Assembly: GCF_965638725.1 (NCBI RefSeq)
Contig: NW_027472014.1
Span: 577,001-641,000 of the forward strand
DNA: 64,000 nucleotides
Reading direction: 5' to 3'
From: Aptenodytes patagonicus
Taxonomy: Eukaryota > Chordata > Aves > Sphenisciformes > Spheniscidae
Shown here: one piece after another, positions 1 through 64,000 of the stretch
Numbering within the stretch: position 1 is the stretch's first letter
Layout of the letters: each line of letters starts with the position of its first letter
Notes under the pieces: generated by a model
What the model saw: the letters and a program-made list of their open reading frames with translations, nothing else
Told to the model about the DNA's origin: nothing
The model's database searches: none
Translations under genes and position numbers: made by a program

Positions 1-338
1 TATCTACTATAGGCACGCGCTTCGTAACAACCTATGGTTGGTTAATTACAGCTGTACACGCGCTCAATTATAAGCTATGATTGGGTTAAAGTTACTGTCC
101 ACGCGCTTATTGCTTCTACTCGATTGGCGGTTGGCAGCAGGACATGTTAGCCGCTGACTTCACCTCCTTCTAGGTACAGTTTCGTTACAGTTGTTTACCC
201 GGCCCCATTGTTCTTTGTTCTGTCCGGGGAAGTCCCGGTGGTCATCCTGCTGTGTCAGCATGTCTTAGTTACTTTTTGATACATGGGTTGCTCAGCGATA
301 CCAGATCGTGGCCTTGCTGAATCAGCCATTCCTCCACA
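1..338 (-). mobile_element. Provirus A 5' LTR, partial at window edge
   Basis: Matches 24581-24918 of the complete LTR. On the minus strand the LTR starts at 338 with TGTGGAGG (U3 end) and runs off the window. It is followed on the plus strand by the 6-bp target duplication CACCCT at 339-344 and then FBXO24 coding sequence. The provirus body lies outside the window to the left, which implies at least one further unit or the original locus upstream. Confidence 0.85.
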
Positions 339-591
339 CACCCTGTGCCCATCCCCCTGCTGCTGCCCATCAAGGTAAGGGGGGGGCCTTAGGCGGGGCC
401 CCACCACCCCGGGGGAGGTGTCCCCAGCGATGTCACCTCACTGTCACCCTGTCCTCAAGCTGGTGGCCTGCTCCGTGGGGTACAACCACCTGGGGACAGC
501 GGATGACCAGGGGCGAGTCTCCATGCAAGGGAGGAACCGCTACGGGCAGCGGGGGACTGGGGACCGGCTGGACCGTGTGGAGGTCCCACAG
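339..591 (+). pseudogene. FBXO24: FBXO24 3' exons (RCC1-like part), unit 1
   Basis: Two exon-like blocks. The first ends at 374 with a GTAAGG donor and encodes PVPIPLLLPIK. The second, 460-591, is preceded by a pyrimidine-rich AG acceptor and followed by GTGACA; it encodes the RCC1-type segment GYNHLGTADDQGRVSMQG and NRYGQ. In the FBXO24 family the RCC1-like part follows an N-terminal F-box and is preceded by just such a proline/leucine-rich stretch. FBXO24 is a substrate-recognition subunit of SCF ubiquitin ligases. The F-box exons belonging to this copy lie to the left, outside the window, on the far side of provirus A. Exons downstream of 591 are not recognisable, so this is a fragment. 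Confidence 0.75.
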
Positions 592-1000
592 GTGACAGGC
601 CACGCCCTGCCTGTCCCTGTCCCCGTCACTGTCCTGTCACTGTCCCCACAGGTGTCCTGTCCCCGTCCCTGACCCTATCCCTGACCCCAGCATCATCCCT
701 GTAGGTACCATCCCGCAGGTGTCCTGTCCCCACCACTGTCCCCGCAGGTGCCTTGTCCCCATCCCTGTCCCTGTGACTGTCCCCACAGGTGCCCTGTCCC
801 CGTCCCTGTCCCCAGTGTCACCCAGGCAGGTGCCCTGTGGCCATCCCTGTCCCCATCCCTGTCCCTGCTGGTGTCCTGTCCCTATCCTGTCCCCGCTGTT
901 GTCCCCACAGTTGCCTTGTCCCCAGTGGGGCCCTGTCCCCACCCCTGTCCCCCCTCGTCCCCGTCCCCAGTGTCCCCCCAGCGTTGTTTTGATTTTCTTT
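592..1000 (+). repeat. GC-rich minisatellite in FBXO24 intron
   Basis: Degenerate tandem repeat built from CCCTGTCCCC/CCGTCCCTG words. Several units begin with CAGGTGYCC (near 649, 712, 742, 783 and 826), so each looks like an acceptor-donor pair. Long proline- and cysteine-rich or glycine-rich open frames on both strands are by-products of this composition. Copies at 25172 and 50233 differ by single bases. Confidence 0.8.
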
Positions 1001-1035
1001 ACAGCCGAAAGCACCACACGGAGCAGGAGATGTGT

Positions 1036-1128
1036 CCCCAGTAGCTGGCACATAGTCGTTTCAGTTCACATACACGCGGGATAGAGAGTGAGATTACGCA
1101 GAGAGATCGTTAAGAAAAGATTTAATCA
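1036..1128 (-). repeat. Inverted-repeat arm: 3' end shared with RIMBP-like gene
   Basis: Reverse complement matches 4439-4530 over 93 bases with about 10 differences. It contains the stop codon and ATTAAA-like poly(A) signal of the minus-strand fragment, as the plus arm contains ATTAAA just after the stop of the intact gene. This shows that the two RIMBP-like sequences are inverted paralogues with homologous 3' ends. Confidence 0.85.
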
Positions 1129-1713
1129 AGATGAGTATTGATCAGGCGATCGATGGGTCTCCTGCCGTTGCCTGGATGTTTCGTCCAGCCGCGAGGCGAG
1201 GGCAGCTAGTTCAGCATTTTTCTGCTGCAGCCTCTCTGCCTCCTTGCACGCTTCTGGAGAGCCTGCCTTTGTCAGGAGGCAGCTCTCCCTCCCAGGGGCG
1301 CTCTGTTGCCTCTCCAGGTCTTCTAGAACACGCTGCAGGCGGGTGTTCTGCTGCAGGAGCCGGCTGCGTTTGCTGCCGAGCAGCACCAAGTCTTCCCCCT
1401 CTGGCACCTGGAGCTGAGCATCTGCCACAGCCTTGCGTGTTGTTTGCTGCCCAGCCCTGGGGCTTTCAGGCCGTCTTTCCTGTCGTGCCGCCAGGGCCTG
1501 GGGCCGTTTCTGCCAGAGGAGCAGGAGCTCTGCATCTCCTGATGGCCCTGGTGCCCAGGAGGGCCTTGGGGCTGGGCCGTGCTGGGGGATGATTTTCTCC
1601 TCCATAAAATTCCAGCTTTTAATACAATCCCACACAAGTTTCTGATCGTGTTCATATGAGGCCACCTCATTCGGCTTGCAAGGGGTTGTTTGGGGGTTTT
1701 TCTCCCTCCTCAT
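1126..1713 (-). pseudogene. Truncated RIMBP-like paralogue, unit 1
   Basis: A 195-codon open frame from the ATG at 1713. Its central part is clearly related to residues ~316-377 of the intact gene at 2250: RLLQQN.RLQ..LEDLERQ, a CLL.KA.SPE motif, then a Lys/Gln-rich coiled coil. It ends at a TGA inside the homologous 3' arm, so the C-terminal third including the SH3 domain has been removed. The N-terminal ~45 residues have no counterpart I can see in the intact gene. It lies head-to-head with the intact gene, about 540 bp apart, and the shared spacer could serve both. It could be an expressed short coiled-coil protein, but deletion remnant is the simpler reading. The frame is open in all three units. 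Confidence 0.6.
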
Positions 1714-2249
1714 GCTTCACCAGCGACCATATGATTTACCACAGCAGTAGGGCACTATGGAAACGAGCTGCGAAGCAACTCTGAGAATCTAGGGTGCCCA
1801 CATCCTCCAGGTTAGCATCTTTAGCAGTGACCCCACCGTCGAGCTCAGCCCACGCTCGCTCTTGCCAGCACAGCCGCCAGCTCCGGGAGAGAGCAGGGCA
1901 GGAGCTGCCCAGGGATGCCCCTTATGACCGCACGGCCCTGGGACACCCTTTGTGACACAGGGCCATGCGGGGCCATGCGGCGACGGGGCTGGCACCGCCC
2001 GGCACCTCCTGCAGCTGTGGTCGTGGGGCCCCCCAGGCCAGGACATACCTTCTAAGGCCATGAGGCCCCACCCCTCCTTTGTGTGGCCAGGGCCAGGACA
2101 CGTGTATAAGGCCATACTCACTCACCCCGGCTGATTGCAGATGCTGTCTCCGCCTCTGCATGGTCAAGGGAGGCAGCAGCTGCTGAGAGGGAGTGACGCG
2201 CAACGTCGGTGGCTGTTGGTGGCGGCGTTTGGTTGCCATCCTTGCAGCC
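1714..2249. promoter_or_regulatory. Divergent spacer with candidate promoter, unit 1
   Basis: Region between the head-to-head RIMBP-like sequences. It holds the 55-bp VNTR (2041-2095), then CACGTG (an E-box) at about 2100 overlapping a TATAAGG at about 2106. A pyrimidine/GC-rich leader follows up to the ATG at 2250. TATA-like spacing would put a start site near 2135. This is inferred from motifs only. Confidence 0.4.
2041..2120. repeat. 55-bp VNTR, one full copy plus partial (unit 1)
   Basis: The 55-bp unit starts GGACATACCTTCTAAGGCCA. Unit 1 has one full copy followed by a partial one that begins GGACACGTGTATAAGG. Unit 2 has three full copies (26621-26784) and unit 3 has two (51682-51791). 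The last repeat unit supplies the TATAAGG, so copy number changes occur inside the putative promoter. Confidence 0.9.
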
Positions 2250-4397
2250 ATGAGCCAGGACGGTGTGGGACGGGTGCCCGTGGCGTGCAGCCGCCCCTCG
2301 CCCTGCCGGGGCCTGGCGCAGAAGAACGAGCACAAGCGGCAGCTGGAGAGGCTGCGGGCTGAGCTGGAGGCTGAGCGACTCCGCTCCCAAGAGCTGTGCC
2401 GCCGCTTCGCTGCTGAAACTCGGGAGTTGAAGGAGGCAGCAGAGCGGGAGCGGCGGCTCCTGGCTGAACGGCTACACTCCAAATGGGAGCAGCAGCAGGC
2501 ACGGGAGCTCCAGCGGCTGCGGGAGCTGAACCAGCGGCAGCGGGCAGTGGAGATCCGCCAGCTGCTGCGCTCAAAGGAGGCTGAGCTGTGCGAGGTGCAG
2601 GGGGTGCTGCAGCGGCAGCGCGACGACACCGTCCGTCAGGCACGGGACCTGCAGCAGCAGCTGGCCAAGGAGCTGGTGAGAGGAGCCTGGAGCAGCAGCG
2701 AGGCCCGCGGTAAGCTCCAGGACGTCCTCAGCAAGCTGCGCTGGGAGACCAGTGGCGAGCAGGCTGCTCGCATCCTTGTCCTCCAAGACAAACTGCTGCT
2801 GCAGAGGAGACTCTTCCTAAAGTACATCTTGGAGCAGTTGGAGGGTGAGCAGCCTGCTTCCTGCAAGGAAGCCAGGGCCAAGGCTACGGCCTGGCACCGC
2901 CTGCAGACCCTCCAGGGCACCGGGACCATCGGGCCCTGCTCTTCAGAGAGCCTCATGGCATCTTCCTCCCACAATGGAGAAGGGCAGCCAAAAACCTGCG
3001 AGAGCTTAAAAGCTCATCTCCAGGAGGAAGGGAACAGCGTGGAGGTTTTGCTCGAGGCTGTGGGGCAAGCCTTGGCGCCGCACTGCTTGGACTCCCTGCC
3101 GCAGGAAAGGACCAGCAGCAGGCGGTCTGTGGCAGAGGTGGGTGTTCAGACTCTAGGGCAGCAGGAGGACTGGCTGCCTGGTAGCAGTCACAGCAGGCTG
3201 CTGGAGCGGAACGCCCACCTCCAGAGTGCCCTGAAGGACCTCGAGAGGCAATGCAGTGTCCTTCAAGAGGAGAACTGTCTTCTGAGGAAGGCAAGCTCTC
3301 CTGAAGTGTGGGAGAGGCTCAAGCAGAAGACTGCTAAGCTGGGTCTCATTAGCAAGCAGCTGCAAGAAAGAGCCAGGCAACTGCAGACCGTCGATTGCCT
3401 GAGCAACACTCGAGTGCCACTGCCCACCCAAAGCTCCACTGAGGAACTGCGTATGACATCGCTTCCTCAGCAGAAGGCTGGAGAAATGGGAGAGCCTGCC
3501 GGAGCTTTGCTGGCACAGGACGAGCAGGATGACTTCTCACAGAGGGCAGCTGAGGAGCTTCAGGCCCAAGTGGCTGCACATGAAGAGGGCTCCTATTGTG
3601 TGAGCGCCCACTGCCGAACTTGTGAGGAGTTACAGGCGCAGCTTACGGAGATGACAAACGAAAACACCCGACTGGCTGAGGAAAACGCTCGCCTCCGTGG
3701 ACAGATGGGTTTGACAGAAAGGGCGACTAAGGCATGTGGCAGAGGAGCAAGATTCTGCCATCCGAACAAACGCCTGTCTTCAAACCCAGCTGGAAGAGGC
3801 AGAGCGCAAAACGAAAGCCATGAGAGAAATGGCACGAGTCAACAGCCGGAGAAGGAACATGAGGAGACAAAGTTAGCGCTCCAGAGGAAAGATGAGGGAG
3901 TTGAGTGTTTGCAGGGGGCTCGGACAGAAGTACGCAGGGAACACGAAGAAACCCTGCAACTGTTTCGAGCCCAGGTGACTGAACTGAATGATGGGTTTCG
4001 GAAGCTAACTGAACGACGCCAGCAGCTCTTTCAGGAACTTGAACGGCTGGAAAGAGAAAGATCCAACCGTATCATTTCCAGGCCGCACCAGGCTATGCTG
4101 GGAGCAGACAAGGAGCCCATCCTCCTGGAGGCTATGAGACAGCAACCGGCAGAGCTTCGAGCATTCATAGCTCGATACAGCTATGATCCTTTCGACGGTC
4201 CCAATGAGCAGCCTGAACTAGAGCTTCCTCTCATTGCTGGGCAATACGTTTACATCTTTGGAGACGTGGATGAAGACGGTTGGTATGTGGGAGAGCTGAC
4301 CGACGGCACAAGAGGATTCGTCCCCTCTAATCTTGTTGAAGAAGTTTCAGGTGACGACCTGATGACACCAGAGTCTCCAGAGACAAGTGATTGGTAG
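2250..4397 (+). CDS. RIM-binding-protein-like coiled-coil/SH3 protein, copy 1
   Basis: 715 codons, intronless. I chose the ATG at 2250 (G at -3) because the frame further upstream opens only with GTG. Residues ~24-200 form a charged coiled coil with the RIMBP/TSPOAP1 family signature KLRWETSGEQAARI (162-175) and LFLKYILEQLE (188-198). Further coiled coils lie at ~316-377 and ~455-620, and one SH3 domain at ~637-700 (ARYSYDPF, DEDGWYVGEL, GFVPSNLVEEV). Family members bind proline-rich partners such as RIM and Ca-channel tails, or act in sperm head shaping (RIMBP3, also intronless). Here the FN3 repeats and the two C-terminal SH3 domains are absent. ATTAAA lies at 4440. Residues ~488-540 appear to run in a shifted frame (see findings). 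Partner and tissue are unknown; RIMBP3-like versus TSPOAP1-like is undecided. Confidence 0.85.
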   Translation: MSQDGVGRVPVACSRPSPCRGLAQKNEHKRQLERLRAELEAERLRSQELCRRFAAETRELKEAAERERRLLAERLHSKWEQQQARELQRLRELNQRQRAVEIRQLLRSKEAELCEVQGVLQRQRDDTVRQARDLQQQLAKELVRGAWSSSEARGKLQDVLSKLRWETSGEQAARILVLQDKLLLQRRLFLKYILEQLEGEQPASCKEARAKATAWHRLQTLQGTGTIGPCSSESLMASSSHNGEGQPKTCESLKAHLQEEGNSVEVLLEAVGQALAPHCLDSLPQERTSSRRSVAEVGVQTLGQQEDWLPGSSHSRLLERNAHLQSALKDLERQCSVLQEENCLLRKASSPEVWERLKQKTAKLGLISKQLQERARQLQTVDCLSNTRVPLPTQSSTEELRMTSLPQQKAGEMGEPAGALLAQDEQDDFSQRAAEELQAQVAAHEEGSYCVSAHCRTCEELQAQLTEMTNENTRLAEENARLRGQMGLTERATKACGRGARFCHPNKRLSSNPAGRGRAQNESHERNGTSQQPEKEHEETKLALQRKDEGVECLQGARTEVRREHEETLQLFRAQVTELNDGFRKLTERRQQLFQELERLERERSNRIISRPHQAMLGADKEPILLEAMRQQPAELRAFIARYSYDPFDGPNEQPELELPLIAGQYVYIFGDVDEDGWYVGELTDGTRGFVPSNLVEEVSGDDLMTPESPETSDW

Positions 4398-4438
4398 CGG
4401 GACACAGATGATGTCTGTCCTGTCTTCTGCTATCTTCT

Positions 4439-4530
4439 TATTAAATATTTTCTTAACTACCTCTCTGTGTCATCTCACTCTCTACCCTGGGTGTATGTGA
4501 ACTGAAAGGACTATGTGCCAGCTACTGGGG
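4439..4530 (+). repeat. Inverted-repeat arm: 3' UTR of RIMBP-like gene
   Basis: Starts at the ATTAAA poly(A) signal (4440-4445) and runs to CTACTGGGG. It is the reverse-complement partner of 1036-1128 at roughly 89% identity. With its partner it brackets the whole RIMBP-like pair. Confidence 0.85.
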
Positions 4531-6770
4531 GGCTGGCGTGGGTGGAGTGGCTGCCAGCTATTGGAGCGAACCAGGGGGGTGTACGCACCCCTGGCTTGTG
4601 GTGCCAGCCACTGGAGTGGGTCCCAGTGCGCCTGGTGAATGGGGGGTCTCAGTGCAGCTACTGGAGCAGGTGGGGGTCTCAGCCACCAGGCACTGGGGCG
4701 GGAACGGTGTGTGTCCCGAAAACCACTTACGGGGGGGGACCGGCATGAGTGAGGCAAGTGAGAGGCTCTGTAAGTGTCTGTATCTTCCCCAAACCTGGTG
4801 TGCACGGGGCGTGCGTGTGCATTCACCAGCAAACTTCAAGCTGGACCAGCTGGTGACTAGGGGGGCCTCGGGTCCCGGCTGGGGTCTCAGGCAGGCAGAG
4901 GGTCCGTGCTGGCACCTGGGGAGATGGGCGGGTGTGGGGTGCCCGCAGGACAAATGCGTGAGTGCTGCCTGTTTGCAGGCAGCACCAAGATGGACCAGCC
5001 AGCGAGTAGGGGACCGTGGGGTGGGTCAGAGGAATGAGATCTGGGCAGGGGTACCAGGGGGACAGAGGGGCCGTGCCAGTATGCGAGGGATCCATGACCA
5101 TGCGTGTGCTTGTGAACACAGAGAGTGTCGTGTGTGTGCCTGCACTGGTGACCTCCTGTCTCTGCCAGCCCAAGAGGAGGAGGGGACGTGGCTGGCTGTG
5201 TGTTTCAGGTGAGTCCTAAGGAGTGGCTTGGAGCGGTGGCCAGTCTTGACATCCCTTAACACGTGGGTCTGTGGGTTGCATGGGGGGAGATGGATCCCAC
5301 TTCATGCCGAGGGCTTCCAGCTGGGGATGAGATGCCTGCATTGCTTCGGCTGAATCCCTGCCTGGCACAGGCTCCAACCAACAGCTCTCTGTCACTGCCT
5401 GTGTGTCCTTTTTGTTATGGGTCAAGAATACCAGTGTCCAGAGGGAAACATTTACACCTCTCGTAGACATCCATGCTCCAGTAGGACAAACCATGCTTTT
5501 GGAATCGGCCTCGCTCCACTGTGCCTCTGAGAGCCTGCCCGGAGCTGTCAAACATCTCAGATCGTCTCCCTTCTCTTATGTGGACTGAGGAGATGTTGCA
5601 CGGCAGAAGCTGGCACCTCTTCAGACCCCCTGACGCTGCCCTGAGTGCCCGGCTGCCTCTGCCCTGGCCTCTCTCAGCCAGACCCTCGCTGTCTATTTGC
5701 TTGTTTCTCCACTTGTCTGTGTTATTGTTATTTCATTCTTGCTGTCAGGCTCCCTAGGGATGGGAATTTCAGCTACAGAGTCACACACTGATCTTGTTGG
5801 TCAATTCATGCGGGTGTGTGCATGGGAACAAGTGTCCCAGCTTTCCTCTCACCTGTGGGGCTGGTTTTCCCTTAATCAGATGCTATCGTTAGGACACTTG
5901 GCTATCTCCTTGGGGTGTCCTCCCAAGCTGTGAGCTGCCCTTCAGGATACAGACCTGTCCCATAGCTCCTTTGTGTTATCCGAAAGCCCCACAGAGAAAC
6001 GCAAAGACTCTACGACTGCGGAAATGCTGTTGGGTTGGTGAAATGAGCCATGTGTGTCCTTGGCTAGAAGTGGGGTGCTGAGACCTTGAGAAAGGGTGAG
6101 ACATTTAGCGGTCTGCACTGGAGCCCTCTGCTCTCAGCAGTGTCTGGTTGTTTCTCAGGGTAACACGAGAGTGTGATCACCCTCCAGCTCATGAATAACA
6201 AGCCCATGGCAGCTCAGAACAAGTCAGAGGGACAGACATTCTGCACTAAGCCACAGGCAATCCTCTTGCCTCACAGGACTCGCTCTGTTCTCCTCGAGTG
6301 CAGCAGAAATGCTGAGGGCTTCTGACATCCAAGAACAATCCCCAGGGGAGTTAGGGGGAGCTGCAAGAAGCCCCAAGCCTCTCAATCTGCCTTCTGGCAT
6401 CTCAGTTCCTCAGCACTGGGAGTGCCGATGCTGACAGGCCCTTCTGCGTTAGGACCAGTTTCACCTGACAAAGTCAAACACCAGGACTGGCCCCTGCCCC
6501 CTCTGTTCCCATGAACCCACTGCTGCAGAGCAGGGATGACTCCTCGGCAGCCAGCGGGCAGAGGCCCTGCTCCTCACAGCACATTCAGCCAGCACCGACC
6601 AGAGCTCCAGCCACGGAGCTGAGGAAGGTTTCCTGGAAAAGGAATGAGGGGCGGGGGGTGTAGCAGGGTGAAGGTCTAGGAGAAAGGCTTTGATTTTCCT
6701 CAGAGAAGTCTCCCCTAACTCTTCATTGACTGTTCCTCTGAGAACAGGACCCCGTGCCCAGAAAGAGCAG
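4531..6770. other. Gene-poor spacer, unit 1
   Basis: No gene recognised. 4800-5220 is GC-rich and contains a degenerate tandem repeat: an AGCTGGACCAGCTGGTGACTAGG-like word near 4838 recurs as AGATGGACCAGCCAGCGAGTAGG near 4988, about 150 bp apart. Open frames there are short and have no recognisable domain. 5240-6770 is mixed-composition sequence leading to the OR pseudogene and may include remnants of its 5' leader exons, which cannot be identified by eye. Confidence 0.5.
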
Positions 6771-7703
6771 ATGTCCAACAGCAGCTCCATCACCCAGGTC
6801 CTCCTCCTGGCCTTCACTGGCAAGAGCTGCAGCTCTTGCACTTCTGTCTCTTCCGGGGCACCTTCCTGGCTGCCCTCCTGGGAAACGGCCTCATCATCAC
6901 CGCTATAGCCTGTGACCACCGCCTCCACACCCCCCATGTACTTCTTCCTCCTCAACCTCTCCCTCCTTGACCTGGGCTCCATCTCCAACACTCTCCCCAA
7001 AGCCATGGCCAATTCCCTCTGGGACACCAGGGCCATCTCCTACGCAGGATGTGCTGCCCAGGTCTTTCTGTTTGCCGCCTTGGTTGGAGCAGAGTATTGT
7101 CTTCTGACTGTCATGGCCTACGACTGCTATGTGGCCATCTGCAAACCCCTGCACGATGGGACGCTGGTGGGCGGCAGAGCTTGTGCCCACACGGCAGCAG
7201 CTGCCTGGGGCAGTGGGTTTCTCAATGCTCTCTTGCACACTGCCAATACATTTTCCATACCCATCTGCAAGGGCAATGCTGTACATCAGTTCTTCTGTGA
7301 AATCCCCCAGGTCCTCAAGCTCTCCTGCTCAGACTCAGACCACCTCAGGGAAGCTGGGCTTCTTGTGGTTAGTGTCTGTCTAGCTTTGGGGTGTTTTGTT
7401 TTCATTGTGGCGTCCTACGTGCAGATCTTCAGGGCTGTGCTGAGGATCCCCTCTGAACAGGGATGACACAAAGCCTTTTCCATGTGCCTCCCTCACCTGG
7501 CCGTGGTCCCCCTGGTTGTCAGCACCGGCATGTTCACCTACCTGAAGCCCCCCTCCATCTCCTCCCCATCCCTGGATCTGGTGGTGGCTGGTCTGTACTT
7601 GGTGGTTCCTCCAGCAAACCCCCTCATCTACAGCATGAGGAACCAGGAGCTCGAAGATGCACTGAAGAAGCTGATTCAATCACTTGTCTTTCAGCAGCAA
7701 TAA
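6771..7703 (+). pseudogene. Olfactory receptor pseudogene, OR14-like, unit 1
   Basis: Seven-transmembrane odorant receptor of the type greatly expanded in birds. Visible motifs are MSNSSSITQ at the N-terminus, PMYFFLLNLSLLDLGSIS (TM2), MAYDCYVAICKPLH (end of TM3), FFCEIPQ, FSMCLPHLAVV (TM6) and NPLIYSMRNQE (TM7). Lesions: a frameshift after the ninth to twentieth codons (near 6825), a compensating extra C in the C-run near 6936, a TGA at 7464-7466 where the family has Arg before HKAFS, Arg to Cys in the DRY-type motif (DCY), and one residue missing in PPANPLIYS. All lesions are shared with unit 2, so the gene was dead before duplication. Confidence 0.9.
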
Positions 7704-7889
7704 GCTGCCCCTGTCTCTTCACAAGTGATTTCCAATGTATCTGGGGAACCTCCTGTGCTTTGGGCATTTTATCTGCCCCGCCAGCGAGGAGGCTGGGGTG
7801 CACAGAAAGCAGGGAGGGGACACAGTTGGGACAGCTGACCCCAGCTGACCAAAGGGATATTCCACACCACATGACGTCATGCTCAGCAA

Positions 7890-8400
7890 TAAAACTGCGG
7901 GGGGAGGTTGGCAGGGGGGGCCACTGGCCGGGCATCGGTCAGTTGGTGGTGAGCAATGGTTTTCATTTGCATCACTTGTCTTTCCTGGGTTTTACTTCTC
8001 CCTCTTTGTTATTTTCCTTTTCATTACAGTTTTCATTATTATTATTATTGTTGTTATTTTTGTTATTATTATTGTTATTATAGTTCATTTCAATTATTAA
8101 ACTTTTTATCTCATGAGTTTTCTCACTCTTACTCTTCCGATTCTCTCCCCCCATCCCGCTGGGGGGAGTGAGCGAGCGGCCGTGTGGTGCTCGGTTACCG
8201 GCTGGGGTTAAAGCACAACAGTCCTTTCTCCACCCCCTGTTCCATGCCGTTCAGGTCAGGCTCAGGTCCCACACTATCCAATACATCCCCATGAACCACC
8301 ACTCCCCTTCCCATCCTTTGCTATAACACACAGGTACCATTCCCTCCGTCTATGGACCACCCCTGTAAAATGTCGATAAAATCTCCACAAAATGCCCAGT
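7890..8400 (-). mobile_element. Avian LTR-like interspersed repeat with TTATTATTG microsatellite
   Basis: On the minus strand this reads through a segment typical of bird interspersed repeats: GAGCACCACACGGCCGCTCG, then a purine-rich GGGATGGGGGGAGAGAATCG, an AATAAT-rich low-complexity tract, and a GCTCACCACCAACTGACCGA segment. The tract at 8030-8095 is a TTATTATTG microsatellite whose length and phase differ in unit 2 (32728-32800). I believe it derives from an ERV LTR, but the family name needs a repeat-library search. Confidence 0.5.
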
Positions 8401-8519
8401 GAGGCCCTTGGGCCCGTGACTTTGGGCTCCGTCTGTTATGGTGGTCGCTCGGGACAGGACGGGTGGTGTGTTGCGTGGAGTTACTGGGCACCAAAGCCAG
8501 CCCAGATGGGAACCAAGAG

Positions 8520-8695
8520 GTTCCCCTCCTTTCCAGGGTCCAAAGCGTCATTTGCAGCATCTAGCCCATCCTTTCAGTGCCCAAAGCCCCGTTTTTGGGG
8601 CCCAAATCCTCATTGTTCGGGTCCCAACCTGTCTTTTATGACCCACAGCCATTTCTAGGGCCCACAGTCTCACTTTGAGGGTCTAAACCCTCAAG
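8520..8695. repeat. Degenerate GGGCCCAAA/CCTCATTT repeat
   Basis: Imperfect ~30-bp periodic words (GGGTCCAAAGCGTCATTT, GTGCCCAAAGCCCC, GGGGCCCAAATCCTCATT, GGGTCTAAACCCTC). Such repeats are common in GC-rich bird introns and promoters. Unit 2 copy at about 33224-33399. Confidence 0.6.
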
Positions 8696-8699
8696 GCGG

Positions 8700-9070
8700 A
8701 GCTGTCGCCTGGCAACCTCCGCCCAGAAGTCTATGGGGAGGCCGTGGACCCAGGACAGCCAATCGCATTTGAGGAGGCGGGGGCAAGGCACGTGCTTGAA
8801 TGTAAGCAGACAGCCAATCAGATGAAACATCACCCCAGGGGAGGGCGGGCACTGGTGGGGGAGGAGTGACCCCTCGGGCAGCCAATAAGAGAGAGCATCA
8901 CCTCAGGGGAGGGTGGGCCTGAAGCCGGGGCAGAGTGACAGCCCAGGTGGCCAACCAGATGTCATCACCTCAGGTGAGGGGCGGGCACCGCAGCGCAGCA
9001 GCCTGACCACCTGGGGGCCAATCAGAGGCAGCATCACCGCAGGGCAGGAGACGGACAGCCCTCCTGACCT
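8700..9070 (+). promoter_or_regulatory. CCAAT-box tandem-repeat promoter of FBXO24, unit 1
   Basis: Tandem ~65-70-bp units, each with an (A/G)GCCAAT core followed by CATCACC(T/C)CAGG and a GC-box-like GGGCGGG/GGGTGGG. CCAAT cores lie at 8759, 8814, 8882 and 9018, with a CCAAC variant at 8951. The array ends at a short exon-like sequence starting ATGCCAGCAAAGACCCAG (9071-9088) with a GTGAGA donor, fitting a TATA-less promoter for the downstream FBXO24 exons. Unit 2 has one more repeat. CCAAT boxes are bound by NF-Y; promoter activity is inferred. Confidence 0.55.
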
Positions 9071-10762
9071 ATGCCAGCAAAGACCCAGGTGAGAAGAAGG
9101 CGGGCTCTGCTGGCAGCCAGGCCGAGTTTCAACATGGGGCACGTGGGGCCTGCCCCGAGGCCGAGCAGCCCCCGGCCCAGGCTCGGGGCCCCTCTTCCCC
9201 CCTTCCACCCCTCCCCCCTCTCTCCCCTCCGCCCCCCCCCAGCCACCCCTGTGTACTGGAACCCCCTGTCTTCATGGGAGCCACCGGCTCCCAGAGCGTC
9301 AGTATCCCGTGGCCGTGCCACTAGGCGGCAGCCATGGGCCACGGGGCTTCTCGCCGCCATCGCTGCCAGCATCCAGCTGACGGTGGTGAGGACATGACGG
9401 TGAGGCCGCCGGGATGGCGGTGGGGTGGATGAGGAGGGGTGGGGGTGGTGCTTGCCGTGGGGCTGCCCGCCATCCCCTCACCCACATCCCCTCCCCGCAG
9501 CCCAACCCCACAGCAGCCTGAAGGGTGGTGAGGAGGGGAAGGACATGGCTGCCATCCAGCGTCTCCCCCCTGAGATGGTGAGTTGAGTAGGGGTGGATGG
9601 CGGGGCTGGGGTCTCCCCCTGAAAGCAGGGGGGGTCCCAGGGTTGATGCTCTCGCCCCCTCTCTCCCCACAGCTACTGCACATCGTCTCCTTCCTGACGC
9701 TGCCCGACCTGCTGAGACTGGGCCAGACCTGCCGCTGCCTCCACGAGGTGTGTGGCAGCGAGGCCGCCTGGCACGGCCACCTGGCACCACCGCTGCACCC
9801 CTCTCCCTCCCTGCTGCCGCCAGCGCCTGGCCCTGCAAGAGGGCCGCCATCCTCAACTGCGAGTCTGCCCTTGCCAATGGGGGGAGAGGGTGGCACTTTG
9901 TCCCCCAGCTGGTGACAATGTCCCTGCTTTCCCCCCTCCAGACACCAAGGGGCTGTACCTCCAGAGCCTGGGCCGCTGCCGGCAGCGAGCGCTGATGGCC
10001 TCCATCCTGTCTCCCCCCTCCCATGACTATCACAAGCTGGTGCCTGCCCAGCAGCACCTCTTCCTCCTGGATTATGGCGGGACCACCTTCTTCCTCCGTG
10101 ACTCCAGCCGCCGCGCCTGCCACTGCCAGGCCCTCTCCTGCGGCGTCAAGGATGTACGCCGACCCTTTCCCCCATGGCACTGCCACGCGGGGTGACCATC
10201 CCCTCCTCCCCACAGGTGACAGCGGATGCCCGTGGGGAGCCCGCCCCCGTCTACGCGCTGAGGGGGCAGGAGCAGTGTGACACCCTGGAGGTGTACAACC
10301 CCGCCGACACCCAGCCCGTCTTCCGCATCAGCTTCCCCCCTCCATCCGCTTCCGGTAGGTGGTCGTCACCGGGACGGAGACGACGTGGACCCTTCTGCTG
10401 CTCACGGGTTGGGGGACACACTGAGGGGATGGGGGGGGGCACCTTGGGTTGAGGAGGAAACTGGGGGGGGGAGGGGACACCCCAAATTCAGCCCCCTGAC
10501 CCCCCATCTTTTAACAAGGGGGGGGCAGGTGTACAACCTGTGGCTGGGCGTGGCCCACTTGGCCCCACACCCCATTGGCCTCCGCCAGCCCATCCGCACC
10601 ATGGTCACTGGCTACGGCGCCGGCGCCTTCCTCACAGTACGTCCCCCCCCAAATCCCCTAAATTCACCCCCAAAACCCACCCCCTCATGTGACCCGCGAT
10701 CTCCCGCAGAGATGGGGGATGTCTTCCTGCAGGTGTGAACCTCGGGGTGCCCTGCCCACCCT
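9071..10762 (+). pseudogene. FBXO24: FBXO24 5' exons (F-box part), unit 1
   Basis: Exon-like blocks with good splice signals: 9501-9577 (IQRLPPEM), 9673-~9866 (LLHIVSFLTLPDLLRLGQTC, the F-box), 9942-10153 (GLYLQSLGR, FLLDYGGTTFFLRD), 10216-10354 (EVYNPADTQPVFRI), 10529-10636 (VYNLWLGVAHLAP) and 10710 onward (EMGDVFLQ). Order and motifs follow FBXO24, an SCF substrate receptor with an F-box then RCC1-like repeats. The F-box exon changes frame before its WPCKRAAILN end, a TGA lies at 10736-10738, and provirus A is inserted at 10762, so the RCC1 part sits 14 kb away at 24919. The gene is therefore broken here. Confidence 0.8.
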
Positions 10763-12087
10763 TGTCGGAGTTTCCCCTTGTTCAGCCATTCCTCCACAAT
10801 TCCCCCTTCTTGTTTTTGAGCAACCCATATCGTAGAAATAGACTTGTTAATCATTCTTTGCATACATTGTAATAAGCAAGGAACACACAGTAATATGCAT
10901 AAAAATATAATCAGACACAGTCCCATAATCTTTATTAAGCTAACTAGCCAGCCACTAAAACCTAACTTGTCAAACATTTTGGTTAACCAATCCCACGGAT
11001 CCTCTGTTTTTAATTTCTGGACTCCTTCTTTTAACATTTGAATACTACGGTGAATTGACTCGGAGTGATCCGATAAGTTCATACAACACATACCTTCTAT
11101 CTCTTCACACCCATGACCCTGTGCCAAGAGTAAAAAATCTATGGCTGCTCTATTTTGCAGGGTAGCATGCCGTATTGAATCTGCATCCATTAGTAGCCCT
11201 GTAAGGGCCTCAGAGGTTGCGTTTGATTGCTTTGCCAGCCAACATCCTAGTTTGTTTAGAATGACCAAACTTTTTGCTGCGGCTACACCTGGGGCCAAGA
11301 TTGAAGCTGCAGCTATCGCACTTGGATTCCACAGATTTACCTTGTCGTCACACTGTGAATCATAGGCGTGCTCCCCTCGCCTGGTGCGCGTCTTGTGGGG
11401 GGCCCTCCTATGATCTAAAATAGAGGATATATTCGGCGTGAATAAAGTTAGTCTCCCCAACGAGCATGGCCCTCCGGTAATGTGCGATGGAATGCCAGGC
11501 CAGGCCCGATCTCCACATATTAAGAAAACTCCTCTGGGTAGCCCGATAGGCACATTGGACGACTTAGATGTATTGTTGCTTGTCTGGTTACACCATAGTG
11601 ATTCATTTTTATAGATTTCCAGGGTAGCGTTAACTGACCAGGCCCGGGAAATATTGGCCCCTGAATAATTGAAATACAAACACCAGTCCATTTTTATGGA
11701 CCCTAACAGCTCGAGTTCCTGGGGTTCTATTGGCAAGTGATTAAGATGTGGTAGGCATCCATCCCAATTGTCAGTGGCGCGTTGTCCCCCCCCGCAGGCC
11801 TCCTTGAAAGGACTAGTCAGGCCCAAGTCCCAATTATCTAAAGGAAGCCCCACTAGGCAGGTAGAAAAGGGGTTGCCGGGAGAAGATAAGGATAGACAGA
11901 CGGAATCTTGTCCAGTTTGATTGGCCAGGGTTACCCATACATTCTCTTTTGGTTGTGGAGGCATCCAAATGCTTTCCACGGAGTTCAAGACTTGCAAAAT
12001 CAGTCCGACACAGATTATTCCTATTCCAGTTACCTCTTTTGTTTCCAGGCAAAGCGCCTTTGACACTGTTCCTTCACAAAATCCCAT
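10612..12087 (-). CDS. env: Provirus A envelope with host-derived C-terminal extension, unit 1
   Basis: 491-codon open frame on the minus strand. It has a hydrophobic leader near residues 20-38, a short glycosylated SU (several N-x-S/T sites), a furin-type RTRR site, TM with an alpharetrovirus-like immunosuppressive-type region, the CX6CC motif CEEIEGMCC, and a membrane anchor (GLCLIIFLCILLCVPCLL). Envelope glycoproteins mediate receptor binding and fusion. About 430 codons are viral. Because the 3' LTR collapsed to 36 bp, the frame then reads 12 codons of LTR remnant and ~50 codons of antisense FBXO24 before stopping at 10612. Whether it is expressed is unknown; the only complete upstream LTR is the one at 24456. 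Confidence 0.8.
   Translation of the reverse strand: MGFCEGTVSKALCLETKEVTGIGIICVGLILQVLNSVESIWMPPQPKENVWVTLANQTGQDSVCLSLSSPGNPFSTCLVGLPLDNWDLGLTSPFKEACGGGQRATDNWDGCLPHLNHLPIEPQELELLGSIKMDWCLYFNYSGANISRAWSVNATLEIYKNESLWCNQTSNNTSKSSNVPIGLPRGVFLICGDRAWPGIPSHITGGPCSLGRLTLFTPNISSILDHRRAPHKTRTRRGEHAYDSQCDDKVNLWNPSAIAAASILAPGVAAAKSLVILNKLGCWLAKQSNATSEALTGLLMDADSIRHATLQNRAAIDFLLLAQGHGCEEIEGMCCMNLSDHSESIHRSIQMLKEGVQKLKTEDPWDWLTKMFDKLGFSGWLVSLIKIMGLCLIIFLCILLCVPCLLQCMQRMINKSISTIWVAQKQEGGIVEEWLNKGKLRQGWAGHPEVHTCRKTSPISAGDRGSHEGVGFGGEFRGFGGGRTVRKAPAP
10763..10812 (-). mobile_element. Provirus A 3' LTR remnant (36 bp) and polypurine tract
   Basis: 10763-10798 consists of the last 23 bases of the LTR fused to its first 13 bases; about 427 bp between them is gone. 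TCAG occurs at both breakpoints in the intact LTR, indicating a microhomology deletion. 10799-10812 is the complementary polypurine tract (AAGAAGGGGGAAT on the minus strand) abutting the LTR TG. The same remnant occurs in unit 2 (35535-35570), so the deletion predates duplication. Confidence 0.85.
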
Positions 12088-12407
12088 TGCCCTTCAGGGA
12101 CTAGGTTTTTCTTCTTATATTTCATGTTACATACAATAATTAGTTTAGCATTTTCATTAACTAGGCCAATCCATGCATATTTACTTTTAGCAAAGGCAAG
12201 CGTGTTAACTATTTCGTGTCTAGTGGTTATTAATATTCTATATAACGCTATTTCTTTTAGATAGTAGGTTTCATACCACTTTTGTGCGCGTGTGCACTGT
12301 GCCCACCACTTCTTATCACAATGGTAGCACTGACACAATACCCACGGCACACACCATAAGCACTTTAAGCAATTTATCTTATCCTTCACCGCTGTCTTTG
12401 GAAACAC
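12030..12407 (-). CDS. Small Cys-rich frame between pol and env, provirus A
   Basis: 125 codons, beginning 40 bp after the pol stop and overlapping the env start by 58 bp in another frame. It has a cysteine cluster near the N-terminus (CLKCLWC....CQCYHC) and ends with QWDFVKEQCQRRFAWKQKR. The frame is intact in both units. Provirus B has a related but interrupted frame in the same place, with the same CLxC..CxC start and W-x(6)-QC-x2-R-x2-WK ending. I do not recognise it as a known retroviral accessory protein; it could alternatively be an upstream env exon or leader. Confidence 0.5.
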   Translation of the reverse strand: MFPKTAVKDKINCLKCLWCVPWVLCQCYHCDKKWWAQCTRAQKWYETYYLKEIALYRILITTRHEIVNTLAFAKSKYAWIGLVNENAKLIIVCNMKYKKKNLVPEGQWDFVKEQCQRRFAWKQKR

Positions 12408-12446
12408 AGTGGTAAAAGATAAACCGCTCAGAGTTAAGTTTTGTAG

Positions 12447-13506
12447 TTACGAGTCCTCTGATTCCTGTTGTCCTGATGATAATGCAGGCTTCACAGATCT
12501 GCTGGGCACCCAGACCGGTCCATTACCTGTGGAAACACACATATATCCTCTTCCACTAAAGATTACAGGTAGAGGGCCCAGCCATTGGCCTGTGGCAGGA
12601 TCCCGGTAGATCACTTTTAAGTTCGGAATTACAGTCTGTTGATTAAATTTAAGATTTTGATGGTGAATAACAATTGGTGGCTCTTCTCTGTCACCCATCA
12701 AACAGAGATAATTTAAAGTAAAAAGGACCTTATTAAGCCTCATCTGGGGGTCCTGTTCGTCCCCCTTCTGTTTTTGCAGGTAGTCTTTAAGCACTTGATG
12801 TGCACGTTCCACAAGACCCTGTCCTTCTGGAGAGTGCGGGATACCAGTGGTACGTTTAATGTTCCATGTCCTTAAAAAGGACCCCAACTTAGCACTGATA
12901 TATGCAGGACCGTTGTCCGTTTTAATATGTTCCGGTACTCCCAGAGCTGCGAAACAGGCAAGGAGGTGTTTGCACACATGTTGAGCTTTCTCCCCCGGCA
13001 GTGCCGTGGCCCACATCGCCTTGGAGAAGGTATCTACTGTGACGTGCACATATTTCAAACGTCCAAACTCAGCAATGTGAGTCACATCCATCTGCCAGAG
13101 CTCCAAAGCCTTAAGGCCCCGCGGGTTTACTCCTAGTCCTACTCCTGGCCCATGATTGCCGCACTTGGGACAGGCATGAACAATGGAACGAGCTTCACTG
13201 TCAGACAATCCATATTGCCTTCGCAGACTTTTTGCATTCTGATGGAATATTTCATGGGCTTGTCTGGCTTGAAGAAACCGGTCCACCGGTGGTACATGAC
13301 TCACGGGACTAACAAGGTTGTCAGCTGTTTGGTTACCTTGGCCCAGACCCAAATCCCACTGATGGCTGCGTATGTGCAGGACTGCACACAGAGCAGTTCT
13401 CTGTGACACAACTGACCGTAACCTGATAAATAACTTTCCTAAGCGAGGATTGCTAGCTTCCCTGATTAACGCGTCTTGAATCCTTGGCACCAGCCCGACA
13501 ACATAT
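12447..13506 (-). pseudogene. pol: Provirus A pol, 3' part (RNase H end and integrase), unit 1
   Basis: Minus-strand frame that meets the B insertion at 13506 and stops at 12447. It carries the end of RNase H (QGNQTAD), the integrase zinc-binding HHCC (HEIFH...CPKC), the catalytic D, D and E in QMDVTH, KTDNGPAYIS and GLVERAH, and a C-terminal DNA-binding part (GRGYMCVST, WVPSRSV). Integrase joins viral DNA to host DNA. No stop codon interrupts it in unit 1, but provirus B separates it from RT by 6.5 kb. Confidence 0.9.
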
Positions 13507-13851
13507 TGTGGGGGTGAAAAGCGGCACGGACTCCGGCAGACACGGCAACCAAAGACCTTTATTGCTCTTTGTTAGCATCTTTTATAGCAAGCAGAAGTGT
13601 ACACGCGCTACCTGCAGCTTGCAGATAGGTTACAGCCTTGTGTTCACGCGCATCTATGCTCTAGCAGATTGGCCCGTTCTTCCTGATCATGCAAAATGCC
13701 TTCATGGTCTTTATCTTGTTTTTCTCCTTCCAGCTGCACATTCCTTTCTCCGTTGTTTTCTGCTTAAGTGCCTTGTCATGCCAGGTGGTACAGTGTTTGC
13801 TCATTAAAATCAAACTCAGGAATGTCCGTTAGTGAGATTCCCATCCCCACA
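13507..13851 (-). mobile_element. Provirus B 3' LTR, unit 1
   Basis: TG...CA ended, 345 bp. On the minus strand it contains TATAAAA and, 23 bp further, AATAAA, giving an ordinary U3-R-U5 layout. A polypurine tract (AAAAGGGGGAGA on the minus strand) adjoins it at 13852-13863. The first ~25 codons of U3 also encode the C-terminus of env. Confidence 0.9.
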
Positions 13852-15077
13852 TCTCCCCCTTTTTGTTTTACTAGAAACACTGCTGAAACAGATCTTTCAA
13901 TCATTTTTCGCATACCTTGTAACAGACACGGCACACAAACCAGGATGCAAAGGAACATTACTAAGCATAGCCCTCCTAGCTTGGCTAGTCCTTTTAACCA
14001 GCCACTTAGACCCCATTTCCCGAATAATTTATCCAACCAGTCCCAGGGGTCTTCCACTCTTAGCTTCTGTACTCCTTCCTTCAACATCTGAATGCTGCGG
14101 TGAATTGATTCCGAATGATCAGATAGGTTCATACAACACATTCCCTCCAACTCTTCACACCCATGGCCTTGCGCTAAAAGCAAAAAATCTATCGCTGCTC
14201 TATTTTGCAAAGTAGCATGTCGTATAGAATCTACATCCATTAATAATCCCGTTAGTGCTTCAGAGGTTGCATTTGATTGTTTCGCTAGCCAACATCCTAA
14301 TTTATTTAATGTGACCAAACTCTTTGCTGCTGCGACACCTGGAGCCAAGATTGCAACCGCAGCTATAGTGTTCCGGTTCCATAGGTCGACAGCATCATCA
14401 CATTGTGAAGTGCAGGCATGTGCTCTGCGCTTACCGCGCGTCTTAGGGGTGCTCCTCCTGTGGTCTAGGATCATAGATGTGTTTGGCATTAGTAGAGTTA
14501 ATCTTCCCAACGAACACGGCCCACCTTTAATATGAGAGGGAATGCCAGGCCAGGCCCGGTCTCCACATATTAAAAAGACCCCCCTGGGTAATCCTATAGG
14601 TGCATTAGATGATTTAGATATATTGCTGCTTGTGTGGTTACACCACAGTGATTCATTTTTATAGATTCCCAGGGTAGTGTTAACTGACCAGGCCCGGGAA
14701 ATATTGGCCCCTGAATAATTGAAATACAAACACCAGTCCATTTTTATGGACCCTAACAGCTCGAGTTCCTGAGGTTCTATTGGCAAGTGATTAAGATGTG
14801 GCAGGCATCCATCCCAATTGTCAGTGGCGTGTCGTCCCCCCCCGCAGGCCTCCTTGAAAGGACTAATCAGGCCCAAGTCCCAATTATCTAAAGGAAGCCC
14901 CACTAGGCAGGTAGAAAAGGGGTTGCCGGGGGAAGATATCGACAGGCAGATGGAATCCTGTCCTGTCTGATTGGCCAGAGTTACCCAAACATTTTCCTTC
15001 GGCTGTGAGGGTGCCCATAACGCAGCAACCGCACACAGTGATACTAGCCACAAGACACCCCCCCATACTGGCGTCAT
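13776..15077 (-). CDS. env: Provirus B envelope glycoprotein, intact, unit 1
   Basis: 433 codons on the minus strand from an ATG at 15077. It has a signal peptide (GVLWLVSLCAVAALW), a compact SU of ~215 residues with multiple N-x-S/T sites, a furin-type RGKR site, a TM with CX6CC (CEELEGMCC), and a membrane anchor (GLCLVMFLCILVCVPCLL). The last ~25 residues are encoded in U3 of the LTR, a normal retroviral overlap. TM is close in sequence to avian alpharetrovirus gp37; SU is much shorter than in avian leukosis virus. The frame is open in both units with two residue differences, so it could still make protein. Confidence 0.88.
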   Translation of the reverse strand: MTPVWGGVLWLVSLCAVAALWAPSQPKENVWVTLANQTGQDSICLSISSPGNPFSTCLVGLPLDNWDLGLISPFKEACGGGRHATDNWDGCLPHLNHLPIEPQELELLGSIKMDWCLYFNYSGANISRAWSVNTTLGIYKNESLWCNHTSSNISKSSNAPIGLPRGVFLICGDRAWPGIPSHIKGGPCSLGRLTLLMPNTSMILDHRRSTPKTRGKRRAHACTSQCDDAVDLWNRNTIAAVAILAPGVAAAKSLVTLNKLGCWLAKQSNATSEALTGLLMDVDSIRHATLQNRAAIDFLLLAQGHGCEELEGMCCMNLSDHSESIHRSIQMLKEGVQKLRVEDPWDWLDKLFGKWGLSGWLKGLAKLGGLCLVMFLCILVCVPCLLQGMRKMIERSVSAVFLVKQKGGDVGMGISLTDIPEFDFNEQTLYHLA

Positions 15078-15540
15078 GGTTTACGTTCTCTTTTTGTTCC
15101 GTTTCCACCCAAGTCGTTTGTCACACTGTCGTTTGGTACTTTCCCAGTCCGTTTCCCACACAGTCCACAGCTGGGGGACACAATGTGATCTCCCACACAC
15201 TAGCTGTAGATTCTGTGGTTCGGCGTTCCCGGTGGTATTCCCTTTACACCTTGTGCACCTTCCCGCCCGGAACTGAGAGTGACAATACCAGGGTTTTTTT
15301 TTTTTTCAATTATCACATTTGCACAAAGTCCATGCGTGATGTGTTGATCCGGGACACTGGAGGCAGGGAATTCCTGTCACCTCTCGATTATCCAGTTGAC
15401 TGTTCTCTGCTGCCTGGTGTTCCCAGTCCACGGCTAATGGCAACCCACTTGGTCCCCTATATACCCCGGCACGGCCTGGCCCACTAGGTAGTTCCCCAAA
15501 TATCGAATGAGATACTTTGTGTAAGTCCCAGTAATCTACT
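15078..15540 (-). other. Cys-rich frame between pol and env, provirus B (interrupted)
   Basis: Between the pol stop (15541) and env ATG (15077). One frame encodes ...CLQC...CKC, then a TGA at 15306-15308 next to a run of 13 A on the minus strand, then continues in the same frame with CTRCK, VCGRSHC, DWESTKRQCDKRLGWKR and stops four bases before env. It matches the provirus A small frame in position and in its two conserved ends. In unit 2 one extra C beside the A run shifts the second half as well. Confidence 0.45.
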
Positions 15541-18120
15541 TCAAACCGTTGATGCATCTGTGGGCTCCTTGGGCTCCTTGTCCAGATACGGTCGAACGCA
15601 GCGGGCAGGTATCCACCGGGGTCCACGATCTGTGGAAACACAAGCATATCCTCTCCCCCATGTTATAAGATCATAAGGGCCTTCCCATTGGCTATTTTCC
15701 AATGACTTGACCCACACCCGAGCCCTTTCTCCTACTGGAGAAGCTGAGTTACAAGAGGTAAAGTGTCTCGCTATTACTGTGTTAGGGCTGCCAACTGCTG
15801 TCCTGTCTTCCCTTATTGTAAGATGATTTAACACATATATTGCTTTATGGAGGCGGGCTTGCGGTGATTCCCCTAGCATTCCCCCTTTTTGTTTTTGTAG
15901 TAGCTGCTTGAGAGTGAGATGAGCCCGCTCAACGATACCCTGGCTCTGAGGGGAATAAGGGATACCAGTGATATGTCGAATGCCCCATTGTGCCAAAAAG
16001 GCCTGCGTTTTTGCGCTTATGTACCCGGGCCCATTGTCCGTTTTGATCTGGTGTGGAACCCCTAGAGCAGCAAAGGCCCCTTTCCAGTGCCGTAAAATAT
16101 CTTTGCTTTTTTCTCCGGTCTCTGCGGTCGCCCATAGAGCTCCGGAGAATGTATCGATGGAAACATGCACATATTTTTGTTTGCCAAATTCTCCGATATG
16201 AGTAACATCGGATTGCCAAATCTGTAGGGCCTTTTCTCCTCGGGGATTTACCCCTGTTTGGGGTATGGGAACTAATTGCTGACAGTCAGGACACATTTGT
16301 ACAATACTTCGTGCCGTGTCCCAAGTCAACCCAAATTGTCGACGCAGCATTCGGGCAGATTGATGGAAAAACTCGTGCGACAATCGGGCTTGTGTAGAAA
16401 CGTCTGGTACAGGGACTGTCCATACGGGGGCAGCGAGACGATCAGCTCGCGCATTCCCTTCTGATATAAACCCTGGGAGGGAGGTATGACTCCTCACGTG
16501 GAGCACGTAATACGGGTTTACGCGGCGATTCAACAAGTCCCATACCTGTTTGAACATTAAAAACACTGGTTCGTTATCAACTTCTTTGAGCCAAGCCTTT
16601 TCCAAGCGCCTGACAACGTTGGCGACGTACTGAGAATCAGTAACCAAATTTAATGGCATCTCCCATTGGCGAAAGACCTGAATTACTGCGTATATTTCCA
16701 CCAGTTGAGGACTTCCTACAACATGGTGAACTTGATGTTTCCATTCCCCTTTTTCACACCACACTATAACTGCCTTACCTGTTCGTCCTGATCCATCGGT
16801 GAATAAGGTGGGTCCTTCGACAGGTACCTCCTTACTCAATGATTCAAGAATTATACTAATTTCCTCATTAAGGGAGAATAATTTGTGAGATGGATAGTGA
16901 ATTAGAATTTGTCCCTTAAAGTTTTCCAGCGCTATCTGTAGTTCTAGGCTATTAGCCTCACACCAATTAAGGTGGTCTTTAGTCAGTGGGAGATAAATTG
17001 TTTTAAGATCTGTGCCCGTTAATTCCAAACATCGCGCGCGTCCCTTTCGCACAAGCATCGAAAACATTTCCACCCTTGTCACTATTGTTTTTGGTGCTTG
17101 ATGCGGCAGGAATACCCATTCAATGATGGCTAAGGGATCCTGGGTACCCTTGGTGTCCCATTGGCCTAAGAGGCCCACTGCTTGTCGGGACTGATTTAGG
17201 ACATACAAGTTAACTCCCAATCCTTCAATTACGCGTTGTGCTTGCCTTTCGGTAAGCGCCTGTGATATTTTTTGTAGCGCTTGTTTGGCCTCTGTCGTTA
17301 ATTCTCGTGGAGATGTCAACTCAGGATTACCCTTTAACAACTTGAACAGTGGGTTTAACATGTCATTATCTATTCCCAGCAATGGGCGCACCCAATTGAT
17401 AGTCCCTACTAGTTTTTGCAAGTCATTCAGTGTTTTAATGTTAGATTGCAAGGTTATGGGTTGGGGCTGTATCGTATGTTCTAAAATCTTCCACCCCAAG
17501 TACTTCCACGGGGCTTGCACTTGCACCTTTTCAGGAGCTATTTGCAAGCCGTATGTCTTTAACCCCTGCAACATACCTTTCATAACTGTGACGAGTTCCT
17601 TTGGGTCTCGTCCGGCGATTAAAATATCGTCCATGTAGTGATAACAAATTAAGTCAGGATATTTGTTTCTTATGGGCGACAACGCACGCGCAACATACAT
17701 TTGACATATTGTGGGACTGTTTTTCATGCCCTGGGGCAACACCGTCCAATGATATCGCAGCCTAGGCCCTTGATGGTTTACAACTGGGAGAGAGAAGGCA
17801 AATCTGGGAGCATCTTCCGGCGCTAAGGGAATCGTGAAAAAGCAGTCTTTCAAATCGATAATCACAATGTCCCATTGACGAGGTATCAATGTTGGTGAAG
17901 GCATACCTGGTTGCAATGTCCCCATATCTTGAATCACGGCATTTACTTGCCGTAAATCATGTAGAAGTCTCCATTTGCCACTTTTCTTTTTTATAACAAA
18001 CACTGGGGTGTTCCAGGCGCTGGTGGTGGGAACCAGATGTCCTTGACTCACTTGCTCGTCCACTAACGTTTGCAACGCGTCGGCCTTTTCCTGTGATAGG
18101 GGCCACTGATCCACCCACAC
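15541..18120 (-). CDS. pol: Provirus B pol (RT, RNase H, integrase), intact, unit 1
   Basis: 859 codons counted from an internal Met at 18120; in the virus it would be reached by frameshifting from pro. RT: first catalytic Asp near residue 89 (IIDLKDCFF), LPQGMKNSP at 128-136, YMDD at 162-165. RNase H: LFTDGSG, EIYAVI, VTDSQYV, EGNARAD. Integrase: HHCC (HEFFH...CPDC), WQSDVTH, KTDNGPGYIS, GIVERAH, and a C-terminal DNA-binding part. No internal stop in unit 1, whereas unit 2 has a TGA in the integrase zinc-binding region. The protease upstream is deleted in this unit, so a processed enzyme is not expected from this copy alone. Confidence 0.93.
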   Translation of the reverse strand: MWVDQWPLSQEKADALQTLVDEQVSQGHLVPTTSAWNTPVFVIKKKSGKWRLLHDLRQVNAVIQDMGTLQPGMPSPTLIPRQWDIVIIDLKDCFFTIPLAPEDAPRFAFSLPVVNHQGPRLRYHWTVLPQGMKNSPTICQMYVARALSPIRNKYPDLICYHYMDDILIAGRDPKELVTVMKGMLQGLKTYGLQIAPEKVQVQAPWKYLGWKILEHTIQPQPITLQSNIKTLNDLQKLVGTINWVRPLLGIDNDMLNPLFKLLKGNPELTSPRELTTEAKQALQKISQALTERQAQRVIEGLGVNLYVLNQSRQAVGLLGQWDTKGTQDPLAIIEWVFLPHQAPKTIVTRVEMFSMLVRKGRARCLELTGTDLKTIYLPLTKDHLNWCEANSLELQIALENFKGQILIHYPSHKLFSLNEEISIILESLSKEVPVEGPTLFTDGSGRTGKAVIVWCEKGEWKHQVHHVVGSPQLVEIYAVIQVFRQWEMPLNLVTDSQYVANVVRRLEKAWLKEVDNEPVFLMFKQVWDLLNRRVNPYYVLHVRSHTSLPGFISEGNARADRLAAPVWTVPVPDVSTQARLSHEFFHQSARMLRRQFGLTWDTARSIVQMCPDCQQLVPIPQTGVNPRGEKALQIWQSDVTHIGEFGKQKYVHVSIDTFSGALWATAETGEKSKDILRHWKGAFAALGVPHQIKTDNGPGYISAKTQAFLAQWGIRHITGIPYSPQSQGIVERAHLTLKQLLQKQKGGMLGESPQARLHKAIYVLNHLTIREDRTAVGSPNTVIARHFTSCNSASPVGERARVWVKSLENSQWEGPYDLITWGRGYACVSTDRGPRWIPARCVRPYLDKEPKEPTDASTV

Positions 18121-18211
18121 TGGCTGATCGGTGAGCCATGTGAGTCGAACGGTGGGCCGAGCGCCAGTGACCCCCGCTAAAAATGTTGATGCGGATCAGC
18201 AGTGCCAATCA

Positions 18212-18766
18212 CTAGTCCCCAGTGCAGGTCAAAGTGGGCTGAGTTCTTTGGACAAGCTGAGTCCAAAAAATATTTGGTTCACCTGTGGACCCAAATCCAC
18301 CAGCTCCCCGGGAAATAGGATCCCGATTACGAACCATACTCTTAAAAGGAACTAGCTGTGCAATCCTACTTCCAGCTGGAATAAATACTGGAGGAGAGGG
18401 GGTCCATAGCGACGCTTGCAGCTGTCCCGTATAATCAGAGTCGATAACCCCAGGTAACACAAACAAACCCTGCATAGTAGCACTGGACCTCCCCACCAAT
18501 AGGGCACTCAGCCCCTGGCCAAGGGGGCCTCTCACATTGAGAGTCTGATCGTTTATAGAGAGATTGGTGGCTGTGGAGACATCCACTCCGGCACTGCCGA
18601 TGGTTCTGGCCTTGAGGTGATCCAGGCCTGCTGAGACAGCGGTCTCATGGGGTTTTGGGGTTGGGGATTTTGGGGTGGCATTTGTGTCGGTGCGCGCCCC
18701 CACCTCGCGCTCGACTTCCCGTTTCCCGACAAGGGTCGACCGCAGAGATCGTATTTCGACCGGCAT
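18212..18766 (-). pseudogene. pro: Provirus B dUTPase with protease deleted, unit 1
   Basis: 184-codon remnant of the NC-dUTPase-protease frame. dUTPase motifs are present: SAGVDV, LLVGRSS, PGVIDSDYTG, GSRIAQLVP and the glycine-rich GAGGFGSTG. dUTPase lowers dUTP during reverse transcription and its placement in pro is typical of betaretroviruses. Compared with unit 2, 274 bp is missing at about 18221, removing the DTGAD active site and shifting the frame, and 15 bp (five codons) is missing near 18541. Confidence 0.85.
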
Positions 18767-19520
18767 TGATTAACATAGTGCCTCCCCTTGCGGCAGCGTG
18801 GGCAAATACCAGGGGGCTGCTGAATTCCTTCTGATCCTCCCTTCTGTACAGGATTCTCAGGACATTGCCGTTTAAAATGCCCCGAGTTTCCACAGCGGAA
18901 ACACGCTTTGTTACCGGGACGCAAGGCAGCGGCTAAACAGGCTGCAAAAACCTCATTCTTATGTGTAATTGAACCCACACGGTTGCACGCGTCAAGCATG
19001 TCTATTATGGTCGGATTTCGCAATGTCTGCAAGACTCTTTTACAGTCCTCATTGGCATTTTCTATAGCCAATTTCATAAGCAATGCCTCTTTGGCTTCAG
19101 GATTTTGTATTTGTTTTTGAATAGCTTCTTGGAGCTTGTCGATAAAATCCATATAAGGTTCGTTGGTCCCTTGCTTAATGCTAGTAAAGGATTTTACCGG
19201 TCGTCCTGTATCAGGGACCTTTATCATTGCTTGAAACGCAAGGTCTGCTGATTGTCTTAAAATTTCAGGCGCCAGCCGTGCCTGCAGTTGCGGCGTATTG
19301 ATAGGGTCCTCCCCCATTAACTGAGCGAGTCCCGCGCCCCGTAGCGGGTCTCCCGCTCGCCGTTAAAAGCAGTAGCCGAATCAAGGGGAATTCCCTTTCG
19401 TTTTAGCCATGAAAGCAATAGGCGGAGGGTATAATCATCATACTTAATTCCACACTTTTCTAACAGCTTCTTAATAGTACATAGTATAGATTCCTCCTCC
19501 TTAGTTAGTTGTGATCCCAT
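18553..19520 (-). pseudogene. gag: Provirus B gag with internal deletion, unit 1
   Basis: The start MGSQLTKEE (19520) fits an N-myristoylated matrix, but after ~52 codons the frame jumps into late-gag sequence and stops at 19317. From 19317 the other frame encodes capsid with the major homology region (KQGTNEPYMDFID), then nucleocapsid with zinc knuckles CFRCGNSGHFKRQC and CPRCRKGRHYVNQC. Comparison with provirus C shows that about 700 bp of matrix/spacer/N-terminal capsid is missing. Both units share this deletion, so B entered, or became fixed, in this defective form. Confidence 0.9.
18721..18727 (-). promoter_or_regulatory. gag-pro -1 ribosomal frameshift site GGGAAAC, provirus B
   Basis: The minus strand reads G GGA AAC in the gag frame (GGA codon at 18726-18724), and the -1 frame GGG AAA is exactly the pro frame (codon 14 of the open frame). 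GGGAAAC is the known betaretroviral gag-pro slip heptamer. Unit 2 equivalent: 43782-43788. Confidence 0.85.
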
Positions 19521-19665
19521 TTTAAGTTTCCCAGCTGCTCACCTCTGCTCCAACGAGGCGATGATTCAAAGTTCCGGCTCCAGCTCTTTCCTGAGACTGC
19601 TCTGTCTCCCGCTGGCTATGACTCGTTCAGCTGGCTCCCCACCGGTGCTCTGTTCCAGCATTTTC

Positions 19666-19683
19666 GCCCCACGTTGGGCGCCA
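19666..19683 (-). other. Primer-binding site, tRNA-Lys1,2 type, provirus B
   Basis: Minus strand TGGCGCCCAACGTGGGGC, two bases inside the 5' LTR. It is complementary to the 3' end of tRNA-Lys1,2, the primer used by several betaretroviruses. The same site occurs in provirus C (62616-62633). Confidence 0.9.
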
Positions 19684-19685
19684 TT

Positions 19686-20030
19686 TGTGGGGGTGAAAAG
19701 CGGCACGGACTCCGGCAGACACGGCAACCAAAGACCTTTATTGCTCTTTGTTAGCATCTTTTATAGCAAGCAGAAGTGTACACGCGCTACCTGCAGCTTG
19801 CAGATAGGTTATAGCCTTGTGTTCACGCGCATCTATGCTCTAGCAGATTGGCCCGTTCTTCCTGATCATGCGAAATGCCTTCATGGTCTTTATCTTGTTT
19901 TTCTCCTTCCAGCTGCACATTCCTTTCTCCGTTGTTTTCTGCTTAAGTGCCTTGTCATGCCAGGTGGTACAGTGTTTGCTCATTAAAATCAAACTCAGGA
20001 ATGTCCGTTAGTGAGATTCCCATCCCCACA
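19686..20030 (-). mobile_element. Provirus B 5' LTR, unit 1
   Basis: 345 bp, TG...CA. It differs from its partner at 13507-13851 at two sites: C/T in GATAGGTTACAGCC and A/G in CATGCAAAATGCC. The outer edge adjoins ACATAT (20031-20036). The pol frame of provirus A runs into this LTR and stops at 19955, creating a chimeric open frame with no biological meaning as a unit. Confidence 0.93.
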
Positions 20031-21700
20031 ACATATAAAGAATCAGATACCACGTTTAGTGGGAAATTTAACCAATGCTCCAACGCCCATATTACTGCGG
20101 TCAGTTCTAGCGTCTGCAAGGTGTCTCCCTCCTGTCCCATGAGAGACTGACGGTGCCATTTATCAGCCTCATACCATACACAGACAGCTCTCTTGGACCT
20201 CTTTCCGGCATCGGTGTATGCTGTAATACCTCCCGGAATTGGCCCTTCTGTGACCTTAGGTTTCTCCAGCCACTGATTTTGTTTTATTAACTGCCATAAT
20301 TTCCCCTGAGGTTGTCGAGAATGCACGATTCCCGCATACCCTAGTAACGCCTCTTGGATGGCTAAGGAATTACGCATCCACCATTCCAAGTCTGCTGCGT
20401 TAACGGGAATGCTGATAGCGGCAGGCTCTTCTCCTGTTAGTTCTAGAATCCGTGACCGCCCTTTGCGAATTAATTCGCCCACTGCTTCTGGTCTCGTTTG
20501 TATGCTAGTAGGGGGTTGCACTCGTAAAAATATCCACTCCAGAATATAAAAATGTTGTTGATTTGCCAATTGTTGTTTCTGTTTACTTCGTTTGCTAATC
20601 TGGTCACTTGTAGTCGTATCTATTGTGGTCGTGTCAATGGCATCCGTATCTGTGAACGACTCCCTTGCTGCCCTGTCTTTGTTGTGCCATTGACAAACGA
20701 CCGCAAACGGTGACTCGGTCAGATTGCAAACCAAAAGTGAAATTGGAAGGTTGAGGATCCGTCGGGTCGTCCAAGCTACAGAAAGTTTGTCCACTATGTT
20801 TTGCAACACAGCATAATGTTTAGGTGTTAGCAAAATCTTTTCTGCAGGGTGCGACCCTCGGAGCAGTTCAGTTAGTGGTTTGATAGCTTCACTAGTAATT
20901 CCAGCACAGTTACGGACCCATTGAATATCTCCCAAAAGGGTTTGTATATTTGTTAATGTTTTTAACGGGGTTTTTAATGTAAGTTTTTGAGGCCGGATTT
21001 TTGATGTTTCTATGGTCCAGCCTAAATATTTCCACGGTGCAGACTGTTGAATTTTTTCTGGTGCCACTACGAGCCCTTTTTCTGCCAACAGTATAGTCAG
21101 CCATTGGATATTTTTCGCTGTAAAAGGCTGTTGTTGACAACACAAAATATCATCCATATAATGATAAATAATGGTATTAGCCCACTCCTGTCTCACTGGC
21201 TGTAGCGCTTTGGCTACATAAAGTTGGCATAATGTAGGCGAATTTTTCATTCCCTGCGGCAAAACTATCCATTCATATCGATCAGCAGGGTTTGCCTTGT
21301 TTATGGACGGAACTGAAAAGGCAAAGCGCTGAGTATCTTGAGAGTGTAAAGGGATAGTAAAAAAACAGTCTTTAAGATCAGTTATCAATATGTGCCACCC
21401 AGCTGGTAACATGGTTGGCGATGGCATTCCAGGTTGTAATGTTCCCATAGGTAACGTTTGAGCATTAATTTTCCTGAGGTCATGTAATAACCTCCATTTG
21501 CCTGATTTTTGGGGAATTACAAAAATAGGGGTATTCCACGGGCTAACAGAAGGCTTAATATGTCCTTGGGCCAATTGTTCAGCAACTAATTGTTTTGTGA
21601 TTTGCAATCGCTCTTCGGTCATGGGCCGCTGGTCAACCCAGGTAGGATCATGAGAGATCCATGTCAGTGGGGGGTTGCGCGATTGCTCCCCAGTGCCCAT
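20031..21700 (-). pseudogene. pol: Provirus A pol, 5' part (RT and RNase H start), unit 1
   Basis: Minus-strand frame from 21700. RT has first catalytic Asp near 108 (LITDLKDCFF), LPQGMKNSP at 148-156 and YMDD at 181-184; RNase H begins with ITAYTDAGKRS and reaches VVSDSLYV, where provirus B interrupts. The frame is open up to the insertion. A TAA lies just upstream in the pol frame and the pro frame ends only a few bases later, so the pro-pol -1 shift must occur in the short T-rich stretch at about 21703-21712. Confidence 0.9.
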
Positions 21701-21702
21701 AA

Positions 21703-22551
21703 CTAAAAAGGCTTAGTTGTCAGGATGGCCCCTGTCTGGCTTAGTACGTCTCGCCCAATTAAGGCTTCAAGACCGTTGGGAAGGGACAAAACGTGTACCC
21801 GATTATTTACCTGCTGTCCCTCTGGGAAGGTTATTTGTATCGGCTCACGGCTAACATAGGTAGCTGATTGACCCCCTACTCCAGCAACAGCAGTTCCTGC
21901 TGGTTCTAGTCTCCACTGCGGGGGCCAAAGTGAATAGCTTATGATGGTGATATCTGCCCCCGTATCCATCATTGCGTTCAACCATACAGTGAGGCCCTGT
22001 TGCTGGAGGCTGCCTTTTATCATTGGTCTGTGGTTTAATTTGGCCGAAAAACACACTGCTGTTCCAGTGGAGCCAAAGCTTCCACTGCCCCGCTTCTTCT
22101 CACTTGGCAGGGAATAGGTCACTGGGCTCTTAAAAGCAAGAATTTGAGCAATCCGACTTCCCTTGGGCACAAAAAGCGGTGGGTTCAACGTGTAAGCCAT
22201 TATATAGATTGTCCCTTCATAGTCAGCATCAATAACTCCTGGAATAATAATTAGTCCTTTTACTCCAGCAGAGGAGCGTCCTAATAAGAGCCCCCCTATC
22301 TTTTGGTCCTCAGACATCAGTGGCCCATTAGCGTTGCTGGGGATTTTGCAAACTTCAGAATTAGTTAGCATGACCTCTACTGCTGTTTCCAGGTCAACCC
22401 CCAGGCTCCCTGCGGTTGCTGGGATGTGGTTGTCGAGAAACCTCTCTGGTTCACGCTTGGAGAGTGCATTTGTTTCTGCACGCGCCCTCTCTTCGCGCTC
22501 CCCTTCAGGTTTCCCGAACAGGCCTTTTGAGCATGAGTACCTTTTTGACAC
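21703..22551 (-). CDS. pro: Provirus A dUTPase-protease, intact, unit 1
   Basis: 282 codons on the minus strand, overlapping the gag 3' end by 175 bp in the -1 frame. dUTPase part: GVDLETA near 51-57, LLLGRSS at 88-94, PGVIDADYEG at 104-113, GSRIAQ, and glycine-rich GSGSFGSTG at 155-163. Aspartic protease part: DTGAD at 196-200 and the C-terminal IGRDVLSQ. The dimeric protease cuts Gag and Pol during maturation. The frame is intact in both units with few substitutions (for example ILAF to SLAF in unit 2). Confidence 0.9.
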   Translation of the reverse strand: MSKRYSCSKGLFGKPEGEREERARAETNALSKREPERFLDNHIPATAGSLGVDLETAVEVMLTNSEVCKIPSNANGPLMSEDQKIGGLLLGRSSAGVKGLIIIPGVIDADYEGTIYIMAYTLNPPLFVPKGSRIAQILAFKSPVTYSLPSEKKRGSGSFGSTGTAVCFSAKLNHRPMIKGSLQQQGLTVWLNAMMDTGADITIISYSLWPPQWRLEPAGTAVAGVGGQSATYVSREPIQITFPEGQQVNNRVHVLSLPNGLEALIGRDVLSQTGAILTTKPF

Positions 22552-24293
22552 CTGTCACACCAAACTATCGCTCTACAGTTCCGGCGGCTATGCCCCCTCT
22601 CTCCACAACGATAACAGTTTCCTTTAAAAACCTGTGAGGTCTCAGACGATCGCTGCACAGCGGCCGCCAACGGTTGCACCACTTCCCTAATGGTAGTCTG
22701 CAATGTAGCAGCCATTACTTCATTCTGTTTTCGAATTTGAGCACGCTCCATTCGCAGGAGCATATCTTCTATTCCTGCGCTTTTTGGCAGGGTGGCTAAT
22801 ATATTTTTTGTGGCATTGTTAGCGTTATCGGAAGCTAAAATTCGAAACATTTGCTGTTTGTTATCCTCCCCCAAATCTGGATGATCACGTATCGCCCCCC
22901 ACAAGCGATCGATAAAATGACTATACGTTTCAGTGGCACCTTGCTGTACAGAACTAAAGGATGGAGCGGACGAACCGGGCAAGGCTGAAAAGGCGTCTAG
23001 TGCCAGTTTGGCAGACAACTGCAACAAAACAGGAGGAAAAGTTAACTGAGCATTAATATCATTAAACCTTCCCGTCCCCGTTATCATTTCCGCGGTAATC
23101 CCATAAAGAGGACCCCCCTGCGTTTGATGTTGTGCCGCAGCGCCCGCCGCCCGCCGTGACCACTCCGACCCCCACAACAAATACTGCGTAGGTGACAATA
23201 AAAGCCGCATAAGGTTTTGGCAGTCAGCAGGGCACATGAAATCCGCCGAAAAAATCCAAATTACAATCTGACGCGTAGCTTCTGATTTTATCCCATACTG
23301 GGACACAGTGGTTTTTGCTTGCTGTAGGATTTTCCAATCGTGAGGCGCCCACTTATTGCCGTTATTCTCTTGCAACACAGGAAAAGCACTCACCCCCAAG
23401 CTGGATGCCGCTTGCCACTGCCCGTCCAGCATAGCGTCTCTAGCCACTTCGCTCCAGCGCCTGGGCTGAACCGTCGCTGGTGGCCCAGGGAGGCAAGGGG
23501 GTAGGGATCCCCCTGACGCCCCGGACAGGTGTTCTATTCCTCCCCTCTGGGCTGTAATTGCTAAGTCCTGTAACTGTTGCACCACCTTCTTCAGGAGCTC
23601 ATTAGTCTCAGCCATACTCTGTGCTTTGCTGTCACCCTGTGGCGGAGTAGACGCACCTGAAGAGACTTCTAGAGGCGGGGCTGTTGGCCAGGGAGGGGTT
23701 AACGGAACTAGCCGCTTCTCCTCCCCGGGTCGTTGTTTTTCCGCGACCGTCTCAGGTGAAAGAGGGGCCCCGTTACCGCTAGTTTCTGCATCTTTGCAGT
23801 CCGTAAGCGGAGGGTAGGTCTCATGCGGTTCAGAAGCGCCATCGCGCCCTAGAACGCTATACTTGACTTCCAAGGCAGTTTTTTTGGGGGTGCCCGACAT
23901 ACCTCGGACCGCAGACAGCCCGAAGAACCGAGACAGTCCAGATGCTGTATTCTTTGGTTTATCAGGCAAGGGTTCTGGGGCTAGCATTTGAGCGGCTGCA
24001 CAAGCCACCTCTCCTTCAGCTTTCATGGCTTTTAAAGTCTCTAACACAGATCTCCACAGTTCCTGTACTGCTTTAATCTCCTTCTTTGACTTTTCGTCCC
24101 CCGTGATAGTCTGCTCCCCCATAGTATCGCCAAGCTCTCGCCACTCAAGGTGGGAAAAAATAGTTTGATTGTCTTTAAAATGTCCCCAACGTTGTCCTAA
24201 TTTAATCAACGTATATAGTTGCTTTACCGTTGTCTCAATCCCTCTCTTTGAGAGGATGCTTGCGAGCAACGCCGCTGCCGCCTCTATTTCCAT
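22377..24293 (-). CDS. gag: Provirus A Gag, intact, unit 1
   Basis: 638 codons on the minus strand. The matrix-like N-terminus starts MEIEAAAALLASIL and lacks the Gly2 needed for myristoylation, unlike Gag of B and C. A Pro/Glu-rich spacer follows, then capsid (YLLWGSEW, the major homology region with QQGATETYSHFIDRL), then nucleocapsid with two zinc knuckles CYRCGERGHSRRNC and CDRCQKGTHAQKAC. Gag assembles the particle and packages RNA. The frame is open in both units. No clear PPxY or PTAP late motif was seen. Confidence 0.9.
   Translation of the reverse strand: MEIEAAAALLASILSKRGIETTVKQLYTLIKLGQRWGHFKDNQTIFSHLEWRELGDTMGEQTITGDEKSKKEIKAVQELWRSVLETLKAMKAEGEVACAAAQMLAPEPLPDKPKNTASGLSRFFGLSAVRGMSGTPKKTALEVKYSVLGRDGASEPHETYPPLTDCKDAETSGNGAPLSPETVAEKQRPGEEKRLVPLTPPWPTAPPLEVSSGASTPPQGDSKAQSMAETNELLKKVVQQLQDLAITAQRGGIEHLSGASGGSLPPCLPGPPATVQPRRWSEVARDAMLDGQWQAASSLGVSAFPVLQENNGNKWAPHDWKILQQAKTTVSQYGIKSEATRQIVIWIFSADFMCPADCQNLMRLLLSPTQYLLWGSEWSRRAAGAAAQHQTQGGPLYGITAEMITGTGRFNDINAQLTFPPVLLQLSAKLALDAFSALPGSSAPSFSSVQQGATETYSHFIDRLWGAIRDHPDLGEDNKQQMFRILASDNANNATKNILATLPKSAGIEDMLLRMERAQIRKQNEVMAATLQTTIREVVQPLAAAVQRSSETSQVFKGNCYRCGERGHSRRNCRAIVWCDRCQKGTHAQKACSGNLKGSAKRGRVQKQMHSPSVNQRGFSTTTSQQPQGAWGLTWKQQ
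22509..22515 (-). promoter_or_regulatory. gag-pro -1 ribosomal frameshift site GGGAAAC, provirus A
   Basis: On the minus strand GGA starts at 22514 in the gag frame, and GGG AAA at 22515 is codons 13-14 of the pro frame, so a -1 slip joins the two exactly. It uses the same heptamer as provirus B although the genes are otherwise diverged. Confidence 0.85.
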
Positions 24294-24435
24294 GATAGCG
24301 GTCGCTCACTGGGAGGCAGTTGGCCAGACTACTCCGTTATCTTATCCCCCTCCGATCATCGGGATAGTACAACTCCCAGCCACTATTCTCCCGCTCCCCT
24401 TCTTGCTCTTTCCGCAGTCTCGAAGAGGCGCGCCG

Positions 24436-24453
24436 AACCATCCTCTGCTACCA
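24436..24453 (-). other. Primer-binding site matching initiator tRNA-Met, provirus A
   Basis: Plus strand AACCATCCTCTGCTACCA equals the last 18 nt (including CCA) of vertebrate initiator tRNA-Met, so the minus-strand site TGGTAGCAGAGGATGG is its complement. It lies two bases inside the LTR, the usual spacing. Unit 2 copy at 49497-49514 is identical. Confidence 0.85.
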
Positions 24454-24455
24454 GA

Positions 24456-24918
24456 TGTCGGAGTTTCCCCTTGTTCAGTGTCGACGACGGAGCGGGAGTT
24501 GCGATTCCGGAGTAATGACGGATCCCAATATGAGTATGGTCATCCTCCTTTATTCATGCATATAGCAGGGTTTATATAGTTATCTACTATAGGCACGCGC
24601 TTCGTAACAACCTATGGTTGGTTAATTACAGCTGTACACGCGCTCAATTATAAGCTATGATTGGGTTAAAGTTACTGTCCACGCGCTTATTGCTTCTACT
24701 CGATTGGCGGTTGGCAGCAGGACATGTTAGCCGCTGACTTCACCTCCTTCTAGGTACAGTTTCGTTACAGTTGTTTACCCGGCCCCATTGTTCTTTGTTC
24801 TGTCCGGGGAAGTCCCGGTGGTCATCCTGCTGTGTCAGCATGTCTTAGTGACTTTTTGATACATGGGTTGCTCAGCGATACCAGATCGTGGCCTTGCTGA
24901 ATCAGCCATTCCTCCACA
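24456..24918 (-). mobile_element. Provirus A 5' LTR, complete
   Basis: 463 bp, starting TGTGGAGG and ending CCGACA on the minus strand. A TATATAA lies at about 24571-24577 and an AATAAA at 24549-24554 (minus strand). In the unit 2 LTR the latter reads GATAAA. This LTR lies antisense to FBXO24 between its two halves and is the boundary chosen here between units 1 and 2. Confidence 0.9.
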
Positions 24919-25171
24919 CACCCTGTGCCCATCCCCCTGCTGCTGCCCATCAAGGTAAGGGGGGGGCCTTAGGCGGGGCCCCACCACCCCGGGGGAGGTG
25001 TCCCCAGCGATGTCACCTCACTGTCACCCTGTCCTCAAGCTGGTGGCCTGCTCCGTGGGGTACAACCACCTGGGGACAGCGGATGACCAGGGGCGAGTCT
25101 CCATGCAAGGGAGGAACCGCTACGGGCAGCGGGGGACTGGGGACCGGCTGGACCGTGTGGAGGTCCCACAG
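24919..25171 (+). pseudogene. FBXO24: FBXO24 3' exons (RCC1-like part), unit 2
   Basis: Copy of 339-591. The first block (24919-24954) begins with the target duplication CACCCT and continues the exon interrupted at 10762: the reading frame carries on across the duplication, apart from the TGA at 10736. The second block, 25040-25171, encodes GYNHLGTADDQGRVSMQG and NRYGQ. This is therefore the other half of the FBXO24 copy whose F-box exons are at 9501-10762. Confidence 0.78.
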
Positions 25172-25580
25172 GTGACAGGCCACGCCCTGCCTGTCCCTGT
25201 CCCCGTCACTGTCCTGTCACTGTCCCCACAGGTGTCCTGTCCCCGTCCCTGACCCTATCCCTGACCCCAGCATCATCCCTGTAGGTACCATCCCGCAGGT
25301 GTCCTGTCCCCACCACTGTCCCCGCAGGTGCCGTGTCCCCATCCCTGTCCCTGTGACTGTCCCCACAGGTGCCCTGTCCCCGTCCCTGTCCCCAGTGTCA
25401 CCCAGGCAGGTGCCCTGTGGCCATCCCTGTCCCCATCCCTGTCCCTGCTGGTGTCCTGTCCCTATCCTGTCCCCGCTGTTGTCCCCACAGTTGCCTTGTC
25501 CCCAGTGGGGCCCTGGCCCCACCCCTGTCCCCCCTCGTCCCCGTCCCCAGTGTCCCCCCAGCGTTGTTTTGATTTTCTTT
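25172..25580 (+). repeat. GC-rich minisatellite, unit 2
   Basis: Copy of 592-1000 with single-base differences (for example GTGCCGTGTCC for GTGCCTTGTCC near 25330). Confidence 0.8.
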
Positions 25581-25615
25581 ACAGCCGAAAGCACCACACG
25601 GAGCAGGAGATGTGT

Positions 25616-25708
25616 CCCCAGTAGCTAGCACATAGTCGTTTCAGTTCACATACACGCGGGATAGAGAGTGAGATTACGCAGAGAGATCGTTAAGAAAAGA
25701 TTTAATCA
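25616..25708 (-). repeat. Inverted-repeat arm, unit 2
   Basis: Copy of 1036-1128; pairs with 29128-29219. Confidence 0.85.
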
Positions 25709-26293
25709 AGATGAGTATTGATCAGGCGATCGATGGGTCTCCTGCCGTTGCCTGGATGTTTCGTCCAGCCGCGAGGCGAGGGCAGCTAGTTCAGCATTTT
25801 TCTGCTGCAGCCTCTCTGCCTCCTTGCACGCTTCTGGAGAGCCTGCCTTTGTCAGGAGGCAGCTCTCCCTCCCAGGGGCGCTCTGTTGCCTCTCCAGGTC
25901 TTCTAGAACACGCTGCAGGCGGGTGTTCTGCTGCAGGAGCCGGCTGCGTTTGCTGCCGAGCAGCACCAAGTCTTCCCCCTCTGGCACCTGGAGCTGAGCA
26001 TCTGCCACAGCCTTGCGTGTTGTTTGCTGCCCAGCCCTGGGGCTTTCAGGCGGTCTTTCCTGTCGTGCCGCCAGGGCCTGGGGCCGTTTCTGCCAGAGGA
26101 GCAGGAGCTCTGCGTCTCCTGATGGCCCTGGTGCCCAGGAGGGCCTTGGGGCTGGGCCGTGCTGGGGGATGATTTTCTCCTCCATAAAATTCCAGCTTTT
26201 AATACAATCCCACACAAGTTTCGGATCGTGTTCATATGAGGCCACCTCATTCGGCTTGCAAGGGGTTGTTTGGGGGTTTTTCTCCCTCCTCAT
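25706..26293 (-). pseudogene. Truncated RIMBP-like paralogue, unit 2
   Basis: 195-codon frame as in unit 1, with Gln to Pro near codon 24 (HDPKL) and Arg to Pro in ARQERPPES. These two changes are shared with unit 3 and differ from unit 1, which suggests that units 2 and 3 share a more recent history here, or that unit 1 changed. It lacks the SH3 region. Confidence 0.6.
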
Positions 26294-26938
26294 GCTTCAC
26301 CAGCGACCATATGATTTACCACAGCAGTAGGGCACTATGGAAACGAGCTGCGAAGCAACTCTGAGAATCTAGGGTGCCCACATCCTCCAGGTTAGCATCT
26401 TTAGCAGTGACCCCACCGTCGAGCTCAGCCCACGCTCGCTCTTGCCAGCACAGCCGCCAGCTCCGGGAGAGAGCACGGCAGGAGCTGCCCAGGGATGCCC
26501 CTTATGACCGCACGGCCCTGGGACACCCTTTGTGACACAGGGCCATGCGGGGCCATGCGGCGACGGGGCTGGCACCGCCCGGCACCTCCTGCAGCTGTGG
26601 TCGTGGGGCCCCCCAGGCCAGGACATACCTTCTAAGGCCATGAAGCCCCACCCCTCCTTTGTGTGGCCAGGGCCAGGACATACCTTCTAAGGCCATGAGG
26701 CCCCACCCCTCCTTTGTGTGGCCAGGGCCAGGACACCTGTATAAGGCCATGAGGCCCCACCCCTCCTTTGTGTGGCCAGGGCCAGGACACGTGTATAAGG
26801 CCATACTCACTCACCCCGGCTGATTGCAGATGCTGTCTCCGCCTCTGCATGGTCAAGGGAGGCAGCAGCTGCTGAGAGGGAGTGACGCGCAACGTCGGTG
26901 GCTGTTGGTGGCGGCGTTTGGTTGCCATCCTTGCAGCC
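26294..26938. promoter_or_regulatory. Divergent spacer with candidate promoter, unit 2
   Basis: As unit 1 but longer: three full VNTR copies, two of which carry a TATAAGG (after GGACACCTG and GGACACGTG). It therefore has two TATA-like elements about 54 bp apart, where unit 1 has one. Confidence 0.4.
26621..26815. repeat. 55-bp VNTR, three full copies plus partial (unit 2)
   Basis: Copies at 26621-26675, 26676-26730 and 26731-26784 (54 bp, with ACACCTGTATAAGG), then a partial. The first has GAAGCCC for GAGGCCC. Confidence 0.9.
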
Positions 26939-29086
26939 ATGAGCCAGGACGGTGTGGGACGGGTGCCTGTGGCGTGCAGCCGCCCCTCGCCCTGCCGGGG
27001 CCTGGTGCAGAAGAACGAGCACAAGCGGCAGCTGGAGAGGCTGCGGGCTGAGCTGGAGGCTGAGCGACTCCGCTCCCAAGAGCTGTGCCGCCGCTTCGCT
27101 GCTGAAACTCGGGAGTTGAAGGAGGCAGCAGAGCGGGAGCGGCGGCTCCTGGCTAAACGGCTACACTCCAAATGGGAGCAGCAGCAGGCACGGGAGCTCC
27201 AGCGGCTGCGGGAGCTGAACCAGCGGCAGCGGGCAGTGGAGATCCGCCAGCTGCTGCGCTCAAAGGAGGCTGAGCTGTGCGAGGTGCAGGGGGTGCTGCA
27301 GCGGCAGCGCGACGACACCATCCGTCAGGCACGGGACCTGCAGCAGCAGCTGGCCAAGGAGCTGGTGAGAGGAGCCTGGAGCAGCAGCGAGGCCCGCGGT
27401 AAGCTCCAGGACGTCCTCAGCAAGCTGCGCTGGGAGACCAGTGGCGAGCAGGCTGCTCGCATCCTTGTCCTCCAAGACAAACTGCTGCTGCAGAGGAGAC
27501 TCTTCCTAAAGTACATCTTGGAGCAGTTGGAGGGTGAGCAGCCTGCTTCCTGCAAGGAAGCCAGGGCCAAGGCTACGGCCTGGCACCGCCTGCAGACCCT
27601 CCAGGGCACCGGGACCATCGGGCCCTGCTCTTCAGAGAGCCTCATGGCATCTTCCTCCCACAATGGAGAAGGGCAGCCAAAAACCTGCGAGAGCTTAGAA
27701 GCTCATCTCCAGGAGGAAGGGAACAGCGTGGAGGTTTTGCTCGAGGCTGTGGGGCAAGCCTTGGCGCCGCACTGCTTGGACTCCCTGCCGCAGGAAAGGA
27801 CCAGCAGCAGGCGGTCTGTGGCAGAGGTGGGTGTTCAGACTCTAGGGCAGCAGGAGGACTGGCTGCCTGGTAGCAGTCACAGCAGGCTGCTGGAGCAGAA
27901 CGCCCACCTCCAGAGTGCCCTGAAGTACCTCGAGAGGCAATGCAGTGTCCTTCAAGAGGAGAACTGTCTTCTGAGGAAGGCAAGCTCTCCTGAAGTGTGG
28001 GAGAGGCTCAAGCAGAAGACTGCTAAGCTGGGTCTCATTAGCAAGCAGCTGCAAGAAAGAGCCAGGCAACTGCAGACCGTCGATTGCCTGAGCAACACTC
28101 GAGTGCCACTGCCCACCCAAAGCTCCACTGAGGAACTGCGTATGACATCGCTTCCTCAGCAGAAGGCTGGAGAAATGGGAGAGCCTGCCGGAGCTTTGCT
28201 GGCACAGGACGAGCAGGATGACTTCTCACAGAGGGCAGCTGAGGAGCTTCAGGCCCAAGTGGCTGCACATGAAGAGGGCTCCTATTGTGTGAGCGCCCAC
28301 TGCCGAACTTGTGAGGAGTTACAGGCGCAGCTTACGGAGATGACAAACGAAAACACCCGACTGGCTGAGGAAAACGCTCGCCTCCGTGGACAGATGGGTT
28401 TGACAGAAAGGGCGACTAAGGCATGTGGCAGAGGAGCAAGATTCTGCCATCCGAACAAACGCCTGTCTTCAAACCCAGCTGGAAGAGGCAGAGCGCAAAA
28501 CGAAAGCCATGAGAGAAATGGCACGAGTCAACAGCCGGAGAAGGAACATGAGGAGACAAAGTTAGCGCTCCAGAGGAAAGATGAGGGAGTTGAGTGTTTG
28601 CAGGGGGCTCGGACAGAAGTACGCAGGGAACACGAAGAAACCCTGCAACTGTTTCGAGCCCAGGTGACTGAACTGAATGATGGGTTTCGGAAGCTAACTG
28701 AACGACGCCAGCAGCTCTTTCAGGAACTTGAACGGCTGGAAAGAGAAAGATCCAACCGTATCATTTCCAGGCCGCACCAGGCTATGCTGGGAGCAGACAA
28801 GGAGCCCATCCTCCTGGAGGCTATGAGACAGCAACCGGCAGAGCTTCGAGCATTCATAGCTCGATACAGCTATGATCCTTTCGACGGTCCCAATGAGCAG
28901 CCTGAACTAGAGCTTCCTCTCATTGCTGGGCAATACGTTTACATCTTTGGAGACGTGGATGAAGACGGTTGGTATGTGGGAGAGCTGACCGACGGCACAA
29001 GAGGATTCGTCCCCTCTAATCTTGTTGAAGAAGTTTCAGGTGACGACCTGATGACACCAGAGTCTCCAGAGACAAGTGATTGGTAG
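26939..29086 (+). CDS. RIM-binding-protein-like coiled-coil/SH3 protein, copy 2
   Basis: 715 codons, intact. Relative to copy 1 it carries A23V, E73K, V128I, K254E, R320Q and D330Y, all in the coiled-coil half; the SH3 domain (~637-700) is unchanged. At least one synonymous change was seen (CCC to CCT near 26968). The start ATG, 3' UTR ATTAAA and inverted 3' arm are conserved. Gene architecture and caveats are as for the copy at 2250. It is the only host gene in unit 2 without a visible lesion, since FBXO24 and the OR are both broken. Confidence 0.85.
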   Translation: MSQDGVGRVPVACSRPSPCRGLVQKNEHKRQLERLRAELEAERLRSQELCRRFAAETRELKEAAERERRLLAKRLHSKWEQQQARELQRLRELNQRQRAVEIRQLLRSKEAELCEVQGVLQRQRDDTIRQARDLQQQLAKELVRGAWSSSEARGKLQDVLSKLRWETSGEQAARILVLQDKLLLQRRLFLKYILEQLEGEQPASCKEARAKATAWHRLQTLQGTGTIGPCSSESLMASSSHNGEGQPKTCESLEAHLQEEGNSVEVLLEAVGQALAPHCLDSLPQERTSSRRSVAEVGVQTLGQQEDWLPGSSHSRLLEQNAHLQSALKYLERQCSVLQEENCLLRKASSPEVWERLKQKTAKLGLISKQLQERARQLQTVDCLSNTRVPLPTQSSTEELRMTSLPQQKAGEMGEPAGALLAQDEQDDFSQRAAEELQAQVAAHEEGSYCVSAHCRTCEELQAQLTEMTNENTRLAEENARLRGQMGLTERATKACGRGARFCHPNKRLSSNPAGRGRAQNESHERNGTSQQPEKEHEETKLALQRKDEGVECLQGARTEVRREHEETLQLFRAQVTELNDGFRKLTERRQQLFQELERLERERSNRIISRPHQAMLGADKEPILLEAMRQQPAELRAFIARYSYDPFDGPNEQPELELPLIAGQYVYIFGDVDEDGWYVGELTDGTRGFVPSNLVEEVSGDDLMTPESPETSDW

Positions 29087-29127
29087 CGGGACACAGATGA
29101 TGTCTGTCCTGTCTTCTGCTATCTTCT

Positions 29128-29219
29128 TATTAAATATTTTCTTAACTACCTCTCTGTGTCATCTCACTCTCTATCCTGGGTGTATGTGAACTGAAAGGAC
29201 TATGTGCCAGCTACTGGGG
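29128..29219 (+). repeat. Inverted-repeat arm and 3' UTR, unit 2
   Basis: Copy of 4439-4530 with one change (CTATCCTGGG for CTACCCTGGG); reverse-complement partner at 25616-25708. Confidence 0.85.
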
Positions 29220-31468
29220 GGCTGGCGTGGGTGGAGTGGCTGCCAGCTATTGGAGCGAACCAGGGGGGTGTACGCACCCCTGGCTTGTGGTGCCAGCCAC
29301 TGGAGTGGGTCCCAGTGCGCCTGGTGAATGGGGGGTCTCAGTGCAGCTACTGGAGCGGGTGGGGGTCTCAGCCACCAGGCACTGGGGCGGGAACGGTGTG
29401 TGTCCCGAAAACCACTTACGGGGGGGGACCGGCATGAGTGAGGCAAGTGAGAGGCTCTGTAAGTGTCTGTATCTTCCCCAAACCTGGTGTGCACGGGGCG
29501 TGCGTGTGCATTCACCAGCAAACTTCAAGCTGGACCAGCTGGTGACTAGGGGGGCCTCGGGTCCCGGCTGGGGTATCAGGCAGGCAGAGGGTCCGTGCTG
29601 GCACCTGGGGAGATGGGCGGGTGTGGGGTGCCCGCAGGACAAATGCGTGAGTGCTGCCTGTTTGCAGGCAGCACCAAGATGGACCAGCCAGCGAGTAGGG
29701 GACCGTGGGGTGGGTCAGAGGAATGAGATCTGGGCAGGGGTACCAGGGGGACAGAGGGGCCGTGCCAGTATGCGAGGGATCCATGACCATGCGTGTGCTT
29801 GTGAACACAGAGAGTGTCGTGTGTGTGCCTGCACTGGTGACCTCCTGTCTCTGCCAGCCCAAGAGGAGGAGGGGACGTGGCTGGCTGTGTGTTTCAGGTG
29901 AGTCCTAAGGAGTGGCTTGGAGCGGTGGCCAGTCTTGACATCCCTTAAGACGTGGGTCTGTGGGTTGCATGGGGGGAGATGGATCCCACTTCATGCCGAG
30001 GGCTTCCAGCTGGGGATGAGATGCCTGCATTGCTTCGGCTGAATCCCTGCCTGGCACAGGCTCCAACCAACAGCTCTCTGTCACTGCTTGTGTGTCCTTT
30101 TTGTTATGGGTCAAGAATACCAGTGTCCAGAGGGAAACATTTACACCTCTCGTAGACATCCATGCTCCAGTAGGACAAACCATGCTTTTGGAATCGGCCT
30201 CGCTCCACTGTGCCTCTGAGAGCCTGCCCGGAGCTGCCAAACATCTCAGATCGTCTCCCTTCTCTTATGTGGACTGAGGAGATGTTGCACGGCAGAAGCC
30301 GGCACCTCTTCAGACCCCCTGACGCTGCCCTGAGTGCCCGGCTGCCTCTGCCCTGGCCTCTCTCAGCCAGACCCTCGCTGTCTATTTGCTTGTTTCTCCA
30401 CTTGTCTGTGTTATTGTTATTTCATTCTTGCTGTCAGGCTCCCTAGGGATGGGAATTTCAGCTACAGAGTCACACACTGATCTTGTTGGTCAATTCATGC
30501 GGGTGTGTGCATGGGAACAAGTGTCCCAGCTTTCCTCTCACCTGTGGGGCTGGTTTTCCCTTAATCAGATGCTATCGTTAGGACACTTGGCTATCTCCTT
30601 GGGGTGTCCTCCCAAGCTGTGAGCTGCCCTTCAGGATACAGACCTGTCCCATAGCTCCTTTGTGTTATCCGAAAGCCCCACAGAGAAACGCAAAGACTCT
30701 ACGACTGCGGAAATGCTGTTGGGTTGGTGAAATGAGCCATGTGTGTCCTTGGCTAGAAGTGGGGTGCTGAGACCTTGAGAAAGGGTGAGACATTTAGCGG
30801 TCTGCACTGGAGCCCCCTGCTCTCAGCAGTGTCTGGTTGTTTCTCAGGGTAACACGAGAGTGTGATCACCCTCCAGCTCATGAATAACAAGCCCATGGCA
30901 GCTCAGAACAAGTCAGAGGGACAGACATTCTGCACTAAGCCACAGGCAATCCTCTTGCCTCACAGGACTCGCTCTGTTCTCCTCGAGTGCAGCAGAAATG
31001 CTGAGGGCTTCTGACATCCAAGAACAATCCCCAGGGGAGTTAGGGGGAGCTGCAAGAAGCCCCAAGCCTCTCAATCTGCCTTCTGGCATCTCAGATCCTC
31101 AGCACTGGGAGTGCCGATGCTGACAGGCCCTTCTGCGTTAGGACCGGTTTCACCTGACAAAGTCAAACACCAGGACTGGCCCCTGCCCCCTCTGTTCCCA
31201 TGAACCCACTGCTGCAGAGCAGGGCTGACTCCTCGGCAGCCAGCGGGCAGAGGCCCTGCTCCTCACAGCACATTCAGCCAGCACCCACCAGAGCTCCAGC
31301 CACGGAGCTGAGGAAGGTTTCCTGGAAAAGGAATGAGGGGCGGGGGGGGCGGGGGGTGTAGCAGGGTGAAGGTCTAGGAGAAAGGCTTTGATTTTCCTCA
31401 GAGAAGTCTCCCCTAACTCTTCATTGACTGTTCCTCTGAGAACAGGACCCCGTGCCCAGAAAGAGCAG
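29220..31468. other. Gene-poor spacer, unit 2
   Basis: Copy of 4531-6770 with scattered substitutions and a 9-base insertion in a G-rich run near 31343. No gene recognised. Confidence 0.5.
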
Positions 31469-32401
31469 ATGTCCAACAGCAGCTCCATCACCCAGGTCCT
31501 CCTCCTGGCCTTCACTGGCAAGAGCTGCAGCTCTTGCACTTCTGTCTCTTCCGGGGCACCTTCCTGGCTGCCCTCCTGGGAAACGGCCTCATCATCACCG
31601 CTATAGCCTGTGACCACCGCCTCCACACCCCCCATGTACTTCTTCCTCCTCAACCTCTCCCTCCTTGACCTGGGCTCCATCTCCAACACTCTCCCCAAAG
31701 CCATGGCCAATTCCCTCTGGGACACCAGGGCCATCTCCTACGCAGGATGTGCTGCCCAGGTCTTTCTGTTTGCCGCCTTGGTTGGAGCAGAGTATTGTCT
31801 TCTGACTGTCATGGCCTACGACTGCTATGTGGCCATCTGCAAACCCCTGCACGATGGGACGCTGGTGGGCGGCAGAGCTTGTGCCCACACGGCAGCAGCT
31901 GCCTGGGGCAGTGGGTTTCTCAATGCTCTCTTGCACACTGCCAATACATTTTCCATACCCATCTGCAAGGGCAATGCTGTACATCAGTTCTTCTGTGAAA
32001 TCCCCCAGGTCCTCAAGCTCTCCTGCTCAGACTCAGACCACCTCAGGGAAGCTGGGCTTCTTGTGGTTAGTGTCTGTCTAGCTTTGGGGTGTTTTGTTTT
32101 CATTGTGGTGTCCTACGTGCAGATCTTCAGGGCTGTGCTGAGGATCCCCTCTGAACAGGGATGACACAAAGCCTTTTCCATGTGCCTCCCTCACCTGGCC
32201 GTGGTCCCCCTGGTTGTCAGCACCGGCATGTTCACCTACCTGAAGCCCCCCTCCATCTCCTCCCCATCCCTGGATCTGGTGGTGGCTGGTCTGTACTTGG
32301 TGGTTCCTCCAGCAAACCCCCTCATCTACAGCATGAGGAACCAGGAGCTCGAAGATGCACTGAAGAAGCTGATTCAATCACTTGTCTTTCAGCAGCAATA
32401 A
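31469..32401 (+). pseudogene. Olfactory receptor pseudogene, OR14-like, unit 2
   Basis: Carries the same lesions as unit 1: early frameshift, extra C near 31634, TGA at 32162-32164, DCY in place of DRY. One residue difference was noticed (FIVASY to FIVVSY). The shared lesions show that the gene was inactivated before the duplication. Confidence 0.9.
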
Positions 32402-32589
32402 GCTGCCCCTGTCTCTTCACAAGTGATTTCCAATGTATCTGGGGAACCTCCTGTGCTTTGGGCATTTTATCTGCCCCGCCAGCGAGGAGGCTGGGGTGCA
32501 CAGAAAGCAGGGAGGGGACACAGTTGGGACAGCTGACCCCAGCTGACCAAAGGGATATTCCACACCACATGACGTCATGCTCAGCAATA

Positions 32590-33104
32590 AAACTGGGGGG
32601 GGAGGTTGGCAGGGGGGGCCACTGGCCGGGCATCGGTCAGTTGGTGGTGAGCAATGGTTTTCATTTGCATCACTTGTCTTTCCTGGGTTTTACTTCTCCC
32701 TCTTTGTTATTTTCCTTTTCATTACAGGTTTCATTATTATTATTGTTATTGTTATTATTATTGTTGTTATTATTATTGTTATTATAGTTCATTTCAATTA
32801 TTAAACTTTTTATCTCATGAGTTTTCTCACTCTTACTCTTCCGATTCTCTCCCCCCATCCCGCTGGGGGGAGTGAGCGAGCGGCCGTGTGGTGCTCGGTT
32901 ACCGGCTGGGGTTAAAGCACAACAGTCCTTTCTCCACCCCCTGTTCCATGCCGTTCAGGTCAGGCTCAGGTCCCACACTATCCAATGCATCCCCATGAAC
33001 CACCACTCCCCTTCCCATCCTTTGCTATAACACACAGGTACCATTCCCTCCGTCTATGGACCACCCCTGTAAAATGTCGATAAAATCTCCACAAAATGCC
33101 CAGT
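32590..33104 (-). mobile_element. Avian LTR-like repeat with microsatellite, unit 2
   Basis: Copy of 7890-8400. The TTATTATTG tract (32728-32800) is rearranged relative to unit 1 (TTATTGTTATTGTTATTATTATTG), as expected for a fast-mutating microsatellite. Confidence 0.5.
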
Positions 33105-33223
33105 GAGGCCCTTGGGCCCGTGACTTTGGGTTCCGTCTGTTATGGTGGTCGCTCGGGACAGGACGGGTGGTGTGTTGCGTGGAGTTACTGGGCACCAAAG
33201 CCAGCCCAGATGGGAACCAAGAG

Positions 33224-33399
33224 GTTCCCCTCCTTTCCAGGGTCCAAAGCGTCATTTGCAGCATCTAGCCCATCCTTTCAGTGCCCAAAGCCCCGGTTTT
33301 GGGGCCCAAATCCTCATTGTTCGGGTCCCAACCTGTCTTTTATGACCCACAGCCATTTCTAGGGCCCACAGTCTCACTTTGAGGGTCTAAACCCTCAAG
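33224..33399. repeat. Degenerate GGGCCCAAA repeat, unit 2
   Basis: Copy of 8520-8695 with a TTTT to GTTT difference near 33295. Confidence 0.6.
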
Positions 33400-33403
33400 G
33401 CGG

Positions 33404-33842
33404 AGCTGTCGCCTGGCAACCTCCGCCCAGAAGTCTATGGGGAGGCCGTGGACCCAGGACAGCCAATCGCATTTGAGGAGGCGGGGGCAAGGCACGTGCT
33501 TGAATGTAAGCAGACAGCCAATCAGATGAAACATCACCCCAGGGGAGGGCGGGCACTGGTGGGGGAGGAGTGACCCCTCGGGCAGCCAATAAGAGAGAGC
33601 ATCACCTCAGGGGAGGGTGGGCACTGGTGGGGGAGGAGTGACCCCTCGGGCAGCCAATAAGAGAGAGCATCACCTCAGGGGAGGGTGGGCCTGAAGCCGG
33701 GGCAGAGTGACAGCCCAGGTGGCCAACCAGATGTCATCACCTCAGGTGAGGGGCGGGCACCGCAGCGCAGCAGCCTGACCACCTGGGGGCCAATCAGAGG
33801 CAGCATCACCGCAGGGCAGGAGACGGACAGCCCTCCTGACCT
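33404..33842 (+). promoter_or_regulatory. CCAAT-box tandem-repeat promoter, unit 2 (one extra repeat)
   Basis: As 8700-9070 but with an additional ~68-bp unit: the segment GGGCACTGGTGGGGGAGGAG through GCAGCCAATAAGAGAGAGC occurs twice in a row (about 33550-33680). This gives one more CCAAT core than unit 1. Confidence 0.55.
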
Positions 33843-35534
33843 ATGCCAGCAAAGACCGAGGTGAGAAGAAGGCGGGCTCTGCTGGCAGCCAGGCCGAGTT
33901 TCAACATGGGGCACGTGGGGCCTGCCCCGAGGCCGAGCAGCCCCCGGCCCAGGCTCGGGGCCCCTCTTCCCCCCTTCCACCCCTCCCCCCTCTCTCCCCT
34001 CCGCCCCCCCCCAGCCACCCCTGTGTACTGGAACCCCCTGTCTTCATGGGAGCCACCGGCTCCCAGAGAGTCAGTATCCCGTGGCTGTGCCACTAGGCGG
34101 CAGCCATGGGCCACGGGGCTTCTCGCCGCCATCGCTGCCAGCATCCAGCTGACGGTGGTGAGGACATGACGGTGAGGCCGCCGGGATGGCGGTGGGGTGG
34201 ATGAGGAGGGGTGGGGGTGGTGCTTGCCGTGGGGCTGCCCGCCATCCCCTCACCCACATCCCCTCCCCGCAGCCCAACCCCACATCAGCCTGAAGGGTGG
34301 TGAGGAGGGGAAGGACATGGCTGCCATCCAGCGTCTCCCCCCTGAGATGGTGAGTTGAGTAGGGGTGGATGGCGGGGCTGGGGTCTCCCCCTGAAAGCAG
34401 GGGGGGTCCCAGGGTTGATGCTCTCGCCCCCTCTCTCCCCACAGCTACTGCACATCGTCTCCTTCCTGACGCTGCCCGACCTGCTGAGACTGGGCCAGAC
34501 CTGCCGCTGCCTCCACGAGGTGTGCGGCAGCGAGGCCGCCTGGCACGGCCACCTGGCACCACCGCTGCACCCCTCTCCCTCCCTGCTCCCGCCAGCGCCT
34601 GGCCCTGCAAGAGGGCCGCCATCCTCAACTGCGAGTCTGCCCTTGCCAATGGCGGGAGAGGGTGGCACTTTGTCCCCCAGCTGGTGACAATGTCCCTGCT
34701 TTCCCCCCTCCAGACACCAAGGGGCTGTACCTCCAGAGCCTGGGCCGCTGCCGGCAGCGAGCGCTGATGGCCTCCATCCTGTCTCCCCCCTCCCATGACT
34801 ATCACAAGCTGGTGCCTGCCCAGCAGCACCTCTTCCTCCTGGATTATGGCGGGACCACCTTCTTCCTCCGTGACTCCAGCCGCCGCGCCTGCCACTGCCA
34901 GGCCCTCTCCTGCGGCGTCAAGGATGTACGCCGACCCTTTCCCCCATGGCACTGCCACGCGGGGTGACCATCCCCTCCTCCCCACAGGTGACAGCGGATG
35001 CCCGTGGGGAGCCCGCCCCCGTCTACGCGCTGAGGGGGCAGGAGCAGTGTGACACCCTGGAGGTGTACAACCCCGCCGACACCCAGCCCGTCTTCCGCAT
35101 CAGCTTCCCCCCTCCATCCGCTTCCGGTAGGTGGTCGTCACCGGGACGGAGACGACGTGGACCCTTCTGCTGCTCACGGGTTGGGGGACACACTGAGGGG
35201 ATGGGGGGGGGCACCTTGGGTTGAGGAGGAAACTGGGGGGGGGAGGGGACACCCCAAATTCAGCCCCCTGACCCCCCATCTTTTAACAAGGGGGGGGCAG
35301 GTGTACAACCTGTGGCTGGGCGTGGCCCACTTGGCCCCACACCCCATTGGCCTCCGCCAGCCCATCCGCACCATGGTCACTGGCTACGGCGCCGGCGCCT
35401 TCCTCACGGTACGTCCCCCCCCAAATCCCCTAAATTCACCCCCAAAACCCACCCCCTCATGTGACCCGCGATCTCCCGCAGAGATGGGGGATGTCTTCCT
35501 GCAGGTGTGAACCTCGGGGTGCCCTGCCCACCCT
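33843..35534 (+). pseudogene. FBXO24: FBXO24 5' exons (F-box part), unit 2
   Basis: Copy of 9071-10762: exon-like blocks 34273-34349, 34445-~34638 (F-box), 34714-34925, 34988-35126, 35301-35408 and 35482 onward. The same frame problem in the F-box exon and the TGA before the provirus junction are present. The last full donor reads CTCACGGTACGT, versus CTCACAGTACGT in unit 1. The matching 3' exons lie beyond provirus A at 49980-50232. Confidence 0.8.
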
Positions 35535-36858
35535 TGTCGGAGTTTCCCCTTGTTCAGCCATTCCTCCACAATTCCCCCTTCTTGTTTTTGAGCAACCCAT
35601 ATCGTAGAAATAGACTTGTTAATCATTCTTTGCATACATTGTAATAAGCAAGGAACACACAGTAATATGCATAAAAATATAATCAGACACAGTCCCATAA
35701 TCTTTATTAAGCTAACTAGCCAGCCACTAAAACCTAACTTGTCAAACATTTTGGTTAACCAATCCCACGGATCCTCTGTTTTTAATTTCTGGACTCTTCT
35801 TTTAACATTTGAACACTACGGTGAATTGACTCGGAGTGATCCGATAAGTTCATACAACACATACCTTCTATCTCTTCACACCCATGACCCTGTGCCAAGA
35901 GTAAAAAATCTATGGCTGCTCTATTTTGCAGGGTAGCATGCCGTATTGAATCTGCATCCATTAGTAGCCCTGTAAGGGCCTCAGAGGTTGCGTTTGATTG
36001 CTTTGCCAGCCAACATCCTAGTTTGTTTAGAATGACCAAACTTTTTGCTGCGGCTACACCTGGGGCCAAGATTGAAGCTGCAGCTATCGCACTTGGATTC
36101 CACAGATTTACCTTGTCGTCACACTGTGAATCATAGGCGTGCTCCCCTCGCCTGGTGCGCGTCTTGTGGGGGGCCCTCCTATGATCTAAAATAGAGGATA
36201 TATTTGGCGTGAATAAAGTTAGTCTCCCCAACGAGCATGGCCCTCCGGTAATGTGCGATGGAATGCCAGGCCAGGCCCGGTCTCCGCATATTAAGAAAAC
36301 TCCTCTGGGTAGCCCGATAGGCACATTGGACGACTTAGATGTATTGTTGCTTGTCTGGTTACACCATAGTGATTCATTTTTATAGATTTCCAGGGTAGCG
36401 TTAACTGACCAGGCCCGGGAAATATTGGCCCCTGAATAATTGAAATACAAACACCAATCCATTTTTATGGACCCTAACAGCTCGAGTTCCTGGGGTTCTA
36501 TTGGCAAGTGATTAAGATGTGGCAGGCATCCATCCCAATTGTCAGTGGCGCGTTGTCCCCCCCCGCAGGCCTCCTTGAAAGGACTAGTCAGGCCCAAGTC
36601 CCAATTATCTAAAGGAAGCCCCACTAGGCAGGTAGAAAAGGGGTTGCCGGGAGAAGATAAGGATAGACAGACGGAATCTTGTCCAGTTTGATTGGCCAGG
36701 GTTACCCATACATTCTCTTTTGGTTGTGGAGGCATGCAAATGCTTTCCACGGAGTTCAAGACTTGCAAAATCAGTCCGACACAGATTATTCCTATTCCAG
36801 TTACCTCTTTTGTTTCCAGGCAAAGCGCCTTTGACACTGTTCCTTTACAAAATCCCAT
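35384..36858 (-). pseudogene. env: Provirus A envelope, frameshifted, unit 2
   Basis: The first 358 codons (36858-35782) match unit 1 env, then a one-base deletion in the CTCCTTCTTTT run near 35797 changes frame just after the CX6CC region. The membrane-anchor part, the LTR remnant and the antisense FBXO24 extension continue in the other frame (35749-35384). SU and the TM ectodomain could still be made, but without an anchor. Confidence 0.88.
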
Positions 36859-37178
36859 TGCCCTTCAGGGACTAGGTTTTTCTTCTTATATTTCATGTTA
36901 CATACAGTAATTAGTTTAGCATTTTCATTAACTAGGCCAATCCATGCATATTTACTTTTAGCAAAGGCAAGCGTGTTAACTATTTCGTGTCTAGTGGTTA
37001 TTAATATTCTATATAACGCTATTTCTTTTAGATAGTAGGTTTCATACCACTTTTGTGCGCGTGTGCACTGTGCCCACCACTTCTTATCACAATGGTAGCA
37101 CTGACACAATACCCACGGCACACACCATAAGCACTTTAAGCAATTTATCTTATCCTTCACCGCTGTCTTTGGAAACAC
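36801..37178 (-). CDS. Small Cys-rich frame, provirus A, unit 2
   Basis: 125 codons, intact, one residue different from unit 1 (LIIVC to LITVC). It keeps the CLKCLWC..CQCYHC cluster and the QC..R..WK ending, while both neighbouring genes carry private lesions. Confidence 0.5.
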   Translation of the reverse strand: MFPKTAVKDKINCLKCLWCVPWVLCQCYHCDKKWWAQCTRAQKWYETYYLKEIALYRILITTRHEIVNTLAFAKSKYAWIGLVNENAKLITVCNMKYKKKNLVPEGQWDFVKEQCQRRFAWKQKR

Positions 37179-37388
37179 AGTGGTAAAAGATAAACCGCTC
37201 AGAGTTAAGTTTTGTAGTTACGAGTCCTCTGATTCCTGTTGTCCTGATGATAATGCAGGCTTCACAGATCTGCTGGGCACCCAGACCGGTCCATTACCTG
37301 TGGAAACACACATATATCCTCTTCCACTAAAGATTACAGGTAGAGGGCCCAGCCATTGGCCTGTGGCAGGATCCCGGTAGATCACTTT

Positions 37389-38277
37389 TCAGTTCGGAAT
37401 TACAGTCTGTTGATTAAATTTAAGATTTTGATGGTGAATAACAATTGGTGGCTCTTCTCCGTCACCCATCAAACAGAGATAATTTAAAGTAAAAAGGACC
37501 TTATTAAGCCTCATCTGGGGGTCCTGTTCGTCCCCCTTCTGTTTTTGCAGGTAGTCTTTAAGCACTTGATGTGCACGTTCCACAAGACCCTGTCCTTCTG
37601 GAGAGTGCGGGATACCAGTGGTATGTTTAATGTTCCATGTCCTTAAAAAGGACCCCAACTTAGCACTGATATATGCAGGACCGTTATCCGTTTTAATATG
37701 TTCCGGTACTCCCAGAGCTGCGAAACAGGCAAGGAGGTGTTTGCACACATGTTGAGCTTTCTCCCCCGGCAGTGCCGTGGCCCACATCGCCTTGGAGAAG
37801 GTATCTACTGTGACGTGCACATATTTCAAACGTCCAAACTCAGCAATGTGAGTCACATCCATCTGCCAGAGCTCCAAAGCCTTAAGGCCCCGCGGGTTTA
37901 CTCCTAGTCCTACTCCTGGCCCATGATTGCCGCACTTGGGACAGGCATGAACAATGGAACGAGCTTCACTGTCAGACAATCCATATTGCCTTCGCAGACT
38001 TTTTGCATTCTGATGGAATATTTCATGGGCTTGTCTGGCTTGAAGAAACCGGTCCACCGGTGGTACATGACTCACGGGACTAACAAGGTTGTCAGCTGTT
38101 TGGTTACCTTGGCCCAGACCCAAATCCCACTGATGGCTGCGTATGTGCAGGACTGCACACAGAGCAGTTCTCTGTGACACAACTGACCGTAACCTGATAA
38201 ATAACTTTCCTAAGTGAGGATTGCTAGCTTCCCTGATTAACGCGTCTTGAATCCTTGGCACCAGCCCGACAACATAT
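37389..38277 (-). pseudogene. pol: Provirus A pol, 3' part, unit 2 (premature stop)
   Basis: Same as 12447-13506, but a single base change (TTA to TGA on the minus strand) stops the frame at 37389, removing the C-terminal ~57 residues that contain the integrase DNA-binding part. The HHCC and DDE residues upstream are unchanged. Confidence 0.9.
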
Positions 38278-38546
38278 TGTGGGGGTGAAAAGCGGCACGG
38301 ACTCCGGCAGACACGGCAACCAAAGACCTTTATTGCTCTTTGTTAGCATCTTTTATAGCAAGCAGAAGTGTACACGCGCTACCTGCAGCTTGCAGATAGG
38401 TTACAGCCTTGTGTTCACGCGCATCTATGCTCTAGCAGATTGGCCCGTTCTTCCTGATCATGCGAAATGCCTTCATGGTCTTTATCTTGTTTTTCTCCTT
38501 CCAGCTGCACATTCCTTTCTCCGTTGTTTTCTGCTTAAGTGCCTTG

Positions 38547-39848
38547 TCATGCCAGGTGGTGCAGTGTTTGCTCATTAAAATCAAACTCAGGAATGTCCGT
38601 TAGTGAGATTCCCATCCCCACATCTCCCCCTTTTTGTTTTACTAGAAACACTGCTGAAACAGATCTTTCAATCATTTTTCGCATACCTTGTAACAGACAC
38701 GGCACACAAACCAGGATGCAAAGGAACATTACTAAGCATAGCCCTCCTAGCTTGGCTAGTCCTTTTAACCAGCCACTTAGACCCCATTTCCCGAATAATT
38801 TATCCAACCAGTCCCAGGGGTCTTCCACTCTTAGCTTCTGTACTCCTTCCTTCAACATCTGAATGCTGCGGTGAATTGATTCCGAATGATCAGATAGGTT
38901 CATACAACACATTCCCTCCAACTCTTCACACCCATGGCCTTGCGCTAAAAGCAAAAAATCTATCGCTGCTCTATTTTGCAAAGTAGCATGTCGTATAGAA
39001 TCTACATCCATTAATAATCCCGTTAGTGCTTCAGAGGTTGCATTTGATTGTTTCGCTAGCCAACATCCTAATTTATTTAATGTGACCAAACTCTTTGCTG
39101 CTGCGACACCTGGAGCCAAGATTGCAACCGCAGCTATAGTGTTCCGGTTCCATAGGTCGACAGCATCATCACATTGTGAAGTGCAGGCATGTGCTCTGCG
39201 CTTACCGCGCGTCTTAGGGGTGCTCCTCCTGTGGTCTAGGATCATAGATGTGTTTGGCATTAGTAGAGTTAATCTTCCCAACGAACACGGCCCACCTTTA
39301 ATATGAGAGGGAATGCCAGGCCAGGCCCGGTCTCCACATATTAAAAAGACCCCCCTGGGTAATCCTATAGGTGCATTAGATGATTTAGATATATTGCTGC
39401 TTGTGTGGTTACACCACAGTGATTCATTTTTATAGATTCCCAGGGTAGTGTTAACTGACCAGGCCCGGGAAATATTGGCCCCTGAATAATTGAAATACAA
39501 ACACCAGTCCATTTTTATGGACCCTAACAGCTCGAGTTCCTGAGGTTCTATTGGCAAGTGATTAAGATGTGGCAGGCATCCATCCCAATTGTCAGTGGCG
39601 TGTTGTCCCCCCCCGCAGGCCTCCTTGAAAGGACTAATCAGGCCCAAGTCCCAATTATCTAAAGGAAGCCCCACTAGGCAGGTAGAAAAGGGGTTGCCGG
39701 GGGAAGATATCGACAGGCAGATGGAATCCTGTCCTGTCTGATTGGCCAGAGTTACCCAAACATTTTCCTTCGGCTGTGAGGGTGCCCATAACGCAGCAAC
39801 CGCACACAGTGATACTAGCCACAAGACACCCCCCCATACTGGCGTCAT
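38547..39848 (-). CDS. env: Provirus B envelope glycoprotein, intact, unit 2
   Basis: 433 codons, same architecture as 13776-15077: signal peptide, short SU, RGKR site, CEELEGMCC, anchor, and a C-terminus encoded in U3. Two residue differences from unit 1 were seen (GGGRH to GGGQH, and TLYHLA to TLHHLA, the latter lying in the LTR). The frame survives although pol of this copy has a stop. Confidence 0.88.
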   Translation of the reverse strand: MTPVWGGVLWLVSLCAVAALWAPSQPKENVWVTLANQTGQDSICLSISSPGNPFSTCLVGLPLDNWDLGLISPFKEACGGGQHATDNWDGCLPHLNHLPIEPQELELLGSIKMDWCLYFNYSGANISRAWSVNTTLGIYKNESLWCNHTSSNISKSSNAPIGLPRGVFLICGDRAWPGIPSHIKGGPCSLGRLTLLMPNTSMILDHRRSTPKTRGKRRAHACTSQCDDAVDLWNRNTIAAVAILAPGVAAAKSLVTLNKLGCWLAKQSNATSEALTGLLMDVDSIRHATLQNRAAIDFLLLAQGHGCEELEGMCCMNLSDHSESIHRSIQMLKEGVQKLRVEDPWDWLDKLFGKWGLSGWLKGLAKLGGLCLVMFLCILVCVPCLLQGMRKMIERSVSAVFLVKQKGGDVGMGISLTDIPEFDFNEQTLHHLA

Positions 39849-40312
39849 GGTTTACGTTCTCTTTTTGTTCCGTTTCCACCCAAGTCGTTTGTCACACTGT
39901 CGTTTGGTACTTTCCCAGTCCGTTTCCCACACAGTCCACAGCTGGGGGACACAATGTGATCTCCCACACACTAGCTGTAGATTCTGTGGTTCGGCGTTCC
40001 CGGTGGTATTCCCTTTACACCTTGTGCACCTTCCCGCCCGGAACTGAGAGTGACAATACCAGGGGTTTTTTTTTTTTTCAATTACCACATTTGCACAAAG
40101 TCCATGCGTGATGTGTTGATCCGGGACACTGGAGGCAGGGAATTCCTGTCACCTCTCGATTATCCAGTTGACTGTTCTCTGCTGCCTGGTGTTCCCAGTC
40201 CACGGCTAATGGCAACCCACTTGGTCCCCTATATACCCCGGCACGGCCTGGCCCACTAGGTGGTTCCCCAAATATCGAATGAGATACTTTGTGTAAGTCC
40301 CAGTAATCTACT
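39849..40312 (-). other. Cys-rich frame between pol and env, provirus B, unit 2 (interrupted and shifted)
   Basis: Copy of 15078-15540. The TGA next to the A13 run is present, and an extra C (CCCC versus CCC on the minus strand) beyond the run puts the second half, ending just before the env ATG, out of frame with the first. Confidence 0.45.
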
Positions 40313-42892
40313 TCAAACCGTTGATGCATCTGTGGGCTCCTTGGGCTCCTTGTCCAGATACGGTCGAACGCAGCGGGCAGGTATCCACCGGGGTCCACGA
40401 TCTGTGGAAACACAAGCATATCCTCTCCCCCATGTTATAAGATCATAAGGGCCTTCCCATTGGCTATTTTCCAATGACTTGACCCACACCCGAGCCCTTT
40501 CTCCTACTGGAGAAGCTGAGTTACAAGAGGTAAAGTGTCTCGCTATTACTGTGTTAGGGCTGCCAACTGCTGTCCTGTCTTCCCTTATTGTAAGATGATT
40601 TAACACATATATTGCTTTATGGAGGCGGGCTTGCGGTGATTCCCCTAGCATTCCCCCTTTTTGTTTTTGTAGTAGCTGCTTGAGAGTGAGATGAGCCCGC
40701 TCAACGATACCCTGGCTCTGAGGGGAATAAGGGATACCAGTGATATGTCGAATGCCCCATTGTGCCAAAAAGGCCTGCGTTTTTGCGCTTATGTACCCGG
40801 GCCCATTGTCCGTTTTGATCTGGTGTGGAACCCCTAGAGCAGCAAAGGCCCCTTTCCAGTGCCGTAAAATATCTTTGCTTTTTTCTCCGGTCTCTGCGGT
40901 CGCCCATAGAGCTCCGGAGAATGTATCGATGGAAACATGCACATATTTTTGTTTGCCAAATTCTCCGATATGAGTAACATCGGATTGCCAAATCTGTAGG
41001 GCCTTTTCTCCTCGGGGATTTACCCCTGTTTGGGGTATGGGAACTAATTGCTGACAGTCAGGACACATTTGTACAATACTTCGTGCCGTGTCCCAAGTCA
41101 ACCCAAATTGTCAACGCAGCATTCGGGCAGATTGATGGAAAAACTCGTGCGACAATCGGGCTTGTGTAGAAACGTCTGGTACAGGGACTGTCCATACGGG
41201 GGCAGCGAGACGATCAGCTCGCGCATTCCCTTCTGATATAAACCCTGGGAGGGAGGTATGACTCCTCACGTGGAGCACGTAATACGGGTTTACGCGGCGA
41301 TTCAACAAGTCCCATACCTGTTTGAACATTAAAAACACTGGTTCGTTATCAACTTCTTTGAGCCAAGCCTTTTCCAAGCGCCTGACAACGTTGGCGACGT
41401 ACTGAGAATCAGTAACCAAATTTAATGGCATCTCCCATTGGCGAAAGACCTGAATTACTGCGTATATTTCCACCAGCTGAGGACTTCCTACAACATGGTG
41501 AACTTGATGTTTCCATTCCCCTTTTTCACACCACACTATAACTGCCTTACCTGTTCGTCCTGATCCATCGGTGAATAAGGTGGGTCCTTCGACAGGTACC
41601 TCCTTACTCAACGATTCAGGAATTATACTAATTTCCTCATTAAGGGAGAATAATTTGTGAGATGGATAGTGAATTAGAATTTGTCCCTTAAAGTTTTCCA
41701 GCGCTATCTGTAGTTCTAGGCTATTAGCCTCACACCAATTAAGGTGGTCTTTAGTCAGTGGGAGATAAATTGTTTTAAGATCTGTGCCCGTTAATTCCAA
41801 ACATCGCGCGCGTCCCTTTCGCACAAGCATCGAAAACATTTCCACCCTTGTCACTATTGTTTTTGGTGCTTGATGCGGCAGGAATACCCATTCAATGATG
41901 GCTAAGGGATCCTGGGTACCCTTGGTGTCCCATTGGCCTAAGAGGCCCACTGCTTGTCGGGACTGATTTAGGACATACAAGTTAACTCCCAATCCTTCAA
42001 TTACGCGTTGTGCTTGCCTTTCGGTAAGCGCCTGTGATATTTTTTGTAGCGCTTGTTTGGCCTCTGTCGTTAATTCTCGTGGAGATGTCAACTCAGGATT
42101 ACCCTTTAACAAGTTGAACAGTGGGTTTAACATGTCATTATCTATTCCCAGCAATGGGCGTACCCAATTGATAGTCCCTACTAGTTTCTGCAAGTCATTC
42201 AGTGTTTTAATGTTAGATTGCAAGGTTATGGGTTGGGGCTGTATCGTATGTTCTAAAATCTTCCACCCCAAGTACTTCCACGGCGCTTGCACTTGCACCT
42301 TTTCAGGAGCTATTTGCAAGCCGTATGTCTTTAACCCCTGCAACATACCTTTCATAACTGTGACGAGTTCCTTTGGGTCTCGTCCGGCGATTAAAATATC
42401 GTCCATGTAGTGATAACAAATTAAGTCAGGATATTTGTTTCTTATGGGCGACAACGCACGCGCAACATACATTTGACATATTGTGGGACTGTTTTTCATG
42501 CCCTGGGGCAACACCGTCCAATGATATTGCAGCCTAGGCCCTTGATGGTTTACAACTGGGAGAGAGAAGGCAAATCTGGGAGCATCTTCCGGCGCTAAGG
42601 GAATCGTGAAAAAGCAGTCTTTCAAATCGATAATCACAATGTCCCATTGACGAGGTATCAATGTTGGTGAAGGCATACCTGGTTGCAATGTCCCCATATC
42701 TTGAATCATGGCATTTACTTGCCGTAAATCATGTAGAAGTCTCCATTTGCCACTTTTCTTTTTTATAACAAACACTGGGGTGTTCCAGGCGCTGGTGGTG
42801 GGAACCAGATGTCCTTGACTCACTTGCTCGTCCACTAACGTTTGCAACGCGTCGGCCTTTTCCTGTGATAGGGGCCACTGATCCACCCACAC
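40313..42892 (-). pseudogene. pol: Provirus B pol with stop in integrase, unit 2
   Basis: RT (YMDD) and RNase H are intact through codon 593, then CGA to TGA (41111-41113), a CpG-type transition, stops translation inside the integrase HHCC zinc-binding domain. The rest of integrase (D,D,E residues and C-terminal part) continues in the same frame from 41101 to 40313. Unit 1 has no such stop. Confidence 0.92.
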
Positions 42893-42948
42893 TGGCTGAT
42901 CGGTGAGCCATGTGAGTCGAACGGTGGGCCGAGCGCCAGTGACCCCCG

Positions 42949-43827
42949 CTAAAAATGTTGATGCGGATCAGCAGTGCCAATCGCTAGTCCCCAAGTGCTC
43001 AAGACATCTCGTCCCCACAGGTTTAACGGCACAGGAACCACAAAAGGTCGAATAGTTGCAACCTGTCCTTCCGGGCTTACAATCTGTATTAAGTTGGCAC
43101 TCTGCCTGGACGCCGACAGGCCTCCGATTCCCACTAGCCCTGTGTTGACCGGGATGGTTTCCCATGATCCAGGCCACTTTGCAGTACTGATGATAGTAAC
43201 GTCTGCCCCTGTATCTATCATTCCCTTCACTACCAGTTGTTCCGGTTTGCTGCCTTTATTCTTTAGAGTGCAGGTCAAAGTGGGCTGAGTTCTTTGGACA
43301 AGCTGAGTCCAAAAAATATTTGGTTCACCTGTGGACCCAAATCCACCAGCTCCCCGGGAAATAGGATCCCGATTACGAACCATACTCTTAAAAGGAACTA
43401 GCTGTGCAATCCTACTTCCAGCTGGAATAAATACTGGAGGAGAGGGGGTCCATAGCGACGCTTGCAGCTGTCCCGTATAATCAGAGTCGATAACCCCAGG
43501 TAACACAAACAAACCCTGCATAGTAGCACTGGACCTCCCCACCAATAGGGCACTCAGCCCCTGGCCAAGGGGGCCTCTCACATTGAGGGGCACCCTGTGC
43601 ACAGTCTGATCGTTTATAGAGAGATTGGTGGCTGTGGAGACATCCACTCCGGCACTGCCGATGGTTCTGGCCTTGAGGTGATCCAGGCCTGCTGAGACAG
43701 CGGTCTCGTGGGGTTTTGGGGTTGGGGATTTTGGGGTGGCATTTGTGTCGGTGCGCGCCCCCACCTCGCGCTCGACTTCCCGTTTCCCGACAAGGGTCGA
43801 CCGCGGAGATCGTATTTCGACCGGCAT
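42949..43827 (-). CDS. pro: Provirus B dUTPase-protease, intact, unit 2
   Basis: 292 codons. dUTPase motifs AGVDV at 59-63, LLVGRSS at 94-100, PGVIDSDYTG at 110-119 and GAGGFGSTG at 159-167; protease active site DTGAD at 205-209 and a C-terminal GRDVLS. It overlaps gag in the -1 frame through the GGGAAAC site at 43782-43788. This is the complete version of the gene that unit 1 has lost in part. Confidence 0.9.
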   Translation of the reverse strand: MPVEIRSPRSTLVGKREVEREVGARTDTNATPKSPTPKPHETAVSAGLDHLKARTIGSAGVDVSTATNLSINDQTVHRVPLNVRGPLGQGLSALLVGRSSATMQGLFVLPGVIDSDYTGQLQASLWTPSPPVFIPAGSRIAQLVPFKSMVRNRDPISRGAGGFGSTGEPNIFWTQLVQRTQPTLTCTLKNKGSKPEQLVVKGMIDTGADVTIISTAKWPGSWETIPVNTGLVGIGGLSASRQSANLIQIVSPEGQVATIRPFVVPVPLNLWGRDVLSTWGLAIGTADPHQHF

Positions 43828-44581
43828 TGATTAACATAGTGCCTCCCCTTGCGGCAGCGTGGGCAAATACCAGGGGGCTGCTGAATTCCTTCTGATCCTC
43901 CCTTCTGTACAGGATTCTCAGGACATTGCCGTTTAAAATGCCCCGAGTTTCCACAGCGGAAACACGCTTTGTTACCGGGACACAAGGCAGCGGCTAAACA
44001 GGCTGCAAAAACCTCATTCTTATGTGTAATTGAACCCACACGGTTGCACGCGTCAAGCATGTCTATTATGGTCGGATTTCGCAATGTCTGCAAGACTCTT
44101 TTACAGTCCTCATTGGCATTTTCTATAGCCAATTTCATAAGCAATGCCTCTTTGGCTTCAGGATTTTGTATTTGTTTTTGAATAGCTTCTTGGAGCTTGT
44201 CGATAAAATCCATATAAGGTTCGTTGGTCCCTTGCTTAATGCTAGTAAAGGATTTTACCGGTCGTCCTGTATCAGGGACCTTTATCATTGCTTGAAACGC
44301 AAGGTCTGCTGATTGTCTTAAAATTTCAGGCGCCAGCCGTGCCTGCAGTTGTGGCGTATTGATAGGGTCCTCCCCCATTAACTGAGCGAGTCCCGCGCCC
44401 CGTAGCGGGTCTCCCGCTCGCCGTTAAAAGCAGTAGCCGAATCAAGGGGAATTCCCTTTCGTTTTAGCCATGAAAGCAATAGGCGGAGGGTATAATCATC
44501 ATACTTAATTCCACACTTTTCTAACAGCTTCTTAATAGTACATAGTATAGATTCCTCCTCCTTAGTTAGTTGTGATCCCAT
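43614..44581 (-). pseudogene. gag: Provirus B gag with internal deletion, unit 2
   Basis: Same ~700-bp internal deletion and frame change as unit 1. The short matrix piece runs 44581-44378; the late capsid and nucleocapsid piece runs 44378-43614 with both zinc knuckles. Small residue differences from unit 1 (ALRPGNK to ALCPGNK, YDLCGR to YDLRGR). Confidence 0.9.
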
Positions 44582-44726
44582 TTTAAGTTTCCCAGCTGCT
44601 CACCTCTGCTCCAACGAGGCGATGATTCAAAGTTCCGGCTCCAGCTCTTTCCTGAGACTGCTCTGTCTCCCGCTGGCTATGACTCGTTCAGCTGGCTCCC
44701 CACCGGTGCTCTGTTCCAGCATTTTC

Positions 44727-45091
44727 GCCCCACGTTGGGCGCCATTTGTGGGGGTGAAAAGCGGCACGGACTCCGGCAGACACGGCAACCAAAGACCTTT
44801 ATTGCTCTTTGTTAGCATCTTTTATAGCAAGCAGAAGTGTACACGCGCTACCTGCAGCTTGCAGATAGGTTATAGCCTTGTGTTCACGCGCATCTATGCT
44901 CTAGCAGATTGGCCCGTTCTTCCTGATCATGCGAAATGCCTTCATGGTCTTTATCTTGTTTTTCTCCTTCCAGCTGCACATTCCTTTCTCCGTTGTTTTC
45001 TGCTTAAGTGCCTTGTCATGCCAGGTGGTGCAGTGTTTGCTCATTAAAATCAAACTCAGGAATGTCCGTTAGTGAGATTCCCATCCCCACA
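44727..45091 (-). mobile_element. Provirus B primer site and 5' LTR, unit 2
   Basis: The primer site TGGCGCCCAACGTGGGGC lies at 44727-44744 on the minus strand, two bases from the LTR (44747-45091). TATAAAA and AATAAA are conserved. Confidence 0.9.
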
Positions 45092-46761
45092 ACATATAAA
45101 GAATCAGATACCACGTTTAGTGGGAAATTTAACCAATGCTCCAACGCCCATATTACTGCGGTCAGTTCTAGCGTCTGCAAGGTGTCTCCCTCCTGTCCCA
45201 TGAGAGACTGACGGTGCCATTTATCAGCCTCATACCATACACAGACAGCTCTCTTGGACCTCTTTCCGGCATCGGTGTATGCTGTAATACCTCCCGGAAT
45301 TGGCCCTTCTGTGACCTTAGGTTTCTCCAGCCACTGATTTTGTTTTATTAACTGCCATAATTTCCCCTGAGGTTGTCGAGAATGCACGATTCCCGCATAC
45401 CCTAGTAACGCCTCTTGGATGGCTAAGGAATTACGCATCCACCATTCCAAGTCTGCTGCGTTAACGGGAATGCTGATAGCGGCAGGCTCTTCTCCTGTTA
45501 GTTCTAGAATCCGTGACCGCCCTTTGCGAATTAATTCGCCCACTGCTTCTGGTCTCGTTTGTATGCTCGTAGGGGGTTGCACTCGTAAAAATATCCACTC
45601 CAGAATATAAAAATTTTGTTGATTTGCCAATTGTTGTTTCTGTTTACTTCGTTTGCTAATCTGGTCACTTGTAGTCGTATCTATTGTGGTCGTGTCAATG
45701 GCATCCGTATCTGTGAACGACTCCCTTGCTGCCCTGTCTTTGTTGTGCCATTGACAAACGACCGCAAACGGTGACTCGGTCAGATTGCAAACCAAAAGTG
45801 AAATTGGAAGGTTGAGGATCCGTCGGGTCGTCCAAGCTACAGAAAGTTTGTCCACTATGTTTTGCAACACAGCATAATGTTTAGGTGTTAGCAAAATCTT
45901 TTCTGCAGGGTGCGACCCTCGGAGCAGTTCAGTTAGTGGTTTGATAGCTTCACTAGTAATTCCAGCACAGTTACGGACCCATTGAATATCTCCCAAAAGG
46001 GTTTGTATATTTGTTAATGTTTTTAACGGGGTTTTTAATGTAAGTTTTTGAGGCTGGATTTTTGATGTTTCTATGGTCCAGCCTAAATATTTCCACGGTG
46101 CAGACTGTTGAATTTTTTCTGGTGCCACTACGAGCCCTTTTTCTGCCAACAGTATAGTCAGCCATTGGATATTTTTCGCTGTAAAAGGCTGTTGTTGACA
46201 ACACAAAATATCATCCATATAATGATAAATAATGGTATTAGCCCACTCCTGCCTCACTGGCTGTAGCGCTTTGGCTACATAAAGTTGGCATAATGTAGGC
46301 GAATTTTTCATTCCCTGCGGCAAAACTATCCATTCATATCGATCAGCAGGGTTTGCCTTGTTTATGGACGGAACTGAAAAGGCAAAGCGCTGAGTATCTT
46401 GAGAGTGTAAAGGGATAGTAAAAAAACAGTCTTTAAGATCAGTTATCAATATGTGCCACCCAGCTGGTAACATGGTTGGCGATGGCATTCCAGGTTGTAA
46501 TGTTCCCATAGGTAACATTTGAGCATTAATTTTCCTGAGGTCATGTAATAACCTCCATTTGCCTGATTTTTGGGGAATTACAAAAATAGGGGTATTCCAC
46601 GGGCTAACAGAAGGCTTAATATGTCCTTGGGCCAATTGTTCAGCAACTAATTGTTTTGTGATTTGCAATCGCTCTTCGGTCATGGGCCACTGGTCAACCC
46701 AGGTAGGATCATGAGAGATCCATGTCAGTGGGGGGTTGCGCGATTGCTCCCCAGTGCCCAT
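45092..46761 (-). pseudogene. pol: Provirus A pol, 5' part (RT and RNase H start), unit 2
   Basis: Same as 20031-21700: open up to the provirus B junction, YMDD present, a few substitutions (Thr to Met near codon 82, Arg to Gln near codon 217). Separated from its integrase by provirus B. Confidence 0.9.
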
Positions 46762-46763
46762 AA

Positions 46764-47612
46764 CTAAAAAGGCTTAGTTGTCAGGATGGCCCCTATCTGG
46801 CTTAGTACGTCTCGCCCAATTAAGGCTTCAAGACCGTTGGGAAGGGACAAAACGTGTACCCGATTATTTACCTGCTGTCCCTCTGGGAAGGTTATTTGTA
46901 TCGGCTCACGGCTAACGTAGGTAGCTGATTGACCCCCTACTCCAGCAACAGCAGTTCCTGCTGGTTCTAGTCTCCACTGCGGGGGCCAAAGTGAATAGCT
47001 TATGATGGTGATATCTGCCCCCGTATCCATCATTGCGTTCAACCATACAGTGAGGCCCTGTTGCTGGAGGCTGCCTTTTATCATTGGTCTGTGGTTTAAT
47101 TTGGCCGAAAAACACACTGCTGTTCCAGTGGAGCCAAAGCTTCCACTGCCCCGCTTCTTCTCACTTGGCAGGGAATAGGTCACTGGGCTCTTAAAAGCAA
47201 GACTTTGAGCAATCCGACTTCCCTTGGGCACAAAAAGCGGTGGGTTCAACGTGTAAGCCATTATATAGATTGTCCCTTCATAGTCAGCATCAATAACTCC
47301 TGGAATAATAATTAGTCCTTTTACTCCAGCAGAGGAGCGTCCTAATAAGAGCCCCCCTATCTTTTGGTCCTCAGATATCAATGGCCCATTAGCGTTGCTG
47401 GGGATTTTGCAAACTTCAGAATTAGTTAGCATGACCTCTACTGCTGTTTCCAGGTCAACCCCCAGGCTCCCTGCGGTTGCTGGGATGTGGTTGTCGAGAA
47501 ACCTCTCTGGTTCACGCTTGGAGAGTGCATTTGTTTCTGCACGCGCCCTCTCTTCGCGCTCCCCTTCAGGTTTCCCGAACAGGCCTTTTGAGCATGAGTA
47601 CCTTTTTGACAC
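46764..47612 (-). CDS. pro: Provirus A dUTPase-protease, intact, unit 2
   Basis: 282 codons; dUTPase motifs and DTGAD conserved. Differences from unit 1: PLMSE to PLISE, AQILA to AQSLA, SQTGA to SQIGA. The Ile to Ser change falls right after the conserved SRIAQ of the dUTPase fold. Confidence 0.9.
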   Translation of the reverse strand: MSKRYSCSKGLFGKPEGEREERARAETNALSKREPERFLDNHIPATAGSLGVDLETAVEVMLTNSEVCKIPSNANGPLISEDQKIGGLLLGRSSAGVKGLIIIPGVIDADYEGTIYIMAYTLNPPLFVPKGSRIAQSLAFKSPVTYSLPSEKKRGSGSFGSTGTAVCFSAKLNHRPMIKGSLQQQGLTVWLNAMMDTGADITIISYSLWPPQWRLEPAGTAVAGVGGQSATYVSREPIQITFPEGQQVNNRVHVLSLPNGLEALIGRDVLSQIGAILTTKPF

Positions 47613-49354
47613 CTGTCACACCAAACTATCGCTCTACAGTTCCGGCGGCTATGCCCCCTCTCTCCACAACGATAACAGTTTCCTTTAAAAACCTGTGAGG
47701 TCTCAGACGATCGCTGCACAGCGGCCGCCAACGGTTGCACCACTTCCCTAATGGTAGTCTGCAATGTAGCAGCCATTACTTCATTCTGTTTTCGAATTTG
47801 AGCACGCTCCATTCGCAGGAGCATCTCTTCTATTCCTGCGCTTTTTGGCAGGGTGGCTAATATATTTTTTGTGGCATTGTTAGCGTTATCGGAAGCTAAA
47901 ATTCGAAACATTTGCTGTTTGTTATCCTCCCCCAAATCTGGATGATCACGTATCGCCCCCCACAAGCGATCGATAAAATGACTATACGTTTCAGTGGCAC
48001 CTTGCTGTACAGAACTAAAGGATGGAGCGGACGAACCGGGCAAGGCTGAAAAGGCGTCTAGTGCCAGTTTGGCAGACAACTGCAACAAAACAGGAGGAAA
48101 AGTTAACTGAGCATTAATATCATTAAACCTTCCCGTCCCCGTTATCATTTCCGCGGTAATCCCATAAAGAGGACCCCCCTGCGTTTGATGTTGTGCCGCA
48201 GCGCCCGCCGCCCGCCGTGACCACTCCGACCCCCACAACAAATACTGCGTAGGTGACAATAAAAGCCGCATAAGGTTTTGGCAGTCAGCAGGGCACATGA
48301 AATCCGCCGAAAAAATCCAAATTACAATCTGACGCGTAGCTTCTGATTTTATCCCATACTGGGACACAGTGTTTTTTGCTTGCTGTAGGATTTTCCAATC
48401 GTGAGGCGCCCACTTATTGCCGTTATTCTCTTGCAACACAGGAAAAGCACTCGCCCCCAAGCTGGATGCCGCTTGCCACTGCCCGTCCAGCATAGCGTCT
48501 CTAGCCACTTCGCTCCAGCGCCTGGGCTGAACCGTCGCTGGTGGCCCAGGGAGGCAAGGGGGTAGGGATCCCCCTGACGCCCCGGACAGGTGTTCTGTTC
48601 CTCCCCTCTGGGCTGTAATTGCTAAGTCCTGTAACTGTTGCACCACCTTCTTCAGGAGCTCATTAGTCTCAGCCATACTCTGTGCTTTGCTGTCACCCTG
48701 TGGCGGAGTAGACGCACCTGAAGAGACTTCTAGAGGCGGGGCTGTTGGCCAGGGAGGGGTTAACGGAACTAGCCGCTTCTCCTCCCCGGGTCGTTGTTTT
48801 TCCGCGACCGTCTCAGGTGAAAGAGGGGCCCCGTTACCGCTAGTTTCTGCATCTTTGCAGTCCGTAAGCGGAGGGTAGGTCTCATGCGGTTCAGAAGCGC
48901 CATCGCGCCCTAGAACGCTATACTTGACTTCCAAGGCAGTTTTTTTGGGGGTGCCCGACATACCTCGGACCGCAGACAGCCCAAAGAACCGAGACAGTCC
49001 AGATGCTGTATTCTTTGGCTTATCAGGCAAGGGTTCTGGGGCTAGCATTTGAGCGGCTGCACAAGCCACCTCTCCTTTAGCTTTCATGGCTTTTAAAGTC
49101 TCTAACACAGATCTCCACAGTTCCTGTACTGCTTTAATCTCCTTCTTTGACTTTTCGTCCCCCGTGATAGTCTGCTCCCCCATAGTATCGCCAAGCTCTC
49201 GCCACTCAAGGTCGGAAAAAATAGTTTGATTGTCTTTAAAATGTCCCCAACGTTGTCCTAATTTAATCAACGTATATAGTTGCTTTACCGTTGTCTCAAT
49301 CCCTCTCTTTGAGAGGATGCTTGCGAGCAACGCCGCTGCCGCCTCTATTTCCAT
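47438..49354 (-). CDS. gag: Provirus A Gag, intact, unit 2
   Basis: 638 codons, open. About six residue differences from unit 1 (for example FSHLE to FSDLE, MKAEGE to MKAKGE, GGIEHL to GGTEHL, GVSAF to GASAF, IEDML to IEEML). Major homology region, both zinc knuckles and the GGGAAAC slip site are retained. Confidence 0.9.
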   Translation of the reverse strand: MEIEAAAALLASILSKRGIETTVKQLYTLIKLGQRWGHFKDNQTIFSDLEWRELGDTMGEQTITGDEKSKKEIKAVQELWRSVLETLKAMKAKGEVACAAAQMLAPEPLPDKPKNTASGLSRFFGLSAVRGMSGTPKKTALEVKYSVLGRDGASEPHETYPPLTDCKDAETSGNGAPLSPETVAEKQRPGEEKRLVPLTPPWPTAPPLEVSSGASTPPQGDSKAQSMAETNELLKKVVQQLQDLAITAQRGGTEHLSGASGGSLPPCLPGPPATVQPRRWSEVARDAMLDGQWQAASSLGASAFPVLQENNGNKWAPHDWKILQQAKNTVSQYGIKSEATRQIVIWIFSADFMCPADCQNLMRLLLSPTQYLLWGSEWSRRAAGAAAQHQTQGGPLYGITAEMITGTGRFNDINAQLTFPPVLLQLSAKLALDAFSALPGSSAPSFSSVQQGATETYSHFIDRLWGAIRDHPDLGEDNKQQMFRILASDNANNATKNILATLPKSAGIEEMLLRMERAQIRKQNEVMAATLQTTIREVVQPLAAAVQRSSETSQVFKGNCYRCGERGHSRRNCRAIVWCDRCQKGTHAQKACSGNLKGSAKRGRVQKQMHSPSVNQRGFSTTTSQQPQGAWGLTWKQQ

Positions 49355-49496
49355 GATAGCGGTCGCTCACTGGGAGGCAGTTGGCCAGACTACTCCGTTA
49401 TCTTATCCCCCTCCGATCATCGGGATAGTACAACTCCCAGCCACTATTCTCCCGCTCCCCTTCTTGCTCTTTCCGCAGTCTCGAAGAGGCGCGCCG

Positions 49497-49979
49497 AACC
49501 ATCCTCTGCTACCAGATGTCGGAGTTTCCCCTTGTTCAGTGTCGACGACGGAGCGGGAGTTGCGATTCCGGAGTAATGACGGATCCCAAGATGAGTATGG
49601 TCATCCTCCTTTATCCATGCATATAGCAGGGTTTATATAGTTATCTACTGTAGGCACGCGCTTCGTAACAACCTATGGTTGGTTAATTACAGCTGTACAC
49701 GCGCTCAATTATAAGCTATGATTGGGTTAAAGTTACTGTCCACGCGCTTATTGCTTCTACTCGATTGGCGGTTGGCAGCAGGACATGTTAGCCGCTGACT
49801 TCACCTCCTTCTAGGTACAGTTTCGTTACAGTTGTTTACCCGGCCCCATTGTTCTTTGTTCTGTCCGGGGAAGTCCCGGTGGTCATCCTGCTGTGTCAGC
49901 ATGTCTTAGTTACTTTTTGATACATGGGTTGCTCAGCGATACCAGATCGTGGCCTTGCTGAATCAGCCATTCCTCCACA
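49497..49979 (-). mobile_element. Provirus A primer site (tRNA-iMet) and 5' LTR, unit 2
   Basis: Primer site 49497-49514, LTR 49517-49979, then CACCCT. The minus-strand poly(A) signal reads GATAAA here (plus TTTATC at about 49610-49615), unlike AATAAA in unit 1. Confidence 0.9.
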
Positions 49980-50232
49980 CACCCTGTGCCCATCCCCCTG
50001 CTGCTGCCCATCAAGGTAAGGGGGGGGCCTTAGGCGGGGCCCCACCACCCCGGGGGAGGTGTCCCCAGCGATGTCACCTCACTGTCACCCTGTCCTCAAG
50101 CTGGTGGCCTGCTCCGTGGGGTACAACCACCTGGGGACAGCGGATGACCAGGGGCGAGTCTCCATGCAAGGGAGGAACCGCTACGGGCAGCGGGGGACTG
50201 GGGACCGGCTGGACCGTGTGGAGGTCCCACAG
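49980..50232 (+). pseudogene. FBXO24: FBXO24 3' exons (RCC1-like part), unit 3
   Basis: Third copy of 339-591: blocks 49980-50015 and 50101-50232. It continues the F-box exons at 34273-35534 across provirus A of unit 2. No further FBXO24 exons follow. Confidence 0.75.
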
Positions 50233-50640
50233 GTGACAGGCCACGCCCTGCCTGTCCCTGTCCCCGTCACTGTCCTGTCACTGTCCCCACAGGTGTCCTG
50301 TCCCCGTCCCTGACCCTGTCCCTGACCCCAGCATCATCCCTGTAGGTACCATCCCGCAGGTGTCCTGTCCCCACCACTGTCCCCGCAGGTGCCTTGTCCC
50401 CATCCCTGTCCCTGTGACTGTCCCCACAGGTGCCCTGTCCCCGTCCCTGTCCCCAGTGTCACCCAGGCAGGTGCCCTGTGGCCATCCCTGTCCCCATCCC
50501 TGTCCCTGCTGGTGTCCTGTCCCTATCCTGTCCCCGCTGTTGTCCCCACAGTTGCCTTGTCCCCAGTGGGGCCCTGTCCACACCCCTGTCCCCCCTCGTC
50601 CCCGTCCCCAGTGTCCCCCCAGCGTTGTTTTGATTTTCTT
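50233..50640 (+). repeat. GC-rich minisatellite, unit 3
   Basis: Third copy of the CCCTGTCCCC-type minisatellite, with single-base differences (for example CTGTCCACACC for CTGTCCCCACC near 50577). Confidence 0.8.
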
Positions 50641-50676
50641 TACAGCCGAAAGCACCACACGGAGCAGGAGATGTGT

Positions 50677-50769
50677 CCCCAGTAGCTGGCACATAGTCGT
50701 TTCAGTTCACATACACGCGGGATAGAGAGTGAGATTACACAGAGAGATCGTTAAGAAAAGATTTAATCA
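50677..50769 (-). repeat. Inverted-repeat arm, unit 3
   Basis: Copy of 1036-1128 with one change (GATTACACAG); pairs with 54135-54226. Confidence 0.85.
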
Positions 50770-51354
50770 AGATGAGTATTGATCAGGCGATCGATGGGTC
50801 TCCTGCCGTTGCCTGGATGTTTCGTCCAGCCGCGAGGCGAGGGCAGCTAGTTCAGCATTTTTCTGCTGCAGCCTCTCTGCCTCCTTGCACGCTTCTGGAG
50901 AGCCTGCCTTTGTCAGGAGGCAGCTCTCCCTCCCAGGGGCGCTCTGTTGCCTCTCCAGGTCTTCTAGAACACGCTGCAGGCGGGTGTTCTGCTGCAGGAG
51001 CCGGCTGCGTTTGCTGCCGAGCAGCACCAAGTCTTCCCCCTCTGGCACCTGGAGCTGAGCATCTGCCACAGCCTTGCGTGTTGTTTGCTGCCCAGCCCTG
51101 GGGCTTTCAGGCGGTCTTTCCTGTCGTGCCGCCAGGGCCTGGGGCCGTTTCTGCCAGAGGAGCAGGAGCTCTGCGTCTCCTGATGGCCCTGGTGCCCAGG
51201 AGGGCCTTGGGGCTGGGCCGTGCTGGGGGATGATTTTCTCCTCCATAAAATTCCAGCTTTTAATACAATCCCACACAAGTTTCGGATCGTGTTCATATGA
51301 GGCCACCTCATTCGGCTTGCAAGGGGTTGTTTGGGGGTTTTTCTCCCTCCTCAT
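50767..51354 (-). pseudogene. Truncated RIMBP-like paralogue, unit 3
   Basis: 195-codon frame as in units 1 and 2; matches unit 2 at the two sites where unit 1 differs. SH3 region absent. Confidence 0.6.
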
Positions 51355-51945
51355 GCTTCACCAGCGACCATATGATTTACCACAGCAGTAGGGCACTATG
51401 GAAACGAGCTGCGAAGCAACTCTGAGAATCTAGGGTGCCCACATCCTCCAGGTTAGCATCTTTAGCAGTGACCCCACCGTCGAGCTCAGCCCACGCTCGC
51501 TCTTGCCAGCACAGCCGCCAGCTCCGGGAGAGAGCAGGGCAGGAGCTGCCCAGGGATGCCCCTTATGACCGCACGGCCCTGGGACACCCTTTGTGACACA
51601 GGGCCATGCGGGGCCATGCGGCGACGGGGCTGGCACCGCCCGGCACCTCCTGCAGCTGTGGTCGTGGGGCCCCCCAGGCCAGGACATACCTTCTAAGGCC
51701 ATGAGGCCCCACCCCTCCTTTGTGTGGCCAGGGCCAGGACATACCTTCTAAGGCCATGAGGCCCCACCCCTCCTTTGTGTGGCCAGGGCCAGGACACGTG
51801 TATAAGGCCATACTCGCTCACCCCGGCTGATTGCAGATGCTGTCTCCGCCTCTGCATGGTCAAGGGAGGCAGCAGCTGCTGAGAGGGAGTGACGCGCAAC
51901 GTCGGTGGCTGTTGGTGGCGGCGTTTGGTTGCCATCCTTGCAGCC
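51355..51945. promoter_or_regulatory. Divergent spacer with candidate promoter and VNTR, unit 3
   Basis: Contains two full 55-bp VNTR copies (51682-51736 and 51737-51791), then CACGTG and TATAAGG as in unit 1. Confidence 0.4.
51682..51815. repeat. 55-bp VNTR, two full copies plus partial (unit 3)
   Basis: Two 55-bp copies starting GGACATACCTTCTAAGG, then a partial starting GGACACGTGTATAAGG. Copy numbers across the array are 1, 3 and 2. Confidence 0.9.
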
Positions 51946-54093
51946 ATGAGCCAGGACGGTGTGGGACGGGTGCCCGTGGCGTGCAGCCGCCCCTCGCCCT
52001 GCCGGGGCCTGGCGCAGAAGAACGAGCACAAGCGGCAGCTGGAGAGGCTGCGGGCTGAGCTGGAGGCTGAGCGACTCCGCTCCCAAGAGCTGTGCCGCCG
52101 CTTCGCTGCTGAAACTCGGGAGTTGAAGGAGGCAGCAGAGCGGGAGCGGCGGCTCCTGGCTGAACGGCTACACTCCAAATGGGAGCAGCAGCAGGCACGG
52201 GAGCTCCAGCGGCTGCGGGAGCTGAACCAGCGGCAGCGGGCAGTGGAGATCCGCCAGCTGCTGCGCTCAAAGGAGGCTGAGCTGTGCGAGGTGCAGGGGG
52301 TGCTGCAGCGGCAGCGCGACGACACCGTCCGTCAGGCACGGGACCTGCAGCAGCAGCTGGCCAAGGAGCTGGTGAGAGGAGCCTGGAGCAGCAGCGAGGC
52401 CCGCGGTAAGCTCCAGGACGTCCTCAGCAAGCTGCGCTGGGAGACCAGTGGCGAGCAGGCTGCTCGCATCCTTGTCCTCCAAGACAAACTGCTGCTGCAG
52501 AGGAGACTCTTCCTAAAGTACATCTTGGAGCAGTTGGAGGGTGAGCAGCCTGCTTCCTGCAAGGAAGCCAGGGCCAAGGCTACGGCCTGGCACCGCCTGC
52601 AGACCCTCCAGGGCACCGGGACCATCGGGCCCTGCTCTTCAGAGAGCCTCATGGCATCTTCCTCCCACAATGGAGAAGGGCAGCCAAAAACCTGCGAGAG
52701 CTTAAAAGCTCATCTCCAGGAGGAAGGGAACAGCGTGGAGGTTTTGCTCGAGGCTGTGGGGCAAGCCTTGGCGCCGCACTGCTTGGACTCCCTGCCGCAG
52801 GAAAGGACCAGCAGCAGGCGGTCTGTGGCAGAGGTGGGTGTTCAGACTCTAGGGCAGCAGGAGGACTGGCTGCCTGGTAGCAGTCACAGCAGGCTGCTGG
52901 AGCGGAACGCCCACCTCCAGAGTGCCCTGAAGGACCTCGAGAGGCAATGCAGTGTCCTTCAAGAGGAGAACTGTCTTCTGAGGAAGGCAAGCTCTCCTGA
53001 AGTGTGGGAGAGGCTCAAGCAGAAGACTGCTAAGCTGGGTCTCATTAGCAAGCAGCTGCAAGAAAGAGCCAGGCAACTGCAGACCGTCGATTGCCTGAGC
53101 AACACTCGAGTGCCACTGCCCACCCAAAGCTCCACTGAGGAACTGCGTATGACATCGCTTCCTCAGCAGAAGGCTGGAGAAATGGGGGAGCCTGCCGGAG
53201 CTTTGCTGGCACAGGACGAGCAGGATGACTTCTCACAGAGGGCAGCTGAGGAGCTTCAGGCCCAAGTGGCTGCACATGAAGAGGGCTCCTGTTGTGTGAG
53301 CGCCCACTGCCGAACTTGTGAGGAGTTACAGGCGCAGCTTACGGAGATGACAAACGAAAACACCCGACTGGCTGAGGAAAACGCTCGCCTCCGTGGACAG
53401 ATGGGTTTGACAGAAAGGGCGACTAAGGCATGTGGCAGAGGAGCAAGATTCTGCCATCCGAACAAACGCCTGTCTTCAAACCCAGCTGGAAGAGGCAGAG
53501 CGCAAAACGAAAGCCATGAGAGAAATGGCACGAGTCAACAGCCGGAGAAGGAACATGAGGAGACAAAGTTAGCGCTCCAGAGGAAAGATGAGGGAGTTGC
53601 GTGTTTGCAGGGGGCTCGGACAGAAGTACGCAGGGAACACGAAGAAACCCTGCAACTGTTTCGAGCCCAGGTGACTGAACTGAATGATGGGTTTCGGAAG
53701 CTACCTGAACGACGCCAGCAGCTCTTTCAGGAACTTGAACGGCTGGAAAGAGAAAGATCCAACCGTATCATTTCCAGGCCGCACCAGGCTATGCTGGGAG
53801 CAGACAAGGAGCCCATCCTCCTGGAGGCTATGAGACAGCAACCGGCAGAGCTTCGAGCATTCATAGCTCGATACAGCTATGATCCTTTCGACGGTCCCAA
53901 TGAGCAGCCTGAACTAGAGCTTCCTCTCATTGCTGGGCAATACGTTTACATCTTTGGAGACGTGGATGAAGACGGTTGGTATGTGGGAGAGCTGACCGAC
54001 GGCACAAGAGGATTCGTCCCCTCTAATCTTGTTGAAGAAGTTTCAGGTGACGACCTGATGACACCAGAGTCTCCAGAGACAAGTGATTGGTAG
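51946..54093 (+). CDS. RIM-binding-protein-like coiled-coil/SH3 protein, copy 3
   Basis: 715 codons, intact. It is nearer copy 1 than copy 2 is: only Y449C, E552A and T587P were seen, with one synonymous GGA to GGG. SH3 residues and the KLRWETSGEQAARI signature are unchanged. Pro at 587 falls in the last predicted coiled coil (FRKLPERRQQLFQ) and could kink it. The copy is followed by the usual 3' UTR and then, about 335 bp after the stop, by the CR1 element that ends the array. Confidence 0.85.
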   Translation: MSQDGVGRVPVACSRPSPCRGLAQKNEHKRQLERLRAELEAERLRSQELCRRFAAETRELKEAAERERRLLAERLHSKWEQQQARELQRLRELNQRQRAVEIRQLLRSKEAELCEVQGVLQRQRDDTVRQARDLQQQLAKELVRGAWSSSEARGKLQDVLSKLRWETSGEQAARILVLQDKLLLQRRLFLKYILEQLEGEQPASCKEARAKATAWHRLQTLQGTGTIGPCSSESLMASSSHNGEGQPKTCESLKAHLQEEGNSVEVLLEAVGQALAPHCLDSLPQERTSSRRSVAEVGVQTLGQQEDWLPGSSHSRLLERNAHLQSALKDLERQCSVLQEENCLLRKASSPEVWERLKQKTAKLGLISKQLQERARQLQTVDCLSNTRVPLPTQSSTEELRMTSLPQQKAGEMGEPAGALLAQDEQDDFSQRAAEELQAQVAAHEEGSCCVSAHCRTCEELQAQLTEMTNENTRLAEENARLRGQMGLTERATKACGRGARFCHPNKRLSSNPAGRGRAQNESHERNGTSQQPEKEHEETKLALQRKDEGVACLQGARTEVRREHEETLQLFRAQVTELNDGFRKLPERRQQLFQELERLERERSNRIISRPHQAMLGADKEPILLEAMRQQPAELRAFIARYSYDPFDGPNEQPELELPLIAGQYVYIFGDVDEDGWYVGELTDGTRGFVPSNLVEEVSGDDLMTPESPETSDW

Positions 54094-54134
54094 CGGGACA
54101 CAGATGATGTCTGTCCTGTCTTCTGCTATCTTCT

Positions 54135-54226
54135 TATTAAATATTTTCTTAACTACCTCTCTGTGTCATCTCACTCTCTACCCTGGGTGTATGTGAACTG
54201 AAAGGACTATGTGCCAGCTACTGGGG
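54135..54226 (+). repeat. Inverted-repeat arm and 3' UTR, unit 3
   Basis: Third copy of the 3' UTR arm with ATTAAA; followed by ~200 bp of the unit spacer before the break at 54427. Confidence 0.85.
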
Positions 54227-54793
54227 GGCTGGCGTGGGTGGAGTGGCTGCCAGCTATTGGAGCGAACCAGGGGGTGTACGCACCCCTGGCTTGTGGTGCC
54301 AGCCACTGGAGTGGGTCCCAGTGCGCCTGGTGAATGGGGGGTCTCAGTGCAGCTACTGGAGCGGGTGGGGGTCTCAGCCACCAGGCACTGGGGCGGGAAC
54401 GGTGTGTGTCCCGAAAACCACTTACGGCAAAACCCGCGAACAGCAAAAGCGCAGGGAGTGAGAGGGTACCCCAGCCCCCCCCAACCCCGAGCCGGAGGAG
54501 GGAGCTCCTGACGAGCGGCAGCTCTGACTCAGCGTGGGCGGGGACAAGAGGGACGGCCGCCAAACCCCCCCACTGACAAGAGCAGCCCCCAGGGAGCGTG
54601 AGCGACCCGGAGTGCGGCAAACAGGGTGGGCAAACAGGACGTGGCGCGGCAGAAGGGCATGGCACGGCAGTTCGCGCGGCAGTTCGCGCAGGCAGGGCGT
54701 GCAGGGAAGGCGAGCGGGCAGGGCGCAGCCCCCCTCCTGGCTCTAGAGGCCAACTCAATTAGTAGTCGTCGCCCTCCCAGAAGAGGACCAGCT

Positions 54794-55641
54794 ATGGTTT
54801 CCACTCGGCCGAAAGCTGTCGCCAGAAGGAATGTGGCGACCCAGACGGAGCCCTCACGCAAGCGTACAGCTGTCCAGGTCTCTGGCTGCAGGGAGTGCTT
54901 GAGCCTGGCAGCTGTACCGGAGGGCGGCAGAGACACCTCCTGTGTGCGGTGTGACCAGGTGGATGATCTGCTCGGCCTGGTGGCAGAGCTGAAGGAGGAG
55001 GTGGAAAGGTTGAGGAGTATCCGGGAGTGTGAGAGGGAGACAGATTGGTGGAGCTGCACCCTACCGTCCCTGAGGCAAAGGCAGCAGATGGAGGCTCCAC
55101 GAGAAGCAGAGGATCCCCTGCCTTCTTGCCACCAGGTAGAAAGAGGGGACCTAAGCGATGGGGGGGAATGGAAACAGGTCCCTGACAGGCGAACCCCCGC
55201 CCGGCCTCCCTCACCTTCCCGGTTGCCTTTACGCAACAGATATGGGGCCCTGGAACTTGAGGGCCAGGCAAACGAGGATGTGGACGAAGGTCCATCCAGG
55301 AGGTCGCCTATGGTGAGGCAGTCAGCCCCACGCATTATGACTGCCGCTGCTAAGAAAAAAAGGAGGGTAATTGTCATAGGCGATTCCCTTCTGAGGGGAA
55401 CAGAGGGCCCTATATGCCGACCGGACCCATCCCACAGGGAAGTCTGCTGCCTCCCTGGGCACACCTGATCAACGCGTGGCTCAGGGGCTGGTGCCATCGG
55501 AGGAATTTGGGTTTTTTTGATCACGGGGAGGTTTACACGGCACTGGGCCTGCTGGCGACAGATGGAGTCCAGCTGTCTCACAGGGGGAAAAGGATCATTG
55601 CTCATGAATTGGCAGGGCTCATTGAGAGGGCTTTAAACTAG
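54794..55641 (+). pseudogene. CR1 ORF1 (RNA-binding/esterase-type protein), internally deleted
   Basis: Starts at the ATG at 54794 (MVSTRPKAVARRN); an open extension upstream to 54626 is probably UTR. It contains a Cys pair region (SGCRECLS...CVRCDQ), a coiled coil (LVAELKEEVERLRSIRECE) and the esterase-type start VIVIGDSLLRG. After REVCCLPG the frame breaks and ends at 55468, and the C-terminal part (HLINAWLRGWCHRRNLGFFDH to IERALN) follows in another frame to 55641. CR1 ORF1 normally has a longer hydrolase-like middle here, so a deletion near 55460 has removed it. Confidence 0.8.
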
Positions 55642-55698
55642 GTTTGAAGGGGGGGAGGGGATAAAACCAGGCTCACTAGAGATGAGCCTAGGGGTGGC

Positions 55699-58503
55699 AT
55701 GCCGATGCTGGGGGCAAAATCGATAGCCCAGCTCAAGTGCATATACACCAATGCACGCAGCATGGGCGGCAAACAGGAGGAGCTGGAAGCCATTGTGCAG
55801 CGGGAGAGATATGACTTAGTCGCCATCACAGAAACATGGTGGGGTGACTCTCATGACTGGAGTGTTGCAATGGATGGCTATAGACTCTTCAGAAGGGACA
55901 GGCGAGGAAGGAGAGGCGGTGGGGTGGCCCTGTATGTTAGGGAGTGTTTCGATTGTCTAGAGCTCAACGATTGTGATGATGATACGGTTGAGTGTTTATG
56001 GGTAAGGATGAGGGGGAAGGCCAACGAGGCAGATATCCTGCTGGGAGTCTGTTATAGACCACCCAACCAGGATGGAGGGGCGGATGAAGCGTTCTACAAG
56101 CGGCTGGCAGAAGTCTCTCAATCGCTAGCCCTTGTTCTCGTGGGGGACTTCAACTTCCCGGACGTCTGCTGGAAATACAACACGGCAGAGAGGAAGCAGT
56201 CTAGGAGGTTCCTGGAGTGTGTGGAAGACAACTTCCTGACACAGCTGGTGAGTGAGCCTACCAGGGGAGGTGCCTCGCTCGACCTGCTGTTTACAAACAG
56301 AGAAGGACTGGTGGGAGATGTGGTGGTCGGAGGCCGTCTTGGGCTTAGCGACCATGAAATGGTAGAATTCTCCATTCTCGGTGAAGTAAGGAGGGGGGGC
56401 AGCAAAACCACAACCATGGACTTCCGGAGGGCGGACTTTGGCCTGTTCAGGACGCTGGTTGAGAGAGTCCCTTGGGAGACGGTCCTGAAGGGCAAAGGGG
56501 TCCAGGAAGGCTGGACGATCTTCAAGAAGGAAGTCTTAAAGGCGCAGGAGCAGGCTGTCCCTGTACGCCATAAGAAGAACGGGCGGGGAAGACGACCGGC
56601 CTGGCTGAACAGGGAGCTCTTGCTGGGACTCAGGAAAAAAAGGAGAGTTTACCGCTTGTGGAAAAAGGGGTAGGCGACTCAGGAAGAGTACAGGGATCTC
56701 GTTAGGTCGTGCAGAGAGGAAATGAGAAAGGCAAAAGCCCAGCTAGAACGCAATCTGGCCGCTGTCGTTAAAGACAACAAAAAAAGTTTTTACAAATATA
56801 TTAATGACAAAAAGAGAGCCAGGGAGAATCTCCATCCTTTATTGGATGCGGGGGGGAACATTGTCACCGAGGATGAGGAAAAGGCTGAGGTACTCAATGC
56901 CTTCTTTGCCTCAGTCTTTAACAGGCAGACCAGTTATCCTCAGGGTACTCGGCCCCCCGAGCTGGAAGACGGGGACGGCGAGCAGGATGAACCCCCCGTA
57001 ATCCAAGAGGAAGCAGTCAATGACCTGCTACAGCACCTGGAGGCTCACAAGTCTATGGGGCCGGATGGGATCCACCCAAGAGTGCTGAGGGAGCTGGCGG
57101 AGGAGCTCGCCAAGCCGCTCTCCATCATTTATCAGCAGTCCTGGTTAACGGGGGAGGTCCCGGACGACTGGAGGCTTGCCAATGTGACGCCCATCTACAA
57201 GAAGGGCCGGAAGGAGGATCCGGGGAACTACAGGCCTGTCAGCCTGACCTTGGTGCCGGGGAAGATTATGGAGCGGTTCATCTTGAGGGCGCTCACAAGG
57301 CATGAGCGGGACAACCAGGGGATTAGGCCCAGCCAGCATGGGTTCATGAGAGGCAGGTCCTGCTTGACCAACCTGATCTCCTTCTATGACCAGGTGACCC
57401 GCCTAGTGGACGAGGGAAAGGCTGTGGATGTGGTCTACCTGGACTTCAGCAAGGCCTTTGACACTGTCTCCCACAGTATTCTCCTAGAGAAGCTGGCGGC
57501 TCACGGCTTAGACAGGTGTACTCTGCGCTGGGTCAAAAACTGGCTGGACGGCCGGGCCCAGAGAGTTGTGGTGAATGGAGTTCAATCCAGTTGGCGGCCG
57601 GTCACGAGCGGTGTTCCCCAGGGCTCAGTTTTGGGGCTGATCTTGTTCAATATCTTTATCGATGATCTGGATGAGGGGATCGAGTGCACCCTCAGTCAGT
57701 TTGCAGACGACACCAAGTTGGGCGGGAGCGTTGATCTGCTCGAGGGTAGGAAGGCTCTGCAGAGGGACCTGGACAGGCTGGATCGATGGGCCGAGGCCAA
57801 CTGTATGAGGTTCAACAAGGCCAAGTGCCGGGTCCTGCACTTGGGCCACAACAACCCCAAGCAGCGCTACAGGCTTGGGGAAGAATGGCTGGAAAGCTGC
57901 CCAGAGGAAAAGGACCTGGGGGTGTTGGTCAACAGCCGGCTGAACATGAGCCGGCAGTGTGCCCAGGCGGCCAAGAAGGCCAATGGCATCCTGGCCTGTA
58001 TCAGAAATAGTGTGGCCAGCAGGAGTAGGGAAGTGATCGTGCCCCTGTACTCGGCCCTGGTGAGGCCGCACCTCGAACACTGTGTTCAGTTTTGGGCCCC
58101 TGACTACAAGAAGGACGTCGAGGTGCTGGAGCGTGTCCAGAGAAGGGCAACGAGGCTGGTGAGGGGTCTGGAGAACAAGTCTGATGAGGAGCGGCTGAGG
58201 GAACTGGGCTTGTTTAGCCTGGAGAAAAGGAGGCTGAGGGGAGACCTCATCGCTCTCTACAACTCCCTGAAAGGAGGTTGTAGCGAGGTGGGTGTTGGTC
58301 TTTTCTCCGAAGTAACAAGCGATAGGACGAGAGGAAATGGCCTCAAGTTGCGCCAGGGGAGGTTTAGATTAGATGTGAGGAAAAATGTCTTTACTGAAAG
58401 AGTGGTTAAACATTGGAAGAGGCTGCCCAGGGAAGTGGTGGAGTCCCCATCCCTGGAGGTATTGAAAAGACGTGTAGATGAGGCGCTTAGGGACATGGTT
58501 TAG
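55699..58503 (+). pseudogene. CR1 ORF2 (endonuclease-reverse transcriptase), one nonsense codon
   Basis: Starts at ATG 55699. The apurinic-type endonuclease domain shows TNARSM, ITETWW, VGDFNFPD and LSDHEM. A TAG at 56671-56673 interrupts the frame between the domains, and the same frame continues to 58503. The reverse transcriptase shows [47 protein letters not shown] and FADDTKL, then the C-terminal CR1 region ([16 protein letters not shown]). ORF2 performs target nicking and reverse transcription. The stop is compatible with a C to T change of a Gln codon. With ORF1 also broken the element is not autonomous. Confidence 0.9.
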
Positions 58504-58590
58504 TGGACATGGTGGTGTTGGGTTGACGGTTGGACTCGATGATCTTAGAGGTCTCTTCCAATCTTAATGATTCTATGATTCTATGATTCT

Positions 58591-60689
58591 AACTGGAGCA
58601 GAGCAGACATTTATGGGGTGTGAATCCTGCTGTGCTGTAAGAGACCATCTAACCCAACATTTAAACCAGTGAAGAGAGGTCGCCACCTCAGTGTGACTCG
58701 CTCTGTGCAAAGACTGAGGAGTCCTGGGCAGGGAAGGTTTTGGGGACACGGGGCTCTGCGCAAAAAACAGAAAATGAGCTTGTTTTAATGCCTGTAGGCC
58801 TGTCAGATGTAAGGTAATGTCAATGAAAATGAAAGTAAGAAGAACGGAAGACAAAGAGGCAAAGCAAAGCAATGTGTCAACACACTTTTCAGCTTTTTTT
58901 CAGTCTTTAGGGGGATTTCCTTTTCTTGAAAAGGCAAGTGTTTTCCAGAACTGGGAATGGATGTAGGACACAAATGTCTTCAGCTACAGGGACACAGACA
59001 CCTGGTGCCAGTGTAGGTGCCCCAGGAACCCCTGCCCAGCCTCCACCTGCAGCTTGCAAGGTGCTCTGGTCTCCCACAGGTCCTCTGTGATAGATGCCAA
59101 TCCCAGGCCAGCACCTCAAGTGCACTGGAGCCCCTAAAAGTGGCACTGCCTGTTTATGGTCAGACACCTGATGTCTGCCTGGAAAGGTGCACAATTTGTT
59201 TTCTTTTTACTACATTAAAAAAAAAAAAAACAAGCACATTTTCATCAGCTCAATCATTGCAGTACTTTTAGGAAATGGCAATGTTTTCCCACCGTGACAG
59301 AATAGGAATTTCCTGGAAGCGTACTAACAGCAGGAGAAGAAATACTGATCTTCCCTGTACTTGTATTACCACTACTCTGTCCAATTAACTCTTTGGTCAA
59401 CACCTTAATTGTGTTTATATCTATCCTTTTTTATGTCTCTGTCTAAAACTGTCCTTGTATGGAAATCCCTTGTGAAAGGTGGGTGATGTTAGATGCTGCT
59501 TGGACTTAGCATACAGCTGAGGAGCATTTTAAAGTTTATTAAATTGTATCGTGTTTAACGTCTGTTTGTTGGCAATAAAGAGAAACGTTTCTCTGCCTGT
59601 GTGCAGCCAGGTCTCTAAGGAAAGCAGGTGGGAGCTGGTGCAAAGGAGCTGTTACCTCCAGCTGCAGACCTCAGTGGAGAAGTCTGATGTGAGTGATTCA
59701 AGGCCCAGGTGGCCCATGAGAGAAGCGGCAGGGCTGGGGATGCGAGGAGTCGTCTGTCCATGCAGTGTCTGACCTCAAGGACGAGCTGTTCCTACCTATC
59801 CTGATTTCATTAGGAGACCCCTTACATCAATATCGATTGGAGAATGCTGCTATCACGTCTTCTGTAAACTGAAAAAGTAATAAAATAAACTTAGAAATAA
59901 AAAACACTTTCTTATTAAATGCTCATTGAAATCTTCCACTTCATTGGTCTGGAGACCGCTCAAATTATCTGTGAAAGACTTGAAAATTGAAGAAAATAGT
60001 GTGAGGCAACATGGCTTTTTGCATTTTAATGAGCTCCATGGTGTATTTGATGCGGAGTCCATTAACCTCAGACAGAGAGGAGCCTGAACAAACAACTGAA
60101 GAAGTCAATGTCAGAAGCAACCCATACACTTTCAGGAAGCATTAATGGGTCCCACTGAGGGACATTACTGAGAAAGCCTCCCTGGGAGCTGGTTAGAGGA
60201 GAAAATTGGAGGCAGAAATGACAGGTAGGCAAAGGCAGTGTAAAGGTGGCTCTGATGCTCAATATACTTTTATGTGTTGCATTAAGACAAAGGGCCATGC
60301 CCTGACTCCCAGCCCCTGGCAAGGGAGATCCTGTTCCTCACACATTGCTCAGGGCTCTTCCTGGGGCAGCGTGATGTGGTAATGTGTGATGCCAAGCACA
60401 GGACTATGGTATGACACTTAAAGGTCTCTCCTGGGTGGGGCAAGGAGGCCATGAGGTCCTGGTATCATAAAGTTAATGTTTTTCTTGGTAGGCCTTGGTG
60501 GCAGACACAACAACCATAGGGAACGGGGAAAAGACCTCAGCTCTTTTCGGGGCTTTTAGCCTTGCCACAGCCCTTGATCACATCCACCACAGGTTGACCT
60601 ACAGTGCCTCACTCCTGCAGTTCTTTCCCTGCAGGCTGTCAACAGCTACCTTGCCTCCCCACCTTGGTCTCACCTGAGAATCTCACTAC
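58591..60689. other. AT-richer intergenic sequence, no gene recognised
   Basis: No unit sequence and no convincing coding region. There is an A13-like run near 59218, an AATAAA near 59575 and scattered short frames without recognisable domains. Composition is clearly less GC-rich than the duplicated block. Old unidentified repeats may be present. Confidence 0.5.
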
Positions 60690-61216
60690 CCTTACTGATA
60701 TCTCTCTCCTCCCTGGCTGTTCCTTGAAACGCAAAGCCATGGGCTAATCCAAACTCCCTCAGGGTGACCTGTTGCAGCACAGAACTAGACTTGGAGTGAC
60801 TTTCTTTCTCTTTGTGTCCAGTCTCAATCTCCCAAGTTGCACGTTGTTCCATTATTTCTTTCTCATGCTGTTTCCCACTATGAAGAAAAGCTCCACCATC
60901 TCTGAAACCTCCCTTCAAGCAGTCTCAGGCTATTGCTATATTGCTCTAAGCCTCTCCAGCACTGGGCCAAAGCTGCCAAGGTCCCTCAGCCTCTGTTACA
61001 GAGAACATGTGCTTGAGGCTCTGAACCCCATCTTGGCAGACATCCTCTGGACAGTCTTCAGCTCCTCCCAACTCCTCCAAAATGGAGAGCCCCAGAGAGG
61101 GACACACCTGTGCTGAGTTGAAGGGGGAGGAAACTAAAGTGGTCTGGTTTGCCACATTCTTCCTAATGCAGCCCCATATGCAGCTGGCCTTGTTCATGGT
61201 GAACATGCACCACTGC
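60690..61216 (-). repeat. Left arm of ~530-bp imperfect inverted repeat
   Basis: Its reverse complement aligns along its length with 61583-62130. The best-preserved part is 61147-61216 against 61583-61650 (shared core GCATGTTCACCATGAACAAG). Other shared words are TGGGAGATTGAGACTGGA, GGATTAGCCCATGGCTTTG and GAGAGATATCAGTAA. It looks like an old non-LTR-derived or ERV-derived fragment present in both orientations. Confidence 0.75.
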
Positions 61217-61582
61217 CTCGTATGGTGTGCCTCGTGGTGAGCAGCACCTTCTCTTCAGGGTCACTTCTCAGCTGGCCCTGATATATGGGTTATTCTTCCC
61301 CATATTCTTCCATGCTCTTATTGTGTGAGACACACCACCAACAGGATGAGTTACCTGCACGCACGCATTAACAGGTGACCAAATGGAGCTTCAATCCAGG
61401 GGGACCTTCAGAAACTCTGAGATTAGACCATCAGAGACATCCTGAAGTTTCACAAGGAGAAGTGGCCAGTCCTGCATCAGGAGGAAGATTAACCCTATAC
61501 ATCATGGCCAGCTGGGACTTGATATGCTGAGGACTGACCCTGAGGAGAAGATGCTGGGCACCACGAGGGATGCCATACGAAC
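61217..61582. other. Spacer of the inverted repeat
   Basis: About 365 bp between the arms; no gene seen. 61430-61580 resembles decayed repeat sequence (GAGGACTGACCCTGAGGAGAAG). Confidence 0.4.
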
Positions 61583-62130
61583 CAGTGGTGCATGTTCACC
61601 ATGAACAAGGCCAGCTGCATACGGGTCTGCATTGGGAGGAATGTGGCCACCCAGACAAGGAGAGTTATTACCCACCCTTAACTCAGCACTGGTGTGGCTA
61701 CATCTGGATTAGAGTGTCCCCTTGTGGAGCTTCATGATCTAGTCAAGTGGGCAGATCCTGGAGAGTATCCAGAGGAGGTCTGCTGACATGGGGTTCAGGG
61801 CCCAGTGCACATGCCCTGTGTGGGGAGGCTGAGGGTCCTGGGATTCTTCACCCTGGTGAATTGACGTCTCCGGGCAGTACAGTAGTTACCTGTGACTGTG
61901 AACGGTGGTTTTAGAGAGGACGAAGCTTTTGTTCTTAGAGGAAAACCACGTTAAAAAGGAAGAGTGCCACAAGTTGCAGCTTGCGAGATTGAGACTGGAT
62001 ATGAGGAGAAAGAAATGACAGTCAAAGGGTAGTGCTAGAGTCCAATGGGCCACACAGAGGGCGTCTGGATCAGCCCATGGCTTTGTGTTTCAAGGCAGCA
62101 ACGATGGAGAGATATCAGTAAAGGCCGGGG
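61583..62130 (+). repeat. Right arm of ~530-bp imperfect inverted repeat
   Basis: Partner of 60690-61216. It contains words reminiscent of decayed CR1 3'-half sequence (GGAGGCTGAGGGTCCTGGGA, GAGACTGGATATGAGGAG). It ends about 140 bp before provirus C. Confidence 0.7.
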
Positions 62131-62269
62131 ATGCTGGGGTGAGAGTAAGGAGGAGTAGTGCATTGGTGTATACAGCCTGTAGAGGAACAGACACAGATGC
62201 GAGACAGTGTAGAATAGCTTGTGGTGGAAACACGCATCTGCTTTAAGAAGCAACAGCTCTGTGCATAAT

Positions 62270-62613
62270 TGTGGGATGGGAATCTCACTAACGGACATTC
62301 CTGAGTTTGATTTTAATGAGCAAACACTGTACCACCTGGCATGACAAGGCACTTAAGCAGAAAACAACGGAGAAAGGAATGTGCAGCTGGAAGGAGAAAA
62401 ACAAGATAAAGACCATGAAGGCATTTCGCATGATCAGGAAGAACGGGCCAATCTGCTAGAGCATAGATGCGCGTGAACACAAGGCTGTAACCTATCTGCA
62501 AGCTGCAGGTAGCGCGTGTACACTTCTGCTTGCTATAAAAGATGCTAACAAAGAGCAATAAAGGTCTTTGGTTGCCGTGTCTGCCGGAGTCCGTGCCGCT
62601 TTTCACCCCCACA
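62270..62613 (+). mobile_element. Provirus C 5' LTR
   Basis: 344 bp, TGTGGGATGG...CCCCCACA, with TATAAAA at 62534-62540 and AATAAA at 62557-62562. It has one G fewer than the B LTRs near its start and is otherwise almost identical to them, so the insertion is recent. Confidence 0.93.
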
Positions 62614-62615
62614 AA

Positions 62616-62633
62616 TGGCGCCCAACGTGGGGC
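62616..62633 (+). other. Provirus C primer-binding site, tRNA-Lys1,2 type
   Basis: TGGCGCCCAACGTGGGGC two bases after the LTR, complementary to the tRNA-Lys1,2 3' end, as in betaretroviruses. Confidence 0.92.
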
Positions 62634-62778
62634 GAAAATGCTGGAACAGAGCACCGGTGGGGAGCCAGCTGAACGAGTCATAGCCAGCGGGAGACAGAGC
62701 AGTCTCAGGAAAGAGCTGGAGCCGGAACTTTGAATCATCGCCTCGTTGGAGCAGAGGTGAGCAGCTGGGAAACTTAAA

Positions 62779-64000
62779 ATGGGATCACAACTAACTAAGG
62801 AGGAGGAATCTATACTATGTATTATTAAGAAACTGTTAGAAAATTGTGGAGTTAAGTATGATGACCATACCCTCCGCCTATTGCTTTCATGGCTAAAACG
62901 AAAGGGAATTCCCCCTGATTCGGCTACTGCTTTTCAGAAGGAAACTTGGGATAAAGCAGGGAACTTGTTGTGGGATGCAGCTACCGGGGGAGATGAGACT
63001 GCAGAAACGGTCCTTACTACATGGCGCTTAGTCTCAGATACGTTAAAACAATTGAAGTGTGATCGTACTGCCCATCAAGCTGTGGTGGCAGCCACTGCTC
63101 CTGACCCACCGGCTCCGGCCACTCCAGACCAGGCTCCCTCGGAACCTTTGCCCGGTCCGAGTGGGACAGATCAGCCTGAGGGAGGGGAAAAACCTCTGAC
63201 CGAGGCTCTTTCGGCCCTGACGATATCAAGCGATCTCGGACAGTCTCCTAAACAACAGAGCAGAGGGGTCTCAAGCCACGACAATGAACCCTTAAACTAT
63301 GATCCGGCTGCTCACTGGCAGGCCGTTCGACCACAAGCCTTGGCAGAAGGGGACCTTCCTACTGTGGCATACCCTGTCATAATTAGTGAACAAGGTCCTA
63401 ACAGTTGGCAGCCCCTTCAATGGGATTTGGTTAAGGAGTTAAGGCGGACCATCATGCAATGTGGATTGGGAGCGCCTTTTACACAGAGCCTATTGCAAAA
63501 TATTGTGAAGGGACACTTGTTAACCCCTTTCGATACCAAAGCGTTAGCTGATTTAATATTTTCCCCTACACAAAGAGTGCTCTGGCAAGCCCACTGGCGA
63601 GAGCTCTGTGATCGTGCAGCTTTACAGAACTTGGAGCGGCGAGCGGGAGACCCGCTACGGGGCGCGGGACTCGCTCAGTTAATGGGGGAGGACCCTATCA
63701 ATACGCCACAACTGCAGGCACGGCTGGCGCCTGAAATTTTAAGACAATCAGCAGACCTTGCGTTTCAAGCAATGATAAAGGTCCCTGATACAGGACGACC
63801 AGTAAAATCTTTTACTAGCATTAAGCAAGGGACCAACGAACCTTATATGGATTTTATCGACAAGCTCCAAGAAGCTATTCAAAAACAAATACAAAATCCT
63901 GAAGCCAAAGAGGCATTGCTTATGAAATTGGCTATAGAAAATGCCAATGAGGACTGTAAAAGAGTCTTACAGACATTGCGAAATCCGACCATAATAGACA
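62779..64000 (+). CDS. gag: Provirus C Gag, open to window edge
   Basis: From the ATG at 62779 I read 407 codons without a stop up to 64000. The start MGSQLTKEE has Gly2 and Thr6, fitting N-myristoylation of matrix. A Pro-rich spacer lies around residues 110-150. Capsid includes WDLVKELRRTIMQCG and LADLIFSPTQRVLWQ, and the major homology region starts near residue 348 (KQGTNEPYMDFID). The nucleocapsid is beyond the edge. Compared with provirus B this copy retains the ~700 bp that B has lost, roughly residues 52-287, which makes it the reference for the family in this window. Confidence 0.92.
   Translation, partial: MGSQLTKEEESILCIIKKLLENCGVKYDDHTLRLLLSWLKRKGIPPDSATAFQKETWDKAGNLLWDAATGGDETAETVLTTWRLVSDTLKQLKCDRTAHQAVVAATAPDPPAPATPDQAPSEPLPGPSGTDQPEGGEKPLTEALSALTISSDLGQSPKQQSRGVSSHDNEPLNYDPAAHWQAVRPQALAEGDLPTVAYPVIISEQGPNSWQPLQWDLVKELRRTIMQCGLGAPFTQSLLQNIVKGHLLTPFDTKALADLIFSPTQRVLWQAHWRELCDRAALQNLERRAGDPLRGAGLAQLMGEDPINTPQLQARLAPEILRQSADLAFQAMIKVPDTGRPVKSFTSIKQGTNEPYMDFIDKLQEAIQKQIQNPEAKEALLMKLAIENANEDCKRVLQTLRNPTIID

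Follow-up and report, generated by a model that had tools for sequence, protein, structure and literature searches.

A single-exon RIMBP3-like gene in 15 near-identical copies in the genome of Aptenodytes patagonicus

Introduction

The mammalian RIMBP3 gene is intronless. RIM-binding proteins (RIM-BPs) are described, in the part of PMC7565545 that was available, as containing three SH3 domains and two to three FN3 domains, and chicken is reported there with three Rimbp3 genes. For the mammalian protein, the available text of PMC5260884 describes the binding of RIM-BP3 to HOOK1 and a requirement of Rimbp3 for normal manchette position and sperm-head shape; mouse Rimbp3 mutants form ectopic manchettes, the presumed cause of their deformed sperm heads. 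A palindrome is known on the W chromosome of birds (excerpt of PMC3403216). No paper on an amplified avian RIMBP3 array was found among the publications listed, and the nearest to it is the statement on chicken in the excerpt of PMC7565545.

Here we describe a stretch of 64,000 nucleotides from A. patagonicus (hereafter the window) that carries three copies of a gene of this family, and the relatives of this gene in the same genome and in other species. An earlier, sequence-only reading of the window had proposed an amplified, possibly fast-evolving gene with a protected SH3 module.

Genome material and searches

The assembly that was searched comprises 1.35 Gb in 618 contigs; the window is C53:577001-641000 and forms the end of the unassigned 641,000-base contig C53. 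Copies were counted by a protein search (61 of 170 candidates scored), by a search with the DNA of the frame (40 of 54) and by a search with the part upstream of it (40 of 360), and the flanks of each copy were compared over about 2.2 kb on the upstream side and as much as 5.4 kb on the downstream side. Relatives were collected in three protein searches (36, 54 and 31 relatives), in which the named ones were from birds, gecko, lizard and one salamander; these relatives are known here as proteins only and were found as open frames, with intact ones over-represented. Omega was estimated under four mutation models, two of them CpG-weighted.

Organization of the window

The window comprises two complete units, about 24.6-25.1 kb in length, followed by the beginning of a third; they are arranged head to tail and 99.1-99.7% alike across long matched stretches. 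Each unit contains an open frame of 736 codons on the plus strand (2187-4397, 26876-29086 and 51883-54093; ORF reading of the 64,000-nt window), of which codon 22 is the ATG, resulting in single-exon ORFs of 715 amino acids at 2250..4397 (copy 1, open from 2187), 26939..29086 (copy 2) and 51946..54093 (copy 3). A block of about 54 bp directly upstream of the frame (window 2033-2186) varies in number among copies (gaps of 54, 55 and 109).

Other host genes in the window are broken. An olfactory-receptor pseudogene, spread over several frames, is located at 6719..7703 in unit 1 and at about 31417-32401 in unit 2, and a fragment of an F-box gene, for which the name FBXO24 given earlier is putative, at 9600..10450 and 34372..35222, all on the plus strand. 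Unit 3 has neither, because its sequence leaves that of units 1 and 2 at 54427 (point of departure, 54427..54428); beyond it, unit 3 continues into a non-LTR retrotransposon with plus-strand frames at 54602..58503, one of them with a retrotransposon-type endonuclease (55648-56673), which we take to be CR1-like. A broken fragment of a RIMBP3-like paralogue (P0008 subfamily) lies on the minus strand at 1156..1688, head to head with copy 1, and recurs at 25736..26268 and 50797..51329 in units 2 and 3. The minus strand of units 1 and 2 contains, at 10612-24305 and 35782-49366, several retroviral frames (gag, pol, integrase, env) that are not all of one kind; two env-type stretches within them are about 84% alike in DNA.

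The sequence-only reading was correct in that the 715-codon frame is open in all three units, as the ORF reading confirmed. Its statement that FBXO24 and the olfactory receptor are broken in every unit holds for units 1 and 2 and fails for unit 3, and its account of the RIMBP3-like gene as the only intact host gene had missed a further broken one, i.e. the minus-strand paralogue.

The predicted protein

The 736-codon frame of copy 1 contains a RIMB1/RIM3A-C-like N-terminal domain (RIMB1_N; residues 338-461, plus strand 3198..3569; PF25566, E 1.6e-24, exceeding the curated cut-off) and, by domain match, one SH3 domain (codons 655-724, plus strand 4149..4358). The top structure matches by sequence are the SH3 domains of RIM-BP2 and of RIM-binding protein isoform F, the closest solved structure being the RIM-BP2 SH3 (1wie, E 2e-25). 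No FN3 and no second or third SH3 domain was found in the frame, which stops 12 residues past the SH3, or in the next ORF, which had no Pfam match. By these predicted features, the window gene is a RIMBP3-like gene in the truncated form that other birds share.

Relatives and older selection

In the tree, the window gene falls among named RIMBP3-like proteins of birds, within a clade that takes up 16 of the 31 rows (support 98/99); the named members of this clade are Columba, Sarcoramphus, Ciconia, Mycteria, Buteo and Aquila, which belong to Neoaves. In seven more distant homologues (P0008-P0012, P0014, P0019) the SH3 domain is 89-93% identical and the first 240 residues 53-64%. In the nearest full-length relatives the SH3 identity is 97% (P0004), 91% (P0005) and 81% (P0006); in P0006 the RIMB1_N stretch is better kept than the SH3 (86% against 81%).

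The identity of codons 512-561 to the same three relatives is low (49%, 49% and 70%), because of a frameshift: codons of about 512-549 (copy 1, plus strand 3720..3833) lie outside the ancestral frame, between two compensating indels, and their residues are identical in copies 2 and 3. Read in frame +1, the DNA of this stretch matches each of the seven homologues from outside the clade that were tested (scores 99-148, with a maximum of 55 for shuffled sequences), as against scores of at most 29 in the frame actually used; for a goose protein (P0015) the score is 69 and the shuffled maximum 50. The first shifted peptide is common to P0004, P0005, P0006 and P0049, and the frame is regained right after GRGA in P0005, after RFC in P0004, near codon 549 in the window, near codon 575 in P0006 and in another way in P0049. 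As read from these proteins, the lost frame is regained at different points in related lineages, with the SH3 readable each time, the number of separate rescues being open to sampling bias. Four protein models of 390-392 residues in or near the clade (P0044, P0045, P0046 and P0048; from Buteo, Aquila and two others) end without an SH3, which may represent a truncation shared by hawks and eagles.

Omega of the coil against the C11 paralogue is 0.69 (0.53-0.91), and values against paralogues in the same genome range from 0.58 to 0.91 over seven pairs; for the SH3 alone against the C2 loci, omega is 0.32, 0.48 and 0.71, with wide intervals of which two extend above 1. Judged by these comparisons, the family is constrained but evolving quickly over the long term, and the ancestral gene was evidently held in frame by selection. 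SH3 conservation together with the compensated frame is, at the level of these alignments, a better argument that the founder worked than are three open frames.

The array on contig C53

Fifteen near-identical copies of the RIMBP3-like gene were found, all of them on contig C53, with protein and DNA searches concordant among the matches listed; the upstream 1.86 kb likewise occurs 15 times (40 of 360 candidates scored). Among the scored candidates there was no comparable DNA match outside C53, the next-best matches of the frame (40 of 54 scored) being 76% over part of it and 83-84% for short SH3 pieces. Fourteen of the 15 copies are open across all 736 codons, and the remaining one (at 550544) is frameshifted by a 2-nt insertion in a run of C. 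The copies differ pairwise at 11-37 positions over about 4.6 kb. Many near-identical copies, as known from ampliconic families, are thus present in the C53 array.

Within the stretches compared, the part that all 15 copies have in common consists of the RIMBP3-like frame, about 2.1 kb of sequence in front of it and about 130 bp past the stop codon, i.e. an amplified core with small gaps at 1..4530 (plus strand), whose upstream limit is set by the stretch compared. Downstream, there are three classes: the olfactory receptor and F-box fragment as in units 1 and 2 (4/15 copies), the retrotransposon continuation as at the end of the window, or a variant of it (4/15), and a class absent from the window that starts near 4530 (7/15), of which the one inspected (L013) is repeat-rich. 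On C53 the F-box fragment is present 12 times; six of these fragments lie 2.6-2.7 kb upstream of a RIMBP3-like copy and four lie 5.2 kb downstream of one. Because it recurs near copies on both sides, sharing between the copies may be wider beyond the compared stretches.

The copies are arranged in seven consecutive minus-strand copies (172.9-348.3 kb) and seven consecutive plus-strand copies (451-631 kb), with one extra plus-strand copy at 146 kb. Segments at 263.5-266.5 kb and 233-235 kb are mirrored around position 400,265 at 99.8% and 99.9%. No mirror image was found in the stretch examined for the tested places at 300, 360 and 385 kb, the last of these having only a 73% repeat match, and the palindrome is therefore partial (three of five tested places without a mirror image).

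In the four-gamete test with 31 informative core sites, all four combinations occur in 291 of 465 site pairs and, when CpG sites are left out, in 77 of 120; variants have therefore been mixed between copies by conversion or exchange. Gene conversion between copies, as expected of an ampliconic family, is in agreement with these site patterns, conversion and unequal exchange being indistinguishable here.

Other RIMBP3-like loci in the genome

Two further RIMBP3-like arrays of other subfamilies are located on contig C2, at 28.8 Mb and at 31.5 Mb. At 28.8 Mb, the SH3 lies outside the frame of the coil in all 11 copies read (L022, L034-L043; a partial twelfth coil match was left out). At 31.5 Mb, a TGA is present in 16 of 16 copies, four of which were read directly, and the copies differ in which frame holds the SH3; one locus (L021, C2:31.55 Mb) contains a 4-base microsatellite (AGTC) inside the RIMBP3-like frame just before the SH3. 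An in-frame SH3 is missing in all 27 C2 array copies examined, and only the C53 array is intact among the three. The lesions are common to all copies within each C2 array and therefore predate the growth of the array or date from early in it, representing two founders and not 27 events; as array copies share lesions by descent, 14/15 open and 0/27 were not set against each other by Fisher's test. The C2 arrays lack an in-frame SH3, and amplification in this family therefore needs no intact gene.

An upstream element of the window (51677..51797, plus strand) has a match of 79-81% in the array at 28.8 Mb on C2 and is kept although the proteins of that array share only about half their residues; by its conservation it is a possible promoter or 5' UTR.

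Further loci were found on C11 and C21 (365-aa frames without SH3) and at C2:12.93 Mb (open through an altered SH3). The distance to the contig end is about 150 kb for the C11 locus and about 31 kb for the C21 locus, which suggests a subtelomeric origin. The F-box fragment also adjoins RIMBP3-like loci on C11, C21 and C163, and 23 more partial copies of it are present on other contigs (40 of 40 candidates scored). In these 23 places, its first 405 bp (78-405 in two cases) occur at 88-93%, on C78, C111, C135, C249, C311, C432, C243 and C591; those on C78, C111 and C135 are often about 31-34 kb apart and, from this spacing, possibly represent another amplified unit. In a search for relatives in viral contigs, one stretch matched a pattern and none was confirmed.

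The proposal of an amplified gene was thus borne out, more strongly than it had been made, by 15 copies on C53 (14 open, one frameshifted, in the genome-wide count that had been suggested as a check) and two C2 arrays of other subfamilies. Many copies with stops, named beforehand as evidence against a working gene, were encountered in the two C2 arrays (27/27) and not in the C53 array (1/15).

Variation among the copies

Copies 1 and 2 of the window differ by six nonsynonymous and one synonymous change, and copies 1 and 3 by three and one; these counts had been exact in the sequence-only reading, which had also placed all differences outside the SH3 (codons 655-724), as is the case for the three window copies. 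For the 11 changes in the window, the chance of no stop is about 0.6, two synonymous changes fit no selection (p 0.52-1.0), and the chance of none in the SH3 is 0.32. Three open frames alone are therefore uninformative on selection since duplication, and the inference from them to present-day function does not follow.

Over all 15 copies, 38 changes were counted in 2,211 bases; two precede the ATG, and the 715 codons contain 27 nonsynonymous and nine synonymous changes. The expected number of synonymous changes is 8.9-11.1 (p 0.59-1.0) and omega is 0.98-1.33 across the four models; the chance of no stop is 0.18-0.21. The SH3, with 10% of the codons, has two of 36 changes, one nonsynonymous and one synonymous (P 0.30). 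The frequency of variable sites in the frame (35/2148) does not differ significantly from that in the upstream region (40/1941; Fisher p 0.35), nor does it when CpG sites are excluded (11/1938 and 17/1766, p 0.19); CpG sites are about 14-20 times more often variable than other sites. Compared with a CpG-matched null, the sites hit by amino-acid changes are somewhat less conserved (P 0.033 when 13 homologues are used, 0.076 when the three nearest are used, 0.072 without SH3, and 0.029 and 0.066 in a separate calculation), a weak effect that is not relied on.

Change in the frame among the copies is what would be expected in the absence of selection. Most fairly read, the copies are too young for selection since amplification to be judged, and their intactness is therefore not yet evidence that they work. 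Positive selection among the copies was rejected on the basis of omega (0.98-1.33), which had been suggested for computation, and SH3 protection was rejected as a reading of the window differences alone (P 0.32). Of the two earlier proposals, a protected SH3 module is upheld over the long term by its identity in the distant and the nearest homologues, save for the better-kept RIMB1_N of P0006, and fast evolution applies to the family over the long term (0.58-0.91) and is not supported for the period since amplification.

Interpretation

The best explanation, to which we assign a probability of roughly 0.65 with a germ-line role included, is that an old gene with an SH3, itself under selection, was amplified recently and in a partly palindromic manner. 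This avian RIMBP3-like gene, a single exon encoding a coil, RIMB1_N and one SH3 just before its end, would long have been kept in frame by selection, and a founder of this kind would have been rescued from the shared frameshift. The locus would then have been amplified recently to the 15 copies on C53, in two partly mirrored blocks of opposite orientation, with mixing of the copies by gene conversion or unequal exchange. At least some copies would be expressed, the male germ line being the most likely site, and the protein might serve there as a scaffold via its coil and SH3, by analogy with mammalian RIM-BP3 on the spermatid manchette. The higher copy number would have at most a dosage effect, because no copy-specific selection is visible. 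Against this reading count the variation since duplication, by which little separates the frame from neutral DNA (omega about 1; chance of no stop 0.18-0.21), the two sister arrays that were amplified without an in-frame SH3, the clade models of 390-392 residues without SH3, and the three of five tested places that are unmirrored.

The same neutral pattern, with a frame not significantly less variable than its upstream region and one copy frameshifted already, is what a passive array would give, in which segmental duplication driven by repeats and recombination multiplied a founder that was intact by chance and whose copies, now unselected, will decay. The growth of the C2 arrays without an in-frame SH3 (27/27 examined) and the recurrence of F-box fragments on several other contigs are in line with it; selection on the founder until amplification argues against it, as does, weakly, the position of amino-acid changes at less conserved sites (P 0.033, 0.076 and 0.072). 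We consider it the less probable account, and the strongest competitor of a recently amplified, selected gene.

Selection for many copies, through dosage or genetic conflict as in multicopy germ-line genes on sex chromosomes, appears unlikely. It could account for the frame and its flanks alone being common to all 15 copies within the compared stretches, for 14 of 15 open copies and for the inverted, partly mirrored arms, and in mammals normal manchette position and sperm-head shape depend on Rimbp3 (available text of PMC5260884); however, there is no excess of amino-acid change, and the sister arrays were amplified though broken. A copy number created by the assembly (haplotypes or fold-back joins) is very improbable, for although large near-identical inverted repeats assemble poorly and one assembly was examined, the copies are set apart by 11-37 differences within about 4.6 kb and have three classes of downstream sequence, and the mirrored segments are 99.8-99.9% and not 100% alike, as a fold-back is expected to be.

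For the recently amplified, selected gene, an extension that we regard as speculative is that bird RIMBP3-like genes form a turnover family of spermiogenesis scaffolds, repeatedly amplified in segmental duplications in parallel to the human LCR22 RIMBP3 copies; other arrays would lose the SH3, and the lineage that keeps it would mend its frame and be driven to 15 copies by dosage selection or male-germ-line conflict.

With three comparable RIMBP3-like arrays in one genome, two amplified without and one with an in-frame SH3, it becomes testable whether a sperm-type gene must be functional to be amplified. The various points at which the frame was restored within one clade provide a natural experiment on the extent to which the coil tolerates scrambling while the SH3 is retained. 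The array also calls for caution, in that a frame still open in young copies counts only weakly as evidence of function.

Comparison with known systems

The window gene resembles mammalian RIM-BP3 (RIMBP3/RIMBP3B/RIMBP3C) in its RIMB1/RIM3A-C-like N-terminal domain, its RIM-BP-type SH3 and its single exon, and differs from it in a frame of 715 residues that ends 12 residues after the one SH3 and in which no FN3 was found. It shares RIMB1_N, coil and SH3 with the RIMS-binding protein 3-like genes of Gallus, Anser, Grus, Gavia, Mycteria, Ciconia and further birds. Most full-length RIMBP3-like proteins of other birds end just after the SH3, as does the window gene, whereas the goose proteins extend about 20 residues further and the chicken ones are longer. 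Unlike in these birds, the gene is present on C53 in 15 near-identical copies in inverted blocks, and unlike in birds outside its clade, it carries the compensated frameshift of the clade. HINTW is unrelated to the RIMBP3-like gene; the C53 array is, however, like HINTW and other ampliconic genes of bird sex chromosomes in being a near-identical multicopy gene with gene conversion.
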